This document shows positions 1 to 64,000 of a stretch of 64,000 bases of DNA, in pieces; the stretch's first letter is position 1, and each line of letters starts with the position of its first letter. This stretch comes from Dicyema japonicum (taxonomy: Eukaryota > Dicyemida > Rhombozoa > Dicyemidae). The stretch covers positions 1,107,389-1,171,388 of the forward strand of contig RDEW01000011.1 in assembly GCA_011109175.1 (NCBI GenBank), given 5' to 3'. The position numbers were made by a program, and so were the translations under genes. The notes below the pieces were generated by a model. That model saw only the letters and a program-made list of their open reading frames with translations, was not told the origin of the DNA and made no database searches.

Positions 1-81
1 GAAGCCTATGCTGTTTTCAGAGCTTTAGAGGCCGATTTGTATCGTTTTATTACTGGGAATCTCCCTCCATTTTATAATTAG
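1..81 (+). CDS. 3' exon of a small unknown gene, second copy, cut by window edge
   Basis: The first 81 bases are an open frame ending in TAG and are the same as the second exon of the small gene at 12541-12859. In that gene this stretch is joined to an upstream exon by a 22-nt intron. Here the upstream exon lies outside the window, so it is unknown whether this copy is complete. No family is recognised. The C-terminus ends in PPFYN. Confidence 0.45.
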   Translation, partial: EAYAVFRALEADLYRFITGNLPPFYN

Positions 82-613
82 TTGCATTTGATAATTTACT
101 AATATTAATTTATCATGAATTTTAAAATTAAGAAGCAGTATATTAAGTTTGTATAATTTAACACCTTAACATATCTTATTTAGTAACTGTAAGCTAAGTT
201 TAATGTTAGGCTATCAAAATTTCATTAGAGAAAGACAATTCAGCCTTAAAAAATAAGTAGAAAAAATTTTATCGAAGCTATGTTGTGAAACCAGCTTATT
301 AAATATAGATTCGATCAAATAATGCTCGCCAAATGGGAAATCTAAAAAGTATGAATATAAAGGACCATTAAGTATTATCAGAAAGCACATATATAAGATA
401 AAAGAGAGCACATATTATATTATTACTTAATTAAGAAAAGAATTACAAATAATGAGATTGGGATATTTAAGTTGGAATCACCTCTCAGAAACTGATAATA
501 ATAATAATAAAATAATAATTAAAATCAGGGAAATTTTTAAAGGAGTTAAAATTTAAAATATAGCATTTATAAAAAATATTGCATTTAAAAAATGTAGCAT
601 TTATAAATTTTAG

Positions 614-862
614 AAGGCCGGGTGTTAGGTGTCGGGCTAGGTAGCTTAGGCCACGGGTTCTATTCTCGCTGTTGTTCCCCTAATGGAAGGTTTCATGCAT
701 CTACGATGCAAAAAGGGCTTGACGAGTGACGTCGTCATCAGTGGAGATTCACTACGAAACTGGATATATATATATACACAAGAAAAAGAAAACAAAAAGT
801 GAAGAGCATTCCTTGGTTTTCCCTCTACGATTAGTTATAATAACTGTTCTTTAGTTAAACGA
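614..862 (+). repeat. tRNA-derived SINE (SINE-1), copy inside duplication
   Basis: The head resembles a tRNA gene: a GGTGTCGGG stretch is followed by a B-box-like GGTTCTATTC, then a body with a conserved GGCTTGACGAGTGACG block, an AAGAAAAAGAAAAC stretch and a GAAGAGCATTCCTTGG block. Other copies are at 13395-13640, 15098-15352, about 11450-11560 (partial) and 51411-51585. Pol III transcription is inferred from the box-like sequences. Confidence 0.7.
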
Positions 863-954
863 CAACGTGGAAGTGCTTACTATTATTGAATAAAGAAACA
901 TTAATATTTTTGAAAAAAAGAATATTAGTAAAGATTTACAGTTAAGAGGACGTA

Positions 955-1281
955 ATTGAGGAGGCTTCAAAATTTCGAGACTGCCTAAAAAATGTCTACT
1001 TTTTGGTATAGCTCACAACAACATAGATTTCCACATTGGTGTCTTTGAAATTTCTAATTTTTCTAATTAAGAATTTCAACTTTTTTATTGATCTCCAAGG
1101 TTTCATGTTTAAAGTATATCCGTTCACAACTGTAATAGTCATTTCATATTATATTTTGAATTTCTTGTTCAATTATCTAATTTCATTATGTTCTTTTCTC
1201 TTCGTAAAATATTTCTTCACTTCCGTTAGATCTCCACAAAAACAAATATTTCATCCCTTTTTATATGCTTTATTATTGTAA
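955..1281 (+). CDS. possible hydrophobic membrane protein, last exons
   Basis: An open stretch at 955-1005 is followed by a GT-AG segment at 1006-1026 (21 nt). Removing that segment joins it in frame to 1027-1281, which ends in TAA. The joined product would have a short polar start and then several hydrophobic segments. In the duplicate at about 13733-14065 the donor GT has become GA and the frame is disturbed, so one copy is probably dead. No family is recognised. T-rich DNA alone can produce such frames, so this stays tentative. Confidence 0.28.
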
Positions 1282-1436
1282 TTTTTTGATGCAACTCTGA
1301 GCAACTGTTCTAATCCATAATAGTTCAAAACTATTGGTCTTAACGAGAGTATATTTGCGCTATTTGAATTGATTTCGTTTGTAGAATTACTTAACAGTCA
1401 AAAGAACTAATTATATCACAAATGGAGAGGTATTTT

Positions 1437-1981
1437 CAGAAATAGTAATTTACTGCAACAAACTAGCTAACTCACCAAAATTTAGCCAGGAATACCTTGT
1501 GCTATCAACATTTGGAAGACATCCGACATCTCTGAAAATATATATTATATATTTATTCTTTGTTGTAGCACTTATGGATTGAATATTTTATTGAATCGAA
1601 AAATAACAGTCGATCTTTTTGTATTTCGTATTCGTCTTAATCGTAGAGCATACATCTTCGATTTGTTATATATTTATTAAAGGTTCTTTTTTATGTTAAT
1701 AATTGTGGTTAGAACATTTATACCATTTATTTATAGAATTTATAAGTAAGAAAATAAATAAATGAATTAAAAATTACATTATTGTCCAGGAAAGATAATC
1801 TTGGATTGGAAAGAATAGTGGATCCTTTTTGATTGTGAAGATGCGTTTACTACTTACGCCACCAGAAACGGCGAACCACATGACGTCGCGTGCATTTGAC
1901 ACACTTTCGTTTTATCTAAAGAATTGAATTAAAAAATTAAAAATTAATGACAAAATTAAATATTTTATTTTGTTAAGAAAA
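1437..1981. repeat. 545-bp segment present in only one duplicate; contains SINE-2
   Basis: The segment is absent between 14219 and 14221 in the other copy. It is AT-rich. At about 1790-1905 it holds a GGATCC-containing block ending in CCACATGACG that recurs at 34540-34700, 37185-37340 and (inverted) 37975-38190, here called SINE-2. No clear target duplication was seen at the ends. Confidence 0.5.
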
Positions 1982-1984
1982 GAG

Positions 1985-2192
1985 AGAAAAAATAAACAAA
2001 TGGTCATACAGCTTTCTATCTGACTGAGTGGCTATTCCTTCTCAGGATTGCGAACGAGATTCTCTCAAATAGTCAGCAGCGATTTCGGGGATCTCCTGTT
2101 CATCAAATGTCAGATTTGCTAAACGAATCAAGATTTCCAGCGTCGCAGGGATAAGGGAAGAAGAAATTTCAACTGTGTGGAACAAACAAAAA
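1985..2192 (-). mobile_element. Element R, C-terminal end fragment
   Basis: On the minus strand one frame reads as the tail of the element R polyprotein: a block shaped like VPxxVEISSSLIPATLEILIR, then a shifted frame with FERISFAILRRNSHSV. The same end is seen at 14221-14433, 25345-25445 and 32880-33000. It is frameshifted and not functional. Confidence 0.55.
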
Positions 2193-2194
2193 TC

Positions 2195-2500
2195 CACAGA
2201 GCCTTCTCTCGGTCTTGCAGATGAATCCGATCGAGGAGTGGAATTTCTTATCCAATAGGTTTTCTCTTGCCATGGAAAGGATCAGGCAAAGCGGATTTCC
2301 ATCTTCCTCACAGACGCGAAGAAATCCGGAGCCACGACTACAGATCTTAGCTTCCAAGAGTAGTGAGTCGATTGTTGATCCAATACGTGGGCAAAGCATA
2401 CTGATTGTTTTCTGGTGTATCGAGTTGAATCTTTGGACCATAGACTCCGATAGCGCGAATCTCCATGCAACGGAGGCATACTTAACAGCAAGAATTTATT
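2195..2500 (-). mobile_element. Element P, C-terminal fragment
   Basis: The minus strand matches the C-terminal part of the full-length element P (15693-16080): the SLWSKD-TRYTRKQ and CEEDGNPLCLIL blocks are shared. It ends before the conserved C-terminus, where it abuts the element R tail. Confidence 0.7.
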
Positions 2501-2504
2501 TCAT

Positions 2505-3282
2505 CCTTATGGAAGCTTTTCCACCTACGTCCAATTTTGAAACCCGGAAAAGTGAAGAAGGACCAGGCTTCGTACAGATCAGTCACGTTATTGTGTTCGG
2601 TGTTGAAAATTCTGGAAAGGCTGGTTCTTGTGAAAATCAAAAATTTCCTCCCGGACATGTCATTTCAACATGGTTTTAAAGAGGAGAGGTCTACTTCGAC
2701 CCATTTATCTTCATTGACTAACTTTATGCGATATGGCTTTTTGCACAGGCCGGGACACATGAAACTGTACTTTGCTCCATTGACGTCCACAAAGCTTTTG
2801 ATTCTGTGTCAAGGAATATTCTCACTTGGAAAATTACCAAAGATCCCTGGAAAGCTTAAACTCTGGCTAGCTAATTTCCTTAGTGGTCAGAAGGGCCAGT
2901 CAAGGTCTGAATAGTGTTATTCAATCTATTCATGGCTGACATCCCCACTCTAGACCCCTAAATGATATTATTCTGATATTGCGTCACGCGATCAGGACAT
3001 CCAAATTTCCACTTCGAGACTACAAGAAAATCTGGACTTTGGTGGGCCTATTCTGTACCATTCACATGTAATTGGTACGCAGGCAATGTTTGAAACCAAG
3101 ACTGACAAGCGATGTGTTCTGCTCCCTGGAGCCGACTAGAACCTTTGCAAGAGGGAGTCTTTTATCTCTCTTGTAGAAACGACATATACTCGTGGTAGAG
3201 AAGGATGATTCTTTAAAAATTCATTAAGGTTGTTATTATCAACTTAAAGGGCAGATTCTACAACACTCAACTGTACTGGAAT
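2505..3282 (+). mobile_element. Element P, RT fragment (copy of 23510-24282)
   Basis: The plus strand encodes RT finger and palm pieces: a KPGKVKKDQASYRSVTLLC stretch, FQHGFKEERSTSTHL, and then, frameshifted, the KAFDSVSRN block. The nucleotide sequence is nearly identical to 23510-24282, so both belong to a larger repeated segment. The frame is broken, and the catalytic YADD region is missing. Confidence 0.75.
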
Positions 3283-3284
3283 AG

Positions 3285-3765
3285 GCCCTTGATATGACAA
3301 GGATGAAGTTAATCAATACCTTTAATGTTGCGGTTAAAAGCTTTAATGGCAGAAATGAATTCAATTTCCATTATGTGGAATCCGGTTTTCAGTGGCCGCA
3401 CAAAAGATCTCAAGTCTTTTGGTGCACCCTGGAGTTTTCGCTATCAACAGGCCAAGAATATTCAAAAATGGCATTAGAGTAAGGAGACGGAAAGCGACTC
3501 CCACGTCACGCTCAAAGAGTTTTTAAGCCAATAAATTTATTGAGACCTGAGACCGGTGTCTGGCTGAGCTGGAAGAAGCAAATCCGATTTACAAGCTTTC
3601 TAGGAAATATACTGTTTGAAATTTGATGATTTGCGAGAGTGATTTCCCACTGTCGATCTCCAGATGCTACGAGGGTGTTGTTTATGAGACAAGTAGGACA
3701 GGAAGCTACCTGGATTCGTGCCCCGATCATCAACTTGTTCAATCGCACATAACTCAGATTGAATG
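3285..3765 (-). mobile_element. Element R, N-terminal region fragment
   Basis: The minus strand has an open block of the type expected N-terminal to the RT in element R (a VxxAFRLL ... PxDLRSFVRP pattern in the better copy at 24290-24780). It is frameshifted, and the paralogous segment lies at 24283-24780. Confidence 0.45.
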
Positions 3766-3789
3766 TGACGAGTGGTAGTGGACTAATAT

Positions 3790-4161
3790 TTTTTATTCAA
3801 AAAATTGTATTTTATTTGTACCTCCAAAAATTGATACAACCAATAAGATCTTTAATTTGAGATTATTTCTCGACTATTGATAATAATAGTTTTAACTGCC
3901 TTTACTACTTAAGTGGTTTAATAATTTAATATCCATAATGTTGGTATTTATGGTCATTAACCTTAATAAATTTGAAGTGACAATTCAAAGACTAGTTCTT
4001 CAGAGCACGTGAGATCATAAGAAGGTTAGTTTTCATTTTGTTGTTTTTCGTTTTTCATCACGAGCCAATAAATCCTATAATGGTAGGAGTGGTAAAAAAT
4101 TAAAAAATTATATATGCCATTTTAACCAGCATTTTATAATTAATAAGAAAGCATTAATTAA
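3790..4161. repeat. Copy of the region downstream of the SHC-like gene
   Basis: The segment matches 26380-26830, but lacks the 90 bases corresponding to 26704-26793, which begin GT and end AG, and then everything from about 26826 to 27340. It forms the left part of a broken duplicate of the SHC-like locus that continues at 4162-4212 and 5858-5985. Confidence 0.75.
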
Positions 4162-4212
4162 ATATTTTTGAGTATTAAACATAAATTGAATTTTAAACAA
4201 CGTTGTGAAGTG
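4162..4212 (-). pseudogene. SHC-like gene fragment (exon 8/intron 8 boundary)
   Basis: These 51 bases match 27341-27391, the boundary between intron and exon just before the SH2 domain in the SHC-like gene. The retained intron sequence shows this is a genomic copy, not a retrocopy. Immediately after it the sequence switches to LINE element C. Confidence 0.75.
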
Positions 4213-5857
4213 TCGAAAAACCGAATCATTACATTACTCGCACTACGGGGGAGACATGCTTGGGGTGTTCCTGGTGTCACCATCACTCTACAGTTATGTA
4301 GAAAAGCCGATGATCATGTGGGACATCGGGAGTGATCATATACACCAAGAGATGTTATTGAACCTAGCTCCAGACTCAATGGACTCTGTGTTTACAGGTT
4401 ACGACCTAACAAGAATAAACTGGGAACACTACAGGAGATACATATCGAGAATCCTCAAACACTAAAAGATTAAAGATTAATCCCTAAGTGATATCGACAT
4501 CATAGACAATGAACTCTCTATCATGATGGATACATACTTAATTCTTTACGCAAGAAGGAGATCCTCGAGTACTAATCATGGAAAGAGCATCAGTCTTTCG
4601 ATTTCCACATTATCTTTGATCAATGAAAGGAATTGCCTGAGAAGTAAACTCAGAAGACTGGATAGACCGGATTGCACTACCGAACAATTGAAGATAACCA
4701 AGAAAGCCATTGAAGAAAGAATAAGACTATCTCAAGAACAATGTTTGAGGGTAGAGGCAAGCAAACTAAACACCAAAGACCCCTCGTTCTGGAAGTTCTA
4801 CAAAAGAATAACTAGCCAGAAAAGGAATGACATAAAAATCTCCTTGACCAAGCCAGAAGGTGGACTGTGTTCTATGGAAGAAGCCCCAGATATTTTTATG
4901 AAACAACTGGATCGTATTCAGGGGTCAACCCGATGGAGCTTATTCCGAGGGAGACGTTAGATTCTTCACGTGAAATTTTAACCTACTGTTTGGACGATCT
5001 TAAAGATACTGATATGAAAATAACTACGGAGGAAGTCATGACTGCAATCATGAGATGCAAGGCTAACGCTCCTGGACTTGACCATCTAAGTATGAGATTG
5101 TTCAAGGAAGCTCCAGAAGCTCTATTTCCCATACTGAAGAATTTATTCAATGCAAGCATTTATCATGGTCATGTCCCTAAACGCTGGAAATCTTCCATTG
5201 TCAGAATGATACTGAAACCAGAAAAATCGAGGAGGGACCCTCTCAGTTATAGGCCAATAAGCCTCATCTGTTCGATCTCCAAGATTATCGAACGAATTAT
5301 CTTCAGGAGGCTTAACGACCACATAGAAGAGTGGTTTCCTTCTCGCAGAACAATGGGGCTTCAGACTTGGAAAATCATGCACGGACTGCATCTACCCGAT
5401 GCATTTAATTGTATTGAGAGGTCTGGAATTTAAAAGACTAGTCAACCTGGTATGTTTGGATCTGTCCAAGGGTTTCGATAGTGTGTGCCATGAAGTACTC
5501 CTATCAAGTCTAGCAGGTGCTCAGATCCATAAAAAACTACTCATCTGGATAAGGGATTTCCTAACAGAACGGATTTTCCAAGTACGCGTTGGAGCACATA
5601 TTTCGAAAGACATCATACTGAAGAGAGGAGTTCCTCAGGGTTCCGTCCTGAGCCCTTGTACATCTTCATGAGGATCATCCTACCAGAACTGCTATATGGA
5701 TGCGAAGTATGGTTTTTCTCTTGCCAAAGAGAAAGAATAATGTTTCTCATGGTAAAAACCAGAAGGTCGGCAATAAAGTTGGCTTTAGGAAAAAGGCTCT
5801 GGGATGTTCTCAGCACTGAAGAAGACATGATTCTAACTCCTGTTAAAAGCATCATTG
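4213..5857 (+). mobile_element. Element C (CR1/Jockey-like LINE), internally deleted
   Basis: The plus strand carries, in pieces, the end of an endonuclease domain (NWEHYRRYI), a linker, and an RT with SYRPISLICSISKIIERI, the DLSKGFDSVCHEVLL motif and KRGVPQGSVLSP. Directly after VLSP the sequence jumps to the C-terminal ILPELLYGCEVW block, so the YxDD catalytic segment is deleted. Several frame changes occur at about 4950, 5430 and 5670. The element sits exactly between two fragments of the SHC-like gene, with about 365 bp of that gene missing at the junction. No clear target duplication was found. Confidence 0.85.
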
Positions 5858-5985
5858 TCCTTACTAAACATTACAAATAAGAGACTTCGCATACATTGTT
5901 GGTTTTTCAGTCTCTTTTCCATATTGGTGGATGTTGTCTCTGTCAAAACGTCATCAATAATCGTGCATAGAGTGTCATCGTTGTC
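5858..5985 (-). pseudogene. SHC-like gene fragment (exon 6/intron 6/exon 7)
   Basis: The segment matches 27759-27886 with about 15 differences. It contains the end of exon 6, the 24-nt intron and the start of exon 7 of the SHC-like gene. Together with 4162-4212 it shows that a second, diverged copy of that locus was broken by element C. Confidence 0.8.
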
Positions 5986-6635
5986 ATCAATTAAATTGAA
6001 TAATAACTTAAGGAATTTATTTAACTTAATTTTACACGTTGCTCAAATTATGTAATGAAAAATTTCAATAACCAGGGTGAAGCCAACTAACATTACCCCA
6101 ACATGTTGCAGAATATACATTATGTTCCTCTATCAAACACACACATTGATTAACTAAGTCAACTAATAATTAGAAATTAATAGTTTAATTAATAAACCAC
6201 AAAAAATTGTTAAACGGATAAAATTAAATATTTAATAACGCGGAGATACTTAAAGGTATATCTTAAGGTATATCCAGTTCCCACAGTAAGCAAATTTGCC
6301 ATTGTGGAAACCCGAATAAATATTGGGCACCTCTTTGGACAAGTGGATCGACTGACGCCATTATTTATTATCTATTAACATTAAAATCATAAATTTTAAA
6401 AGCAGACGTACAAATTAAATTTATTATAAAATGATATTAAATTCTTTATTTTACAAAAAAAAATTTGAATAAATTTTTTAAATTTATGACCATTTGTGAT
6501 GATGCTCATAAAGAGATTCAACGCTAAACCCTGCCAGATTATGATGGATTATAAAAATTCTCTACTCTCCATATTATTTCTATTTCACACATAAACTGAA
6601 AATATCTGAGTTTCTTATTCCATCAACCAATACCC
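5986..6635. other. AT-rich stretch with one short repeat
   Basis: No gene is seen. At about 6265-6365 there is a diverged SINE-2-like block (CCCACAGTAAG ... TGGATCGACTGACGCC). The rest is AT-rich with no convincing frame on either strand. Confidence 0.5.
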
Positions 6636-6639
6636 GGAG

Positions 6640-6962
6640 GTGGTTCAGTCACATCTCAACCAGGTGTGACTGGTTATCCGCAAACATCCTGTCTTTATTG
6701 TATCCGAGTATCAGGTCACCCTGTTCACTACAAACAAAAGATTTATAGGAGGACTCGAGATATTATTTGGAGACATAAAAAATTTTTCTCGCAAATCCAG
6801 AGGATCCTTGGAGTAACTTTAGACTCTTTAATGACCTTTTCTAGTCATTTAGCGAAAGTGTTTGTCGAGGGGCTTCGAAAGTGGAATGTTCCAAAGGCTA
6901 TCATAATAAGAGCCTTTTCTATCTGCAGATTGTATCAGTGCACTTTCTTTGTGAAGGTTTAA
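6640..6962 (+). mobile_element. Element P, RT thumb fragment
   Basis: The plus-strand frame contains ILGVTLDSLMTFSSHLAKV and a following GLRKWNV block. This corresponds to the VLGVKYDSLLNFNSHAKD region of the full-length copy at 15642-18659. Both ends are truncated. Confidence 0.65.
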
Positions 6963-7733
6963 ACTTTCTTTGTGGTTTTGTGGTTTAAATAGAAAACCAA
7001 TATCTAGATAGATAGAGCCACTAAGTTCATTGTAGAGTCTCACATTTTCTGTATAAAAGGGATAACAAAAAATTACAAGATTTGTTCTAGGTGTATTGAA
7101 ACATAATCTCCTACTACTGAACGTGTTGTGGATTTATGACCAACTTAACATAATCAAGCCAATTTTACTTATATTATAATAAAAAGTCTATTTTAAATAC
7201 CAAAACCTATATTCAACGTGAAAATTATAGACCTATCGAGAGAATTACGCCTATAAAGTATTCATTTGTCAACTATTTTGCATATAATTGAAGGTGCGAT
7301 GGAAAACTTTCGATGTACCGTCTGTGATATTAGGTTAACCTAAGTAACATGTCATATCAAACTTTAAATTTTATGCAAATAACCCGGTTGATCCAACCCT
7401 AGTGAGATGTGAGAGTTTGTTTGAAATTGCTGATTGTTTTCCCATAAACTTTATCCAAGCAAAAAAAGTCATTGAGAATTTTGAGATGGAATTTCAATTT
7501 TTAGATGTGTAGAACCTAGTAACCTTTATAAAAAAACAGAATAAATTATTACTGTTTAGCCACAAAACCGGAATAAGTTAGCCATGAGTGCGAACACTTC
7601 CGAGATGCGTCGGGAAGACATTTGGTAGAACCAATAAGGGCAAGTGTTGTCACTTAACGAGTTCGATTACTATTATTCTTGATGTTTCAAAACGTTATAA
7701 AAACAACATAGAAGATTGAATTTCTAGATATCA

Positions 7734-7995
7734 ATGACGATTAAATTATTAAAGAAAGCAGAACAAAGTTACTTATTTATAGATGATGCAATGAAGTAAA
7801 TCATAAAACTATATTTTTGTAAAGTTTATGCTGAATAATGAAATATATAGAATCAGATATTCCTTCAATGAAGTTTTAGGGGTAACCACATCCCCATATC
7901 ATTTTAGTTACCTAAAAATGCCCTTCTCTCATAATTGGAAGAAGAGGTTGTTAGCTAAAGACATTGATTTTAAACCAAGTAGGTATATTTTTTAA
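7734..7995 (+). CDS. possible host exons, unknown
   Basis: An ATG-started frame at 7734-7795 can be joined across a GT-AG segment at 7796-7850 (55 nt) to an open block at 7851-7995. The product has the mixed polar composition of a real protein (SPYHFSYLKMPF, NWKKRLLAKDIDF). No family is recognised. The next open block at 8041-8196 could not be joined in frame. Confidence 0.22.
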
Positions 7996-8040
7996 ATTAA
8001 AAAACTAAAAAGAAAGTTGATAGTGAATTGGAAGTAAAAG

Positions 8041-8196
8041 TTTAAGTATTTTGATAAACTGAAAATATCTTTAGGTAAGTTCGAGTTATGTCTACCAAAT
8101 AATTATCTAAGAATTGCTTTGATGATTCCTCCTGTCACAATTTATTTTTTTCCAAATCAGCAGTTTTCAAACTTTTTTTACACGGCTTCCTTATAA
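8041..8196 (+). CDS. possible host exon, unknown
   Basis: This is an open block preceded by an AAAAG acceptor-like sequence and ended by TAA. The predicted peptide (KLKISLGKFELC, then a hydrophobic IALMIPPVTIYFF) is not recognised. It may belong with 7734-7995, but the phases do not match. Confidence 0.15.
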   Translation, partial: FKYFDKLKISLGKFELCLPNNYLRIALMIPPVTIYFFPNQQFSNFFYTASL

Positions 8197-8751
8197 CAAA
8201 TATACAATCTTTCGCCTCACTTTATATTTCATGATTTGTTTGCACAAAAAAGCTAGTGAGTAAAATTTTTTATTTTTGACACAAAGTTTTTGAAATCTTT
8301 GTGTAATTGAGGAGAGTGTTACTCGTGCATCATGATACAAGAATAAACGAGTTAATATTTATATTTTATAGCTTTTGTAGACAAAATTTTTAATTCCTTA
8401 CATCGATTCAACCAAATAATAAATTAGCGGTTCTCTATCAATTTTTTGTTTCAATAATTTATCAAATGACAATTTTATTTATTTTCATTTTTCAAAAATT
8501 GTCTATACAAATTCATTATCATCTTCATCAATAAATAAATTCTGTATCCATGGGAACTTTTTTTATAAGATCTTTAAAATAATGAGCAAACTGCTTCAAC
8601 AAACAAAGCAAACAGAGGGATATTTCAAAGGAATCGACAATATAGGATTTCCCGACCAATAGCGTAACTTTTTAATTTTAACATGTGATAAGGATAAATA
8701 TAATTTTGAATGAAAGAACATCTTTATACTCATTAGGAGTGTGTGTTTTAG

Positions 8752-8853
8752 TATCCTAAAGACAAAGACGAGGAAGAGCTGTTTCAGGAACTTCTACATA
8801 TATTCCAGTATGGGCCATCAGAACCAGAAAATTCATCAATGACTAATCCCTAA
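8752..8853 (+). CDS. possible terminal exon, unknown
   Basis: A TTTTAG acceptor at 8746-8751 is followed by an open acidic frame (KDKDEEELFQELL ...) ending in TAA. Its composition differs sharply from the flanking AT-rich DNA. No upstream exon could be assigned. Confidence 0.25.
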   Translation, partial: YPKDKDEEELFQELLHIFQYGPSEPENSSMTNP

Positions 8854-9938
8854 AAAATTTGTTATGAAGAGGGAATTAAAGACCTGATATCTTTGATAAT
8901 GCCTGTATTCATCATTTTACGGACAATTTCCATGTTCCATTACCTTTTACTCGCCATTTCTATCCAATTGAAAATAAATTCATAACTTATTGTTTATAGA
9001 GGACGTGTTGAAAAAGAGAAAATTAAAAAAAGTTTTTTTTTGCTTTTAAAAAATTTGTTTTTTACTATTAAAAAATATAATGACACTATTGATCGGTAAA
9101 GTCACGCTAATAGTCGGGAAAATGACGTCATGACTAGAGAGTTAAGTTAATGGTCGGGAAACTCTGTTCATTTATTTTAAACCCCAAGACCACCATGATA
9201 GAAATAATTAACTTGCTAAATTAAACCCTATAATACGTGTGAATACTAACAATAAGTAGGATGGACAATATTTTTTCGTCTTTGGGTCATATTGATTATA
9301 TTCAAATTATTTTTACTATTTGAGCTACCATCAAAATTTTCACTATTTGTCAATTATCTTTTACAATCACTCATAAATTTATCATTGCTGTTGGAAGGCG
9401 CTCTTCCCATTTTGGAAACCTTTGATCTAAAGGGAGATTTTAAAAGTGTTCTTTTCAGGACAGTATGATTGACTTAAATCAGATGATTGAAGTTAAGTGA
9501 TTGTTGAATATATTGTAAGGTCTGCATTCGAAATGATCCTTGAGCCAATGCTTTAACATATACATGACTGATTCAAAAGATACACCGACGTTTTAAATTT
9601 GTAGCATGCACAATACCTAGAATGAAACCATGGTAACTGATATACACAACCTATTTGTTCCCCTATTTTTAAAAAAATAACATTTCTACAATTATTATAC
9701 TTGCTTTAGTCTTTTATAATATATATTCTACTTAAAATATTGAATTGGTAAGATTGTAATGATCCGTTTAGATTTAAGATTAGCCATTCCAAGACCACAT
9801 AAAATTCTAAAATTTTAAATCACGTTATATTTCTCATAAATACGATTGGTGTTTCTAATTACTTTATAATGATCGTTATCGATAATTATTCGACTTTATG
9901 ATCAGGAAAGTACTTGAATTGAAGGCATCAGAGATTTT

Positions 9939-10398
9939 NNNNNNNNNNNNNNNNNNNNNNNNNNNNNNNNNNNNNNNNNNNNNNNNNNNNNNNNNNNNNN
10001 NNNNNNNNNNNNNNNNNNNNNNNNNNNNNNNNNNNNNNNNNNNNNNNNNNNNNNNNNNNNNNNNNNNNNNNNNNNNNNNNNNNNNNNNNNNNNNNNNNNN
10101 NNNNNNNNNNNNNNNNNNNNNNNNNNNNNNNNNNNNNNNNNNNNNNNNNNNNNNNNNNNNNNNNNNNNNNNNNNNNNNNNNNNNNNNNNNNNNNNNNNNN
10201 NNNNNNNNNNNNNNNNNNNNNNNNNNNNNNNNNNNNNNNNNNNNNNNNNNNNNNNNNNNNNNNNNNNNNNNNNNNNNNNNNNNNNNNNNNNNNNNNNNNN
10301 NNNNNNNNNNNNNNNNNNNNNNNNNNNNNNNNNNNNNNNNNNNNNNNNNNNNNNNNNNNNNNNNNNNNNNNNNNNNNNNNNNNNNNNNNNNNNNNNNN
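9939..10398. other. Assembly gap (460 N)
   Basis: This is a run of unknown bases. Open frames that span it are meaningless. The right edge interrupts an element B endonuclease fragment. Confidence 1.
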
Positions 10399-11280
10399 GA
10401 CTCCAAGGCATATTTTGGCCGACTTGGAGATTGCCTGTTTTGTTTTATCCCACAGAGTTCGTACTGATGATTCCGGTGCGGTTTTCACCATAAGAGTCTC
10501 GATTTGTTCGTGATATTTAGCTCTACAATTTGGCTCTAACCACAATTTTTCCTGTCTGAAAGTATATATTGGGTATTTATCTCGCCTTCTTCGCGTTATC
10601 AATGTATTTTTCCCAGTCAGGTGCTTTTTTACACAAAGTTTTGCAATGACGATCCTGTGGTCGCTGTCGGTTGTTGTTCCCTGGTAGGAACGTGCATCAT
10701 TTATCATGTGTTTATCAGACTTTCGGCAGATAATGTAGTCGATTTGATTATATATATATTCACGGTCTTTCCGACAGAGTTTTTTCTTTGTCCGTACCAC
10801 GTCGTCTTGTGGCAAGCTGAGTGCGTAAAGGCCGTGTTGCACAGGAAAAGGCTATTTGCCTCGCAGAAGTTTACCAGAGAGGCTCCAGATGCATTTCTCC
10901 TTCCGCGCCCGTGTCTTTCAATAGAGGATTCTTCGGGCTTCATTCGCATTCCGGCCTTTGCATTCATATCTCCCGCAACAAAGACAAGAGACAAGGAAGC
11001 ATTGTTAGAGTATGTGCTTGATAGTTCTGAGTAGAATTCCTCGAGTTCACCGGGGTTCTTGATTACTCGTCCACAGTGTGGTACATAGACATTTATGACA
11101 GTTAATAGACTCTTGGACGGGCATAAATCATTTAGTTTGACTTGTAGGACACATATTCGGTCGTTGACTCTCCAATAGCGATGTAATTTTTTGAGGTAAT
11201 CCACGTGTAGGGCAAATCCCATGCCGTAGTGCTTGCATGATTTTAAAATAATAGAAAAATATAGACAAACCATCACAAAA
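10399..11280 (-). mobile_element. Element B (RTE-like LINE), endonuclease fragment
   Basis: The minus strand encodes an APE-type endonuclease. It contains YGMGFALHVDYLKKLHRYW, TVINVYVPHCG, AGDMNAKAGM and the THSACHKTTWYGQR block, and then, after a frameshift near 10760, YNQIDYIICRKSDKHM and TDSDHRIVIAKL. The order and motifs match the better copy at 31554-34330. The downstream RT is lost in the assembly gap. Confidence 0.88.
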
Positions 11281-11449
11281 CCTGATAACTGACATTTAAT
11301 TTGGTGGCCTTGCTTGATATGTAATAATTATGTCTTACTTCTATATTATCGGATTATTAATGCAATCAACAGAAAAACCTAGTTAATTCTCTATACAATA
11401 AAGCGTTGGGAAAACTATGGCTGTCCCAAAGGATTTCACTTGTAATTGT

Positions 11450-11565
11450 CAGGGAAAAACATATCACTGCGGAACTAGGAATGGGCATGCACCCAAGAAA
11501 AAGAAAAACAAAGAAGTGATAAGCATTCCTTGATTCTCTCATTGATTAGATATTATACGCACACG
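11450..11565 (+). repeat. SINE-1, 3' part
   Basis: The CACTGCGGAACT ... AAGAAAAAGAAAAAC ... GAAGTGATAAGCATTCCTTG pattern matches the 3' half of the tRNA-derived SINE. The tRNA-like head is missing. Confidence 0.6.
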
Positions 11566-11913
11566 AGGGTCTCCTGATTGTGTAGCGATTCAATTCCCTA
11601 GACGACTCAAGAATTCTAGCGTCTCAATGGAGAATGGAACAAACAAAAGGTTAAAACAATTTCACTTAAAAATTTTTTTAAACGAAATAATTATTAAAGT
11701 TTATTTAAGCAGTTGTCATTTTTGTGACATCTGATATTATATTTAGAATTATTTAAAAAACATTGTCATCTATTTTTGACTATATAAATCAATTTACCAA
11801 TTGTTTTTACATGCCTCAGATCCTTTGCTATTACATTTTACGTAACCTTGCCCGCTCAAATAAGATTCAATTCTGATTGCAGTTCTCAAAAAATATATCT
11901 TTAATTAAGATAT

Positions 11914-12204
11914 TTACACTTTTAAAAAAAATTTGCATAATTTTAATAGATTAATCGTAAACTGCTCTTTAGTGATTCCTGTACGATTACCATCTTCCAA
12001 TATTTCAATTTTATCTTCCATGATTTGATTATTTATGTGTATTTCAGAAACTACACATTCGAGTACTTTGTATTTTTTAGAAAGTTGATAATCTTTTCTT
12101 GATTTCTTTCAATTGTTTAAATTCATTTTACATTTGTCAATAACGTTAGCTTTTTTCATTTTTTTCTTCTTTCTTTTTTTTGCACGACCTACCGTTGCGG
12201 ACAT
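11914..12204 (-). CDS. small lysine-rich, coiled-coil-like protein, frame interrupted
   Basis: An ATG at 12204 opens a frame with a basic KKRKKKKMKK stretch, followed after one TGA by a heptad-like segment (KYKVLECVVSEIHINNQIME) and a TAA at 11914-11916. The interruption could be a nonsense mutation or a 39-nt GT-AG intron that removes it in frame. It is divergently arranged with the small gene at 12541, sharing about 340 bp of AT-rich DNA that could hold both promoters. No family is recognised. Confidence 0.35.
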
Positions 12205-12540
12205 CAGATATATCGAATAATAATTTTAATAATGAAATTAAATATTATTTTTATTCTAAATAACTAATTTTATGATAGAAAATAGATTATTTAGTCAAGT
12301 TTATATTTATGTCGCAATATTTGAGTAAATAAAAATAAAATATTAAAACAAAATTATCATAAGAGTGAAATATCTAAAATATTACATAACTTGAAAAAAA
12401 AACTATATCCTCATTTGAAATAATAACCGGAAAATCTAAAAAAATGACAAAATTGCTAACATAAATTACGTCTACTTAAATGTTATGACTACAATTATGA
12501 CCTTGTAAAATATACAAATATTATATAAACAAAAAATTAG

Positions 12541-12859
12541 ATGAACACGCAAATGGATCGACAGAGAATTCTTAGAGAAATGTATGACGAATACATGGAG
12601 CAATATGAAATTTGTTGTAATATCAACAACCGACACGCAGCGTTAACTAGCGAATTTTATAGCTTTAAATACAAAAACAATCAAGAAAGAGGTAATAAAA
12701 AAATTAACGTAGATCTTTTAATTGAAGAAATTAATAATTGTAAAGTCGATGAGGTTAATTTCAATTAATGTTTAGAGTGAAGCCTATGCTGTTTTCAGAG
12801 CTTTAGAGGCCGATTTGTATCGTTTTATTACTGGGAATCTCCCTCCATTTTATAATTAG
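12541..12859 (+). CDS. small two-exon protein, unknown
   Basis: Exon 1 (12541-12753) starts with ATG. The intron (12754-12775, 22 nt, GT...TTTAG) removes a TAA in frame. Exon 2 (12776-12859) ends in TAG, giving a protein of about 98 residues. The first half is helical and acidic (REMYDEYMEQYEICC) and the end is PPFYN. The frame continues cleanly across the tiny intron, which is the main evidence. Exon 2 onward is duplicated at window position 1. No family is recognised. Confidence 0.6.
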
Positions 12860-14219
12860 TTGCATTTGATAATTTACTAATATTAATTTATCATGAATTT
12901 TAAAATTAAGAAGCAGTATATTAAGTTTGTATAATTTAACACCTTAACATATCTTATTTAGTAACTGTAAGCTAAGTTTAATGTTAGGGTATCAAAATTT
13001 CATTAGAGAAAGACAATTCAGCCTTAAAAAATAAGTAGAAAAAATTTTATCGAAGCTATGTTGTGAAACCAGCTTATTAAATATAGATTCGATCAAATAA
13101 TGCTCGCCAAATGGGAAATCTAAAAAGTATGAATATAAAGGACCATTAAGTATTATCAGAAAGCACATATATAAGATAAAAGAGAGCACATATTATATTA
13201 TTACTTAATTAAGAAAAGAATTACAAATAATGAGATTGGGATATTTAAGTTGGAATCACCTCTCAGAAACTGATAATAATAATAATAAAATAATAATTAA
13301 AATCAGGGAAATTTTTTAAAGGAGTTAAAATTTAAAATATAGCATTTATAAAAAAATATTGCATTTAAAAAATGTAGCATTTATAAATTTTAGAAGGCCG
13401 GGTGTTAGGTGTCGGGCTAGGTAGCTTAAACCACGGGTTCTATTCTCGCTGTTGTTCTCCTAATGGAAGGTTTCATGAATCTACGATGCAAAAAGGGCTT
13501 GACGAGTGACGTCGTCATCAGTGGAGATTCACTACGAAACTGGATAGATATATACACAAGAAAAAGAAAACAAAAAGTGAAGAGCATTCCTTGGTTTTCC
13601 CTCTACGATTAGTTATAATAACTGTTCTTTAGTTAAACGACAACGTGGAAGTGCTTACTATTATTGAATAAAGAAACATTAATATTTTTGAAAAAAAAGA
13701 ATATTAGTAAAGATTTACAGTTAAGAGGACGTAATTGAGGATGCTTCAAAATTTCGAGACTGCCTAAAAAATGTCTACTTTTTGGAATAGCTCGCAACAA
13801 CATAGATTTCCATATTAGTGTCTTTGAAATTTCTAATTTTTCTAATTAAGAATTTCAACTTTTTTTATTGATCTCCAACGTTTCATGTTTACAGTATATC
13901 CGTTCACAACTGTAATAGTCATTTCATGTTATATTTTGAATTTCTTGGTCAATTATTATAATTTCATTATGTTCTTGTCTTTTCGTAAAATATTTCTCAC
14001 TTCCGTTAGATCTCCACAAAAACAAATATTTCATCCCTTTTTATATGCTTTATTATTGTAATTTTTTGATGCAACTCTGAGCAACTGTTCTAATCCATAA
14101 TAGTTCAAAACTATTGGTCTTAACGAGAGTATATTTGCGCTATTTGAATTGATTTCGTTTGTAGAAAATTACTTAACAGTCAAAAGAACTAATTATATCA
14201 CAAATGGCGAGGTATTTTC
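12779..14219. repeat. 1.4-kb segmental duplication, copy 2
   Basis: This matches 1-1436 (see that entry). It begins inside exon 2 of the small gene at 12541-12859 and includes a SINE-1 copy at 13395-13640. The hydrophobic frame at about 13733-14065 is disturbed in this copy. At 14219 the match to copy 1 jumps over 545 bp and continues at 14221. Confidence 0.85.
13395..13640 (+). repeat. SINE-1 copy
   Basis: The same tRNA-derived repeat as at 614-862, duplicated with its surroundings rather than inserted independently. Confidence 0.7.
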
Positions 14220-14220
14220 A

Positions 14221-14760
14221 GAGGGAAAAAATGAACAATAGGTCATACAGCGTTCGATCTGACTGAGTGGCTATTCCTTCTCAGGATTGCGAACGAGATT
14301 CTCTCAAATAGTCAGCAGCGATTTCGGGGATCTCCTGTTCATCAAATGTCAGATTTGCTAAACGAATCAAGATTTCCAGCGTCGCAGGGATAAGGGAAGA
14401 AGAAATTTCAACTGTGTGGAACAAACAAAAATCCTCGAGTAGACCGCGTTCATTGCCGTTTTAACATCTCGTCCTGCTCAGCAGTAGCACACGCTCCAGA
14501 AGAATTCGGGAGTAGGGTGGAACAAACAAAAATCCTCGAGTAGACCGCGTTCATTGCCATTTTAACATCTCGGCCTGCTCAGCAGTAGCACACGCTCCAG
14601 AAAAATTCGGGAGAAGGATGCAAAGGGCAAACGTGTCTGTGCAGGTGACGTCTAAGACAAGATGTTTTCCGGCTTCAAATGTTAAAATGGTCATCCCATT
14701 TGGTCGTTTACTGTAACTCCTGCGAAAACCGATTAGTTAGAGCATTGATTGTCGCTTGGA
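14221..14760 (-). mobile_element. Element R, nuclease-like tail fragment
   Basis: The minus strand reads KRPNGMTILTFEAGKHLV, then LDVTCTDTF and GACATAEQAEMLKW. This is the PDG/WDxTCxDT signature of element R (P-N-G here instead of P-D-G). After frameshifts it continues to the C-terminal block (VEISSSLIPATLEIL) and FERISFAILRRN. A 101-bp unit is tandemly repeated inside it at 14416-14617. Confidence 0.75.
14416..14617. repeat. 101-bp tandem duplication (2 units)
   Basis: The units 14416-14516 and 14517-14617 differ at a few positions. They lie inside the element R fragment and have no N between them. It could be a real duplication or an assembly duplicate like those joined by single N elsewhere. 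Confidence 0.85.
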
Positions 14761-15097
14761 AAACCAATTAGTTAGAGCACTTTGGAGAGTATGATTGTAT
14801 CATATAGCAACAATGTCGACGTTTCGCGGCGTTATTATAAACTTAATGAATGAGTAATGGATATTTAATCTTGGTCTGATTATGGAGAAATTCAATAGAA
14901 GAGTGTGAGCGAAGTGATGACAATACACATTCAGGAAAAGGAAAAAAACTGTGACACTTAATTTTACTCCTGTGACAATTGGGTTTAAGAGGAAACGAAT
15001 TGGATAGAGAAGATTTTAATTAGAATTAGTTTTTTAAAATAAAAAATGGAATAATTGCTGTTAAAATAATAAAACGAGTAAATTATCTAATTAAGTG

Positions 15098-15352
15098 AAT
15101 TTTAATCCAAGTGGTTAGGTGTCGGGTCAAAGTGACTTAGGTTACGGGTTCGATTCTCGCTGCTGTTCACCTGGTAGAAGGTTCCACGCATCTACGATGC
15201 GGAAAGGGTTTGACGAGTGACGCCGTCATCAGTGGATACTCACTGCGGAACTGGATTCTCTAGAAAGGACCCACATACAAGAAAACAAAAAAGAAGTGAA
15301 GAGCATTCCTTGGTTCTACGATTAGTTAAAATTAACTGTTTTTTGCTTAATT
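15098..15352 (+). repeat. SINE-1, best-preserved copy
   Basis: The head contains CCAAGTGGTTAGGTGTCGG (A-box region) and a perfect tRNA-type B box GGTTCGATTC at 15147-15156. The body has CATCTACGATGCGGAAAGGG, GACGAGTGACGCCG and CACTGCGGAACTGGATTC, then the AAGAAAACAAAAAAGAAG and GAGCATTCCTTGG blocks. This is the copy that identifies the family as tRNA-derived. Confidence 0.8.
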
Positions 15353-15594
15353 AAAATATGTCTCCTGTCTATGAGGAGCTATAAATATTATGGCTCTCGT
15401 GAAAAGTCTGTTATTATTTTTATTTAATCCAAATCGCTGGTAATCTATCTTCTTTTCTTCTTAAAAGAGTGTGCCACGAACTATATCTTATGCCGCATCT
15501 TCACGTTGAGTCACTCGATATATTTCTGTTCGAGGTTAGAGGATGTCTTCATGGCATTCCAGTTCCACAATTTGATAGATAAAGAGATAAGCCC

Positions 15595-15641
15595 ATCATC
15601 AGAGACTTTCATCCGGTGTTTTTGTCCAATTAGCATGCTTT
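15595..15641. repeat. 47-bp target-site duplication, 3' side of element P
   Basis: The sequence from ATCATCAGAGACTTTCATCC to TAGCATGCTTT matches 18660-18706 with three mismatches in 47. The two direct repeats bound the 3018-bp element at 15642-18659 exactly. Confidence 0.9.
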
Positions 15642-15692
15642 ATTTTAATAACCCCGGGAACACCGAGAAAGAAAGACAAAAAAGTCAAACAG

Positions 15693-16080
15693 TTAAGTGA
15701 TAACAGTCCTTGCAATCAATTGTGCCATTCGACGTCTGTGATCTTCCATCGTCTCCACTACTTTCCGGAAGAGCCTTCTATCGGTCTTGCAGAGGAATCC
15801 GATCGGGGAGTGGAATTTCTTATCCAATCGGTTTTCTCTTGCAATGGAAAGGATCAGGCAAAGCGGATTTCCATCTTCCTCACAGACGCGAAGAAATCCG
15901 GAGCCACGACTACAGATCTTAGCTTCCAAGAGTAGTGGGTCGACTGTTGATCTATTACGTGGGCAAAGCATACTGATTGTTTTCTGGTGTATCGAGTTGC
16001 ATCTTTGGACCATAGACTCCGATAGCGCGAATCTCCATGCAACAAAGGCATACTCAACGGCAGGCGCGATTGTTTGTTAG
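15693..16080 (-). CDS. Element P C-terminal region
   Basis: An open block with CEEDGNPLCLIL, then KTDRRLFRKVVETMEDHRRR, ending VIT-stop. The same end (GIT or VIT then TAA, followed by CACTTAA) occurs at 48320-48470, 54743-54985 and 51960-52000. It is probably out of frame with the RT block by one shift near 16080. Confidence 0.8.
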
Positions 16081-16910
16081 TAGAAGATAGAAACGGAAAA
16101 GTCCATGTTCCTTGTGGTCCTCCGGACAAGGGCGAGTAAAACGTTAATTTTCTGGAAGCCCCTGGTAATCATGTCTTTTGCGTGGGAGTTGAAATTGAGT
16201 AGACTGTCGTACTTGACTCCAAGGACAGTGGGGGACCTTGTCACTGGAATCCGAGTGGGACCAATAAAGATACTCGGTTCATTTTTGGAACGACGGTCCG
16301 AGATGAAAGTGGAACACGTGGGCTTGGTTGCAGTAATCGTAAGTCGATTGCCAACAATCCAATCGTGGAGAGTGTTCAATTTTGCCTGAGTTTTAAAGAG
16401 TGCGACTTGCGTCGAGCGGTTCCGTATTGCAATGACTACATCGTCTGCGTAAGATAATAGCAGGGAATCTTCGTCTCACTCATTAGGTAGGTCGTGTAGG
16501 AATAGATTGAATAGAATTGGTGAAAGTGGAGACCCCTGGGGTACCCCGCTCAGTAATAATCGTGATCTAGATCTGAGATCACCACTGACTACTCTTCCAC
16601 GTCTTCCAGACAAAAAGTTGGCCAGCCATAATTTCACATACGGACGAATATTAGTAGAAAATATTTTTCCAAACAGGATTTTCCTCGAAACAGTGTCAAA
16701 GGCTTTGTTGATGTCAATAGAAACCAAGATTGTGCGTTTGTGAGGCGGGGGATGGGTGTTAAAACCGTCGGCAATGAACTGCGATAGAGTTGCCAAGTAT
16801 GTAGCGGTGGACCTACCGCGGAGGAAACCATGTTGAAATATAGGACGTGGAAGATACGGAATAATGACTGATAATACAAGTTTCTCCATAATTTTTGACA
16901 GTTTGCTGGT
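16077..16910 (-). CDS. Element P reverse transcriptase
   Basis: The frame runs from about 16889 to 16077 with a single TGA after DLPNE. Motifs in order are FQHGFLRGRSTATYL, SIDINKAFDTVSRK (first catalytic Asp), LSGRRGRVVSG, SGVPQGSPLSPILFNLF, YADDVVIAI (YADD codons at 16440-16451) and the VLGVKYDSLLNF thumb. The catalytic residues are intact, so only the nonsense codon and upstream frameshifts prevent a full product. Confidence 0.9.
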
Positions 16911-17070
16911 AACGGAAATTGGCTTGTAGGATGCAGGTTCTGTCTCTGGTTTCCCAGTCTTTAATATCGGTCTGATGATAGAATTCTTCCAAATCTTGGA
17001 ATAATATTTTAGTTAATGGACAGGTTGTATATTTGCGTGAGGTAGCCAATTGCATAATGGCTTAGGTGTT

Positions 17071-18627
17071 TTAGGTGAATAGAAGATACTTTGTCAGGCC
17101 CGCACGCCCTGAGCTCTTTAATCTGGTGATCACATCCAAGACTTGGTCATCTGAGAATAGTTCGTGGTAAGGTTCCTTCTTCGGTTTATGAGCACGCACC
17201 TTAATGTCCAGGTGTTTCGAAAATAATTTGAAGCTAATCCCAGCGTAATGTTTCATAAGGGTGTTAGGATGTAGGTGGCATAAGTGTTCAGGAAAAGATT
17301 TTCCGGTTCCGTCTGCATCATCCAGCTCCGACTTGACTTGTTTAAGAGTTTTCCAGAAATGTCGGGATGTACTTTTCCTGTCGAGGTGGTTAACTAGATG
17401 CTGCCATCTCTTGTCCTTGTGTTCTTTTATGTTCTGACAGATCCTTTTATTTAGTCGTCTGAGGGCTGTCAAAGACTTCATGTCCAACAGATGGCATCTC
17501 TTCAGCCGGTCTCTTTGTTTTATAAGACTTATCGTATAAGAGCTGAGGGTAGGAATAAACTTCGACGATATAGGAATAAAAATATGGTCAGCTTTCTGAA
17601 TGGCAGAGCTGATAATTTCTTCTGCATCATCAATAGAACGTATTGGGGAGGATAATCTCCGGGCCAAGAATTTATCCACAAGGTTACTGAAACCAGACCA
17701 GTCAACCTTCGTATAATCTTTGAATCTTTTTGATTCCGCCGGCCGTCTCCTGTATCGTCGAAGACCTCTTAATTTTATAAGGATTCGATTGTGGTCACAG
17801 GATAAGCCGTAAAAGACGTTCCAGGAAATGATTCCAGCCAGAGAAGGTGAGCATAGTGTTAAGTCGGGGGATGTGCAGCTATCAGTCATCCTTAATGGGG
17901 TCCTCGTTTGTGAGTTAGGGTTGTTCAGTATAATCAGGTCAGGGAGATAATTTGCAATGAGTTCTCCTCGGTTATCAGAAGATTGGGAAGTGAGCCAAAC
18001 TGGATGTCGTGCATTAAGATCCCCACATAACAATAGATTTTTTAATGTTGAAATGCGTGATAAATCAGGGGTGTAAAATGACGGACACGATACTTGTGGA
18101 GGAATATATAAATTAGCCAAATGGATCCAAAAGGACGAGAATAACTCGATTTTGACAGTAATCTGCGACAAAGTCTTGTCGGTGCTAAGAAGCTCAGAGG
18201 TTCGTTGAGATGTATCAATATAGAGAATATTGTTTTTTATAATAGTGAGTAGTCTTCCTCCGCGTCCTCCTTGACGATCTTTACGGATCACTGTGTATCC
18301 GGGAAAAAAGGGTGTTGGTATGGAGGGAGATAGCTTGGACTCTTGTATTAAAGCGAGGTCAGCCTCATTTTCGCGGAGGAGTGCCCGGAGTTCAAAGATT
18401 TTCTTCCTGATCTCATTCATATTCAGTTGTATAATTGTATAACCTCTCCATGGACCAGGATTGGGTTCGACGTCTACACATAGACGAATCAAAAGTCTTG
18501 AACAAATGGGTACACCAGACAGGGTCAAAGACACAGGAGATGAAAGGACCACCGGACGGTGGGGAGAAGCTGTTGCATCTTTTCGTTCTTTTTTGAAATG
18601 GGTGACACCATTTCTGGTGAGCCACAT
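17071..18627 (-). CDS. Element P ORF: 2A-like peptide plus APE endonuclease
   Basis: This frame has 518 codons. Residues 1-50 are a basic to hydrophobic leader, and residues 52-59 are DVEPNPGP, a full match to the ribosome-skipping consensus D-V/I-E-x-N-P-G-P. An APE-type endonuclease follows at about residues 64-290, with IQESK, CGDLNARHPVW (about 201-211), SPDLTL (about 253) and CDHNRI near residue 278 (usually SDH). The remainder is the linker to the RT. The ATG is preceded by an in-frame TAG, so the start is well fixed. The frame ends at a frameshift near 17090, just where GPD of the RT linker would be expected. If the 2A acts, a peptide of about 58 residues would be released and Pro59 would begin the endonuclease-RT product. 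Confidence 0.92.
   Translation of the reverse strand: MWLTRNGVTHFKKERKDATASPHRPVVLSSPVSLTLSGVPICSRLLIRLCVDVEPNPGPWRGYTIIQLNMNEIRKKIFELRALLRENEADLALIQESKLSPSIPTPFFPGYTVIRKDRQGGRGGRLLTIIKNNILYIDTSQRTSELLSTDKTLSQITVKIELFSSFWIHLANLYIPPQVSCPSFYTPDLSRISTLKNLLLCGDLNARHPVWLTSQSSDNRGELIANYLPDLIILNNPNSQTRTPLRMTDSCTSPDLTLCSPSLAGIISWNVFYGLSCDHNRILIKLRGLRRYRRRPAESKRFKDYTKVDWSGFSNLVDKFLARRLSSPIRSIDDAEEIISSAIQKADHIFIPISSKFIPTLSSYTISLIKQRDRLKRCHLLDMKSLTALRRLNKRICQNIKEHKDKRWQHLVNHLDRKSTSRHFWKTLKQVKSELDDADGTGKSFPEHLCHLHPNTLMKHYAGISFKLFSKHLDIKVRAHKPKKEPYHELFSDDQVLDVITRLKSSGRAGLTKYLLFT
18451..18474 (-). other. 2A-like ribosome-skipping site in element P
   Basis: The codons GAC GTC GAA CCC AAT CCT GGT CCA encode DVEPNPGP, preceded by a hydrophobic LLIRLCV stretch as in known 2A peptides. 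Equivalents in other copies are at 19736-19763 (GDIEQNP, then GP after one extra base) and 21861-21872 (decayed to NPLP). Confidence 0.88.
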
Positions 18628-18659
18628 GAGACCACGCTAACAACATAACCCTAAAACTT

Positions 18660-18706
18660 ATCATCAGAGATTTTCATCCAGTGTTTTTGTCCATTTAGCA
18701 TGCTTT
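18660..18706. repeat. 47-bp target-site duplication, 5' side of element P
   Basis: Partner of 15595-15641 with three mismatches. It lies within the split host reading frame. Confidence 0.9.
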
Positions 18707-19039
18707 CGAGAGTTGTTTTCGACACAAATGACTGGATGTAAGTTTTCGTTGCTCCTTGAATAGATATCTCATCCGTATAATTTTTGAAGCATCTCGAAAC
18801 AACTCCATCCGAGGTCATAACCAGCGTGGTAATCTTTACTAGACAATCGTAGAGAAGGTCAAAAGTCTTGCTAAATCGATCCTCAAGATATGATAAAACT
18901 TTAGACATATTGCATGATCAAGCGATGGCTCCAGACAACATCAACTGTGGATCTTTTAGCCTATGTCTGGTTTATTTAATATAATTTTTTCTGACTTAGA
19001 CTTCTGACACATTATCTTCCGATAACATTTCCAAAAGGA

Positions 19040-19480
19040 GGGATTTTATATATCAATCTTTCCAGCCTTAGCCTTCCATTTACAGTTCGTTTCTTACTAT
19101 CATATACTGCTGATTGCCTTTTTGATCATCATGATTTTGAAGATAATATTTCTTCGTCTATTTTGTTGACACAACGTCGCCATTTTGCTTTTAGGCGATC
19201 CCTCCCATTAATAAATCTCATGATAATAGGCAAAACAAATAATAAGTCTATTTGGAGAATACCCATCTTGTATAAAAATTCAGATATGACTGAAAGAGGT
19301 TCGTGACATCACAACTTTCAGTATTAATGATCTCTTTTTTGAAAGATCTTTCGGTAGAATACATAAATCATACGACATGAAAACCCTATAGTGGCCCCAA
19401 TCCAAATGGGATATGTTGAACCTCAAGAAAACATCTTCCGATATCCCATGAGTTTTGAGCCTTCCCATAGAGACAAAAAG
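19040..19480 (-). mobile_element. LINE fragment (endonuclease C-terminal end, element C-like)
   Basis: The minus strand has FLRFNISHLDWGHYRVFM, comparable to the DLTRINWEHYRRYI block of element C at 4390-4440. The rest is decayed. Between 18910 and 19040 nothing is recognised. Confidence 0.4.
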
Positions 19481-19689
19481 CTGACGATTCTAAGAATATG
19501 TCGAGTTTGTCCCGACCATGAAAAAAAATGATTTGAGTCATACCATGTAAGGATAGCTAGCCTAAATCAGACAAAAATTCTAAACACCTTCCATCCTGAG
19601 TTGTCTTGCAACAACCATAACTAGTATTCTTCGAACTAAGCATTCTTGCTCTAGAACTCAGAGATATATGTAGAACAATATATACCTAA

Positions 19690-20590
19690 ACTCGGAATGA
19701 GGCGTTGCTTGCTTTTCTGGAAACTCTTGTTTTCTGGAGACATTGAACAAAACCCCAGGACCAAAACCCCTCATTATTAAACAGCTTAATGCTAACGGTA
19801 TAAAACAAAGATCCTGGAGCTACGTAGTCTTTTATCGAAACACGTTGTCTCAAAAATGGATAAACTCCATGCACTGGGAAATATTATGTTATTTGGTGAC
19901 CTCCATGGCAAACACCCCCAATAGGTTACTAATCATCGTCCCACAAGAGGGGTAATCTAATTGTTGACTACTTCTAAAAATAGTTATTCTAAACTACCCG
20001 AATATCCACACAAGAACAACAGTCAGAAAAAATGATTACCCAACTCCATTCAACCTGTCCATTTTTTCCTAAAGGATTGGCCCGCTAATTTCGTGGAAAG
20101 TCTCCTACGACTTCCATGGTGATCATAATCTAATTATACCGAAGATGAGCCGATTCAAAAGCCAACACAGAATCAATGCAACTTTCAAAACTACAAGAAA
20201 GCAGACTGGCCAAATTTCAAGCTATTCAATTGACCGTAATCTAATGGGATTTGATCCTTGCACATTTGATTCTATCGATATGGCAGTGGATCATCTGAAC
20301 TGTGTAATCCTCACAGCAGAAAGCTGTTTTTCTCTCGAGCAGTTATAAATGCTATAACAATACGTTCGATTGCGAAACTGGTTCCCTTATAAAGAAAAGG
20401 AACGCTCTAAAAAGAACCAACCCCTTACCACATCTGACCTGAAGAATATAAAATGTTTAAATCAAAAAACACAACCTTCATCAAAAAAAGTCTTGAAACC
20501 GACTATTATAATCTATTGGACAAATGAAATCTACGACACTACTTTGGAATATTATCCGTCGAATCTAATTAAGCATATCGAGTGAATTAG
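19690..20590 (+). mobile_element. Element P, 5' part with 2A-like site, decayed
   Basis: The plus strand shows LLFWKLLFSGDIEQNP, a frame shift by one C at 19754, then GPKPLIIKQLNANGIK, aligned with the 2A and endonuclease start of the full-length copy. Endonuclease remnants follow (GDLHGKHPQ near 19900). Many stops are present. The right end is repeated across an assembly gap. Confidence 0.75.
19736..19763 (+). other. 2A-like site, second copy (one-base insertion)
   Basis: GGA GAC ATT GAA CAA AAC encodes GDIEQN. With one surplus C the next codons are CCA GGA CCA (PGP). The unmutated peptide would therefore be a perfect GDIEQNPGP. Its sequence differs from the full-length copy (DVEPNPGP) while keeping the consensus, which suggests selection in the past. 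Confidence 0.75.
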
Positions 20591-21660
20591 AATCTCGTTC
20601 TCAAAATATTAAGGAAACCAACAATCTGATGAAGTATTACGCGTATATAAGTCGCAAGGACTTTTCGAAGACATAATCATGTCGCTTACGTAATTTGGTA
20701 CCTAAACCAAGTATTGCTTGATGGATAAACATCCAAATATCGTTTGATTCAGTACTAATGAAAAAAAATCCTACTAATGAAAAAAAGTCTTCAACACTTC
20801 CCTTCATCTACTTTAAAACGATGATAACCAATTATTTTAACGGACGAAGGGGACGTGTGTGTATAGGCCAATGAAAATCGAGATCCCGTCTCCTCCCGAA
20901 TGGAGTCGCCCCTTTCTCTGGCGCTTTTCAACTTATTCTTAGGCCTTACTTCAAAAATTTGAGTGACCTTGATTTTTCAAAGCATACACCATAGAGGATG
21001 GGGCACAATTTATGCAATTCATTCTCCTCCCAGGAGTCTCTTCTCACGCAGTCAGTTCGTGTTTTCCTACAAAACNNNNNNNNNNNNNNNNNNNNNNNNN
21101 NNNNNNNNNNNNNNNNNNNNNNNNNNNNNNNNNNTGGAATATTATCCGTCGAATCTAATTAAGCATATCGAGTGAATTAGAATCTCGTTCTCAAAATATT
21201 AGGAAACCAACAATCTGATGAAGTATTACGTTTATATAAGTCGCAAGGACTTTTCGAAGACATAATCATGTCGCTTACGTAATTTGGTACCTAAACCAAG
21301 TATTGCTCGATGGATAAACATCCAAATATCGTTTGATTCAGTCACGAGAATCCTACTAATGAAAAAAAGTCTTCAACACTTCCCTTCATCTACTTTAAAA
21401 CGATGATAACCAATTATTTTAACGGACGAAGGGGACGTGTGTATATATGCCATTGAAGATCGAGATCCCGTCTCCTCCCGAATGGAGTCGCCCCTTTCTC
21501 TGGAGCTTTTCAACTTATTCTTAGGCCTTGCTTCAAAAATTTGAGTGACCTTGATTTTTCAAAGCATACACCATAGAGGATGGGGCACAATTTATGCAAT
21601 TCATTCTGCTCCCAGGAGTCTCTTCTCACGCAGTCAGTTCGTGTTTTCCTACAAAACAGA
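20540..21660. repeat. 535-bp duplicate around an assembly gap (gap 21076-21134)
   Basis: The sequence 20540-21075 is repeated at 21135-21655 with a few percent difference, the two separated by 59 N. This is the pattern of two allelic contig ends placed in tandem. The content is decayed element P RT: an NGRRGRVCIGQ-like block, SRLLPNGVAPFSG-like remnants and no intact YADD. Confidence 0.85.
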
Positions 21661-22018
21661 TAAATCCCGTCTTCTTGCAAAGAGAGGATATGTGTCCATA
21701 GCGTTGGCTTAGCGTGGCGTTATGTGGTTCACCGATTCTGTAAGTATTGATAACGCCCAGAGGGTACCTAATGTTACTCCAAATAAAACCATTAAACATT
21801 TACCTCCAAGAAAACTGTCTTCCTGGCGGCACGCACTTTTAGCTTCATCTACCCGGAAGGAACCCATTGCCTACCGCAAGATACGGACCAAGGTTCTATA
21901 ACTAAATGTCAATGGAGTAAGGAGCAAAATATTGAACTGCGCTCTCTCCTGGCTGAGCTTAAGATCGACTTGGCTTTGATACAAAAGACGAAACCGTATA
22001 TAAACAGTCCTATCCCGG

Positions 22019-22298
22019 TGCTCCTTGGATAAAAGTCAATGCGGACTGACCGAAAGAAGAAGCAGAATGGTAGCCTACTCATTTTATATTGGAAAGACCT
22101 TAAATGTGTAAACATCACTTTAGTGGTAAAGAATATTTGGCAGACGACTATGTTACTGTGCTCTTTGGATAAAAGTAAAAACGGACTGACCGAAAGAAGA
22201 AGCAGAGTGGTAGCCTACTCATTTTATATTGGAAAGACCTTAAATGTGTAAACATCACTTTAGTGGTAAAGAATATTTGGCAGACGACTATGTTACTG
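22019..22298. repeat. 140-bp tandem duplication (2 units)
   Basis: The units 22019-22158 and 22159-22298 lie in the endonuclease part of an element P copy, with no N between them. They differ at several sites. Confidence 0.85.
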
Positions 22299-23266
22299 AA
22301 GTCAATGCAGTCTCACTTGTAACAAAAATGGAAAAATTACTTTTGTGAACGTCTATGTACCTCCCCTTGTTCTTGCCTGAAGCAACACTTTGCCCAATTT
22401 ATCTACCTTGGTTTCCTTGAACGACGTGATCATTGGTGGGGATATCAACGCCAAACACCCCCTATGGCTGGAAAGTCAATCATCCAATTCAAGAGGAAAA
22501 GTACTACTTTCGCAGATAGGATTTTTTAGGGTCATGAATGACCCGTCAAAACATACGAGAACCCTCTTCAGAGAGTCAGACCAACTAACTTCTCCAGACA
22601 TCACGCTTAGTTCTTCCGACCTGGTCAGTCACTTACAACTCAAGAAGTGACCACAATGCCATTTTTTTGAAGATCAAGAAAGAAACGTCAACTAGGAGGA
22701 GGTCCTCTGAACAATTCAACTACAAACGCGCAGACTAGAGACTTTACTGTACACTTGCTGACAACCTACTGCAGTACCTGAATGGCATTACTTTTATGGA
22801 CAAAGTAGTCGATTATGTAAACCGCACTACCTTGGCTGCGAGATAACTATCTGTACCTAAGCACCACCTTAACTACACCAGGGGATATGACAGGCCGGTA
22901 TGAACTTACGAAAGAAACCAACTCGAATAGTCTGGCGGATTAACTACTGAGGATAAGATTAGATTGAAGGCTTTGAACAATGAACTAAAAAACATTGAGG
23001 TAAAAGAACTAATATCAAGATTGAAACATGTGTTCTTCTCATTGAATAGAAATAGACTCACTAGTGAAATTTGAAGACCATCCGAGACACTTCAAAAAAG
23101 AATGAATTATCGTGTGAGGTGGATCACAGCATAAAAGACATAAACAACCTAATAAAATACTATGTGAAAATATCCCATAAGGACCACAAGAAGTCCGATG
23201 TATCTCCGAAATATCTTAGTAAACGAAAAAGGAACTGGAAACAATTCACATCACTAAATATGAAGT

Positions 23267-23466
23267 GAGATATGCATTGAAAGGCATTAGAACAAACTAT
23301 TCTAACGGACTGAATGAGATCCCAATAAAGAATCTTGGGGAATATGTCACATCATAAAAATGACATGAGATATGCATTGAAAGCCATTAGAACAAACTAT
23401 TCTAACGGACTGAATGAGATCCCAATAAAGAATCTTGGGGAATATGGAATCGCTGCATTAACGAAG
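23267..23466. repeat. 100-bp tandem duplication (2 units)
   Basis: GAGATATGCATTGAAAG begins at 23267 and again at 23367. The following approximately 80 bases are near-identical, and there is no N between the units. It lies at the start of the RT in an element P copy. Confidence 0.8.
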
Positions 23467-24282
23467 ATATTTAACCACTCTATTAACAAGAATTTTATCT
23501 CAGCCTTATGGAATCTTGTCCACCTACGTCCAATTTTGAATCCCGGAAAAGTGAAGAAGGACCAGGCTTCGTACAGATCAGTCACGTTATTGTGTTCGGT
23601 GTTGAAAATTCTGGAAAGGCTGGTTCTTGTGAAAATCAAAAATTTCCTCCCGGAAATGTCATTTCAACATGGTTTTAAAGAGGAGAGGTCTACTTCGACC
23701 CATTTATCTTCATTGACTAACTTTATGCGATATGGCTTTTTGCACAGGCTGGGACACATGAAAACTGTACTTTGCTCCATTGACGTCCACAAAGCTTTTG
23801 ATTCTGTGTCAAGGAATATTCTCACTTGGAAAATTACCAAAGATCCCTGGAAAGCTTAAACTCTGGCTAGCTAATTTCCTTAGTGGTCAGAAGGGACGCG
23901 TCTGCATTGCCCAGTCAAGGTCTGAGTATTGTTATTCAATCTATTCATGGCTGACTTCCCCACTCCAGACCCCTAATTATTCTGATATTGCGTCACGCGA
24001 TCAGGACATCCAAATCGCCACTTCGAGACTACAAGAAAATCTGGACTTTGGTGGGCCTATTCTGTACCATTCACATGTAATTGGTACGCAGGCAATGTTG
24101 AAACCAAGACTGACAAGCGATGTGTCCTCCTCCCTGGAGCCGACTAGAACCTTTGCAAGAGGGAGTCTTTTATCTCTCTTCGTGGTAGAGAGGGATTCTT
24201 TAAAAAATTCATTAAGGTTGTTATTATCAACTCAAAAGGGCAGATTCTCCAACACTCAACAGTACTGGAATAGGCCCTTGAA

Positions 24283-24780
24283 ATGACAAGGATGAAGTTA
24301 ATCAATACCGTAAATGTTGCGGTTAAATTCTTTAATGGCAGAAATGAATTCAGTTTCCATTATGTGGAATTCGGTTTCCAGTGGTCGCACAAAAGACCTC
24401 AAGTCTTCTGGTGCACCAGGGAGTTTCGCCCTCAACAGGCCTTGAATATTCAAAAATGGCATTAGAGTAAGAAGACGGAAAGCGGCTCCCACGTCACGCT
24501 CAAAAAGTTTTAAGCCAATAAATTTATTGAGACCTGAGACCGGTGTCTGGCTGAGCTGTAAGAGGCAAATCCGAAATTACTAGCTTGTCTGGGAAATATA
24601 CTGTTTGAACTTTGATGATTCGCGAGAATGATTTCTTACTGTCGATCTCCAGATGCTACGAGGGTGTTGTTAATGAGACAAGTAAGACAGGAAGCTACCT
24701 GGATTCGTGCCCCCGAGCATCAACATGTTCAATCGCACATAACTCAAATTGAGTGTGACGAGTGGTAGTGGACTAATAGT
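24283..24780 (-). mobile_element. Element R, N-terminal region fragment
   Basis: The minus-strand frame has the FxxDVGAAFRLL ... LPGAPEDLRSFVRP pattern that precedes the RT in element R (compare VxxDIWGALRKLSS ... LPAPSDLRE at 42070-41990). It is the duplicate of 3285-3765. Confidence 0.5.
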
Positions 24781-26365
24781 TTTTGTTTAAGTGATACATA
24801 GGATTGTACGATGTAAAAATAAAGCACCTGAATGGTATTTTATTCCAAAATTCCATTAAATAACTTCTGATATTGTAGAGCCCTTCAATAGACTTGAAGA
24901 AAGCATTCGACTCCATGTCCCGGACGCTACTTATAGAGAAAATTTCTGACACTCTTATAAATCCAAGCATTAAAAGATGGCTGTTGAATTTTCCAAATGG
25001 AAGAAGGGGACAAGTGATGTCGGACAACAGAAAATCCAAATCCCGTTTATTGCCGAATGGTGTCCCTCAAGGTTCACCTCTTTCTCCTTTGCTCTCCAAC
25101 TTGTACTCCAATGACCTTCCCACCAATGATGATCCCGATACATTGATACTCTCATACGCAGTTGACATTGTTCTTGCGACAAGAGACTCTAACTATGAAA
25201 AAGCTTCAAAGTTATATTGTTATATCGGAACATTGGCTCATATCAAATCGACTGGATGTTTCTACAGGAAAGTCATTAGTAGAGAATAATCCATACTTTT
25301 AAGTTTTTTTTACTAGGAATCAAAAATTTAAACAATAGAATTCAGGTAGTTGCCGCCTTCACTGCGTGGCTGTTCCCTCTCAAAATTGCAAGCAAAATTC
25401 GCTCAAATAGCCAGCGGCGTTCACGGAGATCTCCAGTGCATGAGGTGATCCGGAAAGTCATTTATAAATAAATTTCTCTACATATAGAAGATCATTATAT
25501 TCTCCCAAAATCAAATTGTTTGGATATGAAATTCATTTGGATAAGTCTCCAACAATACTAGGATTAAAGTTGGATACTCTCCTGACATTCGGCCAACACG
25601 TCAATGACGTTATTACCGAGGTCAAAGGAGGACCAACATATTGAAAATTTTTTACCGATCACTAATCAGGCACAACACTTTCTTACTAAAGAAAATTTAC
25701 AGACAATACATACTACCAGTAATTGCATGTCCTTCCTGGAGCTCAATGATTTCTGAATCGTCGTCTCAAAAATTAGATGCCGCACAACTTGCTACCTTGA
25801 AAATAATTAATAAGAAACCTGTGAATAACGTATTGAATGTTAAAAAACATCTAAAGTGAAGTCAGTTCTACAGTGGGCAATGAAAACCGGCTGTCCGCTT
25901 TCATTCTATATATCTGACTATCTAGAAAATGCAGGGAATCTATGGAGAATGTGACCGTCCCCGTGTTTACCAATTATTTTGGATTTTCGAGGACCCCGAA
26001 CAAGAGCCAGAACCCTGAAAACCTTGATCATTTGGTAGTTAACCTTTAACTTTTTCTAATCCAGTGATCTTGGGGTAGAACAAACCCTTCATGGAGTATG
26101 TCATTATCATAGAATTTGATATTGTTTTGGTGTCATATGAAAAAGTTGATAACGCGATGTTACCGCATTAAAACTGTAGAAAATAACGATTAATGAAAAA
26201 AACCTTTAAAAACCCAGTAGTATTGTTATAGTATAACCACACTAAGTTTAACATAAATTTATTATAATTGACTTCTTTTCTAAACTAATTACTCCACTTA
26301 TGGTATGATCTATCCCTCCCTGAGAATTATAGGATAATGAGAAAATTATATTCACTTAACAAAAA
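24781..26365. mobile_element. Composite insertion: element P RT and C-terminus plus element R tail
   Basis: The segment is absent from the paralogous position at about 3780. It holds an element P RT at 24886-25290 on the plus strand (KKAFDSMSRTLL, LPNGVPQGSPLSPLLSNLY, then LSYAVDIVLA, where YADD has become YAVD), an element R 3' tail at about 25345-25445 on the minus strand, and an element P thumb and C-terminal remnant at about 25500-26060 on the plus strand (a VLGLKLDTLLTFGQHVND-like block). From 26060 to 26365 nothing is recognised. Confidence 0.7.
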
Positions 26366-26830
26366 GACCGAAAATTGTATTTTATTTGTACCTCCAAAAA
26401 TTGATACAATCGATGAGATGTTATAACGATCTTTAATTTTAGATTATTTCTCGACTATTGATAATAATAGTTTTAACTGCCTTAAGTAGTTTAATAATTT
26501 AATATCCATAATGTTGGTATTTATGGTCATTAACCTTAATAAATTTGAAGTGACAATTCCAAGACTAGTTCTTCAGAGCACGTGAGATCATAAGAAGGTT
26601 AGTTTTCATTTTGTTGTCTTTCGTCCTTCATCACGAGCCAATAATTCCTATAATGGTAGGAGTGGTAAAAAATTCAAAAATTATAAATGCCATTTTAAAC
26701 CAGGTTTTTGAATATATAATTCATAATTGCATGACAAAAGCGCATGCAGTGGTGAGTGTAAAGAACTCCCCAAGAGCTATCGGTATGAACAAGCATTTTA
26801 TAATTAATAAGAAAGCATTAAGTAAATAAT
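26366..26830. repeat. Region downstream of the SHC-like gene, duplicated at 3790-4161
   Basis: This matches 3790-4161 except for 90 bases at 26704-26793 that are missing there and that start GT and end AG. A tentative plus-strand reading from ATG 26512, with a 21-nt GT-AG segment removed near 26580, gives a polar peptide of about 65 residues (KFEVTIPRLVLQS ... GRSGKKFKNYKC). It is not recognised and is uncertain. Confidence 0.5.
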
Positions 26831-27056
26831 TCAGGTTTATTTGTTTAACACTTGAATTACCCTAATCAATCGAAATTATGTAAATCTAGGAATTAATTTA
26901 AAATAATAGCTATTCTAAAGGATATCTCTGACAGTTTCCAGAGGAACCAGCTATTTCATTCTATCAACTGGGAAAATAGTCCTATCACTATATGCAAGCT
27001 TTAATGTTTTAATTTAAAACAATATATTTATTTATCAAATAAATATATTATAAAAT

Positions 27057-29096
27057 TCATGATGATATTTGTGATAATATTTTTACTTTTTTCACTAATT
27101 GTGGAAGATCAGGCCAGTTGGCATCCATCCCCTTAAATACAATTAAAAGAGTCACCTCAAAGCTGAACCCTCCTTCTGAGTTGTGCACTATCAATTAATG
27201 ACCAATATGGGTTGCATCGATCTTAACTGACAATGCGAAGGCCCCTTCAACGGAGGTTGACTTTCTTACAAGGAACTCCCCCACCCTATCCCCCATTAAT
27301 TTTGTTATAGCCTCCTCTCTGTTTAAATTAACAAAATTTATATTTTTGAGTATTAAACATAAATTGAATTTTAAACAACCTTGTGAAGTGTGGTTGATAC
27401 CAAGTGTATTCCAATTTCTCATATAATGAATCATTCCCTGTGGTCAATTCTTTGATTGAATATTTAGTATGAAAAGAGGCGGTCCCATGTCCTCTGTCGT
27501 TTTTGTTTTGTTTGGTATTTTCTAAAATTGAATAGCAAAGAGACTATTAAAATATCTAAGAATTTTGCGAGTTTTCTTTGTGCTAACTTTTTTCTTTTCC
27601 TTGTTTTCCTTAAATAATTCATTTCTAGAAACCTCGACAGTCTTTTCACGTTCCATGGGAATGAACAAAAATGATTCAGTTGAAATCAATAGCTCTTTGG
27701 GGTAAAAAATTACCCTTTCAAGTTTACCATTGCCTCCCTCTTGGTTTGTTAGGCTTGGTCCCTTACTAAACACTACAAATAAGAGACTTCACATACAGGG
27801 TTGGTTCTTCTGTCTCCTCTCCATATTGTTGGATGTTGTCTCCGTCAAAACGTCATCAATAATCGGGCATAGAGTGTCATCGTTGTCCATATTATTCAAG
27901 GAAACCGGTTTATGCACATTGGGTTTTTTCACAAATTCAAAATACTCGTTAAGATTCCTGCGGTTCTCTTTGTAAGCCGGGAGAACGCGGAACCTAAGCA
28001 TGAAAGCCAAATGACACCTGAATCCGGAAGACTTGCAATCGTCCACAGGAGCCCCAGGAGAGTGTAAATCATCCATCTATACAAACAATTGTCTGGTTAA
28101 ACGGCGTGAAATAACAAAAGGAATAATTTAAACGGCTTGGAAACGGTAGGAATAAATTAAAGGCCAAATAATTGCGGTAGTTTTAAGACAAAAGGGTGGT
28201 TAATTATTAGCCACGTGCAAGTGCGATTATTAATATGGATTATTCAGTTTTATGCAGATTTAGTACTCTCAATCAATAAGCTATACATTAAGACAGTTTT
28301 CATTGAATTTCCTGTCGGTTGGCCTTGACTAGAATTTAACAAATGACTCACCTTTTGTGGCATTTGGAGGTCAGTGTTGCTTTGGTTGTTTGTCTTCCTG
28401 ATTTCGACTGCTTCTTTAAAGGCTGCTTTGATTTTATGGTTGATGTGGTCAATCTAGTATTAGCCAAACGATACTTGAAATTTTGACTTTGTTGAAAAAA
28501 AGTGGCAAAATTGGACAGACTTTTTGTAGTGCTGGTAGACAGTATCTGAGTTGTTGGGATTTCTTGCAATTATGGCGAATCTTCCAGTTCTGGGGTCGCA
28601 GAGTGCGTGAGATATTCTCTTCATGGAGTGAACCATTCTCAAATTCTAAAAATGTGCGTAATTAATGAAATTAAAGTCTGGTAAGCGAAGTCGAGTCGCA
28701 GAGATCTCCATTTACTACCTCAGAACAAAGTCCAGTAACTCTGATTTGCCTGCTCGAAATTGCAATCACAGCTGTCTCCCCCGAAAATGAGTTTTTCTAG
28801 AAAAATCGATTATGCCAGAAGAACTTTAATTGCTTAAAGTAGTAATAAAATTAGCGAATCAATTATTTTGACAAAAACCTGTATTTTCTGCAAATGTTTC
28901 ACTGCCCTGGAAATCTTCCCTTCCATGCACGTGCTCTCCAATAGAATGGATCCCTCATACTACATTGTTAACGAAATTTTAAAATCGAATGTTTTTTTGG
29001 ATATTTTAGTAATTATACCTTAACGAAACAGTGGTTTGAGTAAATGTGGTTTCCACAAGGGAAGGAGTCTTTACTTGAGATCGCTGAGGTTTTCAT
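27057..29096 (-). CDS. SHC: SHC-like adaptor (PTB and SH2 domains), one in-frame TAA
   Basis: Ten exons on the minus strand: 29019-29096, 28879-28959, 28719-28796, 28475-28645, 28352-28453, 27797-28076, 27545-27772, 27380-27521, 27156-27318, 27057-27131. All phases agree, giving about 465 residues, close to p52 SHC. Introns are 59, 82, 73, 21, 275, 24, 23, 61 and 24 nt, all GT-AG. Exons 2-5 form a PTB domain (YEGSILLES; AVIAISSRQIRVTG; HSMKRISHALCDP; INHKIKAAFKEAVE). Exons 8-10 form a C-terminal SH2 domain (WYQPHFTREEA, then GEFLVRKSTS with the phosphotyrosine-binding Arg). The PTB-then-SH2 order fits SHC, not tensin. In the SH2, GH-stop-LIVHNSEG has TAA (27195-27197) where SHC has Leu (TTA differs by one base). 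It is therefore a recent pseudogene, a polymorphism or an error. No clear YxN Grb2 site is seen in the linker. Confidence 0.85.
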
Positions 29097-29500
29097 GGCG
29101 ACTAAAAAAACTAACGAAAAAAATGACGACGCGCAGTTTTAATATAAGAAAGCTGATCGATACAGCAATTTGTTAACAATAAGAATATCGTTGACATTTA
29201 GAAGCAGATATCCTAAAGTGGCTGTAAGTAATATTTATGCAAAGTTGGCTGATATCCCCATCACGTTAAAGTACATCTATTTATCGTACTATGCATGTTT
29301 CCTTTGACACAACACTAAGCAATTATTGGTAACCATCTAATTTTTAAATTCCAAGATTTCTCTGGTAAATCTCATATTTTCTTGGGTATTTTGGATGTGA
29401 ATGAATGGTCAATTAGTCTAATTGTTTTGATGGCTAATTACACATTATTGGCTATTCCAGACATTGGGTACACATTTAATGAATTTGGTGGGTTTCGGGG
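29097..29500. other. 5' flank of the SHC-like gene
   Basis: No gene is seen. The stretch presumably holds the promoter and leader of the minus-strand SHC-like gene, but no TATA or initiator could be assigned with confidence. Confidence 0.3.
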
Positions 29501-29720
29501 TGACGGTAGTCACGTTGACGTAAATTAAACAGTTAAACCAACGGAAATTAAGCAAAAATTAAGGGATTATGTGACGTAATAATCAGACAGACAACTATTA
29601 TATGACAGTCTGACGGTAGTCACGTTGACGTAAATTAAACAGTTAAACCAACGGAAAATAAGCAAAAATTAAGGGATTATGTGACGTAATAATCAGACAG
29701 ACGACTATTATATGACAGTC
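29501..29720. repeat. 110-bp tandem duplication (2 units)
   Basis: The units 29501-29610 and 29611-29720 are almost identical. Each holds two CRE-like TGACGTAA sequences (GTTGACGTAAAT and GTGACGTAATAA). No N separates them. They lie about 400 bp upstream of the SHC-like start. Confidence 0.85.
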
Positions 29721-30685
29721 GATAAAGTGTGATAAATCTTTATTATTGTTAAATCGCCTGGAACAGCGAAAAAGAAGCAAATCAATCAGGCGACCCTAGT
29801 TACCATTTATTTTTTATATAAATCTACGGATAGGTTCCTTTTTTGGATTTTTTACAAATAAATTGTATATTCGAGTTATCAAAGGAAATATTTTCACATT
29901 GAATTAATATTCTGGCTATTTTCCTAATATCCTCTGCGGATTCAATGTTTTTAATACCAAGACCAGTTAATCAATTGGTTAAAGTTGCGCCAGGATGAAC
30001 TGTCTACTTAATGATAGATAAACACCCTTGTCTTTTATCTTCTCCCAGGAATGGACTATGTGACAGACTCAGGATAATTGAACCCATAATTTCGACTTAA
30101 GAACAATAGGCTACATTAAGTCTATGGGCTCGAATTAGTCCAGACCCAAATTGAAAGAATTTGGAGGTTAATCTATCAAAAATATAATGTTATGTCGTGA
30201 GCCTCAGGTGAGATCGAACCGCAGATGCAATTCGTCAATGTCAAACATGTCGAAAATAAAATCAATCGATTTATCAAAAAAAATTGAGCTACTTCCAATT
30301 ATGTCAACGGGGACCACTTTTGATTAATTTTTGTGTCTTGTTTTAAGTAAAAAAAATAAAAATAATTATCAACGGTTTTTCGACAAGGGGTCTACTACAG
30401 AAGGTAGAGCAATGAATTATGTACTCTGACTCAGTAAAAGTTATAGTTTTTTTTTCCAACACTAAGTTAAGATTTTTAATTGGCAAAACTATTTGAATAC
30501 AATGTGGATACTCTTATAGAGGATTCACTCTCTATTGCAATATGTCATATACTTAAAGACTGCGCTACTTTCATTTTATGGTGACAAATAAGAATTCATT
30601 AATGCTGAGGAAATCGATTATATCCTCTTCGCCTATTGGAAGTAGCTCAAATAAACTCAATAAATGGTACCTAATGATGAATTTT
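29721..30685. other. Non-coding stretch, nothing recognised
   Basis: AT-rich DNA without a convincing frame, shared repeat or motif on either strand. Confidence 0.4.
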
Positions 30686-31200
30686 CCAAAACAGAAGCTA
30701 TGATATTAAAAGCATGGAAAAAAGGTCGGATGAGCGATGGAGGAAGATCAAAAAGCTTAGGTTCCAAACATGAAGACAGTGAAGACATTGTTTGAAGAAA
30801 GACCCTTGCTACAGAAACACTAAACAAAGTTTAAAAAAACTGTATTGACAGAATACGATCAAGTATATAATTCCGGTTAAAGTTAAACNACAGAAGCTAT
30901 GATATTAAAAGCATGGAAAAAAGGTCGGATGAGCGATGGAGGAAGATCAAAAAGCTTGGTTCCAAACTTGAAGACAGTGAGACATTGTTTGAAGAAAGAC
31001 CCTTGCTACAGAAACACTAAACAAAGTTGAAAAAAACTGTATTGACAGAATACGATCAAGTATATAATTCCGGTTAAAGTTAAACCAGTCCCTCTGTATA
31101 ATTCAATAACGTGGGCAATGCTCAAAGATAAAGAACTTGTGATAGATTTGTTTGACCAAAGAAAGTTCACTTCGGATTGAATTGACCAAATAAAATAGAC
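30686..31200 (+). mobile_element. Element B, RT thumb fragment with single-N duplicate
   Basis: The plus strand has DERWRKIKKLGSKLEDSET, matching KKWRHVKKLGSLMGNSEDI of the better copy, then in another frame KPVPLYNSITWAMLKDKE, matching NPVLLCNAGTWATSSADME. The segment 30691-30888 is repeated at 30890-31085 around a single N at 30889, which is an assembly artefact. Confidence 0.75.
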
Positions 31201-32461
31201 AAGAGTGCTTTTTATAATGTTTGATACGCTTGTTCTTTCAGTCTCGAGATCACTGATTTGAAAAGGAGGCTCATTATTGAGATTGGAAATGGGTATGTTA
31301 GCTAATATAGCAAAGGAGGAGTATTTCATTGAGAAAGGAGCACATTTCTATAGACGCTCACGAGTCACATTTCTTGGGATACTTGATGCTGATCTCAAGT
31401 ACTTTAAAATAAAACGTGGATAACAATTTCATAATTTGAGAGATTAGTCACGACCGTGTTAGGTGACCGTCTTAGTAATTATAAATACAATATTTCCACC
31501 ATATAATTCACACTTGTATTAACAAACTCCTACTTTTTTGATGAGGTGGTTACGTGCCTCGTTTCCTGATTGGATCGCAATTGAGAAAAATGTCTAAAAG
31601 GCAAGGGATACAAAGGGATGCATCTCGTCTAAAGGTCCCTACGTTCAATGCTGGAGGCTTATCTACGATCTGGTCGAGGAAGATTCTTTGTGACGACCTG
31701 GAGAGATACGACGTATCTATTGGGAGCCTACAAAAGACGAAAGTTACTTGTAGCCTTGATGAGAACTATGGCGAATATCGAATTATATGTCAGCCGAGCG
31801 ACTAAAAATATTATGGACTTGGATTTGCCATCCACTCAAAGTTGACAAGTGCAGTCCACCGTATATGGATTGTGAATGACAGGATCTGTGTTATACAAAT
31901 CCGACTAAACGACTTGCCTCCTTTGAAGAGCTTTCTGACAATTGTAAATGTTTATGCGCCACACTGCGAGAGAGTAGCGAAAGATCCGACAGAACTAGAC
32001 GACTTATATTCAACACTGTTACGGACGTACAACTAATTTGAGTCGTCATCACTAATACTCATTGCTGGCGATTTGAATGCGAAAATCGGGATGAAAAATA
32101 ACCCGGATGATGTTTTCTTGGGAGAACATGGACGTGGAATAAGAAACCTACCCGGGAAATACTTGGTCACTTTTGTATGGCAAACAACCTTTTCCTATGC
32201 AATACTGCATTTACGCATCCTGCCTGCCACAAAACTACGTGGATGGGGAAGCGAAGGAACTCAGAGGGAAAGCTGGTCCCAATATAAAACCAAATAGATT
32301 ATGTCATATGCCGGGCTAAAGACAAACACCTTCTAGTAAACGCACGTTCATATGAAGGCTCGACGACTGTCAGCGACCACAAGATGGTTATTGCGACCTT
32401 CACCCTGAAAAACCAAAGTCGACTAACCATAAAAGACGAGAACGGTGAGCTGATACTGGAC

Positions 32462-32793
32462 ACCAAAGAACAAACTGAAGCCATCGCGGCACACTTTGAG
32501 AAGCTTTTCAACATCAAAAACAAAGAAATCCACCCATTTGATGGAAGGCCAAGACCCCTTGAGATACCAATCACGGCCGAGGAAATCAAAACGGCCTGCC
32601 GAAAACTCAAGAATAACAGAAGCCACCACCAAAGAACAAACTGAAGCCATCGCGGCTCACTTTGAGAAGCTTTTCAACATCAAAACCATAGAAATCCACC
32701 CATTTGATGGAAGGCCAAGACCCCTTGAGATACCAATCACGGCCGAGGAAATCAAAACGGCCTGCCGAAAACTCAAGAATAACAGAAGCCCCG
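32462..32793. repeat. 166-bp tandem duplication inside element B
   Basis: ACCAAAGAACAAACTGAAG starts at 32462 and 32628. The units are nearly identical and there is no N. The duplication repeats the pre-RT segment (ETEAIAAHFEKLFNI ... ITAEEIKTACRKL). Confidence 0.85.
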
Positions 32794-32879
32794 GACCAGA
32801 TGCGATATATCCAGAATTACTGAAATACGGCCCTGACCTCCTTTTTGAAGAAATTCGCTACACTACTAAATGAAACCAT

Positions 32880-33000
32880 TAAATTTATTATTAGGAAACA
32901 TGAGTAGTTAATTACTGAGTCCAGCGGATATGATCGAGTGGCTGTTACCTCTGACTACTGCCAGGGATATCCTTTGGAAAAGTTTTCAACGAAATGTTTT
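32880..33000 (-). mobile_element. Element R 3' tail inserted in element B
   Basis: The minus strand reads QRISLAVVRGNSHSI, the conserved end of element R. It separates LLNET (32868) from NEMFSTNSTLPLG (about 32985), which are contiguous in an intact element B, so this is a nested, 5'-truncated insertion. Confidence 0.6.
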
Positions 33001-34534
33001 CAACTAACTCAACTCTACCTCTGGGGGACTACTAATCCCCATACAAAAAACCAACAAAAACAAAGGACCGCTTGAAAATTTGCGACCCATCATACTACTA
33101 AATTCATTACGCAAAGTCATAGCAAACATTGTGCTTGAACGAATAAAAAGATCTGCTTACAAATACCTACCAGATAGTCAAAGTGGTTTTCGAGAAGGGA
33201 GATCCACAGATGATACGGTCTGGAGTCACAGATGAAGGTGTGCAACATATCAAAGATACCGTAACGCCACCAATATTCTGGGAATTGACCTATCAAGAGC
33301 TTTTGATACGGTTAACAGGAACAAATTAATGGGGGTACTGAGCGGATTTCTTGATGAGTCAAGTCTAAGGATGACCCGAATTCTACTTTCCAACACTGAG
33401 CTCCTTGTGAGAGTCGGAAAGACCTATTCAAGAAAATTTGAAACAAACACGGGCACTCCACAAGGAGACTCTCTTTCTCCTCTACTATTCACAATTTATC
33501 TGGAAACCGCTATGAAGGAATTTAGACCGTTATACCAAGGAACGACGGAAGAAGTGATCTACGCGGACGATGTAGACCTAATTTCTGAAGACAAAGAGGT
33601 CCTGGAAAATCTATTAGAAAAAGCACCAGATGTACTAGGGAAATGGTTTCTTACTGTGAACAGAGAAAACAGAACTCAAAGAGATAAGAAGGATGAGTAA
33701 CGTCCTAGAAAAGAAGTGGCGACACGTAAAGAAACTCGGTTCACTTATGGGAAATAGCGAAGATATTTTACGTAGGAAAACTCTAGCCAATGCTGGGTTA
33801 TATAAACTGAAGAATCTATGGCTCAATCAAAAAAGCATCGACACAAAAATGAGAATCCTATTATACGACTCATTCATAAACCCCGTACTTTTATGTAACG
33901 CTGGAACTTGGGCGACCTCATCAGCGGATATGGAAAAACTAGACTCGTTCCACAGAGGTCAACTGAGAAAAATAACAGGAACTACTTGGCCTACGAGAAT
34001 ATCGAGGAATGCTTTATATAAGAGATGCAGAACTTAGAAGTACTGGTATCCCGATAGAAGTTCTTTGGACACGTGCTGAAAATGGAATTAACATCCCCAC
34101 CGAACATATCTATGGAAACATACTATGTTAGTCAAGAAGGCCGCTATCGTGGAAGACCTAGAACAACACTGCCAATAGTCTTACAAAAAGACCTGGTCAA
34201 TATCAAAAGAAATCTAAAAAATGCCGACGACCTGGACAACATGAGAGCCTTGGCTAGGAACAGGGAAGCATGGGAAATGATGACATCTAACCTTGTTTCT
34301 TTTGCTGCACATGCGGGGCTATAATCAGTATAACTCTCGTGAAGTGCTTAAATAATAATATGGAGAATGTAGATGTACTCTCTCAAGTTCAAACTGTAAC
34401 TCACAGTAATAGCTTCTGGATTTTCTTGAAAGTCAGATTCCTCTATACTTTTTTTCAAAAACAGTATTAAATAAAATTATTCCAAAGACAAAGGTAAAAC
34501 CAAACTAACTAACTCCTAGATCCTGAATCGCTCC

Positions 34535-34705
34535 AGCATTCCAGAACTTGTATTCAGGTGATGAAATTATCTTCCTATCGAAAGAATAGTTGGATCTTTT
34601 TGAATGCCGGTCAGGCATTGGGATTTTCCTAGTAAGGTGGATCCACTGACGGCATCAGAGGGAAGAAAGATAAAATAATAAGCACCACATGACGCTATCG
34701 GCTTC
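34535..34705. repeat. SINE-2 copy
   Basis: The block CATTCCAGAACTTGT ... GAATAGTTGGATC ... GCCGGTCAGGCATTGGG ... GGTGGATCCACTGACGGC ... CACCACATGACGC is shared with 37185-37340 and the inverted copy at 37975-38190. The promoter type is unknown. Confidence 0.65.
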
Positions 34706-34768
34706 AATTATTAAATCCAGGAATAATTCGGTATCTTTGGAGCAAACTAACGCCTATAAATAAAAGAA

Positions 34769-34990
34769 CTAATTTACATGTGGATAAGTCTGATTGTACA
34801 AAAACATAGCTTTTCGCCTTCTCGCAAACGCATATTGTAATAGATGACAGCAACCAAATAAATGATCATTCTCATTTTCAAATCTAACATAATTTTATAT
34901 ATTTTTGGTCTTTCATATATGAAATCTCTCATTTGGTACATCATCAACATATGATCCATTTACCAAGTTGTACTCTTCATTATCTTTAAT
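34769..34990 (-). other. coding-like open blocks, unknown
   Basis: Two minus-strand blocks have protein-like composition: DNEEYNLVNGSYVDDVPNE (about 34985-34925) and, in another frame, HLFGCCHLLQYAFARRRKAM ending in TAG (about 34876-34769). No GT-AG junction that joins them in phase was found. Confidence 0.2.
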
Positions 34991-35072
34991 AAAAATCCGT
35001 TAGGAGACATCAAGTATACGTAGAAAGTTTGTTAACATGGCAACTTTTCGCCTGATTCTCAGTAAGTCTATG

Positions 35073-35265
35073 TCAATTCTGTGGTGCATAATCATTTATA
35101 ATGGTCATGCAACTTTTAGGAAGACATTGGTCGTTCTGACTTATTCGCACAACATCAATCCTAATATTCACACGAAAAATGAGGTGTATTCCAGAAATGA
35201 ATATTGAATGGTGAGTCAATCCGATCCTATAATGTTTTGAATCACTATATAGAAGTATCACTCAA
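35073..35265 (-). mobile_element. Element B endonuclease fragment
   Basis: The minus-strand SKHYRIGLTHHSIFISGIHL ... RIDVVRISQND ... MTIINDYAPQ aligns with the YGMGFALHVDYLKKLHRYW ... TVINVYVPH region of the copy at 10399-11280. Confidence 0.75.
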
Positions 35266-35562
35266 TATTCTTTGTGGTTCTCGTGGAGATTGCATGTAAT
35301 CTTCATATTCTATGAAAGCCAAAGAAACATATGAGTCAGCACAAAGTATCCTCCTCAACCAGGCCTTTCATATAAGTGACTATAAAATACTTTATTTTAT
35401 TATTTATTTAATACTTTGATTGGTAGTGGGTACAGAACAAGCCACAAACCACAGTTAATAGACTTCTTTTTCAATTTTATTTTATGTTATTGATAAATAT
35501 TTTAATTTTTATTAATTTAAAATATTCAATATTAGTGGAGACATCAGCCTATAGTCGTCAAA

Positions 35563-36606
35563 ATGAATGTTCTGTGCACAAATGAACATTTGGTGTCCTA
35601 TTTATTTATCATAATGTCACCAATTATGTTTTTGTCCCTTACTTTTCTTGATGCCCCATATGGGAGATTCTCAAGAGAGGGATATGGTTACTTTATCGAC
35701 CCCAAATTGGCATGGATTTTACAGGAAGTTCCCTCGATTATAGTTACTGCCATAATTTTTATTAATCAGAGAGATATGTTGAATATCCACAATATTTTGG
35801 CAATTAGTCCGTTTTTTATACACTACTTTTACCGGTTAAAGTATTTTCGTTTACTTAGATCTCTGATATATCCATTCANGGGAGATTCGCCAGAGAGGGA
35901 TATGGTTACTTTATCGACCCCAAATTGGCATGGATTTTACAGGAAGTTCCCTCGATTATCGTTACTGCTATAATTTTCATTAATCAGAGAGATATGTTAA
36001 ATATCTACAATATTTTGGCAATTAGTCCGTTTTTTATACACTACTTTTACCGGTTAAAGTATTTTTGTTTACTTAGATCCTTGATATATCCATTCAAAGC
36101 GAGATTTAGTCGTCCTACTCCGTTGTTGCCTTTCATGGTTGCTTTCTGTTTCTGTGCTACTAACGGATTTATTCAGGCTTGTGGGAACATTAACCAAACA
36201 TCACTTAATTTGTGGAGATTTTGCTTGGGATGTGGTGTGTTTATTTGTGGATTTATTATCAACATTCAATCTGACAGAATTCTGGCGTCACTCAGAAATA
36301 ACAGAGGAGCACGTGCTAATAGTGAATATTTTATCCCTCGAGGTTCTCCGATTTTTGATGTTAGGTGGACTATTTAACTATGTTTCTGCTGCCAATTATT
36401 TTGGGGAGATTTTAGAATGGTTTGGATACTTTTTAGCAGTGTGGAACAGACAGAGTCTCGCATTTCTTTTAGCTACATCCTCAAATTTGATTCCACGTGG
36501 CCTCTCCTATCATAGGTGGAATTATTTTTTAATAAGCAGATTTTATTTTAAAAAATTTGGGTCCGATTATCCTCAACGTAAGGCAATAATTCCTTACTTG
36601 CTCTAA
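35563..36606 (+). CDS. SRD5A: steroid 5-alpha-reductase (3-oxo-5-alpha-steroid 4-dehydrogenase)
   Basis: A multi-pass ER enzyme reducing the delta-4 bond of 3-oxosteroids with NADPH. Exons are 35563-35878 (with its duplicate from 35880), then to 36342, 36365-36515 and 36540-36606. Introns are 36343-36364 (22 nt) and 36516-36539 (24 nt). The single N at 35879 joins two allelic versions of the same 215 bp (35665-35878 and 35880-36095). Removing one gives 783 nt, or 260 residues, the usual length. Visible signatures: AWILQEVPS (catalytic Glu), GFIINIQSD, then IPRG joined by the first intron to GLFNYVSAANYFGEILEW, and HRFYFKKFGSDYPQRKAIIP after the second. Both splice phases are exact. It starts at the first ATG after AT-rich DNA. 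The two versions differ at several sites, implying heterozygosity of a few percent. Confidence 0.92.
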
Positions 36607-36789
36607 TATGCATTATCTGACAAACACTTTTTAGTTAGTTTTAAAATAATAATATTTTTTTCTAGTGAAAAAGCATATACTTTAAAAATAATTACTGTAA
36701 TTAAAATTTAAATATTTCATTCTACTTTTCTTAATGATGAAACTAGAAATTACATAATTTAACGTGCCACAAGGTCACTAGAGGCTATC

Positions 36790-37044
36790 ATGTTTTTACA
36801 AGAATGTTACATTTTACCAAAGAAAAGTTATGTAACTAAGGACATGATATGTCAAGGAACTTTGAGAAGTATCGATGTTCAGTCTGCTGTAAGAGAAGGA
36901 CTTTACGAACGCTTTGGAAACTACAAGTTAATTCTACTCCTACCGGACTGCAATTACTATGGACAGTGTTTGGCTGTGCAAAAGGATTTGCTTTCCGGAT
37001 TATATCGCTTTTGGAAAATCAATGATCGAATTATTGTCATTTAA
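36790..37044 (+). mobile_element. Element B endonuclease N-terminal fragment
   Basis: The frame ends with YYGQCLAVQKDLLSGLYRFW and NDRIIVI, matching YGLGFAIHSKLTSAVHRIW and NDRICVIQ of element B. Upstream, ERFGNYKLILL matches ENYGEYRIICQ. It breaks off into an element P-type 3' tail at 37050-37110 (ACCCCGGATACACCGAGAAAGAA). Confidence 0.7.
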
Positions 37045-37184
37045 TTACTTATTTATTAACCCCGGATACACCGAGAAAGAAGTTAAAGTAAACAACTATT
37101 TAAGTGTATCCAGTTTCCACTTAAACAGATACCATCCGGAATCAGCATAAAGGGTAAGACGTTCATTACATGCAGTTGTGGAAA

Positions 37185-37345
37185 CCCCTCCAGTGGAGTG
37201 GGGAAAAGCAAATGATCCTTTTTCATGCCGGCCTGGCACTGGGCGTCACCTAGACAGGTGGATCACATGACGCCACTCTATTAGGAAGAGAGAGGAGGAA
37301 CAGACAAGCAAGCAGAAAAATTAAACCAATTAACCACGCAGCACC
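37185..37345 (+). repeat. SINE-2 copy
   Basis: CATGCCGGCCTGGCACTGGGCG ... AGGTGGATCACATGACGCC ... ACGCAGCACCACATGGC matches the repeat at 34535-34705. Confidence 0.6.
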
Positions 37346-37409
37346 ACATGGCACCACGCGACAAATATTTCAAAAATTACTTATTGAAACAAGAGGAGAA
37401 TCTAGACGG

Positions 37410-37591
37410 CTAATCTTTATCGTGAATGTGTACGCCGCGTTTTCGAAGACCTGGAAGAATTGGAAGCTTTCTACCCCGACTTATATTAGATTGATTATAT
37501 TGTTTGTCCAATAAAAGACAGACCTTTTTTACACAAATCGAGGTCTTATGGAATACTCACATTTGAAAGTTACCATGAATAGTGTCTGTTA
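37410..37591 (+). mobile_element. Element B endonuclease fragment, internally deleted
   Basis: NVYAAFSKTWKNW (compare NVYVPHCGRVIKN) is followed directly by IDYIVCPIKDRPFLHKSRSY (compare YNQIDYIICRKSDKHMINDA). About 200 bp between them are deleted. Confidence 0.6.
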
Positions 37592-37914
37592 ATTGTGTAT
37601 TTTTCTTCAACATTTTCACTGTGATGGTTGTTCGGTTATGCATTAGTCACTTCACAACATCCATAATACTATAGGATGTGCATCACAGAAACAATTTGGA
37701 ATGTCAACCTCTATTGTAGGGCTCTCAATTATTTCAATTNCATGAATTATGTCTGTTAATTGTGTATTTTTCTTCAACATTTTTACTGTGATGGTTGTTC
37801 GGTTATGTATTAGTCACTTCACAACAGCCATAATACTATAGGATGCGCATCAAAGAAACAATTTGGAATGTCAACCTCTATTGTAGGGCTCTCAATTATT
37901 TCAATTCTTTTCTC
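37567..37914. repeat. 173-bp duplicate around a single N (37740)
   Basis: 37567-37739 recurs at 37742-37914 with a few substitutions. One N separates them. No gene was recognised in it. Confidence 0.9.
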
Positions 37915-37974
37915 AGGTTTTACATTTTGTAAGACGAACGGCTAAATTATTTTTGGTCTTCCACCAAAACGTCC

Positions 37975-38190
37975 ATCTTATTATTATTCCAAAGACCAAG
38001 GGTAACCAAACTAACTCCTGACTCGTTCAGGCATTCCAGAACTTGTCTCCATGTAACGACATTGTTCCACGCGGAAGAAGAGTTGGATCCGCCAGGCATT
38101 GGGCGTCTTCTTAGTATGGTAGATCCATTGAAGCCATAGAAAGAAAAATAACTTATGACCAACTAGCCACATAGCGCCACATGAAAGCCT
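37975..38190 (-). repeat. SINE-2 copy, inverted
   Basis: The minus strand carries the same block as 34535-34705 with GGATCC and GCCAGGCATTGGGCG landmarks (the plus strand shows GAGTTGGATCCGCCAGGCAT). From 38190 to 38600 nothing certain is seen. Confidence 0.55.
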
Positions 38191-38599
38191 CTGACAGACA
38201 TAGTGGCTTTCCTTGTTCTGTCTGGTGGGGATGCCAACTCTACCCTTAGGATATGCCAGAATAGTAAATGATATCTGATGGGAATTGTTCAAAACAAGAA
38301 TCAATCGTTCTCCTTTTATATCGGAAGGCTGGCCGATCAGTCAGGAAGAGTCTTTTGTGTCGAAATCATCACAGATTAGAACATTATCTATGGTTAGAAA
38401 AAACAATAGGTTAATGACCAGATCCAGTAAATTACCATAGAATTTCAATCCAAATGTTTTCATGTCTTTTTCAAGTGTCATTAAATTTCAAGAGATCATC
38501 TTCAGAAAGGAAGTCTTTTAGTTTGTCGAGAATTAGAAATTGGATAATTTTTCTAACATTCTGACAAAATAAAGATAGTTTTCAGATAAAAGCAGTAAT

Positions 38600-38800
38600 T
38601 AGTGAATATTAGAGTTTTTGAAAAAGTTGGTTTTCCATCCAATGAATTCTCCTCTTCTTGGGGTATTGGCCCTCTATATTCTCATCATCATTCCCTTCCT
38701 ATACCACAGGCGAAGACGAATCATCTGGCAGAACAATTAGTTCTCCTGTTCCTCTTCAAAGTCCCCTTCGAATTCAGACCCTTATCTGCGATATTATTGT
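38600..38800 (-). other. coding-like blocks, unknown
   Basis: The minus strand has an acidic block (SEFEGDFEEEQEN), then LIVLPDDSSSPV, and, after a possible 24-nt GT-AG intron, NIEGQYPKKRRIHWMENQLF ending in TAA. The first junction could not be resolved. No family is recognised. Confidence 0.25.
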
Positions 38801-38811
38801 GAATACTACGA

Positions 38812-39300
38812 TCAAATGAATATCATCATATATGAAATTTCCCTAAGTTCATTAAATTTAGAAAAAATGTCCAAATAAGTAACATCATATTTAGCGGATT
38901 TTATTTCTGGATCAAGTTTAGAGTTTAACGCTTTGAGAAACTCTACTACATTGGTGAAGAGAGAGGAATATCCGCACAGTCGCCTTTAGACAACCATTTC
39001 ACTTCAGTGTGCATTAACAATCGTACATAACTGTCGAAAAACGAGAATTCAAAGATTTGTATTTGATTTTGTTTATAGTCGAAATAACTATTGAGAGAGT
39101 AGGCAACCATTTGTATATTTAACTCCCAAATGCTGCTTATGAATAAAACTATGAATAACCATAACATTAGGTGTTGCTTCACATTTTACTGTGATTTCTT
39201 AGACAAAAAATATTTACTGGATAACATTAAAGTATCATGCGGACATTTGCAGTGTTGTAATTTCGTCGAATCTATATTTTATTTTTTTGGTCTGTCAACA
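38812..39300 (-). pseudogene. hAT/ZBED5-like transposase remnant, internally deleted
   Basis: On the minus strand: a zinc-finger-end-like STKLQHCKCPHDTLMLSSKY with FLSKKSQ, then after a gap MHTEVKWLSKGD and, one frame over, FTNVVEFLKALNSKLDPEI and VTYLDIFSKFNELREI. The HTEVRWLSRG and YLADIFxxLNELN signatures are those of hAT-derived ZBED5/SCAND3-type proteins. The spacing between the finger end and HTEV is much shorter than in intact members, so the middle is deleted. A frameshift lies near 38965. Confidence 0.6.
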
Positions 39301-40386
39301 ACGGTACGTTTTATCTCGATGTCTTATTACTAAAAATCAATCCTATGTGTTCCCTATCTTACAATAACGAACACTATCATAGGATTCTAAAGTATAGATC
39401 TTAAAGTTGTATTATAAATTTAAGAGTTCACATTTCATGAATGAGTTTTAATCACAAATTCCCTAAGTTTTTTTAATAAACCAATTTTATTTAACTCAAA
39501 AAAACTAAGTCAACAACTGATGGATGCTCTCATAATTGAGAACGCATTTCCCCTAACGATTTATAAAGATATGCGATGAGCGAGTCGATTCTGTTTAGCT
39601 GGGCCAGTGACCTGTTTCCTATAATTCCTGACGTTTCCACAGCGACTAGTTCAAAAATGAACTATCCACTAAGACATTCGTATTTCTTTAACTTTAGGGT
39701 CTCAGCCTTCTCCGAAGCAGAACCTGGGTTAGTTGCTGTCGTTGCAAGGTTGGAGAGAGAGGCTATCGACAGAGGTGGCGTCCCTGGCAAGGTATTTACT
39801 ATTCTCCCATAGGAAGAGAGTAGTTCCGTCCGGACTTCGATTGGCTTGAGCAAGTCCAAGCGGCTCCGATTGGACAGGAAATCCAGCAGCCTCAAGTGCC
39901 AAGGCAATAACTCCGTTAATTGCTACGTGTCTTGGAGTCCTTCCAGCACTCCTCCAGCAGGAAAAAGGGTGAAGACACTTCGCGTCGTTTATTCTTCCAC
40001 ATCTACAGCGATGAATCGTACAAAAATCTATTCCAAGGCAGACGGAAGCCCCAATCCTCGTCGAGTCATCATCCAATGGTGCCTAAAGTGAGGTAGATGG
40101 TTTGAGTAAGGCTACACTCTCGTTAGTCGGTGTACAAGCCAGACGATGCTAATAAAGCAAATGTTTTATCTCTTCTATGATCTTTGAGCATAAAAGCTTG
40201 TCCCATTCTCGTTGTTTATTAGCGTTCTTCGGGAATCCAACACCCAGTCGAGTCTAGACTTCCCGACCATGCATACCACTGGTTCAGCGTCCGATCCGTT
40301 AATGTAGCGTAGGATCTGGCGTGTGAGACCACTGGAAGCATATGTCGAAGATAGAAAGGCCGGGAGGGCATGTTCTAGTGGAGAAC

Positions 40387-40738
40387 GTATTCCGATTCGT
40401 CCGTAGCGAAGAGGTAGTTTGCATTGGATCCAGCCAGTTTTATCAAAAAAAATGTTGAGCGTTTCTTAAACGGCAGTCCTTAGCTTCTCGTCGATGGCTC
40501 TTAAAAAGTTCATGTCCGTGAAACATGGGGCTGTCCGTAGAAGAAAAGGGAGTCGTGGCGTGGNGTATTCCGATTCCTCCGTAGCGAAGAGGTAGTTTGC
40601 ATTGAATCCAGTCAGTTTTATCAAAGGAAATGTTGAGCGTTTCTTAAACGGCAGTCCTTAGCTTCTCGTCGATGGCTCTTAAAAAGTTCATGTCCGTGAA
40701 ACATGAGGCTGTCCGTAGAAGAAAAGGGAGTCGTGGCA
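40387..40738. repeat. 178-bp duplicate around a single N (40564)
   Basis: GTATTCCGATTC begins at 40387 and again at 40565. The following approximately 175 bases are near-identical. Assembly artefact. Confidence 0.92.
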
Positions 40739-40776
40739 TGGAAATTCCTGAGGAAGAACAAAGCCATCTTCAAGTC

Positions 40777-41122
40777 CAAGGTTTGTAAATTTAATGAGAA
40801 TTATTGGAGTAATGTATTTTTTTCCAGGAAAGCTGACACATTATTGCAGTGTAGGAGAGAGCCAATAAAAATTGCATTTTCAAGTTGGGTAAAATTGCAT
40901 TTCGGAGGCGAGCAGAAATAGCGGCCACTGCACGGCCGAAGTCTTCCTCAAGGTTTCTAAATTTAATGAGAATTATTGGAGTAATGTATTTTTTTCCAGG
41001 AAAGCTGACACATTATTGCAGTGTAGGAGAGAGCCAATAAAAATTGCATTTTCAAGTTGGGTAAAATTGCATTTCGGAGGCGAGCAGAAATAGCGGCCAC
41101 TGCACGGCCGAAGTCTTCCTCT
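40777..41122. repeat. about 173-bp tandem duplication without N
   Basis: AAGGTTTGTAAATTTAATG at 40777 and AAGGTTTCTAAATTTAATG at 40950 start two nearly identical units, both ending with CACGGCCGAAGTCTTCCTC. It repeats part of the thumb of element R. Confidence 0.85.
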
Positions 41123-42434
41123 CCGTAAACAAAGTTTATGATTTCACATTTATACGGGTTCTGTTCCAACCCAAGCGCCGCAAGTGCAAAGATGGCGGAC
41201 TCGATTTCTGCCACCACAAGTTCCCAATTACCTCCGACGGTCTAGGTACTATAGATTAAATGGAGTTCGCATCGCTAATGCTGCACACTCGATACCAAAT
41301 CAAAAAAGAGGGGGCCAAAGGGGTCACCTTGTTGAATTCCAGTGATGATGTGTTCCTCGAATATCAACGTACATGGGGAACCATATGCAAATTTCATCAT
41401 TCAATTGATTTCCTGGATTCTGGAAATGCTAGCTTCTATGATTCTATCTCTGCGAATTATATTGAAAGCATTGAGGATGTCCAGTTTGACTACTATAGCA
41501 TTCGTAGTGTCTGGCGGACTGGCAGCAAAGTTCCTGATTGAATGGATTGATGCATCGCATCCATGAGGAATTTCAACCCCAAGTTGAGTAGGGTTCAGTT
41601 GGGTACTTAGAGTCTTGCTCGCTGTTCTGGCGGCAATCTTTGTCGTCAGGTGCCTGAATATGTTGCCTATAGCGATGGGTTTTAACCCATCACAAGGCTT
41701 TTTCAGGGAAATCAGTTTGGATGCAAAAGGGAGTCCTCAGGCATAGTCGGAGAATCAGTCCAAAGAATTCGGTCTTTAAGGGTCTTTATTGAATTAATGA
41801 GGGAGTTTTCCATATCGGCGAATGTGGCAGAAATAAGGTCTTTCATATGGCTCGGACGTGCGCAATCCAAGCCAGCACTGCTGCTTCCTAGAAAATATGA
41901 AATAGCAGATCGCATATAATCTGTGGTGGCTGCCAAATGTGGAATGTTCCTCCCAATTTCTGTCTCGCGTAGATCCGAGGGGGCCGGTAGATGTTTTTGG
42001 ATAATGAGCTCGAGGGTTTCTTTAGTTGGTGAAAGAACTTTGTCATTGCTGGAGAGCTTACGCAGGGCTCCCCAAATGTCTCCGACTATTACCTTCTTAT
42101 TCACCTCTTTGCATATATCCTACTTGTCTTTCTTGACCCTGAACGATGAGGGCTAATTATCAGCAATTGAATGACTTCCCAGTGCAGTCGTCAAGTTAAC
42201 AGTTTCGTATTTAGAGGCATTTCTCTTGATGATTGAATTGAGGTTCCTTTCTTTCAACTCGGTTGGATGTGAACCGAGGAAAAAAGGTACAAAGCAGAAA
42301 ACCTGTATCCAGGCATCTTGAGTATTGTCATCGACTGCCCTGACAATTAGCTTTGAAAGACATGAGGCAGCTGTTAGACGTGCCAACCTTTGGATCCTGA
42401 GTGGGATAATCCTCTCCGACACAAGACGATTCAA

Positions 42435-43135
42435 AAGGTGTAGGCAGTCATCTGTGTTAGATAGGTCCAGGACAAATCCAGGGGATGCTCCCTCCTTCTG
42501 CCGTTATTTCCAAGAATACTGAATTTTCTTCTTGTTTGCTTTTCCAAAAATTAGACAGGGGAGAAAGGGAAACACGGTTTATTACGACCACGTTTAGCTC
42601 GATGTCGTTTGTTCTGGCAGTGAGGTTTACCATTTCAATTGAGTGTCAAAGCGGCCCTCAATTATTAACTTTATCTGAGTGATAATAATATTATTCTAAA
42701 ATTTATAGTACAACCGCAAAAATTCCTAATATTTCTGACTATATTATGTCACATAGGCAGCTTGAAGCCTATGGACTACCTGTTTTTTAACGTGTTTCCA
42801 TGGTAACCAGAAATATACTACATAATATAACTTTCATGTAACTATTATAAGAATAACATTTAACTAATTCATTAATTCTATATAAAAAATTAATTCTAAC
42901 TTTATTAAATGGCTACCTGATTTCTTTTAATTTTAACGGCATGGCTTTAGTGATTTTTTATTTAAGGAGTTTATCAGAGATCTTGTTGAATAAGAAAAAT
43001 TAAACAGATCTTATGTGGAATTGATCCTGAGGCAATAAGTACTCAAAAGAAACTGAGAGTATGTGAAAAGGTTTCACATTTTTCGTTTAGAAACGATAAG
43101 TTTTAAGTTTAATTCTGATTTAATTTAGACTTTTC
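42435..43135. other. Start of element R 5' region and AT-rich DNA
   Basis: To about 42680 the minus strand may still belong to element R, but no motif is certain. From 42680 to 43135 it is AT-rich and nothing is seen. Confidence 0.35.
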
Positions 43136-43645
43136 TTTAAAGGAAAGACAGAAAAGTTGAAATCTGGTTGGAGTGGGACTAACTACACTAGTTGGTTAGA
43201 GGTGCCGAAGGTGGGAGTCGTTAAGCTCCTGTGCGGCATATGTACTCTTGCTACCTATGCCAAAGGAAGAGTTATCAAACGCGGAGAATTCCACTTGTTG
43301 CTACGATTCAGGAATGAGGACGAGGTCAATATTAAGGAACCTTTCGGGCCCGGGGCACATAACATGTCATGGGTCATTCCTAAGGCTTCGAATTTAATAG
43401 TGCTAGTCTTCGAAGTCTTTCTGGACTTCGTAGTCGAACACATCTAGAAGGACTCCACAAACGGGGGGAGGAGACTCCGGACCATGAAGGCCTGTCTTCG
43501 CTCTGGAGAAGAGTAGAGAGGATCTGTCTCGAGAAAGTAAGCATTGGTTACTAGGTTCGGTGTGGCCCTAGAGCAAACAACAACAATCCAGTGTTATAGC
43601 TGCTAAAGATTCGGCCACATCAGCCGATGCACTTATATGTTAATG
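43136..43645 (+). mobile_element. LINE ORF1 remnant with one zinc knuckle
   Basis: An open frame to the TAG at 43445-43447 has no recognised domain. Further on, at about 43590-43635, QCYSC-stop-RFGHISRC is a C-x2-C-x4-H-x4-C zinc knuckle with one nonsense codon. The block before it resembles the one before the knuckles at 44100. Which LINE family it belongs to is unclear. Confidence 0.45.
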
Positions 43646-43929
43646 GGAGGTTATATCTTAAAGACACAAGTGGAATCCACAAAATTGTCATCTCCTTCGA
43701 TAATCATGAAGAGATGGAATTAGTAGCTACGCAAATTAATCAATTGGGCAAAAGGGTTTTTTATATAATATTCATTTAGAAGCAACGTCGTTGAGTCAAC
43801 ATCTAGCGAAACTGTAACAATTACAAATATATCACACAATATTGTCGAAATACGAATGTCTGATGGAAATAAAAAAACACATATGAAAATACCAAAAAAT
43901 AATTAAGTGACCTATTTGACTTTTTTGGA

Positions 43930-44340
43930 GTTGTCATTGGTGGTGTTGGTCAGGAAAGGATTATCCTCAGGCTGGTCAGACGAGGGGAGCCAAAACTTTG
44001 ATCCGTCTTAGAGGTTAAAATAGTAGATTAGTTCCTTAAGAAGGTACATATAGGTTACTTTAGGTGGTGTGGCCCGAGAGCGATGCGTAGCAATCTAGTG
44101 CTACAGATTTCAGCTCCCCCTACACTTACAAAGAGAAGTGTCAAAATTGCGCGTACCACATTCGCGGAAGGCTTGTCAGACAAAATACTGGTATCTTAAG
44201 TGCGTGAATTGTGGCGGGGATAAACACAGGGAGAGTCATACAAGATTTCCCCTGTATCAGAAAGATCAGATAAGGTACTATAGGGGAGGCGCCCTTCTTT
44301 GGAATGGCTTGTCCATAGGCATCAAGCCACCCATATGACA
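43930..44340 (+). mobile_element. LINE ORF1 remnant with two zinc knuckles
   Basis: At about 44130-44260, KCQNCAYH and SRKACQTKYWYLKCVNCGGD with a following KHRESH are two adjacent CCHC-type knuckles in neighbouring frames. The last Cys is replaced by Phe. This is the gag-like ORF1 signature of I/Jockey-type LINEs. Confidence 0.6.
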
Positions 44341-44554
44341 TATTATTACGGCTGCCTATTTCACATCTTAATTATTCCTTATCCTCAATATTAACTGGTT
44401 AAATTTAACACTTTTGATACTTAAGTATTGATTTTAATTAGGAAATAGTTAAATGATCGTTTTTGTGTAACACGTGGTTGTATAAATGTACCACGTCGTA
44501 CAATATAAGTGATAAGAAGATAGAAATGAAAATATGGAAAATCATTAAATAAAC

Positions 44555-45096
44555 TCATTGTGTATTATCAAACATTAAATTGAGATCAGTGTCCACAAAG
44601 TGATCATTTATGGGCAAGTCACAGTTTCCCCACCAATTTGTTTGTAGGCTCTGTATATTGTGGTCCACGTGTTGTTGGTGGTTGTAGTATTCATTACTGT
44701 AGTGAAATGCACTTTCATGATAGGTGAACTGTGATTGGTCGTGTGGATAAGGAAGCAAACCAAAACTGCAGTTTGATGCGTACAATTTATTAACTTCCTG
44801 GTTATATTTGGCAAGTCTGATGGCCAAGTCTATTTTCTGTCCAACAGGATACAAACTCTTGCACATTAATTCATATCTTAATTCCTCAATTTTGTAGTTT
44901 TGCATTAAATAAGTCACAGAGTCCTCCAAATTACTGCCTACAAATTAACAATAATTTACTTATTTTATATTTGGGTTTCTTTGCCTTTTCTTGTGAGGGT
45001 ACATAATAGTATATTTTTGTATCCTAAATTCAAATTTGGTTTTACATGAAATTTTGTTGGAAAATAAATTGGTTTTGTCCTTTTGAGTTTCTTCAT
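44555..45096 (-). CDS. SAP-domain nuclear protein
   Basis: Exons on the minus strand: 45046-45096 (ATG at 45096), 44960-45023 and 44555-44937. Introns are 45024-45045 and 44938-44959, both 22 nt and GT-AG, and both remove stops in exact phase. The product is about 164 residues: basic N-terminus (KKLKRTKPIYF), YVPSQEKAKKPKYK, a SAP motif (YKIEELRYELMCKSLYPVG with KIDLAIRL following, about residues 54-85), a His/Tyr/Gln-rich middle and an acidic hydrophobic end (DTDLNLMFD). SAP motifs bind DNA, often in scaffold or transcription factors. The basic block followed by SAP and an acidic tail recalls myocardin-related factors, but no RPEL repeat is seen and more 5' exons may exist. A further open block at about 45355-45282 (SLEKAEMLL-stop-EITENLGG) may belong to the same gene. 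Confidence 0.65.
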
Positions 45097-45477
45097 TGAT
45101 AATCAAATGGCTTCTCTGCCTTACTCTTCAGCCAATGAGATTTCCTCGTCATTTGTTATTATATGCTACTTTTGGCGTTATTAATTTCTAAATTTAAATC
45201 ACACTCAACATATTTTAGTTAGTTCCCATAAAAGTTTGTTTCCCAAGTAAATTTGAGAATGTAATTCAAAATCAGTTGTTACCCACCACCAAGGTTTTCA
45301 GTTATCTCCTAAAGAAGCATTTCAGCCTTTTCCAGGGAGCCCCAAATTTAAGGAAAATTTACTAAGACTCCCCCATGTTTTAATTTATTTTATATCGATA
45401 TTATATTCAAATGTATGGCATCGAGAAATCTAAACGTCTAAACACACTCAGTGCGATCAATTGTTACGACGTAGAGG

Positions 45478-46018
45478 GTGGAAATCCTTGTGGACACTTC
45501 CATCATGACTGACCCTGAAATGCAGAACAATAAACTAGACATTTTTGTGTATTACAAAGTGAAGAATGATATTGTGATTATAGAAGTTGGAATCACCTCA
45601 CAAGAAGCAATCGAGCATACAGAGGTGGAAAAGTTACACAACTATGACTTACTCGCTAAAGAATAGAAGAGGTTCCTGTGAAAATTATCCCTTTGGTGAC
45701 ATGGGACGGGATTATCTCTACGTGCTACAGAAATCATTTGGAAGTTTTGTCGTGTACCAATAGAGCTTATATTCAATCGGTGATGTTAAAGAAAATATTA
45801 GAAAGTATTATTGTCGAGCACAAACATGGAGTCAACACTCCAATTGATGATATCCTTTTGCTCGCCGAAGCGACAGGAAAAGTGTGCGACTCATTACANG
45901 ATTCAACACTCCAATTGATGATATCCTTTTGCTCGCCGAAGCGACAGGAAAAGTGTGCGACTCATTACACTGGCAGAGTGGCGAATCCAATGTCCGAGGG
46001 GGAAGTGGAAGTCAGGTG
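45478..46018 (+). mobile_element. RT-associated restriction-like endonuclease domain fragment
   Basis: LDIFVYYKVKNDIVIIEVG followed by EKLHNYDLLAKE, and, after a one-base deletion near 45663, EEVPVKIIPLVTWDG matches the PD-(D/E)XK-type C-terminal domain of R2/NeSL-like retroelements (D ... xIxEVxxP ... KxxKY ... VxPxV). It differs from element R. A single N at 45899 joins a 65-bp duplicate (45835-45898 and 45903-45968). Confidence 0.6.
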
Positions 46019-46166
46019 AAGATCCTCGTAAAAAAGGATGCGTTAGTCTAATCATAACTTTCATTGTTAATTCTTAAAATAAATATTGGATTTATTTTAA
46101 GATAGAAAATCTGCTGCTGCTTCATTTTTACAAAAAAATGCCGGTAGATGCAATTGAGGGCTCATA

Positions 46167-46352
46167 ATGTCCTCAACATTAACTAGTTTAATTTTAAATA
46201 TGAGAGATACGGCATTTTATCGTCGCATGCGGTCGGGAATGGAATTAACTTTTGAGTCTTTGGAACTAAGAGATGGGAAGTTCATTCCTAAAGTGCACAT
46301 AATTCAACAGGAATTCGTTCCTTGTTGTGACCAAATCTTCTCAAATTCCTAG
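46167..46352 (+). CDS. short open frame, unknown
   Basis: A 61-codon frame starting with ATG (TAG at 46350). The peptide (SGMELTFESLELRDGKF; VHIIQQEFVPCC) looks protein-like but matches nothing I know. No intron was identified. Confidence 0.25.
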   Translation: MSSTLTSLILNMRDTAFYRRMRSGMELTFESLELRDGKFIPKVHIIQQEFVPCCDQIFSNS

Positions 46353-46529
46353 ATCATCAGTCTAAAAGTAACAATCAAGTATGCAATCCAGTTTTGAACT
46401 GAATAAGGGTCGGTAAACATCTTCAAACTGAACTGTAACTCTTAAAAGCAATTGAAGCGCTGCTTATAGTTTAGATGTTTTAAACAAGACAGAACGAACA
46501 TGCGAAAAACTGCAAAAGAAGAGACTTTC

Positions 46530-46840
46530 AAAAATGCAACAAAGGGAATAAAAAAGTGGATGATCGACAGCACTGCTTGTTCTTGGGGTTTCCAAATCCC
46601 ATTTCCAGAAGACTAAATGCGACTGGAAGTACACTGATGTCACACCTAATACCCAAGCGAAAATTCCTAATTAGGATTCCAAGTGCTTCCCGTATTTCTG
46701 TTGCGACTGCCTATACGAATACAGTGATAAGACAGTCTCTTTAGTTGACATGAGGACTGATTACGATTATTTTGTTTCGCCTCATGCTCACTATGCATAC
46801 CCCATGGAAGAGGGGAAGAGGAGAAATCATTCAAATCCAC
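46530..46840 (+). other. coding-like blocks in changing frames, unknown
   Basis: KGIKKWMIDSTACSWGFQIP, then KTKCDWKYTDVTPNTQAKI and, after a TAG, DSKCFPYFCCDCLYEYSDK and TDYDYFVSPHAHYAYPMEE. The cysteine- and aromatic-rich blocks suggest a decayed zinc-binding protein or retroelement part. No family is recognised. Confidence 0.3.
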
Positions 46841-47009
46841 AGTGAAGGAAAATATCCACTTATTTTTCTCTGGACATTATTGGTTGACTCCAAAATATAC
46901 ACACAGAGATCCAAAAACTGCAAAAAACAAACATTGATTGTCTCGTAGACATAAAGATTAAAAGTTCAAAACGCTGATAGCTTTCTGTAGGGGGAATCCC
47001 TGTTGCTGT

Positions 47010-47480
47010 GAAGATTCTTCCTGACGCGCCGTCTGGTCAGTGGTAGATGCGAGTGGAGTGACTCTTGGATCAATACATTCTGATTGGATGCGTTGGGACC
47101 TATCTTGACGACGATACTGTTGCATAGGTATCTCTAGAGATATGCCAGATTCACAAGTGCCGATGCGGTAGTACAATCGATTGTCATGAACATCATGTCT
47201 TTTCATACCGAAAATCGAGGCAAGATTCTCAAGACATAATTAGATAAACGGAATTGTTAAGCGTGCTCTGGAATCTGTTGGATACCCTTCCATTTTGGAA
47301 CCAGTCTGCCAGAGGAAACGGAAAAGCGTCTACAGAATTATATTTTTTTTGTTCGAAAAGGAAAAGCCATTTGTATGAATTTCCCAGTGCATAGACTCCT
47401 TTTATCACTCCAACATCATCGGGAACATGGTAGACAATATTGACGTTCCGGGTTGAGACAACTGTAGGAATAAACGGGAA
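47010..47480 (+). mobile_element. Element R zinc motif and nuclease-like fragment
   Basis: Plus strand: VSLEICQIHKCRCGSTIDC, HEHHVFSYRKS, then one frame over ARFSRHN-stop-INGIVKRAL and ESVGYPSILEPV. These match the RLGxxVC ... HKCRCG ... GRFSRHxxLNxxVKRAL ... LEPVGL signature. It is then frameshifted and lost. Confidence 0.7.
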
Positions 47481-47764
47481 ATCGATTCATTTTTTCAAGA
47501 AGCTGTAACGTCTGGCGACACTCAGAAGCCACAACGTACGTGAGACCCAGTTACCCCTCCAGTCGATCGCCGTTGCCAAAATGATGATTGATTAATCTCA
47601 AGGTTGAATTGTTGTGGAAATCATTTATGTTTGACATTTTTCAGTGACTATGATTGAACACGTGCTTTAACTATAGACGAGGGATAAAGAGTAAAACGGA
47701 ATTTTGGTAAATAGAGATCCGAGTAAGAGTGACATATGCGCTATTTCGAGAATTCTCGAAGGGA

Positions 47765-48120
47765 TGGTCCTCATTTGTATTCGAGATGACTTCCCAATAT
47801 CTGCCTTTCAACATGGGTTCTAAATTTATCATTCAATTTCCACTCACTTGACGACTCTCTCAATTTACTTCGACAAACTACATTTATGGCTCTTGTTCTT
47901 CCGGACATACCCGAATGAGGTACCCAAAAATCCCCACTGTCACCAGCACTGTTCAATTTGTAAACACGACATGCCACAACCCACAAACGAAAACTGTCTC
48001 CTTTCATGTGCCGACGATGTAGTAATTGCTGAAAAGGACATAGATTACCAAGTCTCCATTCAAATGGGTAATGGCATTTTCCACTCCTCTCTCCTGAAAA
48101 TGTCTTCAATCAAGGAAGCT
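47765..48120 (+). mobile_element. Element P RT fragment
   Basis: FPISAFQHGF-stop with SISTHLTTLS, then in two overlapping frames EVPKN/SPLSPALFNL, then HDMPQPTNENCLLSCADDVV. The catalytic YADD has become CADD. Short and frameshifted. Confidence 0.7.
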
Positions 48121-48229
48121 TCTAAAAGAGTCATTGGATGCGAATTTGTGTCGTCTCATTTGGAAGCAGTTTTGATTGTTTTTTTGTGCAGAAAAGTGAC
48201 TGATAAGTTAGCTATCACAGGTTTGTTGT

Positions 48230-48765
48230 TAAAGAGACCAGTGGCATTGGCTTTATCAAAACCGATGAACCATAAATTATTATTACCACAGGATAGGTCA
48301 AAGACAAAGAAGTAAAACTTCTCAACTAAATAAGTGATCCCAGACCGACAAGGAAGAGGACGAGCCCGGCGAGGTCGAGAATCCTGTACCGTTCTCATCG
48401 GGAATAGCTTCGGATCAAACTGTGCATGATTGTAGATATTTTGATAGTGCATAGAACAGATGAATTATAGATTTTCAATTTGTGTTCTGGTCCAATTAAN
48501 GGCATTGGCTTTATCAAAACCGATGAACCATAAATTATTATTACCACAGGATAGGTCAAAGACAAAGAAGTAAAACTTCTCAACTAAATAAGTGATCCCA
48601 GACCGACAAGGGAGAGGACGAGCGAGGTCGAGAATCCTGTACCGTTCTCATCGAGAATAGCTTCGGATCAAACTGTGCATGATTGTAGATATTTTGATAG
48701 TGTATAGAACAGATGAATTATAGATTTTCAATTTGTGTTCTGGTCCAATTAACTTTATTGCAGTT
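48230..48765 (-). mobile_element. Element P C-terminus and 3' end, duplicated around a single N (48500)
   Basis: The minus strand ends SRPRRARPLPCRSGIT-stop followed by CACTTATTTAG, the conserved end of element P. The segment 48243-48499 recurs at 48501-48755 with small differences, joined by one N. Confidence 0.65.
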
Positions 48766-49056
48766 TCCTGGATTGCAGGTAGTTTCAATGACGAAAAGCG
48801 TGAAATCTGCATTGCCACGAAGGACTTGGATACGTCATCCTGGGTAGGATAAATTGTTAATAAACTATGGCAAAACTCCCAGTTTGGTCTTTAAGTGTTT
48901 TTGAAAGCACATTTAGGATTCTCATTTTCTTAAGAGAAGAACCACAAAGAGGTTAAGAGCGGAGATTATGTCGTTATATTCAATGTTTTGGTATTTATAG
49001 AAGATATCATTATTCATTCACTAATTTCAAAATATTCAAGTTTTCCTTCCCTATAG
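48766..49056. other. No recognised feature
   Basis: A short plus-strand open stretch near 48785-48850 has no recognised motif. The remainder is AT-rich. Confidence 0.3.
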
Positions 49057-49206
49057 CACATCGATCTGATCCAAGAATTCTTTGAACAGATAAATAATCT
49101 CAGAAAAGTGAAGACCATGATTAGTGATGAAACCACGAGAAATAAATTTCTTAAATCAGATATTACTACTAACACTGTCATAGGAACAAAATGTCAAATA
49201 TACTAA
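49057..49206 (+). CDS. possible exon, syntaxin-like N-terminal helix
   Basis: A CCCTATAG acceptor precedes an open frame ending in TAA. HIDLIQEFFEQINNLRKVKT has the pattern of the start of a syntaxin Habc domain (EFFxQVxxIR). Only this block is visible. The SNARE motif was not found, so the assignment is weak. Confidence 0.25.
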   Translation, partial: HIDLIQEFFEQINNLRKVKTMISDETTRNKFLKSDITTNTVIGTKCQIY

Positions 49207-49467
49207 TTTCGACATGTGTCACACATAACTATCATCCGGTAGTTCACATGATAACGTTTGTAGATTGAATTCCAATTACTCTTGTGAATAGCGAGCCCCT
49301 AGAGATGAGATTATGATGGTAAGTAAGAGTAAGGGATGATTCGATAATCATTATTTAAAAAAGTTTAATATTAAAAAGTTTATTAAAAATAAATCAAATA
49401 TAAATTAATAATAAAATATTTAAAAATTAAATAACCTATTATCTGCTCAGGCTTTGTAATTATCAAA

Positions 49468-50787
49468 ATGGAAGATAATTCTGACCTATTTATGCCAGTA
49501 TACAAAGATGGAATTTTTCAATGTCCCTGGTCAACAGAACGCAGACCATCACTCTGGAAAGTTCTACAACATAGAATATTTAATAGACGACCAACCAATC
49601 CTTCAAAAAAGGTTATAGTACATTAATAATAATAGGAAGTAGAATCAGCCATTTTATGCAAAAACCCCCGAATTGTCGAAAGGTCATACGATATGCTAGT
49701 AACGTGGGTAGGTCATGCCTGTCTACTAGTTCAAATGGGAAATCTCAATATTATTACTGATCCAGTTTTTTCAGAATATTTAATAAACTGTCTGATTTCC
49801 CCAGTAAGAATGTGCAAAAGCGGACTGACCTTTCAGCAGCTTCCCTCTATTGATTTCGTCCTGATATCCCATAACCACTACGACCACCTGGACTACAATT
49901 CAATAATTTTATTAAAACAAAAATTTCCTTTTGCTGAATTTCTTGTTCCTCTCAAACTTTCGGAAACTTTGGTTGACAATTTTGGAATTAACAAAAATAA
50001 TGTTATTGAATTCTCGTGGTGGGACATAAAAAAATTGAACCCAAAAGTAAAAGTAGTGTTTGTCCCCGCACAACATTGGAGCAGAAGGGGAATCTTTGAT
50101 GAAAATAAAGTTTGATTATTCTCTAACTAAAGACCTTGTGGGGTGGCTGGTGTCTTATTGGGGATGATTCTATTGGTAATTTCTACTTTTCAGGAGACAC
50201 GGGGTATTTCCAAGAAATGTTTTGTATGATTAGGAAAAAATACGGACCGTTTGATGTTGCCGCAATCCCAATNAAAAAATTGAACCCAAAAGTCAAAGTA
50301 GTGTTTGTCCCCGCACAACATTGGAGCAGAAGGGGAATCTTTGATGAAAATAAAGTTTGATTATTCTCTAACTAAAGACCTTGTGGGGTGGCTGGTGTCT
50401 TATTGGGGATGATTCTATCGGTAATTTCTACTTTTCAGGAGACACGGGGTATTTCCAAGAAATGTTTTGTATGATTAGGAAAAAATACGGACCGTTTGAT
50501 GTTGCCGCAATCCCAATCGGGGCTTATGAACCGAGAAATTTATTAAAATTTGTCCATATGAACCCTGCTGATGCTCTCCAAGCTCACATGGATTTAGAAT
50601 CCAAACATTCCATAGCCATTCACTGGGGTACATTCGGTCTGGGATATGAGGTATCTGAGTTATCATTATCTAGGGGATTCTGACCCCTCAAGAACGTTTT
50701 GACTCATTGAATGATTCCGAAAAAAACTTTAAGTGTATAAAAGTAGGTCAAACTATTGATAAATTTGGAACAATTAAAAATACTTAA
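49468..50787 (+). CDS. NAPEPLD: N-acyl-phosphatidylethanolamine phospholipase D
   Basis: A zinc metallo-beta-lactamase-fold membrane enzyme releasing N-acylethanolamines from N-acyl-PE. Exons: 49468-49611, 49636-50109, 50378-50650 and 50674-50787. Introns: 49612-49635 (24 nt), 50110-50132 (23 nt, also present as 50355-50377 in the duplicate) and 50651-50673 (23 nt). All are GT-AG and phase 0. A single N at 50273 joins two versions of the same 243 bp. Counting one, the product is about 334 residues. Signatures: [26 protein letters not shown] (HxHxDH zinc ligands), [35 protein letters not shown] and IHWGTFGL. It is shorter than the mammalian enzyme, mainly at the N-terminus. All ligands are present and no internal stop remains. 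Confidence 0.94.
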
Positions 50788-50889
50788 TATTGATTTTTGA
50801 TTAATTTTTATTCCTTTTTATGTATTTTCATTATTTTAATGCGAAAGATCTCTCATTTGGGACTTAACTGTGTCAACTCGTTTACCGCT

Positions 50890-51053
50890 TTACGGTTTGT
50901 ATTTTCTGGCCATTCCAACTGGCGACTCTGATGAACACAAGATATTGAAGTACTCAGCTTTTGAGATCACCTCCGTTTCGTCCTAATCGCCTTAGAAACT
51001 GGAGAAGTTGAAAAATAGGGAAAATTTGGATAGAATAATCTGTCCGCAGACAT
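50890..51053 (-). CDS. possible small two-exon gene, unknown
   Basis: ATG at 51053. Exon 1 is 51000-51053, a GT-AG segment of only 17 nt is at 50983-50999, and exon 2 (50890-50982) ends in TAA. The joined frame has protein-like composition (ADRLFYPNFPYFSTSP; EVISKAEYFNILCSSESP). If the intron is real it is among the shortest in the window. No family is recognised. Confidence 0.3.
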
Positions 51054-51410
51054 TGTCTCAAAGACTATAGCATAATCTTTTAACTGCAGTAGCTTTGTCT
51101 GTCGTGCTTATAGCATAATGAATCCACTATAGTATGACTACAATTGGTCCACAGATACTTATTAAATAAATGGCATAGTGGTCAATTGGTCGGTTGAGTG
51201 GGTACATAGCATTGATGCACTATAGAGTAGTTCAGTGGTTCTCAACCTGGGTTCCGGGGAACCCCATACATCTACCAAAACAAAATGTAGAAATAAACTC
51301 TGATATGAGAATACAATTGTCAACAATAACTCCTAACGTTACACAGTATGATAAAAAGTTACCTCAATGTTCACATTAAAATTTTTTTGGTTATTACGTT
51401 TTAAGTGAAT

Positions 51411-51585
51411 ATTGAATTGGTTAGGCTTGACTTGACGAGTGACGCTGTCATCAACGAAATTTTCACTGCGTAACCGAATTGTCCACAGAGGACATACACC
51501 CAACAAAAAGAAAAAGAAGTGGAGAAAATTCCTTTGTTTTCCCTTATCGATTAGTTATCATAACTGTTCTTTACTTAAATAAAGT
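51411..51585 (+). repeat. SINE-1, diverged copy
   Basis: GACGAGTGACGCTGTCATC, CACTGCGTAACCGAATTG, AACAAAAAGAAAAAGAAG and the ATTAGTTATCATAACTGTTC block match SINE-1. The tRNA-like head is mostly lost. Confidence 0.65.
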
Positions 51586-51589
51586 ACGT

Positions 51590-51835
51590 GTCCTGTCCAG
51601 CTTCCGACATCTCTTGAATTTTCACACTCCGTCAGTGATCCAACTGCACTCCGGAAGTGCCTTCTTTTATGTCTGCAGAAGAATTCTATTGCAATTACAC
51701 GTTTATGGTCGATCTGAATTCCTCTGCATGATCCGCCTTTTCTCTGAATGGGTTTTCTAGCTCCTTTAAAGTATGTAGGAAGCTTTGCCATTTCTTAACT
51801 TTGCTGCCTCTGAAAGTAGAATGGTGATGGAAATG
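51590..51835 (-). mobile_element. Element P C-terminal fragment
   Basis: The minus strand has FFCRHKRRHFRSAVGSLTE, matching KTDRRLFRKVVETME and KDDRRLFRKAVGTLE in other copies. Confidence 0.6.
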
Positions 51836-51954
51836 GTGTTTGATTGCCTATGCCGCTTGATTTTCCGCATGATAGAAATTATACGCTCGATCCTTTAAGA
51901 GGAAACCTCCAGGCATAACAGGCATTATAACTACCCCCAGGATCATCAGGTCAA

Positions 51955-52215
51955 ATGGAAAGAAATAAAAGTTCTCATCTAACTAAGTGATTCCAGACCG
52001 ACAAAGGAGAGGACAAGTCCGGCAGGGTCGAGAATCCTGAACAGCTCTTCTCATTGGACATGGCATCGGCTTAAAATTTTTGTATGATTGTAGATATTTC
52101 GATAGTGTCAGTAAACTAGCCTCCTTTAAGAGTTTCCGTTGTAATTCGATTAAGAAATTTTCAATGGGATAGATTTTGTGTTCTGGTCCAATTAACCTTA
52201 TTGCTCCTCGATAAC
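51955..52215 (-). mobile_element. Element P 3' end
   Basis: The sequence AACTAAGTGATTCCAGACCGAC and the following approximately 240 bases resemble 48325-48480. The minus-strand frame ends SGIT-stop just before CACTTAGTTAG. Confidence 0.55.
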
Positions 52216-52332
52216 AGGCACATTCAATTGTCCTGCGTAAAAGTGCAGTTTATTAACGAATTTTAATAAAAAAAACATAATTTATTTTATAAATGTAATA
52301 AACAAACTTTAACTACTCGAACAATTTGATGG

Positions 52333-52428
52333 ATGATTTTGAATTTAATGCCGTGTGACTCACCTACGTGGTGGTATCGCTCACCTGAAGTGTTGGAAAA
52401 AATCAAACTAATAAAGGAAATGCCTTAA
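52333..52428 (+). pseudogene. protein-kinase activation-segment remnant
   Basis: DDFEFNA, then in the next frame LTYVV and, after a further shift, TWWYRSPEVLEKI ending in TAA. The DFGFAR ... YVxTRWYRSPEVL order of CDK/MAPK-type kinases is visible but damaged. No other kinase subdomain was found nearby, so this is a short remnant or a chance match. Confidence 0.3.
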
Positions 52429-52429
52429 G

Positions 52430-52625
52430 CGAAAGACGTATCAAGGGTGTATCAATGATTTCTTTCATATTAACGGAATATTGCTCTCGTTTATCAAGAT
52501 TAAAAATTTGTGATGTTATCACTGTCACTGAAGGTCCCAGGTGCTTCAGTTCGAGAACAGAGATATCATCTGAGTTCCAAGACGACGAGTCAATAATTTT
52601 CCTTGGTCACTGAATGCACCCTAGA
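52430..52625 (-). mobile_element. Element P, pre-RT fragment
   Basis: The minus-strand SSWNSDDISVLELKHLGPSV and IFNLDKREQYSVN match SSSCGSDDISVFELKHLGLS and IFNLSTNEN of the copy at 58590-58720. Confidence 0.6.
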
Positions 52626-52653
52626 GTGGTTGAAAATGTTATACTGGGGGACT

Positions 52654-53345
52654 TTATGAATCCACTATGGTATTATTATAAGCACTTTCACGAGAGCCAT
52701 AATATTTATGTGCAGCAAAAAATATAAGAGAATTAGTTAGGTTGCTCCAAGCTCCTCTGTTCTGTGCTAGGTCCCTCAGTGAGTCCAAATCGTCACCAAA
52801 TGCCAATGTTTTCTTCACGGCTTTCAGATCGTTTTGTAAACGACCGGGAGGGTAGTTCTCGGTCTTCCACGAAAGCGTTTTATATTGGAGGAGTAGTAAT
52901 CTTCCATTGCGAAATTGGGAGGGGATATCGGGTCCAACCTCAGGACGTGTCCAAAAAGTCTCCAACAAGAACTAATGATCTCGTGGCTTAATGGTATACA
53001 GTCACATTTATTGTACAGTCCATTCCGAGAGATCTTGGATGGCCAGGACATTCCAGTTATGTTTCTTAGATGATTCCTGTGAAATGAGTCTAGCCTCTCC
53101 AATTCCTCTTTAGAGGTGGCCCAGGTCCCATAGTTGTATAGTAGGATTGGTTAGATAAAAGTGTCGTATAACATAATCCTTTGTTTTATGTTATACCCTT
53201 TTTGTTTTAGCCAAAGATTTTCCAGCCTGTGTAATGCCTCTTTTGCCAATGTTTTTCTCCGTATGATGTCTTCGCTATCTCCTAGTAGAGAGCCAAGTTT
53301 CTTTATGTGTCTCCATTTCTCACTATGGTATAACTACAAAATTAG
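52654..53345 (-). mobile_element. Element B thumb and C-terminal fragment
   Basis: On the minus strand: KKLGSLLGDSEDI-like (about 53310), a GTWATSKEELERLDSFHRN block, ITGMSWPSKISRNGLYNKC, LFGHVLRLDPISPPN, RFRGRPRTTLP, then in another frame DDLDSLRDLAQNRGAWSNL. It is frameshifted near 52830 and 53105. Confidence 0.85.
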
Positions 53346-53405
53346 ATAAAATTAATTGTAATTTAATTTTAAAAAGTACCAAATTACTTGGTTAGCAACC
53401 AAGTA

Positions 53406-54335
53406 ATGTTTGTACAATATTTAGACTCTACTCAAGTCGATAATATCAAAAAATACAAAGTGAGTTACAACATATTCGTAGTACAGTGGAGTAGACACCA
53501 GTCCTTTCTCAATTGGAGTTGGTTGTTCAGGGTTGGTTTGTTATCATATGTTAGACTTACATTCCTGTTTGGTTATCCCCAAATTTGCTTACCATTTCCA
53601 GTTTGGGGGTACTTATGTTTTCATTCCTTGTTATTGACATGTATGACTATAACTTTTGCACGTGCACATCTGTGTTATTCGTTGCTATTCCTGCATGGGT
53701 TTGGATTATCACGTCAATATGTGTTTTTTTATCCCACACTCTTGGTCTACCTTGTATAAGGACATATAGATGGAACTGACGGAATGCAGGCGAGGAAGCT
53801 TGGGATTATTTCCCCAATGGGGGAACTACTCGATCATTGATGTGATAGCTTCTCTGCTTATTTAATCTCAGTCTTTATATTTTCCTCTCTCTATTCGTGT
53901 GGTCCTGGAGGAATTGGCATTCTTAGGGTTGTTGTTAATATTCGGAGTATTATTACCCTATTCTATATCACACATTGGGATAAATACATTACAGGAACTC
54001 TTTTCCTTTCATGGGGTTACGATCCAATGTTCGTGGTTGTTATGCATTACTATTTCAGTTAATTTTTTATGCTTTTCATGCCCTTATTAAAATTTATTTG
54101 GAAGTTCTCTAGTTCTCTATTTTGGATACTTTAGAGTGGTCTATTAGTGTTGTAATACGTCACTTACGTCTAGTTTGTGTGTGGTATCTCAACGCCTGTT
54201 TGTATAATGAACATATACAAATCGTATTATGAAGAGACTGGGAAGATGAAATCCTTCTGGGAGGCCATTCGACCAGTTTGCTATCTGCTGTCTACAAGAG
54301 ACAAAAACGACCGTACAATTTACAGAACTGTTTAG
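53406..54335 (+). CDS. SELENOI: ethanolaminephosphotransferase (EPT1/SELENOI-like), premature TGA, damaged 3' end
   Basis: A multi-pass CDP-alcohol phosphotransferase making PE from CDP-ethanolamine and diacylglycerol. Exons: 53406-53459, 53482-53535 (or -53517), 53555-53744, 53770-54032, 54059-54103 and 54174-54335. Introns: 22 nt (53460-53481), 19 or 37 nt (ending 53554), 25 nt (53745-53769), 26 nt (54033-54058). Later junctions are uncertain. Landmarks: YLDSTQVDNIKKYKYSGVDT, YIPVWLSPNLLTI, PAWVWIITSICVF, the catalytic DGTDGMQARKLGIISPMGEL with LLDH, then TGA (53838-53840), then CDSF, HWDKYITGTLFLSWGYD and NIYKSYYEETGKMKSFWEAI. The TGA replaces the glycine of the DHGxD motif (GGA needs one change). 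The end runs into an element B fragment. It is probably a decaying copy. Confidence 0.82.
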
Positions 54336-54452
54336 AAAATTCCACATTTTTACCCTTTCATTGGCCTGCCGACATTATGGTCTCGGATTTACAGTCTATC
54401 AGGACCTGATTCATCGTGTTACAAAACTGTGAACAGTATCTAACATTATAAT

Positions 54453-54561
54453 GAAAATGACGGACGACCTAGAATACCTAAGAGAACTAGCGCGCAACAG
54501 AGGATCATGGTCGAGCCTGACGGTGAGGATGATTAGGAATACGGCACAAGAGAAACTTTAC
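54453..54561 (+). mobile_element. Element B extreme C-terminal fragment
   Basis: DDLEYLRELARNRGSWSSLT ... ending in TGA matches DDLDNMRALARNREAWEMMT at the end of element B. It lies directly behind the EPT1-like gene. Confidence 0.65.
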
Positions 54562-54689
54562 TGATTTTGTGTTTTCTCGGGAGTGCTTTTTAATAATAAT
54601 TTATTAAAATTTAATTTATTAAAGATACACTCACTTCCAATGTTTTGTGGTCCCACAAGTGGAGATCTGAGGCCGTTCAAAAGTTCATT

Positions 54690-56101
54690 TATTTAATAAC
54701 CCCGAAAAGGGAACACCAAGAAAGAAGGAGTAAACTAACCAATTAAGTGATCCCGGTATGCCTCAACAGGATCGAGAGGTTTTTCCTGTGTTCTTCCAGA
54801 GTACCCACGGCTTTCCTGAATAGACGACGATCATCTTTCATTAGAGTTTGAAGAGGGGTGGGTTTTTCTTCCAAATTTCGTGTATTTGAGGCCTCTAGCT
54901 TTGAATGGAAGAAACGACTTGTTTCTTGACTACATAGACCGATGAAGCCGGAGCCGTTATTTTTGATTGCGGCGTGGTCAAGCATTGGGGGGAAAGATCA
55001 GGGGTAGATTTGTTAGACGTGCAAGTTCACCTGTTAGGGAGTTGATCTTGTATGAATTGGATATTGAAGCTCCATAGGCCCAAACATACTTTACCGTCGG
55101 TTTTAGAAGTTGATTGAACAAGACGACAACGCATTCCCATGACGGTCTGGATTTTAAGAGCAATTTGATTATATTTAATTACCTGAGACCCTTTGTCATT
55201 ACGTTCTTCACATGTTGAGAAAATTTCATCAAAGGGTCAAAAGTCACTCCTTTAATAGTTGGATGAATCTGTATTGGTAAAGAGTCTTCATAAATGTTCA
55301 AATCCAGTGTATGTTTTTCTTTTCTGTCTGTTAAGATTGTATACGTTGATTTATCCCTGGATATGAAGAGACGATTCAAATTCAACCAGGCTTCCAGGTC
55401 GTCAATATGTGACTGAAGCTCTGATTTTGCTATACCCACGTATTTGTTCCTGCTAGCGATGATTAAGTCGTCAGCATAAGTGAGAAGCATTGAATCTGGT
55501 CCTCCAGGGCAGGGTAACTCGTTTAAGAATTAATTAAATAACGCCGGAAAAAGGGGCAATCCTTGAGGGACGCCATTTGGTAGGATACGGGACCTCGATC
55601 TTGCGTGGCCTATACAGACACGTCCTCTTCTTCCGGAGAGAAAATTGACTATCCATCTTATTAAAGCCGGCTGATGGTGGAGTCTAAAAACCTTTTTCGT
55701 GAGTAATGTTCTCGGGACAGAATCGAACGCCTTCTGGATGTCCAGAGATACCACTTTTGTCCGTAGATAGCGTTTCGGTTCGTTGAACCCTTCTGATATA
55801 AATTGAGACAGTGAAGTCAAATGTGTCGTAGTTTAACGCTCACATTCGAAACCAAACGAGTTTCTTCATTAGGCGCGATAATGCGCACGTTAATGAAATT
55901 GGACGGTAAGAAAGTAAGGTTTTCGATTTTCCTGGTTTTAGGAGAGGTATTATAAGTGAGTTCTTCCACGTTCTTGTTAGAAGACAAATTAAAAATTGAC
56001 GTAATCGAATTGATTGCAACATTACCAAAATGTTTTTGCAACATTCCCGGAATGCCGTCAGGACCACACGTATAAGATTTCTTCATCGATCTTATAGCCA
56101 A
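54690..56101 (-). mobile_element. Element P, RT to 3' end
   Basis: On the minus strand: IRSMKKSYTCGPDGIPGML, a shifted IIPLLKPGKSKTLLSYRPIS, VVSLDIQKAFDSVPRTLL, RILPNGVPQGLPLFPALFN, an intact YADDLIIA (YADD codons at 55467-55478), VTFDPLMKFSQHVK, KDDRRLFRKAVGTLEEH, GIT-stop and the 3' tail with CTTCTTTCTTGGTGTTCCC near 54710. It is broken by frameshifts near 55900, 55510 and 55175. The 5' part ends at 56101, where an element B copy begins on the other strand. Confidence 0.88.
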
Positions 56102-56173
56102 TGTGACCTCGGCATGCGTAAATAAATTGATCCACGAAGTTGATTTAGGAATTAAATTCCGAAGCTGACAAGA

Positions 56174-57180
56174 ATGGGATTCAAAATGTCTACAACTATG
56201 TTCGGAATCTACATTTCGAAGGCCTTCGACTCTGTCGACAGATGGAGGCTAATACTGGTTCTGGGGAGTTCCCTAGACGCTTCCATTGTCAGAATGGCCA
56301 CCATTCTCCTAGCTGATACTTGGCTCACTGTAAGAGTTGGGGGAGCCTTGTCTTGCCGATTTGAGACGACCGTTGGTACTCACCTATTCCCATTTTCACC
56401 TATTCTTTTTGTCATATACCTTAAAGCTGCTCTACGGGAATCGAAACCGATACTGGGTGAAAAGACAAACATTATTGCGTATGCTGACGACGTAGACTTT
56501 ATTTCAAATGACAAAATACCGCTCATTCCTTTTTTGGAAAAAGTTCCTGGAAAAGACAAACATTATTACGTATGCTGACGACGTAGACTTTATTTCAAAT
56601 GAAAAAATATCGCTCATTCCTTTTTTGGAAAAAGTTCCTGGAAGACTAGCCGAATGGTCCCTAACAGTAAATCCGGATAAGACTGAGGTAACTGAACTCA
56701 AAAGGGAAGAAACAAAGACGGAGGAACACTGGCGCAAATGCAAAAAGCTTGGCTCTCTCTTTGGAGACCATGAAGACATTACAAGAAGGAAAACCTTAGC
56801 ACAAACTGCCCTCTCCAGAATGAAGAACACCTGACTCCACAAAAAGGGCCTTGACATTATAACAAAAACTTGATTATACAACTCGCTAGTGAAACCCATA
56901 CTACTGTATAACGCTGGTACCTGGGCCTGTTCAAGAAATGAATTGAAGAGACTTAATGCGTTTCATAGAGACCAACTACGGCAAACGATGTTCAAAATAA
57001 GTGATACGAGGATGTCATCTAATCTTCTCTATAAAAGGACGATGACCTCTGAAATCTCAAATGAAATTCTGGACCTAGATGCCCCCGCGAACGTAGCCAT
57101 AAAGGATTACTTCATGTTGGATGTTATCTCAACTGGGTCTGGACGATTAGTCCTTAAAAACCAAAAGATGACTATACTGT
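56174..57180 (+). mobile_element. Element B RT fragment with duplicated YADD
   Basis: IYISKAFDSVDRWRLI, DTWLTVRVGGALSC, FSPILFVIYLKAALRES, then YADDVDFIS twice (near 56480 and 56571) because of a 91-bp tandem duplication, then LAEWSLTVNPDKTEV, KKLGSLFGDHEDITRRKTLA, KPILLYNAGTWACSRNELK and a decayed end. Both YADD copies are intact, but the duplication shifts the frame. Confidence 0.87.
56460..56641. repeat. 91-bp tandem duplication of the RT active-site segment
   Basis: The units 56460-56550 and 56551-56641 each contain the YADDVDFISN codons and LIPFLEKVP. They differ at a few bases and have no N between them. Confidence 0.9.
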
Positions 57181-57475
57181 GTTAGAATAATAATATTATT
57201 GGGAACTTTAAAAAAATTGAATATTGAGTGCATGGCATAATTTATAAATCTATGGATCAGGCAAATTAAAACCACACTTCCAAAGTAATGTACATGCAAA
57301 TAGAGATAACCCAGACCATAGCCAAAAATATGTTCTCCACCAATAGTGATGATACTAAAAGAGAATGATATAATACAAGAACGCCAACGAATGAGATGAT
57401 TGGGATGAAGAAGAGATTGAATATGGGAGACTGAGAATCAGTCATTTGTGCTACAATCAGACGACACTACAAATC
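57181..57475. other. Short non-coding stretch before an N (57476)
   Basis: No frame is recognised. A single N at 57476 has no obvious duplicate around it, unlike the others. Confidence 0.4.
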
Positions 57476-57479
57476 NCCG

Positions 57480-60285
57480 GTATACTTCGTTTTCAGGCGA
57501 GACAGAGGTCATGGAAAGGGAAGAGGTCTTGTTACATTAATCAGGAAGTATATAAAGACCAGAAATATTTCGGACGACAACCCGGACCCCTTCCGTCAAG
57601 ACGATACACTGTAACAACGACTCTGAGAATCTGCCTATTCCCTCTCCGATTGACAGTTGTCAATATGTACATACCCCAGCGGCTACCATCCAGAACTCAA
57701 GAGATTCACCAGATTTTAAAACATGCTAATTGGCGGTGACCTAAACGCGAAGAGTTCTCAATGTTGGCCAACAACTAGATCAAAGGAGAGTCTTCATATC
57801 CGACATTTTTTACGACCTGATCATTCTCGATAATCCAAGCCAACACACAAAAACCCTTTCCGTCGAGACGACTCCCCTACTTCACTCGACATTTCTTTTG
57901 CCGCTCTTTCTCTTGCGGCTGTCATTTCATGAGATGTTATATACGATTTACTGATCATAACCCAATCTTCATGAGGATCCCACAAAAACATAAGTTAATG
58001 AACACTCCGAGAACCAATGTTAACTTCTAAAAGGTAATATAGTTTGCTTTTACATTTTATTGAACTAAACCTTCAGGCCTTCCAGATAGAGGACTTCAGA
58101 TCTATCGACGTGCTGTCAAATACCTCAACAAAATTATACTCCGAGCACGCCAAGGATTCATTCGATAAGTCGTCCTTAACGTTTATCACATCCAATTGAT
58201 GCTGAAACGCGAGCTCTATTTCAAACGAGAAATAATCTAAAGAAATTCGAAATACAATCAGTGGAAGTAGCTGAAAGGATATCAAAGCTGAATAAAGAAA
58301 TCACGCGGAACATTACAAAACACAACATAGAACGTTGGGAAGCCTTGCTCAGAAAAGCTTGAATAATACTTCCTTCACTATTATGGAAATCAATACGGAG
58401 GCTCAAGAAGTGTTCTCCACATTTAATTGGCCATCGAGAGTCATGTCCAAATCTCAATGACAGTATGAAGTATATTTGTCATAAAACATATTCGAAAGAC
58501 CTGGATGTTCGTTCAGTCCATGGTCGAAGGAATAAATGTCCCAACATGACTTTCTTTGACTCTTCAATGGTGCACTCAGTAATCAGAAAATGAATAACTC
58601 GTCGTCCTGCGGTTCAGATGACATTTCCGTTTTCGAACTAAAACACCTGGGTCTTTCCGTGACGGCTGCAATAACATAAATTTTCAATCTCTCAACAAAT
58701 GAGAACAAGATTCCGTAAATATCGAAGAAATCACTGATAACACCCTATCCTGAAGAAAAACAAACCACAAACTTACCGTCCTCCTACCGCCCGGTATCCA
58801 TCATCTGTGGCATACAACGAGTGTTAGAAAACTGATCCTTCTCAAGATCCGTCCTTTCGTAACTCTGCTATTTTTTATACGTGGATTCTACAAAGGACAC
58901 TCAACAACAACTCATTTAAAAAAAACTGGTCCAATTTATCTCGGACGGACTGGATACCCCAAATCCACACGAGATTACCGTGCTGATCTTAGTGCATGCA
59001 GAAAAGGTTTTTGACTAAGTATCCCGGAAAATCCTTACGGCAAAATTTTTTTTGACGTCGATTAACTCTAAATTCAAGTCATGGTTGGCTAATTTCATCA
59101 GTGGTCGAATGGACTATGTGGTGGCAAACAACCAAAAATCAAAACCTTCCAAATTGAGTTCCACAAGGATCACCGTTGTCACAAATGATAATCAACATGT
59201 TCCTCAGTGACCTCCTATCTCTGACCACTAAAAATTCAACTCTTTTATCGNATAGAGTTCCACAAGGATCACCGTTGTCACAAATGATATTCAACATGTT
59301 CCTCAGTGACCTCCTATCTCTGACCACTAAAAATTCAACTCTTTTATCGTATGCAAATGATCTCGTGATTGCAGTGAAATATCGAAGATTCGAGAAGGCG
59401 ACACGTTTCGTGCAAGATCCATCAATCCTGATGGGTCTTTGGTCTTTGAAGAACCGCATTAATATATCACCAGGAAAGTCACATGTAACGGCATTTACTT
59501 CATACGAAAAGAAATATGGGATATGGCAGAAATAAAATTTTATGACTCCCCGATCCCCATTAAGAAGACCCTTTTAATTTTTGGATTCATCCTGGATTTT
59601 CTTCTTTCATTCACTCATCAAGTGGACCTGGTAANTGGGTCTTTGGTCTTTGAAGAACCGCATTAATATATCACCAGGAAAGTCACATGTAACGGCATTT
59701 ACCTCATACGAAAAGAAATATGGGATATGGCAGAAATAAAATTTTATGACTCCCCGATCCCCATTAAGAAGACCCTTTTAATTTTTGGATTCATCCTGGA
59801 TTTTCTTCTTTCATTCACTCATCAAGTGGACCTGGTAACCGCGAGGATCCAAAATAAAATTAAAATTCTTAAGGCTTTTACGCGCCCATCGTTAGAGCTT
59901 GTATGCAAACAATTTGTTCTACTGAGTATCGAGTACGCCTGTGCTGCATGGATTATCCCTTTATCACTATCGCACAGAGCAGCTGGAATTGTTACAAAAC
60001 CAATGTCTCAGAATATCACTGAGATCATCGAAAAAGACGCCCACTTCGTTACTACGGAGAACACTAAACGTCCCCCCAATCATGGAATATTTTACGGAAC
60101 ATCATCGGGACTTCCTCAAGATGGAAATGTCTTCTGACCATCATATCAGGCCAGACATTAAACTATATATGGACGCATGCCTGAGATACGAGAAGAAACC
60201 TTCCCCGTTGAGGAGATTAATTCAGGACTCCAAAACTAACCGCAGGAATAGGACTGGTATGGACACCGTGATCATTTAATTAGAC
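57480..60285 (+). mobile_element. Element P, long decayed copy
   Basis: Plus strand: endonuclease (QARQRSWKGKRSCYI; RLTVVNMYIPQRL; IGGDLNAK at 57727), linker, GSDDISVFELKHLGLS, SSYRPVSI, RT with RVPQGSPLSQMIFNMFLSD, SYANDLVIA (YADD changed to YAND), SPGKSHVTAF, thumb (LLIFGFILDFLLSFTHQVD), CAAWIIPLSL, and a C-terminus with LRYEKKPSPLRRLIQDSK. The copy is 5'-truncated after the 2A position. Two single-N duplicates (59251, 59635) lie within the RT. Confidence 0.85.
59156..59838. repeat. Two single-N duplicates (N at 59251 and 59635)
   Basis: 59156-59250 recurs from 59256 (period 100), and 59432-59634 recurs at 59636-59838. Both lie in the element P RT and look like unmerged contig ends. Confidence 0.9.
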
Positions 60286-60379
60286 AATAACTCGTGATTT
60301 GGGGTCATAAATTAAATTTGATGGATACGGTCCTCAGCTCTTATTTCGGACTGAATGTATCTATGACACCATCGTGAGT

Positions 60380-61020
60380 TGTGGACTTGTGGAAAAACCT
60401 ATATCTTAATGTTTCGGATGGTGTGCAGATCAGAAAGCGTATTCGAAAAGTGTCTTTGAAAAAAAGAGGAGCTCCTTGAAAACATGCGAAAAGACTTGTA
60501 TGCCTCAAACAGGCTAGCTGCCGTTTAGCAGATTTCTGGCTGAACGCCTATCCTTGTGTCTAAACTGGTAACCTGAAAATAGTCTACTCGCTACGTCTTG
60601 ATCTCAAAGTGTGTTTGGAGCAAAAATGCCGTTGTGGACGATTGATCGATTCATATGGCTATCAACTACTGTCGCGAGGGCCGTTTCCCAAGGCATGCTC
60701 GTCTCAATGCTACGTTTTCAAAACGCACTTTCCTCTGCTGGCCAACACAGTATTTTGGAGTTGACTGGTCTCACCCGAAACGATGGCAAACACCCCGACG
60801 GGATGACAACATTCCTTTTTGCTAATAGTCGGAACCTGGTTTGGACTCCATGTGTGTTGATTCATACTCTCTGAAACTTTGGCCGCTTCACTCTCGGACT
60901 CAGTTCATGTTTCTAAACAAGCCGAAAGTCAGAAGAAAAGGAAATACCGAAGCATTTCGGTTTCTCAGAGGTGAGGTTAGTACTCATCTTGAAAATTAAT
61001 CAACAAACGAAAATCAGGCC
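60380..61020 (+). mobile_element. Element R zinc motif and nuclease-like tail
   Basis: Plus strand in shifting frames: CRLADFWLNAYPCV, SLRLDLKVCLEQKCRCGRLI with DSYGYQLLSRG following, CREGRFPRHARLNATF, ILELTGLTRNDGKHPDGMTT, FLFANSRNLVW and, after an interruption, SDSVHVSKQAESQKKRKYRS. The PDG codons are intact. Frames break at about 60650, 60720 and 60870. Confidence 0.75.
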
Positions 61021-61149
61021 TCTTCCGCGACTCCTGTGAGAATTTCTTGATCTTTGCGTCTAACTCTCAAACTTTATTATTATTATTTTGTCAAACGAAA
61101 CTAAAAGAAAATTATCTCCTTGTCGCTTCTGCAACACCGTTGACTATTT

Positions 61150-61565
61150 TCAATGTTATATTTTTTTACGCTCTCCTTGAGAAGGCGATTTTTTGAAGGC
61201 CATTTCAGGCTTTTTCTTTAAAGTCCATAGATCTTTGTGAATTGCAATAGGAAGAAGGAAGTGAAGATGTCCGCGGTATCCACAGCTAATCTGGACTAAA
61301 GTTTTCATTTTAATGCTTTCCAAGTGTCCTAGTAGAGACCCTAACATCCTCACTCTTCTCCACGTTGCTTTAGCTAACTATTGTTATGTCCACTTTTTAG
61401 ATATTCATTTTCATGATCATTTTGTATGTCCCCCATCTTTTTGGAAACATAGTCTATGTCGTCGGCATAGAAAAGTTATATTATTTCACATGATCCAATT
61501 TTTGTGCGTAGTCCACAAAGTGTCTTTCAAGGTAGATTGAGTCCAATCCCCAGTAATTAGAACTT
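61150..61565 (-). mobile_element. Element B thumb fragment
   Basis: The minus-strand VRMLGSLLGHLESIKMKTLV matches KKLGSLMGNSEDILRRKTLA. The rest (to about 61540) has a DNKMIMKMN-type decay with no further motif. Confidence 0.55.
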
Positions 61566-61682
61566 AATGGCACCCATGGTTATCTTAGAGTGTCGAAGAC
61601 AACACAGTGTAGAATAGGTCAATTTTTTAAGTTATAGCCGTGGTTAGAAGCATAAAAATTTATTATAATTGTTAATAATATC

Positions 61683-62035
61683 TTGATTATGAAAATCGTT
61701 GATTTTTCAACACTTTTCTATTGTAATGTTTTGATGCACAGCAAAGCCAATTCCATGATTCCTACAGTCTGGTTCCAAACGGAAATCCCCATTGTCTTCA
61801 TCAAGATTGGCGGACACTTTAATCAAAAGGCAGGAATCAGGAATGAAAGTTCTAGTGAGGAGGTTGAAATTCTCAGCATTAACGGAAAAAATCATTCTAA
61901 GTTATTTGAAGAAGGAAGATGTGCTGTTCATGCAGAACTATTTTCTTAAAACAGCCAGCACAAAGCGATATTTGATACTTATAAATGGACTCTCCTCCTT
62001 CACTAGGTTTTCGTTCTGTCTCATTACTTGCTCTA
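61683..62035 (+). mobile_element. Element B endonuclease fragment
   Basis: FIKIGGHFNQKAGIRNESSS matches FVAGDMNAKAGMRMKPEESS, followed by INGKNHSKLFEEGRCAVHAE in place of GRGRRNASGASLVNFCEANS. The catalytic GD has become GH. Confidence 0.55.
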
Positions 62036-62108
62036 CCAATCCTTTAAACCCATCGAATAAGAAAGTCCTTTATGAAATACGCTATGACTATCTAGATATA
62101 CACAGAAA

Positions 62109-62529
62109 ATGAAAACTCATAAAATCCGATGTTTTAACATAAAAGATGTTGGATGTAAAAAGACAAGTTTATTTTCAGAGAATGCCCGTTTACGTAATCA
62201 TCATAGGAGACTAAATGAATTATTTGAGAATTACATGTCCCCAAATTGTCAAAGTTCTTACTCCCGACCACCTCCTAAGAATTATCTTACCAAAACCATT
62301 ACTTTAATGTGCAAACATTTACGTCATTTCAAAAGTGACGATAACTAACCACCACATTTACTCTACCAATAACATTATAATGAAGTATTCTCCTGATACA
62401 TTCAGACTTCTCAACATACTAGTTTTCCAACAAAATGACTTTTATGTCTCACAATTGACCACAGCACACTTTTTGGAGAACAATGACGCTATCAGTTGGT
62501 TGGAGATGAAGGTTTTTACAGTTGCATAA
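62109..62529 (+). CDS. coding-like blocks, unknown
   Basis: Two open blocks: 62109-62348 (SENARLRNHHRRLNELFENY; SYSRPPPKNYLTKTITLMC) and 62377-62529 (SPDTFRLLNILVFQQNDFYV; FLENNDAISWLEMKVFTVA). Their composition is that of a real protein, and a GT-AG join near 62330-62380 is likely, but the phase does not fit exactly. No family is recognised. Confidence 0.28.
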
Positions 62530-63690
62530 TGAATTTTGAGTTATGTGGTATCCGTTTGGTCGTTGTTTGGCTTTTAGTAATTCTCTGGAACAATCCTGTA
62601 ATATCAGAATTCTTTGGTATTTAATTCTAAAATGGACAAAGTTTTCACAGAAAACAACCTGTGAACTGATTGAAGGATAGATCGCTGCAGTCTATATTAA
62701 TCCATAGCCTCTCAGACTCCAAAGTAACTCAAATGAATGCCTATTTGGAAGAACTGATGGATTCGGGCATTATGGAAAATATATCCTCTGATAGTCTTAG
62801 TTAGTGAGATAAATACTATTCTGAGATGATATCAAAGTGGGAGATGGCACATTTGATCAAGGAGATATTATATATTGTAAATGACAGTTTATTGTCAACC
62901 TCTGATTCATAATGTAAATATATAGCCATAACAGAGGCAAGGGGACAGACCATCTACATATGAGCACATCACTTATGGTTTGTAAAAATGATAGTTTATC
63001 ATCATTCGACAGAATACATAATAACAATCTTTTTTACAGTCCTATCCAGTAATTAAAGTGACCTTACTTGGCATGATTGAGCAGTGCACTGATCCTACAT
63101 ATATACAAAATCTTCAATAAACTAACGAAGAACCGTGAAGTGTAAAACTCCAACAGCACACATCAATTTTACCCGTCATTGAAATAAGTTCTACTCCGAG
63201 ACATCCCAGGTACCACAATTTCTCCAAACATAAAATTCATGGAAAAAAGAGAATATACTTGATTTCTCTACTATCAACTATTTTTATTAATTTATTATAA
63301 AATTTGATTTCGACTAATTTTTATTTTTCTTGATGGCGTCTTTACAAATGATCAGAGAAATAATTTTTGCAGATACACCTAAGTGATTCTAAAAATGGTA
63401 TTATTGTGTTAGTGGTGACATCTCAAGTCCATGCTCGTACGTTATTAACAAGTAAACACGGTTTAGGACCGACCATGTGGAACTCCTTGGTAGACCAAAT
63501 CAAACTAGAACAGTAACCTTTGTCTAATTCATCCTTACTTCCAGAAAGCTAGGTATTCAGCTTCTGAGTTCCATGGGGTCCCCCTTCAGAGAGGGTGCTT
63601 CGGAGGCCATAATGCTAGATTAATTGGAGCGTCATAACTTCATCAAAGAATAGTACATGGCGGCGAGTCCAAGAGCTTACCCTCAGAAAC
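62530..63690. other. No recognised feature
   Basis: AT-rich DNA with no convincing frame, no repeat shared with the rest of the window and no recognisable RNA gene. Confidence 0.4.
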
Positions 63691-63699
63691 AGTCGCCAA

Positions 63700-64000
63700 A
63701 AGATCTCTCTAACGGGATCCAATCTGAAGGTATGAGAGACTGGCTTTTATTATGCATTTCAGGGCTAGCCTCTGGAAATTTCTAGCCACTGATGTAAAAT
63801 CCTGGTTTTAGACAAAAATCAATTCCACCATCTTCCTCGGAAACAACAAGTCTTGACTGGAAAAAGGTGTCAGTACAGGCCCAATCCCAAATCAAGCATT
63901 TCTTCCGAGAGAGAAGGGGAAGACAGTTACTTCCATATAGCGCTTTCCATCTCCACGATCCGTTCCAGAGACGACAAAAATCCAGCCGTTTCAAGAAGAC
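63700..64000 (-). mobile_element. Element R nuclease-like tail, cut by window edge
   Basis: The minus strand has TAGFLSSLERIVEME and, one frame over, LPLLSRKKCLIWDWACTDTF, the WDxTCxDT signature of element R. It continues beyond the window. Confidence 0.6.

Follow-up and report, generated by a model that had tools for sequence, protein, structure and literature searches.

The window, a stretch of 64,000 nucleotides from the genome of Dicyema japonicum, contains genes for NAPE-PLD, SRD5A and EPT1, a PTB/SH2 gene and two further genes, in all of which very short GT..AG segments had been predicted to be introns. Dicyemids are tiny parasites of octopuses, and introns of this kind have been in print for them since 2007. 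The assembly used here comprises 64.67 Mb in 191 contigs, with a GC content of 0.370 in the window, and the published D. japonicum assembly comprises 67.5 Mb in 377 scaffolds with a GC content of 36.7%. With regard to gene content, the assembly holds six rhodopsin-receptor matches at five places, which is near the six of a sponge, the stated minimum for animals; two such receptors have been reported for Dicyema sp. and 32 for the orthonectid Intoshia.

The original prediction comprised 15 short introns of 21–26 nt, eight of which are backed by homology (three in NAPE-PLD, two each in SRD5A and EPT1, and one in the PTB/SH2 gene). For NAPE-PLD, on the forward strand, the profile-spliced alignment returned exactly the three introns of 24, 23 and 23 nt that had been proposed, all in phase 0. 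At intron 1 (49612..49635, 24 nt) the junction is continuous with the structure PDB 4qn9, with small gaps nearby on either side. Intron 2 (23 nt, containing CTAAC) appears twice owing to an assembly duplication of 244 bases that surrounds a single N at 50273; the left copy lies at 50110..50132, and the right copy at 50355..50377 was recovered in the profile-spliced alignment and compared with PDB 4qn9, as was intron 3 (50651..50673, 23 nt). When the boundaries of these introns were compared with all 256 possible boundary pairs, GT..AG ranked first and was 5 bits ahead. The octopus NAPE-PLD was 19th among the 120 listed relatives with 39% identity and is thus not especially close. The spliced SRD5A protein aligns to a solved relative (PDB 7c83) and is unbroken at the junctions of both proposed introns, which lie on the forward strand at 36343..36364 (22 nt) and 36516..36539 (24 nt); the latter is itself in frame and contains no stop, and its support comes solely from this alignment.

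The 22- and 25-nt introns of EPT1 (forward strand, 53460..53481 and 53745..53769) likewise produce no gap at the junction when the spliced protein is fitted to the cholinephosphotransferase structure PDB 8ul9, the second of them being located directly before the DG..AR motif. The spliced reading of this gene still carries an in-frame stop at 53838-53840. The 19-nt segment at 53536..53554 is an unproven candidate: its removal keeps the frame, and the alignment crosses the junction, with a gap of four residues immediately upstream of it; a possible alternative is a 23-nt segment (53532-53554) with a frame break upstream, a reading that was translated and not scored. In the PTB/SH2 gene on the reverse strand, the 21-nt intron at 28454..28474 contains an in-frame stop, and the PTB match reaches 25.8 bits for the spliced protein versus 20.2 bits for the protein that reads into the segment up to this stop. 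The longer introns proposed for the same gene, 28646..28718 (73 nt), 28797..28878 (82 nt) and 28960..29018 (59 nt), leave an open frame once removed. Two of the 15 short segments are suggested by the reading frame alone: 12754..12775 (22 nt, forward strand, with an in-frame stop) in the small gene at 12541, for which no family was found, and 44938..44959 (22 nt, reverse strand). The gene around the latter had been assigned a SAP domain, which the Pfam search did not find; neither of the two genes gave a Pfam match above the cut-off, the search yielding a single weak match to DUF3447 (E = 0.023). The other predicted short introns, of 23, 24 and 24 nt in the PTB/SH2 gene, of 26 nt in EPT1 and a second one of 22 nt in the presumed SAP gene, are candidates, as are the predicted introns of 61 and 275 nt in the PTB/SH2 gene and a 17-nt segment at 50983-50999.

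We then compared these segments with introns of protein kinase loci sampled from the same genome, using a kinase profile that was built from the unspliced reading frames of the sampled loci themselves, before L056-L065 joined the sample. Of 141 introns called, 40 were dropped for weak support on one side, and the remaining 101 introns from 40 loci have a mode of 22 nt and a median of 23 nt, with 89 of them falling between 20 and 27 nt. Because loci L046-L065 had been chosen partly for closely spaced exon matches, a choice that favours short introns, the 20 loci selected solely by score (the top 20 rows) were also counted apart. Here, 46 of 53 introns measured 20–27 nt, and 46 of 55 when introns of up to 2500 nt were allowed. 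The noted introns behave as real GT-AG introns that are very short for an animal. They are not peculiar to the genes of the window, as they are the rule in the sampled kinase loci. The trait described for dicyemids, namely that most introns measure about 20–30 nt and several occur per gene, was thus found in a sample made up of kinase loci.

One might instead explain the segments by assembly errors, by small insertions or by gene copies that are decaying and have acquired frame lesions. The repeated flanks that this assembly shows at single-N joins would fit such a view, as would the stop in EPT1 and the uncertain frame of this gene near 53500. Against it stands the consistency of both the GT..AG preference and the 20–27 nt length range over the kinase loci: with introns of 15–40 nt allowed in 30 loci, whose stretches were pre-cut around GT..AG alignments, GT..AG gained 2427 bits versus 1793 bits for the best of 53 other pairs, and supported introns peak at 22–23 nt while GT..AG pairs in exons are evenly spread over 20–27 nt. 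The same pattern recurs in U2AF65, Slu7, Prp18, NAPE-PLD and SRD5A. We therefore regard lesions or assembly errors as a very improbable source of these segments and are confident, as far as genomic sequence can tell, that they represent real GT-AG introns. The very short introns of the D. japonicum genome thus look real and of the kind usual there.

Next, the sequence signals of the supported kinase introns were examined. Five of the 101 introns exceeded 35 nt (42, 58, 75, 89 and 91 nt) and were removed from the signal counts, leaving 96, and four further introns (15, 18, 35 and 35 nt) were removed for the branch test, leaving 92. The CTAAC or CTAAT motif that had been pointed out upstream of the AG is not a general feature, as it occurs in three of the 92 introns versus 1.7–1.9 expected. 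A looser motif, TNAY, is found roughly 8 nt upstream of the intron end in 65 of the 92 introns, compared with an expectation of 41.8 from base shuffles, 43.4 from dinucleotide shuffles and 37.6 from composition-matched GT..AG segments. Its A has a median distance of 8 nt to the end of the intron and of 16 nt to the start. The 5′ splice site shows little beyond the GT, and the 3′ part of the introns is T-rich.

These observations bear on the question whether the introns are recognized by a branch-site motif or whether length and T-richness are enough. The latter would agree with a 2008 study of 41 Dicyema introns, in which no branch signature was found, and with the finding that T content by itself tells introns apart from GT..AG segments of exons, the AUC being 0.865. 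Moreover, YANTY, which served as a control motif, is enriched as well (37 of 92 versus 26–27 expected), and base composition near the 3′ end may thus account for some of the TNAY signal. However, TNAY and CTNAY exceed composition-matched segments more strongly (z = 6.4 and 5.0) than YANTY does (z = 2.6), and A is found at positions −8/−7 in 45% versus 28%. Recognition without any branch-site motif hence appears unlikely, and we interpret the loose TNAY, seen in this larger, alignment-based set of introns, as a weak branch-site signal, contrary to the 2008 report. The lack of a branch signature is a trait reported for dicyemid introns and does not define them. On local signals, 31 of 89 introns are outscored by a GT..AG segment within the same coding sequence, indicating that the recognition model is incomplete.

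The genome encodes U1, U2 and U12 snRNAs, SF1, U2AF65, Slu7 and Prp18, and the splicing parts that were checked showed no unusual features. The U1 5′ end ACTTACCTGG is intact in five of six loci, all U1 matches being slightly below the Rfam cut-off (best 69.0 versus 69.5), and all 10 of the U2 loci carry an intact branch-recognition sequence, each with an extra A ahead of it. This additional A is usual in Drosophila and Caenorhabditis elegans. Several of the factors are interrupted by tiny introns of their own: the Slu7 protein is continuous across introns of 24 and 25 nt, U2AF65 across one of 23 nt, and Prp18 across one of 22 nt, as judged by adjoining model positions and the frame. The U2AF65 profile stays below its whole-protein cut-off when matched exon by exon. 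For a 19-nt intron in U2AF65 (C114:220586-220604), a 22-nt reading extending to 220607 is preferred because it agrees with the human protein in length. That a second Slu7 match (C31) is an intronless retrocopy is not supported, as the DNA alignment continues through the position of the 24-nt intron and shows no such gap. We rejected a loss of Slu7 and Prp18 owing to a branch site close to the 3′ end, a hypothesis with a basis in yeast, since both are encoded. A G-patch exon looks SPF45-like; the second domain of SPF45 was not seen by eye in the roughly 1 kb inspected. The PF10197 profile gave no match for Cwc25, a result that does not show absence.

Taken together, GT..AG ends are found where conserved proteins are interrupted (NAPE-PLD, SRD5A, the kinases, Slu7 and U2AF65), and the introns are very probably ordinary U2-type GT-AG introns that have shrunk to about 22–23 nt, as in dicyemids generally. 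The spliceosome would then define the whole intron as one small unit, with U2 pairing weakly at the TNAY site. Roughly five bases separate the AG from the branch A, which would leave too little space for a complete polypyrimidine tract; the AG and the branch site are therefore probably recognized jointly. Here U2AF65 or an SPF45-like factor may act mainly via contacts with the U2 snRNP, and the narrow length range may itself be part of the signal. On balance, though by a modest measure of confidence, we favour the view that dicyemids use a full animal-type machinery, with SF1, U2AF65, Slu7, Prp18 and even U12, on a donor-branch-acceptor unit of about 22 nt whose branch A is placed some 16 nt downstream of the intron start and some 8 nt upstream of its end. 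An animal would then offer a way to measure how small the footprint of a standard spliceosome can be. The findings make the minimum room that a spliceosome needs a testable question in an animal with existing RNA data (SRR8079349-52 and others named in PMC6854800).

That dicyemid introns are tiny is already published; what is added here are the weak branch-site signal and the signs of ordinary splicing parts. The introns share their very short and narrowly distributed length, their number per gene and their weak 5′ splice site, the last reported in 2008, with those described for D. acuticephalum (mean 26.2 nt, 2007), D. japonicum (2010 and 2019; published mean 38.2 nt) and Dicyema sp. (median 27 nt, 2019). 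They differ in a shorter mode of 22–23 nt (22 nt in the kinase sample) and in a detectable loose branch motif. Introns of the orthonectid Intoshia have a median of 57 nt, compared with 23 nt in our kinase sample. A narrow class of tiny introns is also known from the chlorarachniophyte nucleomorph (18–21 nt) and from Mikrocytos (16–17 nt), where introns are shorter still and, in Mikrocytos, strongly conserved in sequence. Human short introns that use SPF45 instead of U2AF65 likewise have a polypyrimidine tract too small for U2AF65, but the model intron of 56 nt is longer than those found here, for which SPF45 dependence is putative. The introns of Stentor coeruleus (15–16 nt) resemble ours in canonical U1 and U2 recognition sequences, in a branch A near the 3′ end and in the lack of a strong branch consensus, whereas their length is nearly fixed and ours span 20–27 nt. 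The second-step factors Slu7 and Prp18 are encoded in D. japonicum, whereas searches in Stentor did not find them; if our reading is correct, tiny introns need not entail the loss of both that has been suggested for Stentor.

The ultrashort GT-AG introns, mostly of 21–27 nt, that the original prediction placed in several genes of the window are real as judged from sequence comparison, and they are ordinary for the host genome. The window corresponds to G000:C13:1107389-1171388 (assembly G000, contig C13), within a 64,672,829-base genome that comprises 191 contigs. For NAPE-PLD and SRD5A, the proposed introns were cut out and the products compared with solved structures. Spliced NAPE-PLD aligned with 4qn9 over 13–307 and ran unbroken across each of its three junctions, the first being flanked by small gaps; spliced SRD5A aligned with 7c83 over 21–258, likewise unbroken at its two junctions. 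We also built a NAPE-PLD profile from 120 listed of 7699 relatives and allowed any GT..AG segment of 12–300 nt in a spliced alignment. This alignment chose exactly 49612–49635, 50355–50377 and 50651–50673, and the score rose from 192.0 to 363.3 bits once introns were allowed. Among 256 dinucleotide pairs (15–40 nt) GT..AG ranked first for this gene, leading TT..GA by only 5 bits because adjacent cuts yield almost identical protein.

The EPT1 introns at 53460–53481 (22 nt) and 53745–53769 (25 nt) are consistent with the alignment to the cholinephosphotransferase 8ul9. This alignment also passes through the junction of the 19-nt candidate, immediately upstream of which lies a four-residue gap; the alternative of a 23-nt intron preceded by a frame break, assessed by translation only, is also possible. 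The EPT1-like gene carries an in-frame TGA at 53838–53840 in a conserved region, its frame is doubtful upstream, and it may be a decaying copy. The gene predicted to be SHC-like, here termed the PTB/SH2 gene, matches PF00640 with 25.8 bits when spliced and 20.2 bits if the reading enters the 21-nt segment and ends at its stop, and one piece matches PF00017; since a PDB chain search with the PTB part gave no match, the SHC identity stays a candidate. For the genes at 12541 and 44555, the family search gave no supporting family. Ten single N interrupt the window (30889, 35879, 37740, 40564, 45899, 48500, 50273, 57476, 59251 and 59635), and at several of them a stretch of up to about 250 bases before the N is repeated after it, probably reflecting unmerged contig overlaps that duplicate exons. 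Many pieces resembling non-LTR retrotransposons were seen by eye from open frames (e.g. 2155–6962, 16077–18636, 31540–34320, 39730–42500 and 55179–56962).

Intron length across the genome was sampled at protein-kinase loci, of which at least 142 matches were listed. Forty stretches (the first 20 listed and 20 more) were aligned with a profile derived from unspliced kinase frames of the same genome, yielding 141 introns, 101 of them supported by over 4 bits on both flanks. Of these supported introns, 96 were at most 35 nt long (median 23, mode 22). At the first 20 of these loci, chosen by score, 46 of 53 introns measured 20–27 nt; permitting introns of up to 2500 nt gave 46 of 55, with two above 100 nt (371 and 800). 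When 54 dinucleotide pairs were compared on 30 kinase loci with introns of 15–40 nt, GT..AG gained 2427 bits (89/105 introns at 20–27 nt) versus 1793 bits (44/84) for the runner-up TT..AT, with some bias to GT..AG as the stretches had been pre-trimmed around its alignments. Two supported introns, one of 15 nt and one of 18 nt, are not trusted, because a short insertion or misplaced edge would be indistinguishable from them.

Branch motifs were counted in 92 introns of 20–30 nt, with the motif A between −12 and −5 from the intron end, against base shuffles, dinucleotide shuffles and composition-matched GT..AG segments. TNAY occurred in 65 introns versus 41.8, 43.4 and 37.6 in the respective controls, the median position of its A being 16 counted from the intron start and 8 counted from the intron end, and YTNAY in 45 versus 27.1, 29.2 and 22.8; farther upstream than −12, these introns showed no comparable excess. 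The control motif YANTY was also elevated (37 versus 26.8, 26.1 and 26.3). CTAAC or CTAAT before the AG, put forward in the original prediction, is not a general feature, as CTAAY was found in 3/92 versus 1.8, 1.9 and 1.7 expected. Past the GT, the 5′ splice site held 0.35 bits at +3 and 0.07–0.14 bits at +4 to +6, with G at +5 in 19/96 introns. The kinase coding sequence, 27,915 bases in all, contains 555 GT..AG pairs of 20–27 nt. A leave-one-gene-out score separated introns from these exonic pairs with an AUC of 0.944, an upper estimate because coding composition aids the score (3′ part 0.906, 5′ part 0.723), and an exonic pair beat the true intron in 31 of 89 cases.

Genome matches over cut-off were obtained for Slu7, Prp18 and SF1. 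The U2AF65 profile, run exon by exon, fell under the whole-protein cut-off, and the protein was confirmed by alignment to 1o0p, in which all 100 residues aligned across a 23-nt intron. Slu7 aligned gap-free with SLU7 of 5xjc at the junctions of 24- and 25-nt introns, and in Prp18 model positions adjoin across a 22-nt segment, the frame being restored once this segment is taken out. Slu7 has a further, diverged match at G000:C31:16119-16319, and its alignment with the first continues across the position of the 24-nt intron, which makes a DNA-level duplicate more likely than a retrocopy. A G-patch exon at G000:C130:234775-234894 is presumably SPF45-like, with no second domain seen within about 1 kb. 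U2 snRNA is multi-copy, with 25 matches, 16 of them over cut-off and 187–191 bases long; the branch-recognition sequence is intact in all ten fetched loci, each of which has one extra A before it relative to the Rfam consensus. U1 snRNA gave 11 matches, none over cut-off (best 69.0 versus 69.5 bits), and ACTTACCTGG is present in 5/6 fetched loci. The single U12 match, over cut-off at G000:C68:163471-163599, suggests that this reduced animal may retain a minor spliceosome.

Introns of this kind have been described before. Sixteen introns of Dicyema acuticephalum average 26.2 nt (PMC2222250), Dicyema sp. has a median intron of 27 (PMC6543705, which cites Ogino 2010 for a survey covering 40 D. 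japonicum genes), and the D. japonicum genome has a mean intron of 38.2 (PMC6736024). On the dicyemid branch point our search found only PMC2483917, which reports no branch signature and the weakest 5′ score for 41 Dicyema introns; most subscription papers lie outside this search, and a motif may be in print, e.g. in Ogino 2010. Elsewhere, Mikrocytos introns measure 16–17 nt (PMC10245619), BLAST searches in the Stentor intron study found no Slu7 or Prp18 (PMC9505925), and SPF45 is treated in PMC8363638. Against this background the ultrashort introns are of a known kind, to which the branch-site and machinery data are modest additions.
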